This document shows, piece by piece, positions 1 to 64,000 of a stretch of 64,000 nucleotides of DNA. The notes under the pieces were generated by a model. The model saw nothing but the letters and a program-made list of their open reading frames with translations. It was not told the origin of the DNA and made no database searches. Location: positions 15,954 through 79,953 of the forward strand of contig RWJK01001809.1 of the NCBI GenBank assembly GCA_004335835.1, in the 5' to 3' direction. Each line of letters begins with the position of its first letter. Positions within the stretch are counted from its first letter, which is position 1. The DNA is from Scenedesmus sp. ARA3. Its lineage: Eukaryota; Chlorophyta; Chlorophyceae; Sphaeropleales; Scenedesmaceae. The translations under genes were made by a program, and so were the position numbers.

Positions 1-3000
1 CACCAGTGTCACCCAGCCCAGCGCCTGTGGTTGAGTCACCCAGCCCTGCACCAGCAGCACCAGCAGCACCAGAGTCACCCAGCCCTGCACCCGCAGCACC
101 AATAGCACCAGTGTCACCCAGCCCAGCGCCTGTGGTTGAGTCACCAAGCCCTGCACCAGCAGCACCAGTGTCACCCAGCCCAGCGCCTGTGGTTGAGTCA
201 CCCAGCCCTGCACCCGCAGCACCTGTGTCACCCAGCCCAGCGCCTGTGGTTGAGTCACCAAGCCCTGCACCTGCAGCACCAGCAGCACCAGAGTCACCCA
301 GCCCTGCACCCGCAGCACCAGCAGCACCAGTGTCACCCAGCCCAGCGCCCCTGGTTGAGTCACCAAGCCCTGCACCTGCAGCACCAGTGTCACCAAGCCC
401 AGCAGCTGCGGTTGAGTCACCCAGCCCTACACCTGCAGCACCTGTGTCACCCAGCCCAGCAGCTGTGGTTGAGTCACCCAGCCCTGCACCAGCAGCACCA
501 GCAGCACCAGAGTCACCAAGCCCTGCACCAGCAGCACCAGCACCATTGTCACCCAGCCCAGCGCCTGTGGTTGCATCACCAAGCCCTGCACCGGCAACGC
601 CAGTGTCACCCAGCCCCGCACCGGCAACACCAGTGTCACCCAGCCCCGCCCCTGCAAGCCCACAGCCACCAGCAGCCCCCCAGCTGGCACTGCTGAGCCA
701 GTTCCCCAAAGGTTTCACACCAGCTTCAACCCCAACATTGACTGCTGGTGGTCCTGGAAGCTGCACCAAGTCGCCATCCAGCATAAACGGCGTCGCAGGT
801 TTCACTCCTGCAACTCCTGGGGCAGCAAACATCTGCGGTGACACCCCTATTGGAACCTACAGCCTGACTGCTGTCAACGCGCCGCAAGGAACTGTGTTTG
901 ACCGCTGGGACTGCTACATCGTCAGCAGCAGCGGCAGCGCGTCGCTGCTGGTGACAAGTAGCAGCGTCACCCTTCAGGCTGGTGACTTCAAAACATGCGT
1001 GGCTGTCTACATGCTGTCCAGCCTTGTGGACCCTTCCCCCAGCCCTGCCGCAGTCCCCTCACCTTCACCGCCACCTTCCTCCGCAGTATCAAGTCCAAGC
1101 CCAAGCCCTTCACCTGCAGTGCCGCCTCCTTCGCCAGTTGTGCAGCTGCCCAACGCAACTGCTGGCAATGCAACCTGCGGTGACATGCGGCCAGGCTCCA
1201 CAGGCGGCCCTGTTGCATTCTCAGCGTGCCCTGCAAGCACGGCTTACAATGCATCAGCCGCCGCGCTATCGCCGCCAACAGCCGCAACGTGCTGCACCAG
1301 CACCTGCGGCAACCCCACAGTTGCAGACACACCGGCACCGTGGCGCTGCACAAACGGCGGCTTCTACGTGCCATCGTACGCCAACCGCACCAATCCATCC
1401 AACACAGCATGCTGCACAGACACTGGCGGCGGCATTGCCCAGGGAGTGACAGACCTGAAGTTAACAAAGGCAGTCAGCAAGGGTACTGTTGAGGTCGGGG
1501 AGCTCTTCCAGTACACCCTCACTGTGCAGGTGCTGCAGGCAGACCCCATTGCTGGCGCTGCGAGGGTGGTGGTTGTTGACCGGCTGCCAGCTGGCCTGCA
1601 GTTTGCAGGAGCAGCACCATCTGGTGAGTGGTCCGATGCATGTTGTTTCTCCAGCAGCAGCATGGCACACTGTAGTAGGCGTTGCTATGATGTACAACCA
1701 AGCCTGCAAATGCATGCACCGGACGAGCAATGGTCACTGCACACGCTGACATCTGGTTCGCTGCTGCTGCTGCTACTGCTGCTACTAATTATCCAGGATG
1801 CGCAATCTCCGGCCAGCGCATTGTGTGCCGCCTGGGCACCCTGCCCAACGATGCAGTGCGCAGCATCAGCTTTGGTGTCAAGGCATTGTCCTCCGGCGTG
1901 TACATCAACACGGCCAGAGTGAACGCCACTGGTGACGCTGTCAGCAGCAACAACCAGGGCCAGGTGTCGGTCACTGTGACGGTGAGCACTACTGGGCTTC
2001 AGGCAGCAGCTGGTAGTACAATGTTGCCGATGCTGCCTGCATGTCAACTGCAGCGCATGGTCTGCTAAGGCACTGCTTAAGTCAAGCAACGCGAGCACTG
2101 CGCGCACCTGGGTGCGTTCATTGTGATATCCTGTAACACAAGAGTGCATTGTCGCAGTGGTGCAGCTCAGGGCGATCAGTGATTGAGAGACATGCCAAGC
2201 AAGTGCTTTTGTGTTCAAGGTTTTGGCCGTATCTGGCCCTGGCTTGTGGGTTTGCACTCACTGGTTAGGAATCACCCAAGGTGGTTTGGGAGTGGCTCAC
2301 TCCTCTGGGTTCACCTCTTGCTAGAAAAACATGTAATTGATTTATTGTATCCTATAACTGCCTCGCAGGACACCAAGCCTGCCGGCATCCCCACATGCGC
2401 CAACAGCAAGCCAGACCAGGCCGGCACTCCCATCAGCTTCCCCTGCAAGCCCGGCGCCATGTTCAATGCAGCAAACGCCGCCAGGCGAGCCAGCGACCTG
2501 GCCTGCTGCCTGCCCACATGCGCCAACACGCAAGTGACATCCAGCATCGCCGAGCCCTTCCCCTGTCCAGCTGACAGGCCGCTGAAGCGCAATGCGGGTA
2601 CCATCCGTACGTTCAGCCGGGTAGCGTGCTGCTCGACTGGCAGCGTTGATCCGCAGGATGTGCCCGACGTGTCTGTGCTGAAGCGAGTGCGCGGCGCTGC
2701 GACAGTGGAAGTTGGAGGGACTGTTACGTTTGACCTGATTGTCAAGGTGGAGTCTGGGCTTGCTGGCGTGAAGAACGTGAAGCTGGTGGATGCGCTGCCG
2801 CCCGGGCTCAAGTTTGTGTCTGTCAAAGCGTCACAGTCAGGTGCGGAGAAGGAGATGCTTATGTTTGCAGCAGGAGCAGCAGCAGCAGAGGCAGCATCTG
2901 CCTCTGCAGGTTGCAGCCGTCGGTCACCTCATAAGCTTTCGTCCATCCCTCAAGCAAATTCATCCTTGGATCACCTTTAGAACTAAAGCATGTGCCACCA

Positions 3001-4022
3001 GTTGAGGATTGCTGACAACCATCATTGTTCCTCTACCTTGCTGGCCGCTGCTGCTGCTTACAGACTCAAAGTGCAGCAACCCCGCAGGAGGCCAGGAGGT
3101 GATCTGCACTTGGGCCTCACTGCCTTACAAGGCCCAGCGCCGAGTAACTGTCACAGCAACCGCCCTCCTGGCAGCCGACACCATCACCAACACAGCCACC
3201 GTGACTGGAGACCTGGACACCGACCCGCAGAACAACAACTCCCCCGCGAATGTAACAGTCACGGGCGCCTGCTGCGTCGGCGGCAGCCTGGCTGCGCGCA
3301 CGGCAGCCGACTGTGCAGCTGCGGGCGGGAAGCTTTTTGCGAGCCAGAGTGTGCAGCAGGCGCAGAGCTCTGGGGCTTGCGGTGCACCCACGGGCCCCTG
3401 CTGCCGCAATGATGGTCAATGCGTGGTAGATACCCAGGCGGCTTGCACGCTTGCGCTTGGTAAGTGGCGGCAGGGCGGCAGCTGCTCCGCACTGACATGC
3501 GCTATCTCGCAGTCTACTGGAGCCTGCTGCCTGGTGTCCACCGGCAAGTGCGGCCAAACCACCCAGGGGCAGTGCAGCGGCAGCTTCACACCCGGCGCAC
3601 AATGCAGCACAGCAACATGTGCGCCGGTGTGTGTGGCAGCGTTCCAGGCTTGCACACCAGGCAGCAGCACCTGCTGCGGCGGCAACAGCTGCGTGCGCAC
3701 GCCCCTGGCATACCCGGGAGCTCCAGTCACTCACTCCTGCCAACCTGGCTCAGCCAACACGTGTGCAAATGTGGGTCAGCCGTGTGGCGCATGTCCTCAG
3801 GGGCTGGCGTGCTGCGCTGGCACTTCCTGCAAGTGGGACTTCAGCACACACAGCGGCTCGTGTCAGGCTGTGAGTGGCGGCTGGAGGGCAGCCGGCACTG
3901 GCGCACGAGCTGCCAGCAGTGCCTGCAAGGCTGCTGGGGCGTTGTGCGCGAGCGATGAGGATGCTTGCCCCGGCTTCCGCTGCGTTGATGGGAGGATCAA
4001 GAAGGCTGTGTGTGACTGGTAA
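1..4022 (+). CDS. Secreted wall-type glycoprotein with SP-repeats, DUF11-like repeats and Cys-rich modules (5' partial)
   Basis: The gene is cut by the left window edge; its frame is open from base 3. Exons: <3-1623, 1797-1981, 2369-2840, 3064-4022; all joins keep phase and have GT-AG borders, giving at least 1078 residues. Order: about 225 residues of [18 protein letters not shown] repeats typical of hydroxyproline-rich wall glycoproteins; a four-cysteine domain (684-1023) shared with the metalloprotease at 8798-12968; a second Pro-rich spacer; cysteine units with a C..C..CC pattern; a DUF11-like repeat (from about 1452 to 1981); two more C..C..CC units; a second DUF11-like repeat ending in [17 protein letters not shown]; then repeats starting GACC and a knottin-like Cys-rich tail, stop TAA-side at 4020-4022. 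DUF11 and GACC repeats are best known from bacterial surface proteins. Likely extracellular; the signal peptide must lie upstream of the window. Exact function unknown. Confidence 0.82.
6..680 (+). repeat. SPSPAP-coding minisatellite
   Basis: Tandem imperfect units encode SPSPAPVVE / SPSPAPAAP blocks, with units of about 27 to 54 bases and nearly identical codons (tcacccagcccagcgcctg). The array is the extended glycosylation-prone rod of gene 1 and is expected to vary in length between strains. Confidence 0.9.
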
Positions 4023-7000
4023 GGAGGGTCCGGGTTGATTGTTTACTTTTGGGAGTGCACTGGCTGCTGCACTTTTAAAGAGGCTGGCAAGCAGATAGGT
4101 TGTGGCTTTGTTTATAGGACATGCAAAAACACTGTTTTTTGTAGTGGCGCTACATGCTCTGTGCTGGGGCGCATTGCGGCATATCTCGCTGCAGCGCACC
4201 GTACAACATGTACAGCACTGATGACAGCCACTCCATGCTGTATTGCCACGTTGACACCCGCGCATGTTGTGTGCAGTGTAGCGCAGCGCTCCCGGTCACT
4301 TACAAATGCTTGTGTGCTGCGGTTCTCTGCCTGTTTTTCCTTCTGATCTTGCAGGAATTGCAGGGGCAACCAGGCCTGTGAGCAGCAGCGCAAAGCAGAC
4401 TGCGCCGCGCTTAATGCTGCTGTTGTCAGCGCAATGGCAACGCGCTTCGGCTAGGCTGCTGACAGCGTACACAGCTGAAGGTGTTATGCAGGGGTTTAAG
4501 ATACTGTAGTGTGGCCAACTCGCCACGTGTTTGTAGCACATGCATGTGGGTGTGCCGTTACTGCCAAATGTGTATGACCTTGCAAGGCGTCGTAAGCTGA
4601 CCTAAGTACCTCATCAGCCGTGCATGTAGCTGCTACATGTGGTGTGCAGGCAGCACGCTGCAGCCTGTTCGCTGCTGCTGCTGCTGCCGTGGCACCACAT
4701 GTCCAGCTTACGCACACTGGGTGTGTCCAGTATCACTGTGTTTTGTTACTGGATGAATAGCAGCTTGTGTGGCATGCATGGGGGAGGAATAAGCACCCGG
4801 GAACGGGGCTGCAGCCGTGGCTGCTGCAGGGACCAATACAGCCGAAAAAAACAGCTTCCAACACGGTTGGATGAAGTTTGCCAGATACTAGTGTGTGTTG
4901 AGCTGTGGGCTGGGGGCGCCGCAACTGTATGCTGTTTGCAGGGAGACCTGCAAAGCCGTGCATAAGCGGCACAGCACCTGCAATGCTGTTGCCGCGGCAG
5001 CTTGTTTGCAAGGTTTGGCTGAAACCCTGGAGTGAACCTGCTCATGGTATGGCTGATGCAGGAGGTGCTTGGACTTGCACTTTTCAGTTCATATATGCTG
5101 CGCTGCGTTTGTACGCGCAGCTTGAAAGGCCTGCTGGCTTTGTTTGGCTGGCTTGCGTTTCCTCTTCCTTTCAGTTTGCGCCAGGGGTTGGTATATGGCG
5201 GCATTCGCTTCATCATCGTCCGGTGTGGGGCTTAATTTGAGGTCGAGGCTGCCGCTGCACTGCACAGTGCAGGCTGGTCAAGCTGAGATTCTAGACTAAA
5301 GGTGTTGTGCGGGATCGGAGCACGGAGTGTGACGTGTGATGTGTGACATGTGACATGTTGCATCCTTTGTGTCTGAGTGGGTGGTGGTTGGGGCATGGTT
5401 GCATACGTTTTCGCGAGGCATGGTTGCAGTGACAATGCCAGCAGGCTGCGTATGCTGGTGCACTTAGAGCATAGCAATTATATGCAAGGCGGAGCTGACA
5501 GCGATCCAGCCCTCTTTGACAGTGTTGGCGTACTGGTTTGTGCCTGCTGCTGCTGCTGCTGCTCTTGAGTGGCTTGCGTACATGCACCCGTCCGCTTTGT
5601 TCTGTGCTGGGACATTGGCGACACACATGACTGTGGATGGTGGCAGGCTGATGCAGCTTATAATTCACACGATGAATGTGTGCACATACGCCTGTGCATT
5701 GCTTGTGAGTGTCTGCTGACTCAGCAATGATAGGCCGTACTGTTGATGCAGCTTCGCCTGCAAAGCATGTGCAGCATGGGCTTGTGATGCATGCCAGGCG
5801 GAAGCCTATCTGCCAGGGACCGCAGGACATAACAATGCTGCACCCTGTTGTTATGTTGCAGCATGCAGTTGAGGGATGGGACAGGTCTGATTGAAAGAGC
5901 AGGAGACACAGAGAATCTTGAGGCAGATTTTTAAGGCGTCGCTAACGAAGTGGCCCCAGCCAGCATAGTACTATGACTGCCTATACTGCGTATTACATGC
6001 GTGCATTGTGACCCCTGTCATGCGCACGTAAGCTTGGCAATTGTGCTCTCTGCTTTTTTGATCTGCAGCCGCAAGGTTGCACGCAGCATTGCAGCAGCAA
6101 TGCCGAGCGCTCTGATCGGTACATATATTGTCATACCTTGGTTTTGAGTGAGCATGCAGCGATGCGAGATTCTTGGATGGCTTGTTTCAGGCTGGCGGCC
6201 CGTGTGCTGCAGCATAAAGGCAGTTGCTGCTGCAACGTTTACACCATCCAGGGTAGGCCTGTATGATGCACTTGCATTGCGTTTGCAGTGGTTGCAGGCC
6301 GTGCTATGGCATGACTGGATACTCCAATAAACCTGTGCAGCTCCAGTGGTGCAGCATTTACTTGCGCGGCATCAAATGCTTGCTGGAGTGTGGGAGGTGA
6401 GAGTGATCACTGTGTGCTGTGTGTCCAGGTGCACAGCTGCAGCAATGTTGCACAGCACCCGCACCTGCATGTACTGCCTTGTACTCCATAGCAGCAGCCT
6501 GTTTCTTGTCCTGTAGCAGTACTGTTGCAGGCGCTAACTTTGGCACTGCTAGTGTGTGGCACCAGCTGGTTTCTTTCTTTTCTTTTATGTGTCACATGCC
6601 AGCTGCACCAGCACTGATTGGCGATCGAAAGGCAGCAAACATTGTCAAAGTGCTTTGTGGTGTGTTTGATTGTGCTATGCTTGCCGCGGCGGTCTGACAA
6701 TTGAAGCTGCTGACCGTTCTTGCATCTGGCTCTGAGCCTTGATTCGAATTTGCTGCTCGAGAGAGACTCCTGCACCAACCTTTGGGCTGGTGTCATGTTT
6801 GCCGCTAGCCGTTGATTGATTCTTACATTGCTGCACCCAGCGCGCATGTGCTCGTAGATGTCATCATGGTTGGTAACTACTCACTCTAATCCAAGCCCAG
6901 GGCCATGAGTCGCTACAGCCTGTCGCCTGCAGCCACTACTGCCAGTCCCGGACGGGCCGTTTGCACACCTGTACCACCAACAACTGCTCACGCAACCCAC

Positions 7001-7560
7001 CCAGCCACTCAATCACGCCCTGCCTGCGCAAGCGCAATGAGTGACAGTGTAGCGCTGCCAGCAGCATAAGGGCAGTCCAGCACACTGCCTTCAGATGCGG
7101 CGCGCTTTGCCCTTTGAAACCACAACTGCACGAGACTGCCGTGTTGTTGGCCTGGATGGCATGAAATGATCACGATACAGAGTGTAATCATGTGTGAGTG
7201 ACGGTTTGCACGCGTTTCCTGAGCAGGGAGTGGAGTCCATGGACTTCCTGGTGATGGTCACATTTAGCCCCTGATTATTATTATTTTTTTGGTTACTATT
7301 TAGCCCCTGATTGCAATCGGCTGATAGGCACAATGCGGCTGTGCTGCTGGCGGGATGCTGCGGTTGACAGCAAGATAAGGCAAAGTGCAAGTTACATGTT
7401 CTGCGAGGAACAAGCGAACGCAGATTTGGAATTGCGAGCACCACCTTCAGTGCTTGATAAGATGCTGCAACGCCATCATCAACAGAATGCAAAGGACTTG
7501 CGTATGCAAACAAGCATCCTGCAAGTGCAACCAAATGTGACAGCCACCCCCACCATGTTG
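4023..7560. other. Intergenic / 3' UTR, no supported gene
   Basis: This follows the stop of the wall glycoprotein and faces a minus-strand candidate gene. The open frames are short, Cys/Leu-rich and inconsistent. A TGTAA at about 7182 and an AATAAA-like string near 6327 are possible 3' end signals, neither convincing. A 14-base string tttagcccctgatt occurs twice (about 7263 and 7301) around an AT-rich stretch. Confidence 0.5.
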
Positions 7561-8041
7561 TCACTGCACGCCCACAAGCTCTAATGCAGCAGCCAATGCT
7601 ACTAGCGTGTTGGTACCAGTAAACACGCCAATGCTGACAGTATCCGTTGTCAATGATGCAAGGAATGCAGCCGTAACGGCCAAAAAAGCTAGCCCGCATG
7701 CCCAAGCAATGCACTCTGGTTAAGCTGCCACAGCCGGCATGTACTGCTGCTGCTTCCTTAGCAGCACACGCCAACCAGGTTTTGCATGTTTGGTGTCACC
7801 AGAAACCAAACATGCCGTCAAGAAGGGGCTCTCGAGAGGGAAGAGGCGAACACTTGAAGCTGTGAGCATCAGCAAACTCAGCTGAAGCAGCAGCAGGATT
7901 GATGCCAGCGGCCCATGCCATGAGGAGAGGCAGCCAGCAGTCTTCTCAGCTGCAACTGCCACAACCCGGACAAGCAGGCAAGCGGTGATACTAACAGTGA
8001 AGCACCACCCTGAGTACTCGAGCTTAGCAGCTGTCAGCGCT
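7561..8041 (-). CDS. Candidate small membrane-protein gene (tentative)
   Basis: On the minus strand two stretches read as strongly hydrophobic protein. One spans about 8041-7790 and includes ILLLLQLSLLMLTASS. The other starts after an acceptor at 7716-7717 and ends at a TGA at 7563-7561 (FLAVTAAFLASLTTD, TNTLVALAAALELVGVQ). A reverse-strand TGTAA lies at 7396-7392, about 165 bases after the stop, as expected of a chlorophyte gene. Further hydrophobic frames occur up to about 8520. I cannot fix the start or all splice sites. The alternative is chance hydrophobicity within the long 3' UTR of the metalloprotease. Confidence 0.25.
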
Positions 8042-8797
8042 GCAGTCCATGATGCAGGAGACCATGGATCAAAGCAAAACATGTCCATCAATGAACCGTG
8101 AGTACTATAGGCAGCTGCCCATCGGAAGCATGGACAAAAGGTTGATGGGTTTTGACCATAAAACAAGAAGCGGAGGAATGGCGGTGACATATGCTGCGCT
8201 GTGCAGACACACTGTGCTAGCTGCCCGCAGAAACACTGACCTCGCAGCACAAGCTGCGCGCAAGCACACCCTCAAGCAATGCCATGTCGTTCTATAGTGT
8301 TCCTGGCACCATATCGGCACACGCCAGCATTCTCAGCAGCAGGAGAAAGCCTGCCACAAGGCACATGAGCGCCCAAGGATCAATGCAGCAAAAATGAAGC
8401 CTTCACAGTCAGGAGCAGCCACCCGACACAAATGCTGTCCCAGATTGCTACAAGTCTTGCCTGTTCTTCGCCCATCATCCTGCTTGTTTTCGACACCGCG
8501 GCCTGCAAACTGCAGAGCCATAATTCAAACATGGGGCCAGGTGCCGCGACTGCATCGTATGTATGCAGACACCGTAGAGGATGCCGCCTCGCGCATAGAA
8601 CAGCACAGCAAGCAATGCAGTTTGTACCTAGACACCATTGACGTGCGCACAGCTGCGCAGCTGTCCTGCACTGTGGCGTCCCAGCCTACTGTACAGATAG
8701 CCCCGCTGTTGCAGGAGCATCAACGCCCTCAAGCAAACAAGCTCACTTCGCACCAAGCACTCTCTCAACACCACACACACGCACACACGCAACAAGC
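8042..8797. other. Metalloprotease 3' UTR / unresolved
   Basis: No well-supported exon. Minus-strand hydrophobic snippets at about 8300-8480 may be further exons of the tentative membrane-protein gene. A short CA run (cacacacacgcacacacg) lies at about 8773-8790, just after the protease stop. Confidence 0.4.
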
Positions 8798-11700
8798 TTA
8801 AGGCTTTGGACTGGGCCAGATCATCGCAGGCGGAGTGCGCTTAGGAGTGCCGCCAGTCTTGCGCGCCTGCAGCTGCAGATTTGAAGTCCTGAGAGAGTTT
8901 GACCGGTCCAGGTCAAACTTCGGGCTGCTGACAGCTGTCACCACAAACGAACAACTGCCTGACTGCTGCCTCCGCGCAGTGAAGACGGCCTGTCCTTTGC
9001 CTGCTGTGTTCTTTGTCTGCGCGATAGGTGACCAAGCCTCAGGGCGCGATCGCCAGGTGCCGCTGACAGTAGCACCCCTGACAGGCTTGCCTGTATCTGA
9101 GGCAATCACCAGCACCTTTGCGGTGCAGGAGCAGGCCTTGGTTGTCTTTGCGCAGCTCTTCCCCATGATGATAGATGTGACGCGCATTGTGGGCTTGGGC
9201 TGGTTGCTTGTCGTTGGGCCTTGGGTGTTTGGCTCGGGGCTGGGGTTTGGGTTGGGCTGGTCAGGATTGGAAAAGGTGTTTGGCAGCTCTGGCGATGGAG
9301 AGGGCTGGACCGGAGCAGGCGGCACAGGTTCAAACACAGCAACACAGGTAGTGATGCTCTCTGGCTCAAGGAAGACGTTCTCGCCAGTTGCAGGGGAGCC
9401 CAGTACGCCGTCAGACAAATCATAGCACTGCCAGCGAGCCAGGATCATGCCGTCCGGAGCATCTTCGCTTGCCAGATTGTATGCGCCAGGCAGCACGGTC
9501 GTGCTGCACTTGCCATTGTCTCCGGGCGTTGCAACCGCCACGCCATCGATACCGATTTGCGATGATGGCTCGCGGATGCAGTTGTCGCGCGCGCTGTTGG
9601 CCCACAGCGCAGGCGAGAACAGCGGCCGGTAGCCGTCTGGAAACTGGCTCAGCAGTGCAAGCTGCGCTGGCGTGTCATCACCAACTGGCTGCTGATCAGG
9701 ACTCGGGCTTGGACTTGTCTCCACATTCTGCTGCTGCTGTTGCTGCTCGGAGCTGCCGTCAGGGCTAAGGCTAGGGCTAGGGCTGGGCTGCTGCTCCTGC
9801 TGCGCCACTCCTGCTGCGGGGAAGCTAGCACTTAGCGCAAAGCCTCCTCTGCTGCCATAGCTACTGTAGCTGGACCCATCTTTGGGGTCTCCGCTGCCTG
9901 CCCCAGAGACAGCAACATAGTAAGTGCCAGCAGCTGGCAGCGCAACTGCTGCTGCTGCAATGCCGAGACCGTTGTCTGTGTCAACGCCTGCAGGGTTGAT
10001 TGGTGCGCCGACAGCGCTGCCAGCTGCATCATACACAACGAGCTGCACATCTAGATCTGAGAATGCCCACTCCTCCCAGGCGCGCTGCACTGCCACAGTG
10101 AACGTTGCAGTGCCAGCATTGGCCTTAAACGACCACACGTTTGGCGTGCCAGGAGTCACGACTAGGCCCGTTGTGTTGATTGTTGCTGTGGCGCCGTTGA
10201 CGGTTGGGGTGGTTGGTGTGGCTGTGGAGATGCTGCTGCCAGCCGGCTGCTTGAGCAGCGGCAGGAAGTTTGTGATGATCTGTACATCATCCTGCGGGTT
10301 GTTCGAGCCGAGGTACGCACCGTTGTCCCAAGTTGAGAGCTGCTTATAGTAGCCTGCAGATGATCAATGTGAACAGCAGCAGCAGAAGTGTCATTATTGG
10401 GGCACAACAGCAGCGACAACAGCAGGATGAGGCGCTCATGCAGTTGAGATGCAAGCAGTCACCTACATACCTGCTGAACTTGCAAGCTCTGGCATGCACT
10501 GCAGTAAATAGCTGCTGCTGTTGCTGAAGCCACACGCAAACTGCAGCTGCAGGGAAGCAGAAGACAGGCAAGCCAGCTGGCGGCCGCAGCAACTCACCAA
10601 CGCCCATGATGCTTGCCCAGTCGCCCTGGCCTGAAAAGTAGGCGCTGTTTGCATCGCCATCATGCATCAAGCCCAGCGTGTGCCCAGCCTCTGCACTCAC
10701 AACAACGCAGCAGCCAGCACACCCTATGAGACAGCAGTCAAGAGGTAGCAGTCTGTCGAGCAGAAGTTATCAGTCAGCTAGGGCTGCGCCTGCACAAGCG
10801 ATGCGAGTATTAGGACCTTGACCACTTGCAGGACGCTGTTTGTGTACACAGCCACTTCAGTGTGTACATGACAGGTAAGCCAGCGCAAGCGCTCCTCACC
10901 ATGTGACACAGGCTCTGCCATGAACTTACATCAAAAAAGTTACTAGGTAAATTCACAGTGCGAACCCAGCATGCAAACTCACCATCTGACACAGCCTCTG
11001 CCATGAACTTGGGGCAGTCACGATGCAAAGTCACACTGAAACATTCACAATGAAATCCACCATACAAGCTCACCATGTGACACAGCCTCTGCCATGAACT
11101 TGGGGCAGTCACGATGCAAAGTCACACTGAAAGATTCACATTGAAAATCCACCATGCAAACTCACCATGTGACACAGCCTCTGCCATGAACTTGGGGTAA
11201 TCAGGGCCCAGGTTTTTAGGGAAGATGAAGGCTGTGGCGTATCTGGGGTCTCCAAAGATGCCCAGGTACGCAATGCCCCCAGCACCACCGCCATACCCTG
11301 TATGTAAGCATGAGGCGATACGGCAATGACGAAAGGCGCGTGCACAACAGCAAAGGTCAGCGGCAGCCTTGGTTTGCAGCATACGGTAGGTTTGAAAGAA
11401 ATGCAAGTGCTGGCTTGCAGTGGTAAGCCAGCTGTTGTTGTGCCGCACGTATGGTTTGGAGCTGCAAATACTCATGCTGGTGGCTGTTGGGCACAGCAGC
11501 GGCCTGCACCAAATTCCAGGGGACTCACATCCGCCGTCTCCGCCAATGCGCACGTGGACAGCATTGACCATTGTTGCTGGCCTGATGGTAGTGATGTCGA
11601 CGTCAAAGATGCTGCAGCAGCAAAGCACAGGGGAACAAGGTTGAACAGCAAGGTTTTGACTAGAAAAATGCAAACAAGGCAATAGCGGCACGAGGCGAAA

Positions 11701-11933
11701 GCAGGCCTAGCACGGTACGCGCTCGACAATGCGTACGGCACCACACAGCGGCTGAGCCCGGTTTTTCAAGGCAGCTATACATTTGTGCACATGCTGCTAA
11801 CGGCATTGCTCATCATAGCACAGCCGCGCCCTGCTCCTGCTTCTGTTGCAGCAGAAGCTACTGCTGCCGTAATCCCTGCAACACTCAGCATCTTCTGTAT
11901 TGCTGCTGCTGCTGCTGCCGCCGCCGCCGCCGC

Positions 11934-11968
<35 letters not shown>

Positions 11969-12968
11969 GGCTTCACTGCAGCTACCCGCATTCCCTCCTC
12001 GGCCGGCGGCTCACCTATAATCCTCGCTCACTGAGCGCCACACCGCAACAATTGCGTTGCGCTCATCCACTGAGAAGTCCCCCGGCTTCCCATCAATATC
12101 AAACGCCGGAATCACGATGTCTGGGTAGGCCTTATTCCAGGCTGTGCCTGTGACAGCGCCGCCGGTGAAATCCAGATACACTTTGCGGCTTGCACTGCTG
12201 CGAGAGCTCAGCTGGAAAGCTTGGCTGGCGAGTGGGTCTGGCTCCGCAGGGGTTAGGTCCTGGCCTCCGATGGTGAGGTTTTTGGGGTCTAGCTTGATGC
12301 CTGGGCACTCGTATACGAGTGCACTGTTGTCAAGGTCGATGCCCTGCAGCAGCAACAGCGTGCGGTGATGCAGTGATGATTCTGGCGGTGAGAGACAGGG
12401 GGTCTGTGTGTTTATTGCGCAAGCTGGCAGTTTGACTGCAGGACAGCTGCTGCCTGCGCTTTGTTGTGCAGTGCTTTGCGCTGCTTCAGCAACCAGCATC
12501 ATAGGCTGTTGCAGCATTTGAAGTATGCCGGTCTACGTAAGCGGCAGTGGCACATCATGCAACGCTTCCAGCCAGCCGTGTTGGTTTGATGGCACCTTGC
12601 ATTGCAGCTGCTGCACTCACCAGTCCTGCGTCTTGGTCCAGATGCTGTGCCAGCAGCTCTACTGCTGCTTGCTCCTGCTGCTGAGCACTGGCAGCAGCGG
12701 CGCCAACCCGCTGCCCCTTCCTTGTCACTGCTGCTGCTGACCGGCCCGCCTCGCCGGGTAGCACGTTAGCTGCTCGCTGCAGGACCTGCTTAAGCACTTG
12801 TGGCCTGTTCTGCTGAAGTTTCTGCAGATATGTCGAAGCACCACCATCTCGTTCGAAGCTGAACTTTCGCCCGGCAAGCTGCGCTTGCGAGTGCTGGTGC
12901 AGGCCGCGCGCTGAGATGGATCCTATGCTTGCTAGAAGTAGTGCCAGCACAATGATGGCACACGCCAT
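8798..12968 (-). CDS. Secreted zinc metalloprotease (metzincin, gametolysin-like) with PPC-like domain
   Basis: Six exons on the minus strand: 12968-12621, 12343-12015, 11611-11529, 11297-11166, 10690-10598, 10353-8798; all phases agree, 846 residues. The N-terminus (MACAIIVLALLLASIGSISA) is a signal peptide, followed by a propeptide-like region and the catalytic domain. The zinc site HEAGHTLGLMHDG (about residues 297-309) is split by an intron after the first base of the Glu codon. WASIMG downstream fits the metzincin Met-turn. After it come a pre-peptidase C-terminal (PPC)-like beta domain (about 400-505), a Ser/Pro and Gln linker, the four-cysteine domain shared with gene 1 (9665-9327), a Pro-rich linker and an Ig-like Cys-containing C-terminus. 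Volvocine relatives degrade cell-wall glycoproteins during mating or hatching; that role here is inferred. The protein should be secreted and active on the extracellular matrix. Confidence 0.85.
10896..11197 (-). repeat. Four tandem copies of the exon-4 end and donor site of the protease gene
   Basis: The true exon-4 end (tcaccatgtgacacagcctc, from 11162) recurs at 11070, 10979 and 10896, spacings 92, 91 and 83. Copies 2 and 3 share gggcagtcacgatgcaaagt downstream. The copies lie inside intron 4 and keep the reverse-strand donor context. Only the 11162 copy reads on in frame with the preceding exon. Confidence 0.9.
11904..11970. repeat. CTG/CCG triplet repeat in protease intron 2
   Basis: About 22 triplets, CTG with a central CCG/CCGCCG interruption. 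On the coding (minus) strand this is a CAG run shortly downstream of the exon-2 donor. Confidence 0.9.
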
Positions 12969-13846
12969 CGGTCAGCAGGTGCTGCTGAAACGTCAGCTAC
13001 TTGCTGCTTGCGTCTGTTGTATGAGCGTCACACGCACAGATGCTAGTCAATACAGCACCTCAAAGCATCAAGCATAAGAGTTTATGGTTGTTTTGTGGTG
13101 TGCGTTCAATATGTTGCTTGCTTGCTTGGTGTTTATCCTCTGCGTGCCTTCAACTCGTGGTGTCAGATGAATTTCATGTTTCATACACAGCACTGTCAAA
13201 CACCTATAGCAATGCAGTGCCCGTGTGGCCTGCTGGACGTGAGGGGTCGCCCGACTCCGACTTGTTACAGCCGTACTGGTAACCAGGCCGGATTCTTATT
13301 TGTAAGCTTCTGCTGGACATCCGTGCAATAGTAAACCATGCAATCACTCTTGTGCATTGTTTGATGGTCAGCGGCTGCTTGAAACCACCATGTTTGGTTC
13401 GAGGACTGCGACTTCACAGCCATATTCATGATGCAACGACAGCACATGAGCAACAAAGGAAGCACGGCAAAAACGCTGCGATCGAAGAAAGTGCTAACTT
13501 TCAAGTACTGACGTCATCGGGCACTAAGGGCACTGCCACTGCTACCAGACCTCGAGCAGCTGGTGCTGCTCTTCAGCCTGCTGCACACACCACTCAGCTG
13601 AATGGCATGATAGGCTAATCAAGCACAGAATTTCAACAGCCACGAGACCTACAACTCAATAGCTGTCTTCAATGCCGCCTGGCTGCTGCTGCTGTTTTGC
13701 CATCTGCATCGCAACACGCAGCAGAACACAACACAGCAGCCACACGTGACGTCGTGAGAGCAGCACTGGGCAGGGCAGAAGCTGATTTGAAGCACTTGCC
13801 AGAACAGAGGTGCCTGCCAAGCTGCCAAGAATGTTAAGAACGATTA
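12969..13846. other. Promoter of the protease and 3' UTR of the upstream gene
   Basis: This lies between two same-strand genes. A reverse-strand TGTAA at 13269-13265 is a plausible poly(A) signal for the 13847-16419 gene, 578 bases past its stop. No clear TATA box or additional coding frame was seen. Confidence 0.45.
13265..13269 (-). terminator. Candidate TGTAA poly(A) signal
   Basis: Reverse-strand TGTAA downstream of the stop at 13847. TGTAA is the usual chlorophyte polyadenylation signal; the assignment rests on position only. Confidence 0.35.
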
Positions 13847-16419
13847 TCATGTTGCTGCCAACCTTGAGCGGCTCAGTGCTGTGGCTGCAGCCCCTACAAT
13901 GAGACAGCCCGCTGCAAGCACTGTGCCTGCAGCGGTGTTGTTTGCTGTAGCAAGGTTTGGAACCCAGTGCCTCCACTTGACCTGGGCTGGGCCTGGATGA
14001 AAGTCCCTGCTGTAAGACATTGCATACATTACATTACATACATTGCTTGAATTGCAACCAGACGCAGCGTGGCCGCTGCTGGCAGAAAAAAACTACTGCA
14101 TCACAGTTCCTTGCAACTGCACACGTGCTACTTCTGCCAGCAGCTAGCTGCTGCGTGGCAGCCCCCACAGCAACTGCCAGACAGAACTGCTCCATCGGTT
14201 CAGCGACCACCGCATCATTGATATAACATCCTGCGAATCAACACAGCTCTAATGCAGCTCTGCTCGTTACTACTTCACATCCAGCAACAGCTCAGGACAT
14301 AGCCATGGGCGCACAACAGACGTCTGCAAACAGCATTTGTTGGTCTAGGGCTGCTTCGCACTCACCATTGCTGCGTGGTCCCGCCACACCGCCTCACTCA
14401 GCTCCTTCACGTTGCGCTGCCAGTTGTTGGGCACGGCAGCTGCAAACGCGCATGGCGGCAGACCTGCAGGCACAGTTTGCCGACACACGCACGTGGTTGA
14501 GGAGTGCTGAACACACACTGCAAAGGAGTGCGGTTGGTGGGTGCACAAGCAGCGGCAGAGGCTTGTGGAGCAGCCACTCTTATACTGCCCCCCGCGCTAC
14601 CCTAGCTGCTTCTGTCATGCAGCAGCACACTGCCAGGGGACAGCACCACACAGCAGCAACCCATGCTGCTGTGCTGCTGGAGCACAGCACGCCACCGGCC
14701 TACACTGTAGCATAGCTGCTGCACTCATTATCAGTGAACACCCTGCACTGCCGCACAGTGCACACATGCAACCAGATTCAAGTCTGCTGCATAGACTCTC
14801 TCCACAATGCCGCGCACCCGCCTCCCTGTAAGCCGCGATGAGCTCCACCACCTCGGATCCGTACATGCCCGACAGGAACAGCGCACGGCGCTGGCCCAGC
14901 GGCGGCTGCGGCACACAGCACACAGGTTGCAAACCAATGGCAACCATTGAGCATGAAACTTCGATAAATCATGACTCAATGTGCATCAACAGTTTCCATT
15001 GTTGGGTGAGCGTGGCCACCGCTCCTGCAGGACAGCATTCCATGCGGGACACGCCACTGGCTCCATCTAACATTTAGGCAACTACTGTGATTCTGGTGTG
15101 CAGCTTTGCAGATGGGCTGTCAAAGTTTGGGCCGCGCATGCATGTGCCAGTCCAGTCCCAGCAGCTGCAGCATTCTGCTCAGCAGCTCATCAATAAGACT
15201 ACAACTAGTAGTGGCTGCTGCAGAAGCATGCAGCTGAGGCACCGCTTGCCTGCTCATACTGCGGGTACTCTGACTCCATGGCCTGCTGCAGGCTGCCAGC
15301 CAGCAGCGCCTTGCTGCACGGCACCACCTGCACGCAGGTGCATGCAGCAGCAGCGTGTGTATAACGAGGAATTCATAAAGTAATTGCACAGCTGTGCACC
15401 TTTCAGCAAAGCTGGACCAGTGTGTGCATCAGGGTACATATTGCATCAGCTAAATCATCTGCCTCGCCACGCTGTGCGCATGTGATGTGCTGCAGCGTGT
15501 GCCAGCTGCCCTGTTTTGCAGACGCCCTGCTAGACGATGGAGCTACTGTCATCCACCAACCTAAGTCTGGGGTTTAAGCATGTTGTAACAAAACCCCGAA
15601 ACCGCAGTGTTACCACCTGTGCCGCAGCCGCACCTTGACCATGTCTGCCTCTATGTCCACCATCATGGCCCTGAAGGCCTGGTACTCCTCAGGCAGGAAG
15701 CCCACCACAAGCACAGCCTGGGCCAGCAGCAGCAGCAGCAGCAAGAACAGCAGCAGCAGCAGCAGCAGAAAGCAGCAGTAGCAGGTGGTAGAGGAAGGTT
15801 ACGAGGGTGATGTGCGCTGGTGTTGGTGTTGTTGATGATGGCGGTGGACAGCAGATTAGATATGCTGAGCAGCAGCGTTGGGTCAGAGAATCTCCGGCAC
15901 AACGACACTCATAAACACCAGCATGTACTACCATAACATACTCGCATGTTATGGGGTATGAGCGCAGCATTGGCGTTGCCAGTGTGGAGCAAGAGCTCTG
16001 CCTGGTATGCGCTGTGGCGTCAACACCGCAGCTGCAGCAGCTGTTCATCATCCCCCATTGCAGCAGCGAGCCTGCCTGTTGCCAAGCGCCAGTTCACTTA
16101 CCAACGGGCCAAACACGTTTTCTGTTGTGCCTCCCAATCCACCTTTGCTGTCTGTGTCAATCCTAACCATGTCTGCCCCGTCACCTTCTGCTTCTAGTCC
16201 ATAGCCTGATTGGCTTTGTTGCTGCTGCTCCTGCTGCTGCTGTTGTCCACCTGGACCAAACTGTGACACTAAGTCTCTAAACTTGTCAAATACGTTTGTT
16301 TGTACTCGTCTTGTAAGCAACTGAGGATTGCATGCAGCTGCCGTGAGTTTGTGGCAGCGGGGCAGCAGCTGCTGCGTTGCTGGTGCTCTAGCTGGTGTGG
16401 TATGTCGGTGCAGCAGCAT
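13847..16419 (-). CDS. Putative plastid-targeted protein with DUF3783-like core and C-terminal membrane segment
   Basis: Six exons: 16419-16102, 15717-15634, 15327-15250, 14905-14818, 14463-14366, 13981-13847; phases agree, 266 residues. The N-terminus (MLLHRHTTPARAPATQQLLP...) is rich in Arg, Thr, Ala and Ser and poor in acids, as in a chloroplast transit peptide. A Gln-rich stretch follows, then a compact core containing VLVVGFLPEEYQAF, ALFLSGMYGSEVVELI and FAAAVPNNWQRNVKEL. The last string recalls the C-terminal motif of DUF3783 proteins; this link is from memory and tentative. The C-terminus (AAGTVLAAGCLIVGAAATAL) is one predicted membrane helix followed by a short basic tail. Intron 3 has a GC donor (cag|gcaagc). 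The frame stays open up to 16614, but I chose the ATG that starts the transit-like sequence. No activity can be named. Confidence 0.72.
15728..15772. repeat. CAG repeat in intron 1 next to the exon-2 acceptor
   Basis: Interrupted CAG run. On the coding (minus) strand it reads as CTG just upstream of the acceptor at 15718-15719. Confidence 0.85.
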
Positions 16420-17308
16420 AGGTGCAAGTACGGTAGTAAGGTGTATCACTGTTTGTAGCTTAGTTCTGTACAATGTGCTATGTTGCGTTCTGGTGCGAGG
16501 ATTACAGCACCTTCGGCAGTAGCAGGAGCAGTAGCGGTGCCAAGCAATCACAGCAGAAGCACTATCGTTAGTTGCACACACTATCCACCTTCGTTTATCT
16601 GGTTCGGCCTTCAAGATCGCTTGAAGAGCTCCGAACCGCTAGCAGTGGCTGACAAGGACTTCGGGTGTCACAAGCCCTACTAGGCTGGGTTGCCTTTTTA
16701 GAAGGCAAACATATTTGTATGACATAAGCTTCAGTCAAGGTGGGATAGCCGTGCGGTTGTATTTCTGCCTGTGCAGTGTCAACTGGCCCCACTGGATGTA
16801 CTTCTAAGTGGGAAGTGGGAAGTCATGCTTGCCAGCATGCAACGCAGGCGCCTGCTAGCCACTCAAAATACCAGACAAGTACTTACGCGTTACAAATCGC
16901 ATAAATGATGTCTTTACAGTTCCATGATTGTGCCACATGGCTTGTGGTGTTGCTGGGTACTGAGCTTCCTCAAGCCTTGACGGGGCTCATGAAGTATTGT
17001 GTGCGCTGAACTGCGCTGCATCAAATCCAGTGTAAAACTCATATCTGCAGTAATTGTCACGCAAAAATTGATTATACTGCGCCCATTGCGATATTTGTTA
17101 CTTTGCGCTTGACGAGTTCCTTCAGAGATCTACGGAGCCACAGCTGGCTGTCCATCGCAAAGCTACATTCGATACATAGAAATTACTCTGAGAGCTTCTG
17201 CAAGACACGATCTGACCGACTTGCAGCGTGCTGGTGACGAACGAGAGTTGCTGCTGGTCAATTGCACCGTGAAAGAACTGAACGTTCAATCTACATAAAC
17301 ACCAAGCA
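16420..17308. other. Divergent promoter region
   Basis: Head-to-head space of 889 bases between the putative plastid protein (-) and CHLI2 (+). No TATA box or repeat stood out. Both flanking products are probably plastid proteins, so shared regulation is possible but not shown. Confidence 0.5.
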
Positions 17309-22117
<4,809 letters not shown>

Positions 22118-22432
22118 TTGATGCTGCAGCTGGCATGACGGCTTGAGCTTAGGGGACGGCTTTGGGGGTCTTTAGGAAGTAGGCGTTCTCCATAGCAGTG
22201 AAATTCTGGCAACGGGTAACATATCAGACATCCTTTGCTCTTGAGATGCCAGCATAAAGGGTTAATCCTGAGTTGCGTGCTGATGGCGCGCATGTTATGT
22301 AGGCGAATGCGCGATGACGCCGGTCTGCAAATTGGAAACATTGGACGTGACGTCACGCACGGACTGGGCGCCTCCCTCAGGGAAAGACTGCAGCCAGGAC
22401 ATGCAAGCAGCGATGTAGCAGCGTTCACAACA

Positions 22433-22437
22433 TGTAA
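22433..22437 (+). terminator. Candidate TGTAA poly(A) signal of CHLI2
   Basis: TGTAA 316 bases after the stop codon, a normal distance for a chlorophyte 3' UTR. Confidence 0.5.
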
Positions 22438-23329
22438 GCGTTACCAGCATAGTGCCTCAAGACACGCACAACAACGTCTCGTGTTTTTCTGGGCTGTCAG
22501 ACACTTGCAGCACCCAGGAGTGACATAACACACACCAGCTGCGCCACGGCGCACTAGCCCAGCAAGAAGGCCTTTCTAGGAAGCACGCTTATGCAGCGCA
22601 CAACAGGCTGCAGCAAGTCACAAACAAAATTAGATTGGCCAGCCAAGCGGCTCAAGTACACCCGACACCTGGTGATGCAGTGGTGACTTGGCACTGACAG
22701 GCAGTAGGTGCTTGGCATGCTGGCAGAAGGATCATTTTTGCAGATCTCGGCAGCATTCGCATTTGACTTGGCAGCCAAACACACCTTTTGAAACGGAAGT
22801 GCTAAGGGCTAGAGCAACATGAACAGCAGCGTCCCTGAGTCACTTTCCAGCAACTCCCCTGCGTCGGCTATTTTGACACAATGACAATCAATGGGCGAGG
22901 CAGCAGCCGGGCCAGACTCATTTCAGCTGTACAACATAGGCTGCATTGCGCTTCACTGTGTGTAATACAAGGCGAAAAATGGGCAAATCATCATGCAAAC
23001 ACCAACAGCAACCACTGCTGCTGCCACCGCTGCTGCTGCAGTTGTTGTTAGCGAGCACAGTTCCAAGCCAGCGGTGTCAATCTATCACAGCAAATCACGC
23101 AGAATGTACACCAACATTAACGCAACCAAGATGGAACTGCGCAGAGCAATCAACAGGCTGTACAATGCCAAAGCCGCAAGTTGTACACAGTTTAGCTGCA
23201 CTGCCACATCATCTTGAGGTTAGTCCCTAGCTACACTTATGTTCACAATGTACAAAGGGCCGCAGTACGCTTTCTTCACACTCTCATCTACCACCAACCT
23301 TTCATCTGAGCAGCAACTGTGGCGCACTG
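22438..23329. other. Convergent intergenic region
   Basis: Between the 3' ends of CHLI2 (+) and the LCAT-family gene (-). No gene was recognised; only short inconsistent frames. Confidence 0.5.
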
Positions 23330-23880
23330 CTACCTGCTGAGGCCCAGTGCGTTGTCCAGCACCCGCTGCAGCGCTGCAGTTCGTCTGTCGGCTGGCTGCT
23401 GCCGAGACTGTCGACTGCTGTAATGAAGGGTGACTGCTGCTGGCTGCAGTGGCGCTGCTACCTGCTCAGGCCCAGAGCGTCGTCCAGCACCTGCCGCAGC
23501 GCCGCCAGCGCATCTGGCTGCCTGCTGCCAAGAGGGCTGGCTGCAGTGGCGCTGCTGCCCGCTGGCTTCACTGCTGTGCTGCAGCTTGACGCTGCTACCC
23601 ACTGCAGCCCAGCCCATCGCGCAACACCTGCCGCAGCGCTGCAGTGCATCTGTCAGCTGCCTGCAGCTGAGACTGTCGACTGCTGGCTGCACTGGTACCG
23701 CAGCTTGGCACTGCTACCTCCTCAAGCCAGCATGTCGCCCAGCACCTGTGGCAGCGCTGCAGTATGTCTGTCAGCTGCCTGCTTTTGCCGGCTGACTGCT
23801 GCCGCGAGGGCCGGCTGCTGCTACCTGCTCAGGCCCAGCGCGTCGTCCAGCACCTGCCGAAGCGCTGCCAGCGATGAGGG
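23330..23880 (-). repeat. Five tandem copies of the LCAT-family gene stop-codon region
   Basis: On the minus strand the last codons and stop (LRQVLDDALGLSR-stop) are at 23821. Related copies have their cta at 23714, 23595, 23458 and 23330, spacings 107, 119, 137 and 128. Copies keep agcacctgccgcagcgc-like cores but drift apart. The used copy is the one joined to the conserved His exon; the others form the 3' UTR. Confidence 0.9.
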
Positions 23881-25017
23881 GTGCCACACCACGTTGCCGT
23901 GGTTGACTGCCGCGGGGATCTCGTAGACATGGCTGGGGCTGGTCAGCCTGCGGCATACAATGAGCATGCCAAACACGTTAAGTTGGGTTGCATTATGTTA
24001 CATTACATACACCACATGCAACACTTGCGACATGAGGCGTTGTACAAGGCACTGCAGTAGCCTGGTTGTGCAACACGAGGCAGCTGTTAACAACACATAC
24101 AACACAACATGCATGTTCAGGTGGCACTGAGTTGCTGGTGTCAGTTGCAGGGCAGTGGTGCTGGTCAGCCTGCGGCGCACAGTGAACATGCCCAACACAC
24201 ACATGTCGCGAGGCAGTTGTACAATGCATTGCAGTAGCCTGGTTGTGGAGGACAATGCAGCTGTTTGAGGATTGTGTGCAATACTGGTGCAGGCTGCTTG
24301 CAGAGCTGCATCAACTCCAGGTTGACCACGCCGTTACCATCAAGCAGTTCAGGTTGCTTACAACAAGTCGCTCTTGACAACATGTTCATTCAGCCACTCA
24401 CTGCTTGCAGAGCTGCATGGACTCCAGGTTCACTACGCCATCAGCATCAAGCACTTCACAGGCTACGTGCCACAAGCAGGCAGACAGACAGCCACGCTGC
24501 CACTCATTTCAGCAAATTATATGGTGTACAGCATGGGCTAATCAGGCCACTCACTGCTTGCAGAGCTGCATACTCTCCAGGTTGACCACGCCATCGCCCT
24601 GCCCCACCAGTGCAGGCACGGCAGTGCCCGGGGCAGCGGGGCGGTTAGCCACGATGCTGCGGTAGCTCCACGACTCAACAGTGGGGATGCCAGTGCCTGC
24701 GCACAGCAGCAGCAGCAGCAGCAGCAGACATACAAAGGGAGCTGAGGCACAATGAATATGTCCTGGAAAGCAAGCATGCTGTGGAAGGAATGTGCGGCGT
24801 AGCTGCACTGCTGTACATACAGTCACGGGCAGTGCTTGAGCTAGGGGGTGACTATCTGGCACTCTTGCGGAGTGTCCGAGCGGCGTGTTGCTTGTGCTGC
24901 TGCTGCTGCTGCTAGAACAGGAGGCCTTACCGTAGATGCAGTAGGTCTTGACTCCCGGCACTGGCCCCAGTGCGACCAGCTTGCTGAGGTCGTGGGCATT
25001 CTCATACAGCTCGGCCT

Positions 25018-25059
<42 letters not shown>

Positions 25060-25973
25060 CAAGCACCAGCGGTAGAGGCAGTGGTAAGCGGCAGCAACGG
25101 TGGCTCAGCACTGATGCTGTACTTTTTTGACTGGCATGCACTTTGTTGCATATGCTCAGCAAGTTCAGAGACTGCTGCGCAAGAGAATCTGCCACCACAA
25201 ACAGCGCAACAGCTGCTGAGCAATTTGAAGCGTGTCAAGTATGGCCATTCCGAGGGCCTACATGCTGCAGCAGCGCTCACCGACTGCGTGTCTCCAATGG
25301 CTGTGAACAGCGATGACAGGTCCGCAATGGTGTAGTTGCGCTGCGGCGTGGACACCAGCACCTGCAGGCATGCAAACACATGGCTTGTTTCACACTCACA
25401 CAGCACAACATGCGGGTGCTGAAGCTCCCATCCACTCTCTGTAAGGTTACTCATGCAGCTCCACAACACATGAGGTGGTTGCCAGCTGCATGCTCAACGC
25501 CAGCACTATACAATTGACCGGTACTGCTGCTGCTGCTGCTGCTGCCGCTGCTGCTGCTGCTGCTGCTGCCGCACACCCCAGCTCCACTCACGTGCTCCTT
25601 GCCCCATATGCCAGCATACGGCATCATCATCAGCATGGAGGGCATGCCTCTGCTGCCGTGGTACATGATCTCATTCAGCACTGGCTGCAGCAGGTCCCCC
25701 AGCGACTGCAGCAGGTTGATGCGGTTGCCCCCTAGCTTGTTTGCAATCGCATAGGTGCTGCCGCCAAAAGGGGGAGCTAGCGCAACGTAGCCTAGCACGT
25801 TCTGCTCCCTGCAGCGGCGATCAATGCAGGCAAGGCAGTTGTGTGAGTTGTACAATAGTTGAGCAGTAGGTGTGGTTGACGCAAGCCGTGCATTGTTCTG
25901 TTCAGCAGCACGTTTCTGTTGCTGCAACAGAAGGGATTGCTGTCACTGCTACTGAGCTGCAGCAAGGTTGATG

Positions 25974-26012
<39 letters not shown>

Positions 26013-26197
26013 ACTCACAGCCGCAACTGCTGCTTTGCCTGCTACTGTCACCGTGAATGCAGCCGCCATGCTGCAGCCCTCCCACAAACAGCTTGCAGCA
26101 GGCTGCTGCTTCTGGCTGGCACTACCTGCTTGCCGAGCACACACTGCCGCATGCAAGCTGCGTGCCTTATGCTGCTGCTGCTGCTGATTCTGCCGCA

Positions 26198-26250
<53 letters not shown>

Positions 26251-26262
26251 ATACATGCAAAC

Positions 26263-26303
<41 letters not shown>

Positions 26304-26872
26304 ATACATGCGAACACTGCTGCTTCTACTGCTCTTTACAATCATGCGCACCTCCACGCCTCAAAGCGTGGGCTCTGCAGCAACCCCAGCGCCACCAGCG
26401 TGCCCATGCTGTGGCCGATTATAATTGCCTTCTTGTCGCAGCGCGAAACTGCTGCGCTGATCCTCTTTGCAATCGCATCGTACTGCCCTGAATCGTCCAG
26501 TGCCTCCAAACTCAGCCGCCAATCGTACGGCGCTGCAAACAAGTCCTTGCCCAGGGAGTACCCATACTCCCGGACCAGAAACTCAGCCAGCCTGTTATAA
26601 CCGCCCTGTTTGAAAGCAAAGGCCTGCGTGCCGTCATCGCCACCTGGGCTGACCCACATGGTTACGCCCGGGTTGCTGCACAGCGCTGGCCTGCCGGATT
26701 GTGTGCAAGGCACCGGCTGCAGCAGGTACTTGAAGCAAGCTGGGTTTGTTACGATTTCGGGGTTAAAGGGCGGCCAAAGGCTGAAGTGCGACATGCGTAC
26801 AGAGCAGGGGCCGTTGCGGGCGCCCAGCAGCCGCACGTCCAGGTCAGAGCCCATGATGCCTGACAGCATGGC

Positions 26873-26930
<58 letters not shown>

Positions 26931-26980
26931 NNNNNNNNNNNNNNNNNNNNNNNNNNNNNNNNNNNNNNNNNNNNNNNNNN

Positions 26981-27036
<56 letters not shown>

Positions 27037-27552
27037 GCGGAGGCAGGCAAGAGTGCTGGGTCAGGAAGCTTATGGCCAGGGAGGTTGGCAGTTGCGTTTG
27101 TTGTTACATGCAGGGTGTGGCAGAGAGTGTAGGAACAGTCAAATGAGGTTGAGATGCACGCTATCAGGTTGAGGCCAGAGATGCACATGTGTGATGTGGT
27201 CGCTCGAACGCTGCTCTGCAAACTTACATGCGGAAGACAACTAAATGATCGTGTGGTTTATGGATAATTGATTGAGGTGTTACAGTGCGCAGCGGGCATT
27301 TGCTCGTCAGCCTGAACAGCCAACCGAATTACCGAATCCACCAAACACACATGTGCGCAAGGGGCGGCTTGCTGTTACTATTACGAAGTCACTTTCACCG
27401 AGGTAAGACTCACCAGGCATAATGATGATCGGATTCCGGGCATCGGTGCATTCATCGCGCCGAGCACTCGCTGCCAAAGCTCCCACCAAAGACAGTCCAA
27501 ACACCAGCAGCTGAATTAGACCTTTACATCTATAATTTCTGATGGCTGGCAT
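23821..27552 (-). CDS. LCAT-family lipid acyltransferase / phospholipase
   Basis: Seven exons: 27552-27414, 26859-26352, 25808-25592, 25361-25281, 25015-24931, 24696-24555, 23947-23821; phases agree, 432 residues. The first in-frame ATG (27552) starts a signal peptide or anchor (GLIQLLVFGLSLVGALA). Family marks: the N-terminal PGIMGS oxyanion region, the nucleophile motif GHSMG (Ser about 197), PPFGGS, the acid in GQGDGVVNLE and the His in VNHGNVVWHP, giving a complete Ser-Asp-His triad. LCAT-fold enzymes move or release fatty acyl chains of phospholipids (LCAT, PDAT, phospholipase A). The entry to the secretory pathway fits an ER, vacuolar or extracellular site. Which substrate and acceptor are used cannot be read from sequence. 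Exon ends 6 and 7 and the stop region have decayed tandem copies. Intron 1 contains an assembly gap. Confidence 0.9.
24157..24600 (-). repeat. Tandem copies of LCAT-family exon-7 start and exon-6 end
   Basis: The exon-6 donor region (ctgcttgcagagctgcat, used at 24554) recurs at 24401 and 24294 (spacings 153 and 107), each followed by ctccaggtt.ac.acgcc. The exon-7 acceptor region (gctggtcagcctgcggc, used at 23938) recurs at about 24157, with downstream gcagtagcctggttgtg also shared. Intron 6 therefore consists largely of copies of its own two borders. Confidence 0.88.
25018..25060. repeat. CAG repeat (CTG on coding strand) at the LCAT exon-5 acceptor
   Basis: About 14 CAG units directly upstream of exon 5 (starts 25015) when read on the coding strand. 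Confidence 0.95.
25525..25570. repeat. CTG repeat (CAG on coding strand) after the LCAT exon-3 donor
   Basis: Interrupted run of about 15 units just downstream of the donor at 25591 on the coding strand. Confidence 0.92.
25976..26304. repeat. Three CTG blocks in LCAT intron 2
   Basis: Runs at about 25976-26012, 26200-26250 and 26264-26303. The last two are each followed by gcatacatg.gaacactgctg, so a unit of about 55 bases has been duplicated. On the coding strand these are CAG blocks in the donor-side part of the intron. Confidence 0.9.
26872..27034. repeat. CAG repeat interrupted by a 50-N assembly gap
   Basis: CAG units run to 26930, then exactly 50 N (26931-26980), then CAG to 27034. 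The repeat is at least about 36 units and its true length is unknown. It lies in LCAT intron 1, next to the exon-2 acceptor on the coding strand. Confidence 0.97.
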
Positions 27553-28887
27553 GGCTGCATGCCAGGGCGCAACCGAGCAAGCTACCGATCGCGCCCACTT
27601 GAAAACTCGGCCAAATAAAAGCAATTAATATCGATCAATTACTAAACCAGATCTAGAAGTATTATGCTGCTGAGAAAGACAGGCTACCATGGAATGTGCA
27701 CAACAAAGTGCAGCCGAGCATTGTCATATTACCTCGACTGTCGCAATCTAAAGACGAGTCATTAGCGATGGAAAAACAGCTCACATAATAGTTCATTATA
27801 CCACGACAGACGATCGTGCACATGCAGGGGTGCCACGAAAGCCCGCCAAAGAAGCCCGCCAAGCAGGGCCATGGCCCTTGCGAGAGTTATGCAGGAAGGA
27901 TCTCACCGTGGCTGACACACGGCATAGGCAGAAGTTCGCCCAAGGCGCAATACATACAATTCCAGCTCGTTTGGGCCGCATGCATGGTGCCCAACTCACA
28001 CAGGATCCTGGTGACTGTCTGCTCAGAAACTTGACTTCCAGGGTCCCCTGGATATTTGATGCGTTGGAAACGTTTGACCAAGCTGTGCAAGAAGAAACCT
28101 CAGGCGAAGCATGCTTTATGTTTTGGCTTGAAGTTTAAGCTGTTTCAGGGCGCACACGACCTTGAAAGTTGTGCTCTGGCGGCAAGCGCTTTGCTAAGGT
28201 CTGTGGAAGACCCTTGCTGAACCATGTCTGGTGTGCAGCAGCCTGCAGCTGAAAGCATGGTGCAGGATGTGAAGTCCCAGCAGCTTGCAAGTCGCCTGCA
28301 GTGTGCAGTGCAGTGCCACCCAGGGCAAATTCCAAAGCCTAAAGAATCCATCTTCAGCTGAAGTTCAGCTGCAGCTGCAGATGCTACTGCGGCTGCTGCA
28401 ACTTCTGGTGCTGCACTTGTGGTACTGATTGTTGACATGGCTGTGGTTTGTGCATACCACGGAGCTTGTCATGCTGCTTCACGTTGGGGACTGCACAGCT
28501 GCACTCCAGCATGAAGTGCGCAGCACTGCTGATGACCAGGCTGGCACCACAGGGACCCAGCGGCATTTTCAAGCAACCAAGGCCTTCTCAATACGAATGA
28601 CATGTGTTGCATCCACGGCTGCCGCAGCAGCTTAGGGCGGACTTGACGTCAGGGGTCCTGAGGCACGCCCTTGAAGGAGGTGCAAGGCTGTTGACAGTAA
28701 CATGTTACACAACCGCTCGCCGACATGGGGTGTCTGTTCAGCAAACGTACGTTGCCTTAGTGCGAAGGGAACGCTGCAGAGGAACTGTTGCAAGCTGCGT
28801 GTGACTGCTGCCGGCCCGCTCAACTTTGCTGCTGCTGCCGCTGCTTCGAGTGCTTGCACCCGAAAAACATACTTATAAAGTTACAAG
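27553..28887. other. Divergent promoter region of LCAT-family and RIO2 genes
   Basis: Head-to-head spacing of 1.3 kb. AT-rich sequence lies close to the LCAT start (27600-27660). TATAAA occurs at 28874-28879, too close to the RIO2 ATG for a normal TATA box. No convincing extra gene. Confidence 0.5.
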
Positions 28888-33716
<4,829 letters not shown>

Positions 33717-34045
33717 TATGCTTCTGTGAGTGGTGCAGGTGTTGCTGCAGCTGCTGCACCTGGTTCGGTGCACGTGTCCTGCTGGCAGCGCTGTGGGCAG
33801 CCCCTGCTTGCTGGTTGTTGCTCTCAGGACATCGATTTTCGGTTTGCAAAGCATGTCAGCTTTCCCTGGAAGTTTCCAAACTGCTGGAGTGGCACAATGT
33901 GTGCAGGTGTCGAGAACAGCAGGCTATGCGAGGCACGTAGTATGGGCCGTGTGCCCGTGTCCTGCTGATCCCTTTTACGTGATCTTGGTTCTTATGAACA
34001 TCATGCGATGTGTTATCCTGTATCACGCGTTCGTTTCGCATGGGC

Positions 34046-34067
34046 GACCGGGTCCGGACCGGGTCCG
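34046..34067 (+). repeat. Two exact 11-bp units (gaccgggtccg)
   Basis: Perfect tandem pair between RIO2 and the glycoprotein gene. Each unit has a near-palindromic core, so it could be a regulatory site, but nothing proves it. Confidence 0.6.
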
Positions 34068-34254
34068 GTGCTACAGCCAAGTACGCTCAGCTCTGGCAGC
34101 TACCAGCCAGTGTCGGGTGACACCAGTTGAAAGTGCCCAATGGTGACAGTGGGACGGTGTGACAATTCGATCCATATACACGGTAGCTTGGCTTGTTTAC
34201 CCGGAGTTTGCCTGTGCATCTGCATCTACGTAGCACGTTCGAAGGCCTGCTGCA

Positions 34255-34259
34255 TGTAA
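34255..34259 (+). terminator. Candidate TGTAA poly(A) signal of RIO2
   Basis: TGTAA 539 bases after the RIO2 stop and just upstream of the next gene's promoter. Confidence 0.5.
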
Positions 34260-34304
34260 ACACCATATTCCATTAGCCGGCTCTGCATATTTGACGACAA
34301 GTGG

Positions 34305-34310
34305 TATAAA
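34305..34310 (+). promoter_or_regulatory. TATA box of the Pro-rich glycoprotein gene
   Basis: ggTATAAAatac stands 115 bases before the ATG at 34425, leaving room for a short 5' UTR. This is the clearest core promoter in the window. Confidence 0.6.
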
Positions 34311-34424
34311 ATACATAAGCTTTTTTGTTATCAAACTTAATTTCTGCAAGCTTTGTTGTTGCTGGCAGATCAGACGCTTCTACGCCTGCTGCTGCACTCA
34401 GTCAAAGCCGCAAAAGGAGTTGAG

Positions 34425-37400
34425 ATGGCAGGGCATGAAGCACGCTGGTGTCCGACAATCTTGATAATACTGCTGATTGCTGCTTCTGGTGAGTTTTACA
34501 GCTGAAGTACGCTGCGTGCTGCACAGTTCCTGCCCGGTTTCCGGCAGCGGGCTGCACCTGCTCAGAGCCTTTTTCCACTGAGTGCGCCCCGAAGCGGCTA
34601 TTCGTGCATGTGTACGCAGCTCCGAGTACGTTGAAACCCTGTTTCAGGCGTCTGCACGCGTCCTAAGCAGGTGTGCTGACTGCTGCTGACTGTTGCTGAC
34701 TGTTGTGCTGCTGCTGACACCTTGGGGACATATGCTGCCCTGCTGCCCTGCTGCTGTTGCAGCCTGCAGCCCAGTGCATGGCATACGCCACCGCCTGCTG
34801 CTGCAGGAGACAGCAACAGCAGTGGAAACTTCTGCAGCAGCCCCGGAGCCAGCGGCAGTGGTGGAGCCTCCACCACCACCTGTGCAGGAGCAGCCACCAC
34901 CACCTGCTGTGGAACCCCCACCTGTGGTTGAACCCCCACCTGTGGTTGAACCCCCACCACCAGCTGAACCTGCTCCTGCACCTGAGCCAGCACCAGTACC
35001 AGAGCCTGCCCCTGCCCCTGCCCCTGAGCCAGCACCGGTTGTTGAGCCAGCACCAGCACCTGAGCCCGTGCCTGCCCCAGAGCCAGCACCAGCTGCTGAA
35101 CCAGCACCAGCACCTGAGCCAGCACCTGTTGCTGAAACCCCACCAGCAGCAGAACCCACCCCTGTCCCTGAACCAGCACCTGTTGCTGAACCCCCACCAG
35201 CAGCAGAACCCACCCCTGCCCCTGAACCAGCACCTGTTGAGCAACCCCTGCCAGCAGCAGAACCCACACCTGCCCCAGAGCAGCCAGCACCAGCAGTGGA
35301 AGCTCCCCCTGCTGCTGCTACGGAGCCAGCAGCACCCGCACCGGATCAGCCAGCCGCAGAGCCTCAGCCCCCACCAGCAGCAGAAGCTCCTGTACCTGCT
35401 GTTGAGCAGCCGCCACCCCAGCCAGAGCCAGTGTCAGCCCCTACACCTGACACCGCGCCAACGGCAGCAGACGCACCGCCTACCATTGCAGACCCTGCAG
35501 TTCCTGCACCTGCTGCAGAGCAGCCAGCAACCCCTACAGACACGCCTGCTACAGGCCCTGTTGACCAACCCACACCAGCCCCTGAACCCCAAACCCCAGC
35601 ACCAATCCCAACCCCTGAGGCAACAACAGAGCAGCCGCCACCAGCAGCAGAACCTACCACCACCACCACCCCTGAAGCTGCTACCACACCAACAACCCCC
35701 ACTCCAGAGCCAACCCCAACTGTTGCACCTACTGTTGACCAGCCAGCTGCAACGACTACAACAGACCCTGCAGTCCCCACCACCCTTGCTCCTGTGACCC
35801 CTGCAGATGGCACGGTGACGCCACCACCTGTTACAGCGCCAGAGCAGCAGCCAGCAGTGCCTGAGCCAGCAGCCCCACCTGCAACAGACCCACTGGCACC
35901 GTCTACAGCTGCAGATGCTCCTGCAACACCACAGCCAGGTGAGCTGCTGTAGAGATGCAGCGTTATGCAGCGTCCAATATCTTCTGTAGTAGCCACCATC
36001 TGCCAAGCATATTGTGCATGCAGAGTGTTTGCCCTCTGTCAGCTTGAGCCTCTCATGCTTGAGTAGTGTACGGGCCCCTGTTAAACAGCAGCCAAAGTAG
36101 CAGTTGAAAAGCTGGCCCAAATCAGCCTCCTGCCTTGCTGCTGCCCCACCCAAGTCAGTGGTACTAACTTTGTGTGACGCTGCTGTACACCATGTTTTGA
36201 TTGCTGCAGAGACAACAACTGTTGCTCCACCCACAACAGATCCACTGGCGCCACCCACAACACAGCCCACCACTCCACCTGCTGCAGGCGACCCCACACA
36301 GCCACCTGCCGCAGCTACCCCTGATACCCCCACCGCAGCACCTACAGCTGATCCCACAGCAGCACCTACAACAGCAGAGCCAACCACAGCACCCCCCACA
36401 ACAGCACCACCTGCTGTTGCAGATCCCACAACGCCACCTGCTGCTGTGACACCGCCTGCTGCGGAGCCCACAACACCACCTGCCACAGGAGTTACACCGC
36501 CCGCTGCTGATGTGACTACACCACCTGCCACAGGAGTGACACCACCTGCTGCTGATGTGACTACACCTCCGGTCACAGGAGTGACACCACCTGCTGCTGA
36601 TGTGACTACACCTCCGGTCACAGGAGTGACACCACCTGCTGCTGATGTGACCACAACCCCTCCTGCTACAGGCGTAACCCCGGCCGCTGGAGAACCGACA
36701 ACACCACCCCCTGCCACTGGTGTTACACCACCTGCTGTCGACCCCTCAACACTACCACCTGCTGGCGTCACACCCCCACCCCCTGCTGCTGCCGACCCCG
36801 CCATACCTCCTCCTGCTGTTGCCGGACCTCCTGCAACAGTACCCCCAACCACCACAGACCCATCCGCCACCACACCATCAACAACAACGGACCCCCTGGC
36901 AGGCACAACAACACCAACAGCCACAGGGCCAGCAGCAACCACCAGACCACCACCAACTGCAGATCAGCCAGCAGCAACAACCCCCACAGCCACTACAGCC
37001 CCTACAGCAACTGCCCCACCAGCAAGTGCACCTGCCCAGCCCACTCCTGCTGATGCCGTCACTGGCCCCACCACTCAAAAAGAGGCCGGACCTGCGAATG
37101 GGGCACCTGACATGCCCCAGCCGTCACCTGCTGTGGGCCTTGGCCCTGGTGCTTCCGACACCCCACCAGCAGGCAGCACTGAGCAGCCAGCACCTACAGC
37201 AACAGCCAGCCCCACACCGACAGCAGCAGGTGAGCAGCAGCACTGATGTGCAGGATGCATGTGGCAGATGATCTGGCTTGCATAGTTGTGGTATACGTGC
37301 TTTGGCAACCATGTGCTGGTTTGAATGCCGCAGTATTTGCAGCGGTATCCCCCTGAGCACCTGTGTGCGCATTGCATGCTTTTGCGTGATGTTACGCTGC

Positions 37401-37510
37401 AGACTATTCTGTTTTGTGGCACAGGTGGATGCAACTGCTGCAGCTCATGCTGCTGTGCACGCAAGCCTAGCATGCGCCGCATGTTGCTGTGCTCAGCCGT
37501 TCTGCACCTG

Positions 37511-37555
<45 letters not shown>

Positions 37556-40500
37556 AGAGGTGCCCTCACAGCCCAGCCCCACCCCGCAGGACCTGCTGGC
37601 CTCCCTCATGATGCAGCAGACAGTCACATCACCAGCACCAGCCGCAGAGACACCAACCACAGCAGCCCCTGCCCCCTCGCCAACAGCTGCTGCAGTGGAG
37701 GCATCCCCAGGGCCTGAGCAGCCGGTGCTGCCCTCCCCAGGTGAGCTGATGGCTATTTTGCATGTAGGTTGCAATGTTGTACATGTTTCTGCTCCACTTC
37801 TGTTGCTCTGCAGAGGTTCTGGCGCCACTGGCGGTGTTGATGTGCTGCAACAGCACGCCATGTGGTCCTGTGCCTGCCGGGCCTGCATACCTAGGCGTTC
37901 CTTGATCGTCTGCAGTGGTCGGCGAGGCTGCTGTTGCCGCAACAACTGTAGCATTTCTGTTCAACAATTTCTAACACAGTCAACTTGCCGGTGTGATTGG
38001 CTTGTGATTTATTCTTGGCAGGCAACAGCAGCATGCTCTCTGCACGATGCACAGGACTCATCCACCAGCTGACATGCACGTCTCATGCTGTGCCCGCCTG
38101 CTGCTGCAGAGCTGCCACCTGCTGCCGATCCCACACCGGCTGAGTCACCAGTGCTGCCTGTGGAAGTGGCCAGCCCTGAGCCTCCCCCTGCTGAGCCAAG
38201 CCCCAACCCTGGTAAGCACAGCAGTGTTGTCATAGTGATAGCTTTATTCCAAGAGGACAGGCACATGATACATCGCCGTTGCACCAGCCGCTGGACAGGC
38301 TTGCATAAACATGCCAGATCAACCAGGCATGTGCTTACGGTTTGACAACTGCATGTGCTGAGCATAACAAGAGGTGCTGCTCAAGCTGCTGCTGCTGCTG
38401 CTGCTGCTTGTCTGCTGCATCCGCTTGTCGCCCTCATGAGCAGAGTAGCAGCTCTCTGGGCTATTGCCTGAGGCAGCTTTCAGTGCCGACATGCATCGTA
38501 TGCAATGCAGTATTGTATTTGTTCCTTGCAGTGGCTCCAGAGCAAAGCCCTGCAGCCCCCACCGTTGAAGCTTCACCAGCACCTGCCATAACATCATGTG
38601 CTGCCCATGCTGCTGCTGCTGCTGCTTCTTGTCTGCTGCATCCACATATGTCTTTGCAGTTGCAGTGGCTCCAGAGCCAAGCCCCACAGCCCCCACCACT
38701 GAAGCTTCACCAGCACCTGCCGAATCCCACATTCCCACCACCCTAAGCCCTGAACCCAACACCAACACCTTGCCCTCGCCAGCCCCAGAGGTATCTCCAG
38801 CACCTGATGTGTCTGGCCAATCGCCCAGCCCTGTTGACGCAGCATCGCCCAGCCCTGATCCTGACATGGCTACAGCATCTCCGGAGCCGGCAGAGTCGCC
38901 TGCTCCTGAGGTGTCCCCGGCGCCTGTGGATTCGCCAGCACCAGCGGAATCACCAGCACCAGAACAGTCCCCGGCACCTGTGGATTCGCCAGCACCAGCG
39001 GAATCACCAGCACCAGAACAGTCCCCGGCACCTGTGGAATCACCCGCACCTGGTCTGTCCCCGGTGCCAGAACAGTCCCCGGCACCTGCGGAATCACCCG
39101 CACCTGGTCTGTCCCCGGCACCTGTGGAATCACCAGCACCAACAGAGTCACCTGCACCAACGGAGTCACCGGTGCCTGCTGACTCCCCTGCGCCTGCCGA
39201 TTCGCCCGCACCTGGGCTGTCGCCAACCCTGCCGCCAGCAACAGGTGAAACTGCACACATCTTGCCAGCAGTGGCATCTTCCCACCTGATGAAGCCAGCA
39301 GCTATATCTCTACAAAGTTCAGCCAATGCTCAGCACCTTGGTGAACTGCTGCAGCACACATTCTGAAACAGCCGCTTCTCAGCAGCATGTCTGTGTGCAT
39401 TTCTGTCGGGCATCACAGTGCACGCAGCCACAGTCTCTGTTTTCAAAGTCACACTGCTATAACCGTTGTATATGCGGGACCATGGCCCTCTGCTGCTGGC
39501 TTTGCACTGCCTTGCGGCTGCGTTTCTGACTTGCAGCCTCGCCACTGCCATCGCCAGTGGTTGTTGCATCCCCAGCACCCTCGGCACCCACCACCACCAC
39601 CACCCTGCCGTACATCAACAACGTAAACAACAACGTCAACAACATCAACGTCAATGGTGTGTGCATTGCTTGTGAAGATGGCGCTACAGCATTTCTCAGT
39701 ATAGCAGCGTACAGCGCATGATGCGCCTGCTGGTGCAAGCAAACCGTCACAGCAGCAGCGTGACGGTTGTTCGTGGGATTCTGCAATGCAGCTACGACTC
39801 TAGCCACAGCTGCTGCAGCCCTCAGACGTCCTTGCATAGCTTTTGCTGACCGTTCTGCTTGTGTGCCTGTCTTCTATCCTGCTGCTGCAGTGCCCACTGC
39901 CATTGCAAATGGCCCTGGCGCTACTGCCACAGCCACTGGAACCAACACCAACATCCCCACAACCACCACAACCCTCAACCCCACAACCACCTCCACCACC
40001 AGACCCGCAACAACCACATCTGGATCTGGCAAGGGCGGTACAGGCACCAGACTGTCAGGCAGTACAGGCAGTACGGCCAGCTCCACAGGCAGTACAGGCA
40101 GTACAGCCAGATCCACAGGCAGTACAATGGCATCAACTGCCGGTGGGTTTGTGCCATCTGGTAGCAGCGGCGCCAGCAGTGGTGCGGTGATGGACCCCCT
40201 CGCCACACCAGCCACAGGAACAGGCACTGGTATTCAAACCCCAGGCACAACAGGCCAAGGGCCTACTCAGGCAATCATGGCAGTGGGCAACGGCGGCTTT
40301 GTGCCTGCAGTGCTGGCATCTGCAGGCCCGCCTGTCGTGCCAGTCGAGCCGGCAGCTCCGACAGGCGCGCAGCCAATCGGCTGGAAGGTCGACGTCACGC
40401 CGTCTCCGGTCGAAGGGGCGATCAACTATTTCAAATTCAGCAACCAGGAGACCGACCGCCAGCTGGCAACAGCCGCACAAAAGACCGGGAAACCTGCCCC

Positions 40501-41834
40501 GCAGGCATTTGCGGATACGATCCTCGACGACCCGATGATCCTGCCTGTCGGGCCGGATACAAACTTCCCGCTCTTTTTCTTTGCGGCGCCGCGCAGCAAC
40601 CTGTCTGCGCCCTCGTACAACCGCCTGGCGGAGGCGCCGTACGTGCCCGTGACCACGCAGCTGCAGCTGGTGAATTCGAGCGGGCGCGTGCTGCCGGTGC
40701 GGGACTCCACCGGACAGGGGCTGCAGCGTGTGGGTGATGCGCAGCAAGTGCTGGGCAAGGCAAGCCTGAACTTCAAGGTGAGCTCAAATGCATGGCAGCA
40801 GTGGCTTTCGGTCAGCCCATGTCACATGGCTGACACTTGTTTCTTACCCTGTTCTTCCGCAACTGCTGCTGCCATGCACAGGCCGGCTTCACCTTCCGCA
40901 GCGCGGTATCGGCTAACGTCATACTACTGAATTTTTCTGCTCTGCTGCCCCTGCTGCTGCCATGCACTGCACATTCTCCTGCAGGCCGGCTTCACTTGCG
41001 CAGCACCTCGTCAATGCATGTCATAGCACTCACAACATCTTCTCCCTACTGCCCCTGCTGCCGCCATGCATTACGCATTCTCCTGCAGGCCGGCTTCACC
41101 TTCCGCAGCGCTGCATCAGCCAGGCCTGACGCCTTTGTCATTGCGCCCATGGGCAAGGACTTCCCGCAGGGCAACACAGTGGACCTGGGAGACAAGTACC
41201 GCCTGGTGATCAAGGTGGGCTGGCTGCATGCAGTTGCTGACTAGTCAGAGCTTGCTGAAGCGTTGATCTCCTCGAGGCTTTGATCCTTTGTCTTGGTGTT
41301 TCGTGGACCCCACGAGCGTTGTTTGGCTCTTTTTTGGGAGAACCTGTGGCCTTAGTTTGGTAGGTTGGTAGTTTGGTCATTGGCGTGCCTCTAGCATGGC
41401 AGCCAGCCCTTGTGACACCAGCAGCTGAGCACGCTTCCTTGCCTGCTGGGATAGAACAGCCGGCCTTGAAATGCTACATGCAAATGACTGTAGCACTACT
41501 CAAAAGCCCTTGGAGGCAAGTACCGGCTGGTCATCAAGGTGGGCTGCTTGGCTTGGCAGCAGCTCCTTCGCAACACTTGCTTCCTTGCTGACAAACTGCC
41601 AAGCGGTTTGATAATACGCACAACATACAGCTGCTAACAATGTCCATCATACTGCTTGTGCTGCTGCTTCTGCTGCTGCTGCACCTGCAGGGTGTGGGTG
41701 TGACAGAGTCCAACCTGGTGACGCCCACGCTGGCGTATGCGCTGGGGGACCCTGTGCCGCTGGCCAACTTCAAGAACAAGACGCTGCTGTCCGTGATCGC
41801 TGCGTACACCAAGAAGAAGGATGCCGGCGTGTAG
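34425..41834 (+). CDS. Large secreted Pro/Thr-rich (hydroxyproline-rich) glycoprotein with unknown C-terminal domain
   Basis: Ten exons: 34425-34488, 34763-35938, 36210-37229, 37558-37740, 38110-38211, 38666-39244, 39537-39656, 39891-40777, 41089-41214, 41691-41834; 1466 residues, phases agree. Exon 1 encodes a signal peptide (CPTILIILLIAASG). Residues of about 40-1170 are low-complexity: EPAP/PAPEP, then TTPPA and GVTPPAADVTTPP repeats, then SPAPVDSPAPAESPAP repeats, a short Asn run (NNVNNNVNN) and Gly/Ser/Thr stretches. These fit O-glycosylated wall rods of the HRGP class. The last roughly 240 residues are globular (GWKVDVTP..., FPLFFFAAPRSNLSAPSYNR, AGFTFRS, ...AYTKKKDAGV) and I do not recognise the fold. 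Exons 2-7 all start and end in phase 1. Expected in the extracellular matrix; a role in wall structure is inferred. Confidence 0.85.
36480..36700 (+). repeat. 45-bp coding minisatellite (GVTPPAADVTT)
   Basis: Near-identical units caggagtgacaccacctgct + gctgatgtgac recur about four times in exon 3, adding 15-residue blocks without breaking the frame. Confidence 0.92.
37510..37555 (+). repeat. CTG repeat at the glycoprotein exon-4 acceptor
   Basis: About 15 CTG units end in CAG at the acceptor (exon starts 37558). Confidence 0.95.
38520..38725 (+). repeat. Duplicated start of glycoprotein exon 6
   Basis: ttgcagtggctccagagc.aagcccc.cagcccccacc..tgaagcttc occurs with exon part starting at 38531 and 38666 (spacing 135). 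The second runs into the long exon. At the second, AG acceptors 6 bases apart (exon start 38660 or 38666) both keep the frame. Confidence 0.92.
38900..39240 (+). repeat. SPAP coding repeat
   Basis: Units of 48-60 bases encoding (PAPVDSPAPAESPAPEQS) recur in exon 6; the 60-base unit at about 38928-38987 is repeated exactly at 38973 onward in overlapping register. Confidence 0.85.
40878..41125 (+). repeat. Three copies of glycoprotein exon-9 start
   Basis: caggccggcttcacctt begins exon-like copies at 40882, 40985 and 41089 (spacings 103 and 104), each preceded by gccatgca and acceptor-like sequence. Only the third is open through the whole exon. A copy of the exon-9 end (taccggctggtcatcaaggt) ends at 41538. 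Confidence 0.92.
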
Positions 41835-44800
41835 CAGCTGCTCACGCCCAGGTGCAGCGAGCCACAGCAATTCCAGATGGTGGACTGTGTGCATGGACAT
41901 CCAAGACAGCTCCTGGTGCCTTTGACAGAGTGATGGTTATGATGTATTTGATTAACAGTCAGGTGTTCCCACATGTTGGTGGACGACTGGTGTGCAGCAC
42001 AATGTGTAGTGATGTTTGCAATGCACATGCTGGTGTACAGTACAAGCAGCATGTATGCATCATTGACGCAGGTGTGTGCGTGCAGAGTACTATTGTTGCA
42101 GGTTTGCTGCACAGATTATAACAACTGCATGCAGGTGCCACTTTTGGGAGCTAACATGGGCCGTTGCGGCAGCAGTGGATCAGCGCCCTCGGAGTGTTAT
42201 CAGCTGTGTGAATCCATAGACTTTGATGTGTACGTGTGTACACTGCTATACATACACAATTATCAGCAGCGCCAAAGAATGTGCAGAAACTGCGCATGAT
42301 GCTCAGCCCAACAACTTTACTCTGGGATGTCATACGTTGCCAGTGTGCAATGTAGCAGTTGGCTTGCTGTGTGTGCCTGCGACCGATCTGCACACAAGGT
42401 TCCTCTCCTCCCAGCAGTTGCTGCAGAGCTGGGTGAGCTTTGGCAATTCTGATTACTATGCTTTCTGTTCTGTAGTTATGCACAGAGCTCTCAAGGTTTG
42501 ATGTTTTTGTGATGTACGCGAGGGCTGTGCAGTACATGTCGCTGTGTCCGTGCTGTGCGATGCACAGTGGCTGCTGTTTGATTTCCTGAACCCAAGCAAA
42601 CATGCAGGGTTGCAGTACACTGTGAACACTACATGGTATGTGCTTCTGCTGTGATGCAGCTCTAGCAGTCTTGAATGCTATTTGAAGTCCATGGTGTGCG
42701 GTTGCTGAACACCATCTTTGCATTGCCTGTGAGCTGACGACAGTGACGTGCTGTGTGTTGCATTCAGTGCTACTGCGGCAGGTTAAACACGGCCGTGGCC
42801 AAGTTGAGCTGACTCAAACATCATAGCAGCATTGTTTTCCACAGCAGCTGCGCCGGTGAATGCAAGTTCTGGAGGCTTGCTCGCACCTGCAGTGGTGCTT
42901 GCAGCATATGTGGAGGGCAGCTCTGCCCTGTACACTGCATGCACGGCTATGCATGATTGCGCTTGCATGATGCAGGGTATGAGCATGGCAGACCATTGTG
43001 CTTGCCTTTCAAAGGCAAATTTCGAGTGCATGCCATTTTGTGGGCCTGCACAAAGGCCCATCCAGCATCTGCATATGGGCACGATGCATTGCGGTACAGA
43101 GCTGTACTTGGGGCATTGCAGCTGCAACAGTTGGCAATGCAAGCAGGGGACACTGCACTGGATTTGATGGTAGCTGTGCTGTTGTGGACCGCTGTTCTGC
43201 CTTGATTTTGGTATGGTGTGACGTTTTCTGGTGAATGAGATGAAAGGGGATGCTGTGTGGGCTTGGCATACATATGCATGGCTTGCTATGCACTCTGGTT
43301 GGCGCTGCTGCTGTTGATTATGGTGGGGTTTCATGGATTTTACAGAGGGACAAGGGCCTTTGCTGGAAAGCAGTGCACTGTGTGCTGATATGCTCAGGTG
43401 CAGGACAGCGCCGCCTAACAGCAGAAAGCTCAGCAGGTTGTGCGTTTCTTGCAGTGGTTGGCACAGGGTGCAAGGCTGGGGCCTAAGAGCAGCGGCACTG
43501 AAACACCAAGTCTGCCGGCTGCATTGGAAGCATTTGTTTTGCAGTAACTGCACCACACCCGATGACACACATCTTGGACAGCTGATGGCATCATTTGATG
43601 GGTTTACCATGCAGCATACATATGAAAGCAGAGCGTGTGGGCCAGCAGTCACTGCTGCTTGATGGTTATGCTGCTCTGCTGTGCATGCCATGCAGATTAT
43701 ATGTAGACCAGACAAAGTTTCCACTTGATCAGAGTTGACTTGCTATACTCGATGCATTGCTCTGCTGACCTGCATGTGCATTTTGCTCCTCTTGCACTGT
43801 ATGGCAAGCTCTTTCGAAGTTGGGTGCTTTTTGATACGCCGCAAAGTTGTGACCAAGAGGTCAAGCTGTGTGTTTTGTGATTGTAGCACTTCAGTATGCA
43901 GGGTTGAGATTTGCACTGCACTGACAGGTAGCGAGTGGCAGGCAATGCGTGCAGTGCTGCGAGGTACGGACGCTACACTGCCAGTGGAGCAAGCCTTGTC
44001 AGCAGCCTGCAGTGAACTGACCAGCGGTGTTTGAAACGTCTTCAGCCTTTCGCCTTTGCATTTTGCGTGACCAGAACTGTGGCGAGCAGGACTCTGCGTA
44101 TGCCTGTGTTTTGTGTGATCACACATGAGGACGCAGCCGGCAGCCCTGCCACACAGATGTGCAGAGGCAAGTGCCCCGCCCAGGGCCCTTGTGCAGACCT
44201 CAAGTCTGCATTGTCTTTGGTTGCACATGAGTTTCATGTGCAACCAATGAGATGTGCAGGCTGCCTGGATGGTGCTGCTTTGAACGGCAGCCAGGTACCG
44301 GTGTGTGTGGACATCATGTCCATCATGGACAGCAGTGCTAGTTTCTGTAAAACTTGATGTCTTTGACGCCTCGCTAGCGAGCGCTCAAGCTCTGGGTGCA
44401 AGCAATGGCCCACCAGGGTCTACTAATGCTGCGCTGTCTGTTGGGTCGGCAGACTCGGAGCCTAGGAGGTTTGCAACCTTGCCAACGGCGCAGTGCTTTG
44501 CAAAAGCCTGGCCCAGAAGCAGGGCTCCTAGCACACGCAGCACGAGTGCTGTTTCGTGCCACCAGCGTCAATGACGCCATGGCAACGAATGAAACAACTG
44601 CAGGTGATCTTTTCGCCTTTCACGCCTGTCGCAGTGATGAGTCAACATGGTGTGGACAGCTGGCTGCACACCAGCGCTGCTGCTAGCAGTGCAGCATGCT
44701 GGCAGCTGCCGCACAGCTCCGCAAGCACTGCAGCGCCCGGTTCTGCTACGTGGCATGTAGTTAAGTCAGCAGTCTTGACTGCTGCCTATCAGCTGTGCAT

Positions 44801-45088
44801 TTGCGCGACACCTCGATGGCCGGCCCGGAAATCGATGACGATATGTTATGTCTGCCATGTTGGTAGTGCTGCCGGGATTGTGTGATATGAACCCGTGAGC
44901 ATGTAGACGAGCAGAGTCTCGACAGTTTTTCTCATTAGGTTCAATACGCTGCAACACTGTGAGGGTATCAGAAGCGACTACGTCAGCAGCACCTCCCCTG
45001 CTGTCCGTGGATTCACCATACCTGCTGGAGTTTCGCCGATCGCCCTGTTTCGGTTGTTTATTGCCTCGACACTTGCAGCAGTGCAGCC
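41835..45088. other. 3' UTR / intergenic, possible unresolved gene
   Basis: No gene is supported from end to end. One exon-like piece on + runs from an acceptor at 43900-43901 to a TGA at 44034 and reads ICTALTGSEWQAMRAVLRG..., ending SELTSGV. A plausible first exon could not be found. TGTAA occurs at about 44346. The rest is Cys/Leu-rich noise. Confidence 0.4.
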
Positions 45089-46428
45089 ATGGATCGAGCG
45101 AACAGGAACTTCAGTTCAGCCACGGCTGCAGGGGCGCCACACCGCTCGGGATACCCCTTCGATAGACTGACTGGAACTTTGAATCAACAAGCAGCAGGAA
45201 GCAGCATCTCGCACCGCCCGGTCAAGCCCACCAGCCAAGGCCAGCTCATGGAGACCGTGCACAACATGATCGAGCAACTCAGGCAGATGAAGAGCGCTCG
45301 TCAATTATGGGATGTGAGTTCGCGGCTGCTGTAAGGCCGCTCGTGCCATGCCCTGGGTAGCAACAGCATCTGCTCGACACTGCATAACAGCTGCAGGCAT
45401 CAGGCAGGTGCACTGCAGCCAGAGCCTCCACCAACAAACGTGCTGACTGCGTTGCGCCCTGTGGATTTGCACGCTACAGATTGCTGTGAAGAGGAATGGC
45501 ATGACAACAAGCCTTGCGCTGCTGGGAGGCGTGCTGGTGAGCAGACATAGAGGCTGCTGCTTGCTGCTGCTGCTTGCGCACTGTGGTAGATTGTGCAATC
45601 TGTACTGCAGCTGAGGGTTTTTGCACGTCTGTCGTGGAATGCGTTTGAATTGACGTCTTTTAGCTATCGCATGTTTTCAGCAGTCGTCAATACCAGCTTT
45701 GTTTTGGCGTGGGGTTGGTGGCCTGAAGGTCCTTGCAGCCCAGCAATGCGCTGGCTGCTTCCTTGCAGTGCAACAGTGCAATGCATGTGCTTTGTACTGC
45801 TCTTGTTGTTGCACTCGTGCTGATATTCACCTGGCATTGCTGTGCTGCAGGTGGCAGATGTGATGCTCTACCCCGGCAAGAAGCAGCAGCAGCGGGCACA
45901 TGCACCCAACGTAAGCAGATTATTTGGATCGACCAGCAGTAGCTGCTTAGTTGCATGCATTATGGCAGCGCATCGCACTATGATTTCTCGTGTCCATCAA
46001 TGCGACAACACCTGCAAACAGCCAGCTCAGCCGTTGCAGTCGGCCCTCGTCAGTGTACGACAGCCATGGGTAGATGAGCATGCAGCGGCCTATGCTGGCT
46101 TGCAGTCGCTACAAAGGCAAGGGCATGATCGGCAGTGATGTGTGTATGGCCCTTATTCTCAGCTTGCATACCTATCTCTGTTTTGTCTGTGACTGCGAAC
46201 TCTGCCATGTGTATGCACTCTGTCGTTTGAGCTTGCGCCCTGTGCCGTTAGCGATGCTGACTTGTCACTGTTGTGCTGCCTATTGCTGCATTGCTGCAGA
46301 CCCTGCTGCAGACCAACCTGGCAGCAGCCCCAGCAGCCAGCAGCAGCAGTAGCCCCAGCAGCAGCAGCAGCAGCAGCAGCAGACCCATCGTCAGCAGTCA
46401 TGCTTCTGGAGCAGCAGCGCATGCGTAA
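45089..46428 (+). CDS. Small hypothetical protein, Ser-rich C-terminus
   Basis: Four exons: 45089-45313, 45480-45536, 45851-45910, 46300-46428; each intron is GT-AG and phase 0, giving 156 residues. The ATG has a strong context (gccATGg). The N-terminal 75 residues are polar (MDRANRNFSSATAAGAPHRS...) and include a probable helix LMETVHNMIEQLRQMKSARQ. A short hydrophobic stretch follows (TTSLALLGGVL), then a basic segment (YPGKKQQQRAHAP) and a poly-Ser tail. I do not recognise the family. A good donor (catgc|gtaagc) overlaps the stop, so the gene may continue into further exons. Confidence 0.5.
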
Positions 46429-48595
46429 GCAGCTGTCTGGGTACCATGGTGTGAGCGCCATGAGCCAAAGTGTCAACTGTTTTGAAAGCACTGTCAAGTT
46501 ACTGCGACAGTGGCTTGTGTGATTGCGCAAGTGCCTGTGCGCATGCTGGGCGGCTCCAGGGTTGTAGATTGCGTTTTGCTGCATTGCTATTGTTGTGCTA
46601 TAAGCTGTTGCTGTCTTGATGGGAAGGCGTAACAGCAGTCTGCCATTTTTATTCATATAGATACAGCTATGGAGGATGCAAGCGGCTATTGCTGGCTTGG
46701 GATGTGTTGGCGGCGCCATTTGTGCTGCTTTCATGTCTGCAGTTTGGGGGCGGGCTTTGTTTAGCTGACGGAGGTATGTTCACCCCGCAATGCTCTGGGA
46801 TGGTTTTCACTGATGCCTGGAGCAAGCCCCTCTTGTATGCTGTGCTTCTGACAGCTTCATGTTGCCGGCTGCGTTGATGGCACATCCATTGGTGCTGCTG
46901 TGGTGCTGTTGCAATGCTCTCATGTTTTGCGTGGAGCAGCTGTATGACCTGGCGATCTCTGTATCTTTCACGGCAGCGGAGCACTTCGTGGTGCTTGCTC
47001 GAAGGTGCGCAGTTATGCTTTTACTATGCCTAGAATCGTCCTATTTACTTCGTGGTGCTGCGCACTGGCAGTCGCTGTAGTGGCTCTGTTGTAGTATCAT
47101 TACCCTGCTGTTGCCGGCGCTGGGGTGAGATAGTTGCGGCTCGCTGCGTCATGTTGCCTTGGCTAAGATGCACCACAGTTGTTCTGATGTCGTGTAGTAA
47201 CCGAATTTCGACATGCCGCTGACGCAGCTCTTGCAGCAGTTGCGTCATGCTGTCACATGCTGTTTTGTGGAGTGCATTGCTCCAGCTAGAGCTGCTGATT
47301 TGCTGCTCAGCATGCTTTGGTCTCCTGCAGAAGTTGAGTTGTGCAGCTGACTAGTAGCAGCAGCGTTACTGGAAGTGGGGCAGCGTCGAGATGCTGGGAT
47401 ATGTTGTTTGTAACCAACGACTGAGGAATGGGTTGTGTGCTGCACGTTGCCTGTCAGCACTGCAGTGCAGCTGCTTGTTTGTTAGGGAATATGAGCGGCA
47501 CAGTCCTTGTAAAATGACGAGTTGTAGACAAAGCCAGGATGCCGAAGCACGCTGGTCATGCACAGCTGCGCACCTTCAAGCAATGCTGCCTTGTGTCGTC
47601 AGCAGTAGCCCTGTGCAGCGCTGCAAGAGCAATGCACTTGCCCATCGCTATATAAGCTGAGCATATGACATACACTGGCAGCTACCCATGACATCCCGGA
47701 AGAAGTGATTGCCAGTCTGAGCAGCAAGAACCTGCACCATAAGCACTGTGTCGTCTTACACCCGCAAGCCGACCTTGCGCCTTAGCATGCCACCATAAAA
47801 ACAGCATCACCAACACAAGGCAGCAGCCCTACCAACGCCAGGGGTTTTTACCCCCAGTGAAGAAGTGCAGAAGTGCTGTGCTGCTGCACACTAGGCAACA
47901 GACTGCACACATGCAACATCCCAATGCAGCAATGGGCCCAGAAACTACAGCAATGGGCCACAGCACGCTGTACCAATGACAAGAAGAGCGACACTGCAGT
48001 GTGCAACGTTGTGCTGGAAGGAAACTTTACACAGGACAGACCGGGCATACAAGCCGGGCACATGACGGCTGGGCTGTAGTGCTGGCAGTGCCATGCAACG
48101 GCACGGTCAGCAATTGCAACAACAGCCGCAGTTGCTCTGACGCACTGCCACTGCAGGATAGAACAGGCCAGAAGGGCCCATCATATTGTTGCGCAACGGC
48201 AACAAGGAACCGCCACCGCACCCAGCCACTGCAATGTCAGCTGTGAAGCTGCGTAGCTCCGCTACATTGGCCAACGCTGCACCAAACTGATGGAGAGAAC
48301 GGGGTCCAAACAAGGTAATGTACAATCGCAGTCGGCAACCAACACCAGGACGTCCGAGCTGCGGCCTGCTGCTGCTAGGCCATCCAGCATCCCAGCATGC
48401 CCATGTGCATGCATGCACTGCTTGCTGGTTGCGCACCAGCATAGGAAGCACAGTCGCGCAGCAACAACCAAGCCAGCCAGCAACTCGCAAGACGGACAGG
48501 CTGCGCATCTGCCACAATGCCCGTGCTGCTGCTGCTGCTGCGATGCTGCTGGCATCAGCTGCAGGCCTGCCTCCATACCCTGCTGCTGCTGCTGC
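46429..48595. other. Convergent intergenic region
   Basis: Lies between the small hypothetical gene (+) and NSA2 (-). TGTAA on + at about 47407 and 47510, and on - at 48031-48027, could end the flanking transcripts. No gene seen. Confidence 0.45.
48027..48031 (-). terminator. Candidate TGTAA poly(A) signal of NSA2
   Basis: Reverse-strand TGTAA about 565 bases past the NSA2 stop. Confidence 0.4.
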
Positions 48596-49305
48596 TTATA
48601 CCAGCAGCACTGCATTGATGCAGCCGTCGTTCTCCGGGTTGTTTGTCACCTGTAGCAGCACAGAGCACGACGTGTCAGGACGGTAGCAACAGAGGTGCTG
48701 AGTGCACAGCAGCATCCACTGCCGCAATGCAAGTGTGTCAACAAACGTTCAACGACCATCATCAGCTTTCTATCCCTGCACAGCGCACACATATGCAACT
48801 GCAAGCACATGTCTGAGCTCTGCAAGTAACATCCAAAACACACCTACAACGCCCGCACTCATCGATTGGCAGATGTGCTGGGCAATCCACGCCATCCCAG
48901 CCCCGCATCACCCTCCACATACCATCATCCTACAGCACCGCCACCAGTGCTCCTGAGCCCCACACCCACCTGCGCGTACTTGCCCCACACCACCTTGCCT
49001 CCGAGTGTCACCAGCCGCCAAACACGTCACAACACAGCAAACAACACATTACCAAGGAAATCATTGTGCCACGCGCTTCGGCCTCGCACCCACCTGCGCG
49101 TACTTGCCCCACACCACCTTGCCTCCGGGCGTCACCAGCCCCAGCTCGCTCACATTGACCTCGATGATTGTTCCCTTGGTGATCACGCCTAGGCTGCTGT
49201 ACATGGCGCCGTTGGGGTTCTTCTTCACGCCCAGCACGTTCAGGCAGAAGGTGGCCTTCAGCTCTGGGTGCGTCACGTGCGCCTTGTTCATGCGCAGGCC
49301 TGCGG

Positions 49306-49338
<33 letters not shown>

Positions 49339-49442
49339 AGGTTTCAAGGGTTCAGCATACACCAAGTCACAAGCAAAGAGGCAGAAGGTGGCCTTCAGCT
49401 CTGGGTGCGTCACGTGCGCCTTGTTCATGCGCAGGCCTGCGG

Positions 49443-49475
<33 letters not shown>

Positions 49476-50897
49476 AGGTTTCAAGGGTTCAGCATACACC
49501 AAGTCACAAGCAAAGAGGCAGAAGGTGGCATTGAGCTCAGGCTGCGTCACGTGCGCCTTGTTCATGCGCAGGCCTGCGGTGGCAGCAGCAGCAGCAGCAG
49601 CAGCAGCAAATGTTTCAAGGGTTCACCATACACCAAGTCACAAGCAAAGAGGCAGAAGGTGGCCTTCAGCTCAGGCTGCGTCAAGTGCGCCTTGTTCATG
49701 CGCAGGCCTGCGGCAGTGGCGGCAAAGGTTCCAAGGGGTCAGCGGGCGGGCAAGTCACAAGCAAAGAGGCAGAAGGTGGCGGCTCACCCGTGGGCCGCAT
49801 AAAGGACTCGTACACAGCACGTCAGCGGCAAGTTGGCCAAGTTCAAAAAACCAAATTCAAAAAGCCAAGAGGAAAAGTGTCGGCTCACCGGTGGGCCGGA
49901 TGAAGCGCTCGTACTTCGAGACACAGCACATCAGCAGCATGGAGTTATCAAAATAATCACCATCAGCAACAATCACCATCAGCAAACTAAACTCAGCAGC
50001 CGGGTGAACCACCGATGGACCTGATGAAGCGCTCGAACTTCACACACAGCACGTCAGCAGCAAGGTTTATTTCTAAAGTTCGGACTTGAAACCTGCCAAA
50101 CCCAATAAAAAAGCGGCCGCTCACCGGTGGGCCTGATGAAGCGCTCGTACTTCACACACAGCACGTCAGCAGCAAGATGTATAAATTTTCGAGCTTGAAA
50201 CCTGCCGAATCCAATAAACAAGCGGCCGCTCACCGGTGGGCCTGATGAAGCGCTCGTACTTGGGCGGCTTGCGCGTGAAGCCTGGGCCCACAAAGGTGAC
50301 CTTGGTGATCATGCGCTTCCAGCTCTTCTTCATGCGCTTGCCGCTCTTGAGCACCTTGAACATCTCGTCCTCAGCCACGGGCCGCACCTGAGCGGCAGCA
50401 GCAGATAACACAGTAGATAAACCACATGGGGTGATGTCATGTGGTGTCTGGGCAGGGAACATGGCAACGCCAGAGTCACATTTAGGTTGCTGGACATAGC
50501 CGTGCGCGTGCGTGTAGGTTGCTGTGTTGGTGACCTAGAAAACACTGCAGCGCATGGACAGGAGCATCAACTCCCCAAGTCGCACAGCCAGCGAAGCCGC
50601 ATTCCGCTGCCTGGCCATCCCACAGCTGCAACGCTGCCATTAGCAGCGACGCCTTTCTTGCATGCTGCCACTTTGCAGCACTGCTGCTGCTGCTGCCACC
50701 GCGCTGCTGCCGCACCTTGGGCAGCGGCACCTCCCACTTGCCGGCCTTCTCCTTGCGCTTCTGCTTGATGGTGTTGCTCAGCACCTTGGCGCGGTCGACC
50801 TGCATTTGTTGCAGCAACAGCACGGGGTAGCAGTGAGCTGACGATATGCCACATGCAGCTCTGCAGCACAAACAGTTATGCATTTGCGGGGAATTTC

Positions 50898-50935
<38 letters not shown>

Positions 50936-52310
50936 GGAATTGCTACACAAATGCCGCAAGCATGTGAGCGGCTATCTGTGCTCGATTTCTGTGCTCAACT
51001 TCTCAGTGACATGGGATCCCACACCATCCCGCCAAACAACGTCGCGCCAGCGCAGCACCCACCTGGTCGCGCTCCAGCAGGTATGCTGGCACCGCATTCT
51101 GCGGCGCGCCGTCGTCCGCCTTGTGCTTCTGCTCCTTCTCCTCGTGCATGGCGATGGTCTTCTTCAGCAGCGCCTTCTCCTGGTGGCGCTTCTTGGCAAA
51201 CAGCTTGCCCTTGAGGCCCAGCGCCTTGCGCGCGTACTCGCTGCGCTTGTGCACCTGCAGACCAACAAAGCAACAGCAGCGACGTCGCGCAACAGGAGGG
51301 ACGTGAGTTGAATGAGGCATGAGGGGAGCACGCGTACTCGCTGCGCTTGTGCACCTGCGGGGAGTGGCGCAGCAAAAGCAGGGGTGATGTGAGCAGCACA
51401 ACATGATGCATCAGGCCCAGCGCCTTGCGCGCATACTGGCTGCGCTTGTGCACCTGCAGGGAGTGACGCAGCAACAGCAGGGATGATGTGAGTAGCACAA
51501 CATGATGCATCAGGCCCAGCACCTTGCGCGCGTACTCGCTGCGCTTGTGCACCTGCGGGGAGTGGCGCAGCGTGACAGTGGGAGTGACAAGCAAAATGGT
51601 GAGGATGTGAGAGGGGCAGGAGGCATGGGGAGAGCGCGTACTTGCGGCGCTTATGCGCTTGCGGGGAACGATAGCACGTCAGGTCAGCTCCACATCAGCT
51701 CCACATCAGCATTGAATTAGCGATGCGGTGTGCGACATCAACAGTGCGGTGTGCAGGTGCTCTGCGCTTGATATCTGTGCGCAGCAAGTCTGCTGCTGAG
51801 TTGAAAGCAGCTGAACAGCAGGAAGGGCGCATGCTGCATCAGCCGCGGGCTCCTGCTGCTACTGCTGCTGCTGCTGCTCCCCGTCATGTGGTGGTGGTCT
51901 ACATAAAACCACCTTGGCATCTGGACCTAGACATTCATGGTATCCAGCTGCTGTTGATGCATGCATGGTATCCAGCTGCTGTTGAAGCTGCAAGCTGAGC
52001 ATACTGCACATGTGTTAGCAACTGCTGTGGAGAGGCAGTGGGCACGGCTGCTGCACAGCGAGGGAAGCCCTGTTACGGATGCATGAAGCAGATAGCTTCC
52101 TCCTTGCTGGCTGGCACTGCTGCTGCCACTGCTGTTGCTGCTGCTGCCACTGTGTGCGAATGCCGTCCCTCCTGCTACGCTAGGAGCACCAGTGTGCTGC
52201 CATAGTGCTAAACGCACCTCGCGGGCCTCCTTCTTCCGCTTCTTCTCTTCATAGTTGAGCTGTCTGCCATGACGCTTCCTGTGCAGCTCTATATGCTCGT
52301 TCTGAGGCAT
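48596..52310 (-). CDS. NSA2: Ribosome biogenesis protein NSA2 (60S assembly)
   Basis: Six exons: 52310-52218, 51254-51063, 50799-50716, 50387-50234, 49299-49094, 48649-48596; 260 residues, the usual length of the family. It starts [20 protein letters not shown] with the family's very basic N-terminus ([11 protein letters not shown]), then [50 protein letters not shown] and a C-terminal eS8-like beta domain ([20 protein letters not shown] ... [20 protein letters not shown]). NSA2 is a nucleolar GTP-particle-associated factor needed for 27S pre-rRNA processing and pre-60S maturation. Three of its exon borders (exon 2 start, exon 4 end, exon 5 start) are repeated four or five times in the introns, the heaviest such load in the window. 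It is head-to-head with the acyl-CoA synthetase gene. Confidence 0.96.
49240..49735 (-). repeat. Four tandem copies of NSA2 exon-5 start with CTG acceptor tract
   Basis: gcgcaggcctgcggtggcag marks copies at 49292 (used), 49429, 49566 and 49700, spacings 137, 137 and 134. Each includes exon sequence, the acceptor, and (copies 1-3) a CAG run of 8-10 units, then aaaggtttcaagggttcagc. Units are over 90% alike by eye, pointing to recent amplification. Confidence 0.95.
49780..50260 (-). repeat. Five tandem copies of NSA2 exon-4 end with donor
   Basis: ctcaccggtgggcctgatga is used at 50229 and recurs at 50120, about 50006, 49884 and 49783, spacings 109, 114, 122 and 101. Divergence grows with distance from the real exon. 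Confidence 0.93.
50903..50935. repeat. CTG repeat in NSA2 intron 3-side sequence
   Basis: Eleven CTG units in the intron between exons 2 and 3 (CAG on the coding strand), in the donor-side half. Confidence 0.9.
51225..51670 (-). repeat. Five tandem copies of NSA2 exon-2 start
   Basis: gcgcgtactcgctgcgcttg + tgcacctgc marks copies with gcacctgc at 51251 (used), 51351, 51450 and 51549, and a decayed gcgcttgc at about 51655. The spacing is a regular 99-106. All lie in intron 1. Confidence 0.95.
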
Positions 52311-53324
52311 GCTGCCGTCTGCACCTGCTCGCTAACGCGAGCAAGAAACTATGCAATAGCTCAGGAAAAGAGCAGCCAGGGGCGACCGAGGGGGCTGAAG
52401 CAAGAGGAGCGACACAAGGACAGCTTCTGGTTCGCTGGCAGGTTACAAACGCTGTTTGTTTACCTATAACAACAGTATTTGTCCTGTGCCAGCGAGCTGT
52501 CACGCAAGTTCGTCTGTGTAGCTGAGTCTAGCAGTCGCAGTCTGGATGGAGGCAGCGAGACAACCGACAGCAGCTGCAAGACTAAGCACAAAAGGACCGG
52601 GAAGTGGCTTGCCTAACGCCTTAGGCTGGCGCCCAGGGCGCAACACCACGTCACTGACAGATGCCAGCTAGGGTTGAGGGCCAGGTCACCCACTGCCTGC
52701 CAGGGGGAAGGGGCTGTGGCTGGCAGACGATGACATGAGGGCAGACATTCGACATGTACAAATTAGCTGTCAGCAAGTTGAGATATTGTCTGCTGTTGCT
52801 GCTGTGGCAAGGGGTGCACAGAGCCCAGCTGAAGCCCGGACTCCAGGCCCTGCTGGCCCTGCAGCGCTCCAGCTGGACCATCTGTGAAGACAAACTTGAG
52901 CTGTGGCACCATTTCTAGCCAGGAGCTGTTAAAGTTTGCTTTATGTACGTTGTTGTTGCAGCTTGACCTGTCAGACGCCTTGCTGGGGTTTGTCCGCTTG
53001 CCAAAAGGGCACTGCTGAGCCGTGCAGGGCGTCAGCTGAGGGGACAGTTACTGACTCGTCAGCCACTGGAGGTGATCCTAAACCCGTTTGAAACGCTGAA
53101 GCTTTGCTGCAAGCGTTACAATACAAGATGATCAAGACCGTGCCGACGTTGCTGCCCTCACCCCATGCTCAACCTCTCACTCCTGGTCACTCTGGCTGAC
53201 ATGTCAGCAACTGACAGTGTGCCTCGTCTGCAACATCACCTCAGCGCCGCAGCACTTACCGCGATAGGCTGGCCTGCTTCAAGGCTGTTTTTGGATCGAT
53301 AATGTGCTAGCGAGCACTAGCAGG
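52311..53324. other. Divergent promoter of NSA2 and the acyl-CoA synthetase
   Basis: About 1.0 kb, no gene. No clear TATA box; housekeeping-type bidirectional promoter likely. Confidence 0.5.
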
Positions 53325-54517
53325 ATGTCTGCAAGTCACAGGCTGTCGGTGCTGCAGGGTCAGCTAGCACCCACAAATGCCGCAGAGGCGCAACAGTTGT
53401 GCCTGTCTCCCACAGCAGGCAGGCAAGGCGATCAGGATGTGGCAGACCGCATGGAGGAGCTGATGCAGCAAACGGAGCCCTATGCTGTCCCGTTACCAGA
53501 AAAGCTGCAGCCAGACGGGCCATGGAACGTGTACAGGTACGTATAGTGACGATTTCATCGTATTTGGTAGCCTGATGATCGGCATCTGACAGCAGGCCTG
53601 TGTCTTCAGGGCTGCCCACTCAACTAGGAAGCTGCTGTGCAACTTTGATGCACCAGACCAGGATGTGTTCACCCTCTATGACAATTGGGAGACTGCGGTG
53701 GCACGCTTCCCGCATGTAAGCACGCACAGCCACGTTTTTGGCAGCCTCCACAGCTTGGCAGCCTCCACAGCTCAGCATGATTTTCAGCAGACCATCACTG
53801 CTTGTGCTGCTGCCGACAGCATGCAGCGCTGCTGCGGTGCTGCACTTGCATGGGGCTTGCAGTCGCATGGTGTAGCGGTGCAGGGCTGCAGCTGATACAG
53901 CAAGTAGCAGTAGCCGCAACAGCACCTTTATTGCTAGGATGCTGCCTGGTTTGTAGCAGCAGCAAGAGCAGCAGGCAGAGCTGATGTGCAGAAATGCGCC
54001 ATGCATGCACATGGTTGCAGTCACAGCGGCAGAACTTGCGTCGATGCATCACACTCAGCAGAGCAACAGATGGGCAGCAACTACATATGTTCTGAGTTTT
54101 CTGAGGTTTGATTCGCGGGCTGCTTTGTGCAGGTGCCTGCGCTGGGCTGGCGCAAGCGTGATGCTAACGGCAACCTAGGCGCCTACACCTGGCTCACATA
54201 CTCACAGGTACAGCTGCTCCAGCAATGCATCGATGCTGAAGGTTGGCACAGCAGCAGCAGAGCAGCAGCAGATACAAAGCAACAGCTGAACCCACCAGGT
54301 CATACATGGGCTGCGTTGTGCATCATTCTGATTGTGGAAAATGCAGTCGAGCGTCACGGATACCTGGCAGGGTATCGCTGCAGCTGGTACATGCCCTAGA
54401 GCTATTGTCTGCCTCAACACCGCAAGCAGCGACTGCATTATGCAGTCGCTGCTATATCACTTATTCCCGCGTTATGCAGTGCAGCTTCATCACTGAACCC
54501 TGCCGCACACCCGCATC

Positions 54518-54559
<42 letters not shown>

Positions 54560-57500
54560 CTGGCGACATCCGCACCTCGCTGGGCTCTGGCCTGCTGCAG
54601 CTGGGCATCCCGCCCAAGTCCATGCTGGGCCTCTACAGCGTCAACTGCAAGGAGTGGGTGCTGCTGGACGCAGCAGCACACGCCTACAGCATGACAAGCG
54701 TGCCGCTGTATGACACGTTGGGGCCTGATGCAGTGGAGTACATCTGTAACCATGCTGAGCTGGCGGCGGTGGGCTGCAGCGCGGCGGTGCTGCCGACGCT
54801 GCTGAGCTGCATTGCGCGCTGCCCAAGTCTGAAGCTGCTGGTGGGTGCGGTGTTTTTAAATGTGTTGGTAGCGCTGTGGGTGCGTGAATGCAAATAAGAA
54901 CATTGGTTGTGTGTCTTTGCAGCAACAGAGACAGGAGTGTGATCTGTTGCTGGTAGGGCTCAGGTGCAGGTTAGGGTTGAGGTTGAGGTGAAAACATGGC
55001 TGCAGCGTCATTGGGCATGGCGCGTGTGCCCTGCTCTGCCAGTCACGCTGCTGGTGTGCAGTCACGCATGCAAAACGGTCTAGCACTGTCCATCATGCTG
55101 GCTCTAGCAGGCCCCCTTGCTTATGCAACAGTAGCCTCCGGACATTCCACACGCCCTGTCTCTCTTGTCTCTCACATGTGCATGTGTGCACCTGCAGGTG
55201 GTGTGGGGTGCTGGTACAGCGCAGCTGCCGGAGGTGCCTGCTGGCTCCTCCTGCAGGCTTGTCACATTGGACCAAGTGGAGTCACTGGGGCGTCGCCACC
55301 CACGCGCACACGTGCCGCCTCGCCCGAGTGACATCGCCACCATTTGCTACACCAGCGGCACCACCGGCACGCCAAAGGGTGCGCACATGTTGTGGAGTTG
55401 TGTTTGGCTGCGCTTCCAGCAGCATTAGTGCTGCATCCGTTGCTTCATCCAGTGGTGTAGCTTCTGCAGTCTTGCGTGGGTGCGAAGGCCGGACTGCAGC
55501 TGCACAGCAACCGGCAGGCACAGCAGTTCCTGCATCAGCAGCTGCAGGTTCAGCAACAATCACGAAACACAGCACAGACTCAACACAGCGCTTCATGCTT
55601 GCCCTGCGTCACCCGTGCAGGTTTCTGCTTGTGTCCTTCTCCCTGAGGCGCCGCGCTCACGCACGCCAACCTGATCGCTGATGCTGCCGGCCTGCGAGCT
55701 GCTGGCAGGCTGTCAACTAGTCATTATGATCCCCATGCATGCTCCGCGTCGTGCATAAATCCATGACTGTACGTGCTTACTTGACTTCGGCTCTCTTCCC
55801 TACTGCAGGCGCCGTGCTCACGCACGCCAACCTGATCGCTGACGCTGCCGGCACCTGCGAGCTGCTGGACGACTGGCAGCCGGGCGACAGGCACATCAGC
55901 TACCTGCCGCTGGCGCACATCTACGAGCGCAACAACATGACGGTGGCGGTGCACCTGGGCGGCAGCGTGGGCTTCTACAGCGGCAATGTCACAGAGCTGC
56001 TGGACGACGTGCTGGTGAGGCAGCGCTGTAGCGCGGCATAATGTTTATACTTATGTATGTTTTGGTTTGAAAGAGCTAGCCAGGGATCTCATGGTGCGAC
56101 GTGCTGAGGAGGCAGCGTGGTTTGAGAGGATAGTTACAAGTGGATCCTGGCACTCTTTCAAATGCTGGGTGGACATCCGCATGGTGGTTGTGTTCTTGCT
56201 TAGAAGCATAATAGCCCAGCAGTACATTCAAGAGGCCAGATTTTTGCATGTTGCCGGGCTGCTGGACGACGTGCCGGTGAGGCACTGTGGTTTTCTATCC
56301 GTGTTTCAGACGTGTATGAGCATGTAAGTTGCATTGAATCCGGTCACTGAGCTCAAACCCGAGGCGTGTGCTGTCGTAGGTTGGTGTATGCCTGGGACTG
56401 CGGCTGTCTGCCTGTCCTGTGCCTCCATGTGAGCTGTTATGCCAACGCTGGCGCTGCAGCCGCACGTATATGTGAGCGCAACTGCAGATAATGAATTCAA
56501 CTGCTTGCCTGTCATGTGCTGCTGTGCTGCCTGTTGTTGAGTGCAGGCGCTGCAGCCGCAGCTGTTTGTGAGCGTGCCACGACTGTGGAACCGCATCTAC
56601 GATCGCGTCATGGCCACCATGCGCGAGGCCAACCCGGTGAAGCGGCGCCTGTTTGAGCGCGCCTTTGCCTACAAGCGCGCAGCGCTGGAGGCCGGTGTGT
56701 GCTGATGAAGCCATTTGCAGCAGTTGCCAGCACACAGGATTTCATCATGCCGGCTTCAGTGGCAGCCATTGTGATGATCATGTCTTCTGCATCCGACGTT
56801 CGCGTACAGCGATGAAAGCTCCGTCTCCCATGCACATGTTGCTAGTGTTGGGCACAGCAGATGCAGTCGCAGCTGCACACCAACTCCTGCATCAGCCCTC
56901 ATGTACATCAGCTGCTACTCCTGTGCCTTGAATTGTGCACTGCTGCGAATCATGCTGCGCATGGCCGTGTGCTTTTTGAATGTCAGGCGACATGAGCGGC
57001 GGGCGCTGGGGCCCCTTCTGGGACCGGCTGGTGTTCAGCAAGGTGCGGGAGCGCCTGGGCGGGCGCGTCAAGTACATGACCACAGGTGAGCCCGATGCAC
57101 AACAAAGTACAATATTTCTTAGATATACCAGCTGGGGTTGGAGCAGCTGTACAGCTTCACCTAGCACCTGTAATTGCGCAGTCGAGGCAGCAGCTTCCAG
57201 CCGATTGCCTGCCAGCTATGTGCCCGCTAGCATGTGCATGACTGCTGTTCCACCAGTGCCTGCGCCTGCCTGATCTCTAACCACCACAATCATATCTTAC
57301 CCGTGCTCCTGCAGGCGCCAGCCCCATCAGCGCAGAGGTGATGATGTTCCTGCGCGTGTGCTTTGGCTGCCACGTGCTGGAGGGCTACGGCATGACAGAG
57401 ACATCCTGCACCATCACTATCACACGCATGGATGACCCCACAATCGGCCACGTGGGCGCGCCGCTGTCCTGCTGCGAGGTCAAGCTTGTGGACATCCCTG

Positions 57501-59269
57501 AGATGCACTACATGACCACGGACCAGCCGCACCCGCGGTGCGTTACGTTTGACCGTCCAGTCAAACTGGTCAAACTGGTCAAATCAGTCAAACTTGGTGT
57601 TTGATGGTTGCGTGCTGACATGGTGCAGCCTCGATTTTTTGTGTGGGTGTTTGCTCTGCCGTTTGCAGCTGGCTTTAGCAGAGTATGTTCAGCTGCTGTG
57701 ACGTTGCTGTTCACAAACGCAAGTCGGCAAGACTGCTGTTGTGTCTCACTGCTGCTGCAGGGGCGAGGTGTGTGTGCGCGGGCCCACAGTGTTCCAGGGC
57801 TACTACAAGGCCCCGGAGCAGACAGCAGAGGTGATGGACGCTGACGGCTGGTTCCACACAGGCGATGTGGGCGCGTGGCTGCCCGGGGGCCGGCTGCGCA
57901 TCATCGACAGGTGCGCTGTGTGTGAGATAGTTGAGGAATTGTGTGGCTTGCAGTGAGTTGTGTAGCTTGCAGCTGCAGAGGCCCGTGTCGTTGTTGACAG
58001 CAAAATCATGCATGCCCTTGCTCTACTGGCGGCCGGCGGCGCATCATCGACAGGTGCGTTGTGTGTGCGCTGGCTGAGGATTCCAGTGGCTTGCAGCTAT
58101 GTAGCTTGCTGCTGCAGATGCACGTGGATGGTGGAGTAATCACAACACACGGCTGCTCCTGGTTGTTCAGGCACTGACTGTGCTGTGCGGGCGTCTGTTG
58201 CTGCTGCACCTGCCACTCGCTTGCAGGAAGAAGAACATCTTCAAGCTGGCGCAGGGCGAGTACATCGCGCCGGAGAAGATAGAGAATGTGTACACCAGGT
58301 GCGCAGCTCACCCGCTGCTCCTTGTCGCAAAATACAATGTTTCAAAGTTTCCGTGAAACATCCGAAGGTTTGCATTGCGGGGGTGTGCAGGTGAAACGAG
58401 CATGCTGCCAGGTTTGCCGGGTTGATTGCTTTATTGGCCTCATGCTATGAGATGCAGAGCGCATCCTCTTGTGAATTGGCACATCTGCTACTGGGCACGC
58501 CTGTATGAGAACATGTTATTGCGTGCTTTTGGTGGCTGCCATGCCCTCACAGTGGCTACATTTAGGCCTAATCAATCTGGGCTTCTGACGAGATGTGGCT
58601 TTGCTGCCATGCGTCCTGCAAACTCTGCTGCAGGAGCCCGCTGGTGCTGCAGGCGTTTGTGTATGGTGACAGCCTGAAGGCGCAGCTGGTGGCAGTGGTG
58701 GTGCCAGACCCTGAGACGCTGCTGCCATGGGCCAAGGAGCGCAACCTGCCGCAGGTGTGAGCCCGTGCCATGCAGACTGCTGTACTGTTGTGCTGCAACA
58801 CAGGTTTAGGACTGTTTTGAACTGCTGCAGGCCTGCATCAGTGCTGGCGCGGGCAGCTGGGCAGTGGAATGAACCAACACAAGTGCTACTCTAGGCTAGC
58901 TGCATGCTGGTGCATTCTCTCAAGGCTGTTTGCTGTGGTGTGCTGCACAACTGCTTGCAGGACATGCCGTCGCTGTGCCGCGAGCGCGCCGTCATCCAGG
59001 CGGTCATGCACAGCATGCAGCAGGAGGGCAAGGCAGCACAGCTGCGCGGCTTTGAGCACGTGGCAGCAGTCAGCCTCATCCCCGAGCCATTCACAGTGGA
59101 AAACGACATGCTGACACCCACCTTCAAGCTGAAGCGGAATGTGGCGCGGGAGCAGTACCAGGGCTTGATTGACGGCATGTATGACAGCCTGGCTGGGGCT
59201 GGGGACGGGGATAGGGAGGTGGCGGTTGGGAGTGGCGGCGCAGGCAGCATGGCTGGGCGGCGGCCGTGA
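53325..59269 (+). CDS. LACS: Long-chain acyl-CoA synthetase, probably peroxisomal (LACS6/7-like)
   Basis: Thirteen exons: 53325-53536, 53610-53715, 54133-54207, 54559-54840, 55198-55378, 55809-56014, 56547-56694, 56987-57085, 57315-57537, 57761-57910, 58227-58298, 58634-58754, 58961-59269; 727 residues, all phases agree. The enzyme activates fatty acids with ATP and CoA. Marks: P-loop [11 protein letters not shown] at the end of exon 5, [28 protein letters not shown], and [20 protein letters not shown]. The first in-frame ATG (53325) gives [14 protein letters not shown], in which RL-x5-QL fits the peroxisomal PTS2 pattern, as in plant LACS6 and LACS7. That suggests a role in beta-oxidation; targeting is inferred. 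Partial tandem copies of exon 6 (both ends) and the exon 10 end lie in introns. Confidence 0.94.
54522..54556 (+). repeat. CTG repeat at the LACS exon-4 acceptor
   Basis: About 11 CTG units end at gccag, immediately before exon 4 (54559). Confidence 0.95.
55640..55865 (+). repeat. Duplicated start of LACS exon 6
   Basis: aggcgccgcgctcacgcacg + ccaacctgatcgctgatgctgccgg starts an exon-like copy at 55648; the used exon starts at 55809 (spacing 161). The first copy lacks several bases and is frameshifted after GAG CTG CTG. Confidence 0.92.
55995..56285 (+). repeat. Duplicated end of LACS exon 6
   Basis: gagctgctggacgacgtgct with gtgaggca is used ending at 56014; a copy, gctgctggacgacgtgccg + gtgaggca, ends at 56276. 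A copy of the exon-7 start region (gcgctgcagccgca) also precedes exon 7 at about 56450. Confidence 0.85.
57556..57598 (+). repeat. Short gtcaaactg tandem repeat
   Basis: Four to five units of (g)tcaaactg in LACS intron 9. Confidence 0.85.
57885..58060 (+). repeat. Duplicated end of LACS exon 10
   Basis: gccggctgcgcatcatcgacag with gtgcg is used ending at 57910, and a copy (gccggcggcgcatcatcgac...) ends at 58053, spacing 143. Confidence 0.88.
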
Positions 59270-59407
59270 GGCAGGGAGAAATGGCATGATTGCCATGTGG
59301 ACGTGCAGGCTGGGAGATGGCAAGTCCAGCTGGCTGCTGCAGGCGGCAGCGGCTGTTGTTGCAAACCGATTGCTTGCAAGGTGCGTGTGCATGGTGACAG
59401 TGTACAC

Positions 59408-59412
59408 TGTAA
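59408..59412 (+). terminator. TGTAA poly(A) signal of LACS
   Basis: TGTAA 139 bases after the stop codon; the best-placed signal in the window. Confidence 0.55.
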
Positions 59413-60301
59413 CACACATGTGTGTTGAGGTGTTACAGCCGCCTTCATGTTGGCGTTGCAGGAGGGGCGTTAGCAGAACACCATGGCAACATCATCAGGT
59501 TTACTGTGCGGGTTGTTGTGGCTGGTTGGCGCGTTTGAGCGTGCATGTCGCAAGCAGCTGCTGGTGTGGAATCATGCTGCAGTGTCGGCTGCAGGACATC
59601 TGTGGAAGCGAGCTCTGCTTGCCTGGTGTCGGCTGTGATTCACGGCACCAGCTCAATGCACCGCTTTTGTTAAAGCATCATAACGTGCAAGCCAGGCCAC
59701 CGATTCTGGTTTGGAACTGCGCAGTTAATTCAAGCATGCTATTGCACCATAGCACGTCAATTCCAGTGCAACCGTCAGAAAATGCGGTGGCGCGCCAGCT
59801 GCAGATGCTGGGGCTGCTTGCATGTTGATGCGTTGTGTGCTGTTGCTGGCAAGTGTATGAATGTGAAGCATGGTTGAAAATACTATGATGTTCTGCTTTG
59901 TTGATACCTTTAATACCAAGGCGCAGTCCGAGTCAGAGGCAACAACAAGTGCAGCTCGTTCACAGTGAAGATGCTGGCCAGCAGTGACTAGGTTTCAACC
60001 TAAAGAGACAATAACCCTTAAAAATTATATCAATGGTTGTCTCTTGCGCGCCGGTGCAAACTACTGGTCGCGCACTGGTGCAGACATGCGAACAGTGACT
60101 GTGGTCAGGATGACTCCGTGCACGGGTCCCGTGACAGCTAGCTGTCAGCGCTCGACACCGTGCACGACGCGTGACATCACCAAGCGGCTGATGATGTCTT
60201 GGCAGTGGCATTGGTCGTCAGGGCAAGCCCAATGTAGCTTTGACAGATACACATGTGAAGTAAAAGAAAGCCTCACCAGGGGCCTCTTGAATGCACCCCC
60301 C

Positions 60302-60351
60302 NNNNNNNNNNNNNNNNNNNNNNNNNNNNNNNNNNNNNNNNNNNNNNNNNN
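60302..60351. other. 50-base assembly gap
   Basis: Exactly 50 N between a C run and gcaccctag; true length unknown. Confidence 0.98.
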
Positions 60352-60699
60352 GCACCCTAGACCCCAGTACTGGGCTGACACGAACGAGCCAAGCGATGTC
60401 TCCAGTTGCATGAATTGTGTTCATTATCACTTTATGAAGAATTTTGAGGGCGCTGGGACGCGTTCGTGTCCAACCGGTTTGGGCAATTTGACCCCAGTCA
60501 CCAGCACTGCATGCAGGGGTGTCGGGGGTGTCGGGGGTGTCACAGTGAAGTGCACTCGGGCTGCACTCGGGGAGGTGACGAAACTGCTCGCCGCAGAAAC
60601 ACGGCAATATCGTTGATGCAGTAGATTGGAAGACATATGAGCCGTTTTTGAGTGCTGCGGGCCCTTTCCCTGAGCAGACTTTCCAGTGCCGGCACCCGT

Positions 60700-60962
60700 C
60701 AGCCGATTCGACCTCTTAGGACCAGCTCGATTGCCTGTTTTTTTGCTGTAAACCGTTCGAACATTATGGTTAGTCTCTAATGTTGCAAGTCTCGTTCTGG
60801 TTCTTTTCCATTTGAGACCACACTCGCGTATTTATATCAGCAAATCTCAGTCAACAGCGGATTTGACCCCTTTGGAGCAGCTCGATGTCTAAATAAAAGC
60901 GCAAAAATTAATCATTAGCATTTCGTCTTTGCAATCCTAGCTTCTTGTTCTAGTTCTTACAG
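60700..60962. repeat. Diverged direct repeat of about 110 bp
   Basis: cagc(c/g)gatt.gacc.ctt.gga.cagctcgat at about 60701 and 60856; both copies end in tctagttc/ctggttctt-like sequence. A/T-richer than the surroundings; a mobile-element relic is possible. Confidence 0.6.
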
Positions 60963-61842
60963 GCAGCTGCAAGAAATCGACATCGCTTGGGTCCTATCCC
61001 AGGCGCTGGACCCTGCTTCGGGGGGGGGTGCTTGAATGCTATACTGTTGAATGTGCAGGTAATGAGTCCACAGGCCTGTACGGACATGTCCTTGTCTTTA
61101 TGTTCCTGCACAGCAGAGCATAGGTCGCACCTGCTCACCTGCTTTTGAAGCGGCACACTCAAACAATTTACACACGGAAGAGCTGTTACAACCTACTTGG
61201 GTTGCACCACTCACAAGTCACAGCTGGCCTAGAGCTGTCAAGAGATGTACAGCTGCTGCTAGCAGCGCCGTTGAAAGCACGCCAAATGCGCGATTCATGG
61301 CTGCAGGTACAGGGTGTGGAGCCAGGGGTGCCGCCCCTGGCCACACACAACCTGTCCAACCAAAACGTAGCCCAGCGCTGCAGAGCCACCTGGGCAGTCA
61401 CTCAATCACTCATTCAGCTCCCAGCAGAAGCCTTAGCCGCAAAGGTGACCGCTGACACCCTTATGTGGGTGATTGTAGTGCGATGACGCACCGTGTTGGT
61501 GCCGCTGTGCTGTTGTCACTTGCTGGTGACATGATTCAAGTTCAGTGCCCTCCAGAGCACCCATGTGCACTATGAAGCCTGCCAGTCTTGCGCCAGGCAA
61601 TGCCATGTTGCATGCTGTGGAACTCAACTGGCATTTGGTCAAACCAGCCATTGAGAGCAGGCAGCAGCACTAACCAAACACTAACACTCAGATCTTTGAA
61701 GATCTGGCTGCTTTGTACAATTCTTAAGGCAAGGCATGGCCTCCTCTTCGTAATCTGTGATAGCAGAAAGTCAGCGCCGCAGCTGCTGAAGCCCCCCCGC
61801 ATCAGTAACTAACCATACGATGAGCTGGGTGCAGCAGCACGC

Positions 61843-61976
61843 ATGGAGTTGAGGATGACACAGGTGTGGCTGGATGAACTGCTTGCAGGAGGCAGCATTA
61901 GCAGCAGCAGTGGCAGAAGCGCTCCTGCAGAGCAAACTCATGTGTGCATAAAGCAGCTGGTGAGCCACTTGACGCT

Positions 61977-62007
<31 letters not shown>

Positions 62008-62576
62008 CGCATCGGCGGTTGGACGGCAGCTGGAAGCGGCGGGACGCTGCGGTCAGCATTGTTGAGCTGCGTCCTGCAAGACCTGCTGCATTTAGTCCCC
62101 TGCGTTTTGTCAAGCTGCTCAGCGTGGCAATGTTGCTGCGTGTAGCTGCCAGCAGTGCCGCTGCTGCTGCTGCTGCTGCAGGCCAGCAGGCTTTGCCCAG
62201 CTGCAGTTACAGGCACCGCAGGCGCCTGAGGCACTGGTGAGAATTGCTGTCAGTTTCAAGGGCCCAGCGCTTGGCAGCCATGCGCCTGAGGCACTGGTGA
62301 GGTGCTGCAGCTGTCACTGGCAAGCGTCCAGACGCTGGCAGCTGTGTGTTGACTGCTGAAGTGCTCTGTCTGCATTGGTGGACCTGGTGCAGTTGCCCTG
62401 CAGTGTACAGAAGAGCTGCTGTGTACCTGCCAAATCTGTACAGCACCTGTGTCAAGCATTGCAGCGCACTGCAGTGCACTGAACGGTCACGTGCTCTGCT
62501 TTGTCACTGCTGCCATGCAGTTAGGGCCATCTTATGCTTTCAACAGGCTGGGGCCTCACAATACTGCGGAGGCAGC

Positions 62577-62608
<32 letters not shown>

Positions 62609-62901
62609 GAGCAGCAGCACTGCCTGCCCCGGCACCAGCTGCTACTGGGGCATCGCAGCTGCACCAAAGCCTGCTGGCGTAGCGAGTCTGGTGCAGCAGC
62701 GAGCCAGGCAATGCCACACTGTGCCAGGCAAAGCCACACTCGAAGTATCGCTACTGGCACTGCTGGCAGCAGCCACTCTGGCGGAGGCCACAGCGCAGAT
62801 GGGAGCAGCTGCAGCTGCTTCTGCCACAAAACCAGCTGCAGGAGCATACCACATCTCCAGCCCAGCAGAGCGGGCCTGAGCTTGAGCAGCAGCTGCAGGA
62901 G

Positions 62902-62933
<32 letters not shown>

Positions 62934-63130
62934 ACAGCAGCAAGATGAGCTCAGACTTATTGCTGCAGACAACAGTCCAACGCTGCAGCAGATGGACCTG
63001 ATAGTGCTGCAGCTGGGGGGCTGACCGGCAGTGACAGCACACACCTGCTGCATGGCTTCAGAGTGTTGCAACGGCCTCCTGGTGCAGCCAGTGTCATGCG
63101 GTCCAGATACATTGGCCTGCGGTGCTGAGC
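61843..63130 (+). CDS. Unresolved candidate gene, Ala/Gln-rich (tentative)
   Basis: An ATG at 61843 opens MELRMTQVWLDELLAGGSIS..., with a donor at 61960 after KQL. Later exon-like pieces include a segment reading AAVSIVELRPARPAAFSPLR, an exon at about 62182-62236 ending PQAPEAL before gtgag, and a Gln-run piece ending DELRLIAADNSPTLQQMDLI... with TGA at 63022-63024. The border gcgcctgaggcactg|gtgag is duplicated about 60 bp downstream, the same behaviour seen at real exons in this window. I could not join the pieces in one frame, so the structure and function are open. Confidence 0.3.
62586..62945 (+). repeat. CAG-rich tracts
   Basis: CAG runs at about 62583-62609 and 62902-62942, within the unresolved candidate gene. 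Confidence 0.9.
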
Positions 63131-64000
63131 TGCACATGCAAAGAAATATGCAGTTTTGCTACTGAAAGTATCTTCCGGCTGCTCATTTGGCCGTGTGTGT
63201 GGGCAGGGGTGCTGTGCGGCGCCACAAGCTATTCAGCACACAGCTGGCAGCATTTTGCTGACTGCCAGGCAAAGCAAATGGGTCCATGTAAGCAGTTTTG
63301 TTGAAACCAGACACCGAGGTGGTACAGCAGCTGCTGCAGCTGTACACATGTGGTCAAACGCTTGAAGGACATGTGATGGCAGGCCGCTGTTTTGTGCACT
63401 GTGCAAGGCACTGGTGATGCTGAAGGAGAAAGATTGTCATGATATAAGAGGAACATTTTCTCGAGGGGATACTTCCCAACCATTTACAGGGGTGTGGTGG
63501 TGCAGCCATGCCTGCCAGCTGGAATCAGTCATGACAGGTAGTTAGTTATGTCACTTGATTTGAATTGAGTGATGCTCAACGCATGCTGTATAAGTCCCGC
63601 TACCAGCTATCGTGGTTTCGCACGTGCATATTTGTAGCGCTGTTGCAGCTTTGACTAAAGAGCTTGCAAATCTACGTGAACGCCCCCACCACTTTCGTCC
63701 GCTCGTGCCTGCTGGAGCTGTTCAAGGCCTTACCTCTGACTTTACTTTGTAATCTATAAAGTGCGTCTGTTGCTACGGCCTTTTGGGCTGCCGCCGCACG
63801 ACAATGCTTACGTGCTTAAGGCGGGAAGCAGCACACAGCGACAGCAGCGCTCGACAGCACCGTACATGATGCAGGTACATGATGGAGCTATAAGACGGAG
63901 ATGAGCAAAGCTCGCTGCAGCTGTTCTGGTGCATCATGGTCATGCCCTGTCAGGCCACTGCTAGGCCAAGCAGCAGCAGCCAAGCAGTATGTGTCAGCAT
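63131..64000. other. Right end of window, no supported gene
   Basis: A coding-like frame near 63670-63755 (IYVNAPTTFVRSCLLELFKA) is followed by TGTAA at about 63749, which might be a terminal exon on +. Nothing else supports it. Confidence 0.3.

Follow-up and report, generated by a model that had tools for sequence, protein, structure and literature searches.

Genes and junction arrays

The window, as we call the whole stretch of 64,000 nucleotides analysed here, is part of an 87.3-Mb assembly of 1567 contigs from Scenedesmus sp. ARA3. A protease, CHLI2, LCAT-family, RIO2, proline-rich, NSA2 and LACS gene were recognized in it, and in or beside these seven genes short segments spanning a splice junction recur in the adjoining intron. 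A first-pass annotation of the sequence had described about 20 such arrays in at least seven unrelated genes, which was borne out, as 22 junction arrays can be listed. Copies were found by scan at 35 borders of the window; 21 of these are listed, together with the array at 18415, and the other 14 were set aside, being Pro/Ser-rich coding-type repeats (6), borders of false exons that are themselves copies (6) or weak cases (2).

10895..11203, minus strand: protease donor array; exon 11166-11297, copies 11053-11111, 10951-11020 and 10895-10927, unit of about 91 bp
18106..18480, plus strand: CHLI2 acceptor array; exon from 18415, 136-bp unit, 2.7 copies
18532..18852, plus strand: CHLI2 donor array; junction 18570, copies 18659-18714 and 18790-18852
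19098..19258, plus strand: CHLI2 donor array; junction 19137, copy 19212-19258
19649..20006, plus strand: CHLI2 donor array; junction 19706, copies 19794-19858 and 19971-20006, CAG tracts between
20805..20989, plus strand: CHLI2 donor array; junction 20857, copy 20952-20989
21083..21509, plus strand: CHLI2 acceptor array; exon from 21422, 153-bp unit, 2.8 copies, entire unit duplicated
23454..23868, minus strand: donor array of predicted exon 23825-23947, within or downstream of the LCAT-family gene; copies 23591-23642 and 23454-23510
24294..24595, minus strand: LCAT-family donor array; junction 24554, copies 24393-24442 and 24294-24332
30688..30876, plus strand: RIO2 donor array; junction 30754, copy 30803-30876
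31068..31344, plus strand: RIO2 donor array; junction 31099, copy 31306-31344
31491..31916, plus strand: RIO2 acceptor array; exon from 31867, copies 31739-31793 and 31491-31549
32040..32342, plus strand: RIO2 donor array; junction 32084, copies 32149-32208 and 32290-32342
40879..41120, plus strand: proline-rich gene acceptor array; predicted exon from 41089, copies 40942-40995 and 40879-40913
41184..41546, plus strand: proline-rich gene donor array; predicted junction 41214, copy 41508-41546
48957..49140, minus strand: NSA2 donor array; junction 49093, copy 48957-49016
49242..49713, minus strand: NSA2 acceptor array; exon 49094-49299, 137-bp unit, 3.5 copies, 96% match
49778..50261, minus strand: NSA2 donor array; junction 50233, unit of about 109 bp, copies 50079-50152, 50010-50040, 49875-49916 and 49778-49813
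51214..51667, minus strand: NSA2 acceptor array; exon 51063-51254, 99-bp unit
55646..55852, plus strand: LACS acceptor array; exon from 55809, copy 55646-55691
55986..56284, plus strand: LACS donor array; junction 56014, in agreement with the Tetradesmus obliquus protein, copy 56248-56284
57885..58126, plus strand: LACS donor array; junction 57910, copy 58028-58096

For gene prediction, codon and splice models were trained with 90 exons matched by Pfam, including 10 with a stop; untrained scoring of open reading frames and codons failed to separate genes. The trained splice consensus is sharp (donor CAG/GTRNG, acceptor YGCAG/G), and the gene finder recovers 83 of the 90 Pfam-matched exons, which are its own training set. 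Window models yield proteins matching the NSA2, ChlI, RIO2, LCAT and LACS families, those of RIO2 and LCAT being checked by Pfam only. The ChlI protein and 8osf can be aligned over 334 aa without a gap, and NSA2 aligns gap-free to 8fkr over 243 aa once four predicted exons, which correspond to junction copies, are removed beforehand. Joined predicted exons of LACS are 97% identical to a T. obliquus protein and 90% to that of Scenedesmus sp. NREL 46B-D3, which marks the alga as Scenedesmaceae-like. Comparison to the T. obliquus protein shows that the LACS model misplaces two acceptors, by 15 and 42 bases, and lacks the N-terminal 42 aa, errors that touch none of the listed array borders. Residues 283-300 of the T. 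obliquus protein also match the LACS copy 55646-55691 (83%).

Two copies of the NSA2 array 51214..51667 were called exons by the gene finder, and the homologue 8fkr is devoid of such an insert. Junction copies were predicted as in-frame extra exons of NSA2 at 51355-51552 and 49371-49707. As seen in this prediction, junction copies may enter the annotations of such genomes as spurious exons.

Repeats in the window and in the loci

Pfam searches of the same genome with Helicase_C, Pkinase and AAA provided 90 loci, which were merged into 74 stretches totalling 252 kb (hereafter the loci); searches with kinesin and Cpn60 provided coordinates only. When the window, masked for simple repeats, was compared with itself, 86 repeat pairs lay at most 2 kb apart, of which 85 are direct and 1 inverted. 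A second count gave 83 direct vs. 1 inverted pair in the window and 211 vs. 3 in the loci. The phenomenon is real and is found again elsewhere in the genome, direct repeats being present in 44 of these 74 other stretches.

Spacing was measured in the loci by an ungapped scan of every offset from 10 to 420 bp with a score cut-off of 26, our own scan being preferred because self-BLAST missed offsets of 39 and 57 bp that Tandem Repeats Finder reports as periods. It detected 300 repeats scoring at least 26, compared to 0 in locally shuffled sequence. Offsets of 100-140 bp are the commonest and are echoed near twice and thrice this value, and only 12 of the 300 are below 80 bp. The spacing of 85-160 bp initially proposed holds. 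Copy-to-copy steps number 57 at 100-119 bp and 39 at 120-139 bp, and none is shorter than 60 bp in this count, which admitted offsets of at least 60 bp alone. Repeats cover 13.8% of exonic, 13.8% of intronic and 4.2% of other bases.

Concentration at splice junctions

When both strands were modelled in the loci and the window, an intron-side copy was present at 94 of 399 predicted donors and 86 of 434 predicted acceptors. An outer copy thus accompanies 180 of 833 splice borders, whereas it is found at 3 of the 51 stops predicted and at none of the 16 starts (Fisher p = 2.3e-4), bearing in mind that these counts take predictions as given (in the window, 14 of the 35 copy-bearing borders were not kept as junction arrays) and that start and stop borders are the least reliable of the predictions. 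The suggestion that stop codons are also duplicated was therefore not upheld, and no array is listed at the predicted stop of NSA2 or LACS. The contrast prompts the question of what makes splice junctions different from other coding borders in this respect.

The metagene profile of repeats drops from 0.28 just inside the exon to 0.06 at +20 to +50 at donors; at acceptors the exonic value is 0.21, falling to about 0.07 between -50 and -20. In the loci, 100 of 121 arrays cross a junction, compared to 50.0±4.5 under random re-placement sparing coding sequence, and in the window 25 of 28, compared to 7.3±2.3. This test took arrays that are junction-crossing or wholly non-coding and excluded coding, exon-internal and mixed ones (35 in the loci, 3 in the window). 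Copies thus sit at junctions more than random duplication would give, and the border excess announced by the first-pass annotation stands against a fair null. The exon-centre comparison that it proposed favours borders weakly: among 71 Pfam-matched exons considered without gene models, an outside copy of the first, middle and last 50 bases occurs in 9, 6 and 17, respectively. Neighbouring exon matches in two further families point weakly in the same direction, as 11 of 141 pairs overlap by at least 12 profile positions, 3 of them with a shared end or start.

Tandem arrays with a period of at least 60 bp number 28 in the loci, and 17 of them have a predicted junction inside. Among the other 11, 10 were inspected by eye; 1 is coding and 9 appear junction-like, two of the latter lying at a locus edge, where the splice motif was the only basis for the call.

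Intron length

Repeats are held by 94 of 361 introns and lie at a border in 87 of these 94; inner-only repeats are found in 7, compared to 36.5 expected. Introns with repeats have a median length of 504.5 bp, vs. 249 bp for the 267 introns without, and of 256.5 bp after removal of the arrays. Array-bearing introns are thus longer by about the length of their array and about double the rest. Donor arrays are present in 60 of them, acceptor arrays in 50 and both in 23 (8.3 expected by chance), and 13 of 276 exons bear arrays on both sides (6.6 expected). Split by identity, inner repeats represent 9 of 60 in the bin of at least 0.90, compared to 32.3 expected, and do not differ from expectation below 0.90 (17 of 41 and 15 of 33, compared to 21.9 and 16.5), bins given no weight because the split counts copy-to-copy pairs as inner.

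The length difference also bears on a possible assembly artefact, which might be suspected from two gaps of 50 N in the window, one of them between CAG tracts. Such an origin is highly improbable, since collapsed introns have the length of array-free introns, copies differ mutually by roughly 5-35%, and direct repeats are present in 44 of the 74 stretches, on many contigs.

The determinants of intron length are an open question, and here one countable process accompanies a doubling in about a quarter of the sampled introns. As it leaves graded fragments and a characteristic unit length, intron growth becomes testable intron by intron. Among the five green algae tabulated in PMC5966456, T. obliquus has the longest mean intron (462 bp), which would fit the array-lengthened introns observed here.

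Structure of the copies

In the set of 158 copies (89 donor and 69 acceptor), the exon part is about 40-55 bp long; extents above 60 bp are seen at 19 of 103 junctions. Identity on the exon side reaches 0.90 for donors and 0.89 for acceptors, whereas in the ten bases past the splice consensus it is 0.48 and 0.44, respectively (about 0.46). For copies with an exon-side identity of at least 95%, the intron-side value is 0.57 for donors (38 copies) and 0.43 for acceptors (32 copies). Such a contrast implies that plain tandem duplication followed by decay is insufficient.

Two kinds of arrays can be distinguished. True head-to-tail duplications make up the first, with 21 arrays in which homology extends into the flank and one spacing departs from the next by a median of 2 bp. 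In the second kind, spacings are not inherited, with a median difference of 31 bp in the 12 arrays with unrelated flanks; of the 33 copies with at least 95% identity over the 40-bp exon part, 13 have an intron flank no more similar than chance. Homology of these class-2 copies, defined by weak similarity outward from +9 (donors) or -17 (acceptors), stops at +6 or near -6, and the flank scores of acceptor copies are bimodal. The initial proposal that introns grow outward by repeated local tandem duplication is thus sustained by the length excess, the border excess and the 21 true tandem arrays, but plain duplication predicts neither the unrelated flanks and uninherited spacings of the remainder nor, when simulated, the junction excess. 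The accompanying claim that divergence rises with distance was not confirmed, the nearer copy being the more similar in 16 of 37 arrays.

The second kind of array might suggest that a templated insertion puts the exon end and splice consensus, without flank, about 110-140 bp into the intron, the full tandem arrays being a secondary amplification between inserted copies. Candidate processes are polymerase-theta-like end joining and repair templated by nascent pre-mRNA. We consider this reading unlikely. Chance-level flanks beside nearly identical exon parts, bimodal acceptor scores, homology that ends at +6 or near -6, and 12 arrays spaced as if their copies were independently placed would all be expected from it, and the deficit at starts and stops would suit a splicing-linked process. 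On the contrary, some of the "unrelated" flanks appear weakly similar by eye when gaps are allowed (window junction 19137, C1206 and C693), and acceptor copies with unrelated flanks exhibit a pyrimidine content of 0.70 (38 copies), vs. 0.48 at random intronic CAGs, which is unexpected for insertion at random sites. Furthermore, the sample shows no mobile family: an all-against-all comparison of 361 introns, with simple repeats masked and introns of at most 60 unmasked bases dropped, gave 11 cross-locus matches at E < 1e-4 and hence no set of near-identical elements across genes. A mobile-element origin was rejected for the sample on this comparison.

As initially reported, copies usually keep the splice dinucleotide: of the 89 donor copies, 80 have GT or GC, and of the 69 acceptor copies, 61 have AG. 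GT or GC persists in 28 of the 30 donor copies with an exon identity below 0.8, and splice-site scores of the copies are near those of real sites. This could indicate selected decoys, retained to regulate splicing, for example by promoting intron retention. Against this rather improbable explanation, the dinucleotides would be retained about as often as neutral divergence of about 6% would give, a function would be required in about a quarter of introns, and the far edges of copies are without a complementary splice site above control. Indeed, AG is found at the far edge of 29 of 85 donor copies (control 0.33) and GT at that of 14 of 65 acceptor copies (control 0.24). The idea that copies are mini-exons with both splice sites was rejected for the same lack of excess.

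Relations among the copies are informative too. When intronic copies are compared in pairs (61 pairs, selected for similarity to the exon), identity is 0.87 over the 40 bp derived from the exon vs. 0.61 in the intron beside it, which argues that constraint on the source alone is not the cause; copies are more alike than their flanks, as in concerted evolution by gene conversion. Copy-to-copy differences concentrate at third codon positions, also at G/C sites (93/510 vs. 51/617, p = 7e-7), as expected if the differences derive from the coding exon at different times. Changes unique to a single copy are mildly third-biased, with 56, 38 and 26 at positions 3, 1 and 2, respectively.

Simulation and proposed origin

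We simulated random duplications of about 120 bp in which coding-altering events are removed, neutral copies decay, exons are constrained and detection is similar to ours; being built on random sequence and guessed rates, the simulation tests the kind of process and not its numbers. Without re-copying of the exon into the copies, the junction share is 0.37-0.49 and intron-side identity 0.63-0.70; with re-copying, they are 0.75-0.88 and 0.33-0.39. Observed junction shares are 0.83 in the loci and 0.89 in the window, and the observed intron-side identity of about 0.46 lies between the two simulated models. An anchoring of the exon part at about 45 bp, considered earlier, was dropped when random duplication yielded nearly identical non-uniform extents.

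The simulation without re-copying represents survivorship alone, in which duplications of about 120 bp occur anywhere, selection clears the exonic ones and one-sided decay keeps copies with an exon part visible. It accounts for the direct orientation, the intact exons and part of the border focus, and its exonic extents (medians of 37-50 bp) are near those observed. This reading is nevertheless already disfavoured, and we hold it improbable, as it predicts too small a junction share and too high an intron-side identity. It also fits poorly with the scarcity of inner-only introns (7 of 94) and with the tandem arrays of period at least 60 bp, 26 of the 28 being assigned to a junction by model or visual inspection, 1 being coding and 1 uninspected; in addition, pairs of intronic copies show the same contrast between exon part and flank.

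Our preferred explanation, held tentatively and at slightly less than even confidence, is that duplications of about 120 bp arise across junctions, that their exon-derived halves are re-copied from the exon and that their intron halves decay. Segments spanning a donor or acceptor would duplicate head to tail, as is the case in the 21 flank-related arrays; the extra copy would fall in the intron, the used junction would stay beside the intact exon, and each event would add about one unit to the intron, in agreement with the length difference. The exon-derived part of the copy, together with the splice consensus, would then be repeatedly renewed from the exon, either through gene conversion or through new short-homology exchanges, while the intron-derived part would decay freely. 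As the exon would act as a preserved master, copies with an exon part would stay recognizable for long, and duplications wholly within introns or between genes would vanish. Copies with a long exon part would probably be lost because they disturb splicing.

Several findings count against re-copying. Intron-side identity is intermediate between the two simulated models, and is 0.57 (donors) and 0.43 (acceptors) in the subset most alike on the exon side. Start and stop borders bear few copies (3 of 67), though a preserved master is present there too. Exonic extents above 60 bp make up 39-48% in the re-copying simulation and are rarer in the data, at the 19 of 103 junctions given above. The third-position bias of single-copy changes is mild, pyrimidine tracts occur beside unrelated flanks, and re-copying leaves the unit length of about 120 bp unaccounted for. 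A splicing-linked copying, in which nascent RNA or spliceosome-bound exon ends would serve to write exon ends and consensus into the adjacent intron at a set distance of about 110-140 bp, seems to us improbable, though the unit length, the near absence of copies at starts and stops and the copies with unrelated flanks leave space for it. If it were true, each intron would be enlarged from its own junctions, with neither random duplication nor mobile elements as the source.

Comparison with known systems

Full-text literature searches returned, in titles and openings of abstracts, no account of junction-derived arrays; their coverage left subscription journals mostly outside. Introns are known to be gained when AGGT-containing exon segments undergo tandem genomic duplication, a demonstrated route whose cases in the relevant passages of PMC3443670 produce new introns. 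In both situations a local head-to-tail duplication overlaps coding sequence and is tolerated as splicing hides the extra copy. However, existing introns are here lengthened by copies of their own junction, in about a quarter of the sampled introns and with a preferred unit of 100-140 bp, and the far edges (AG 29/85, GT 14/65, both at control) give no sign of a duplicate supplying both ends of a new intron.

Introners and introner-like elements have a genome-wide effect on introns in algae, and the arrays resemble them in this respect. Unlike introners, the copies come from the own junction of each intron, and the genes of the sample have no element in common.

Intronic minisatellites under concerted evolution consist of head-to-tail units of constant length, whose copies are more alike than their flanks. 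Here, the unit is constant in part of the arrays only (21 yes, 12 no), arrays are centred on splice junctions with the used exon end as one member, and many copies lose their similarity past the splice consensus.

Repair of staggered breaks in plants creates short tandem duplications, local and direct, of tens to 150 bp. The arrays are likewise local direct duplications, but we know of no preference of the plant duplications for splice junctions, and offsets below 80 bp are rare here (12/300).

Other repeats and minor observations

GC replaces GT at the junction in 9 of the 89 donor copies of the loci and window. Long CAG/CTG trinucleotide tracts are numerous in the window, among others at 18928-19031, 26170-26303, 26874-27035 and 62572-62942, and simple repeats are somewhat commoner in introns with repeats (51% vs. 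39%, uncorrected for length). Both gaps of the window are of exactly 50 N, one at 26931-26980, between a (GCA)n and a (CAG)n tract, and the other at 60302-60351. Positions 1-686 harbor a Pro/Ser-rich coding-type repeat with periods of 57 and 219 bp, unlike the junction arrays. Finally, a 19-bp unit is repeated about 10 times at 29475-29666, inside a predicted RIO2 intron, and represents one of several short-period intronic arrays.
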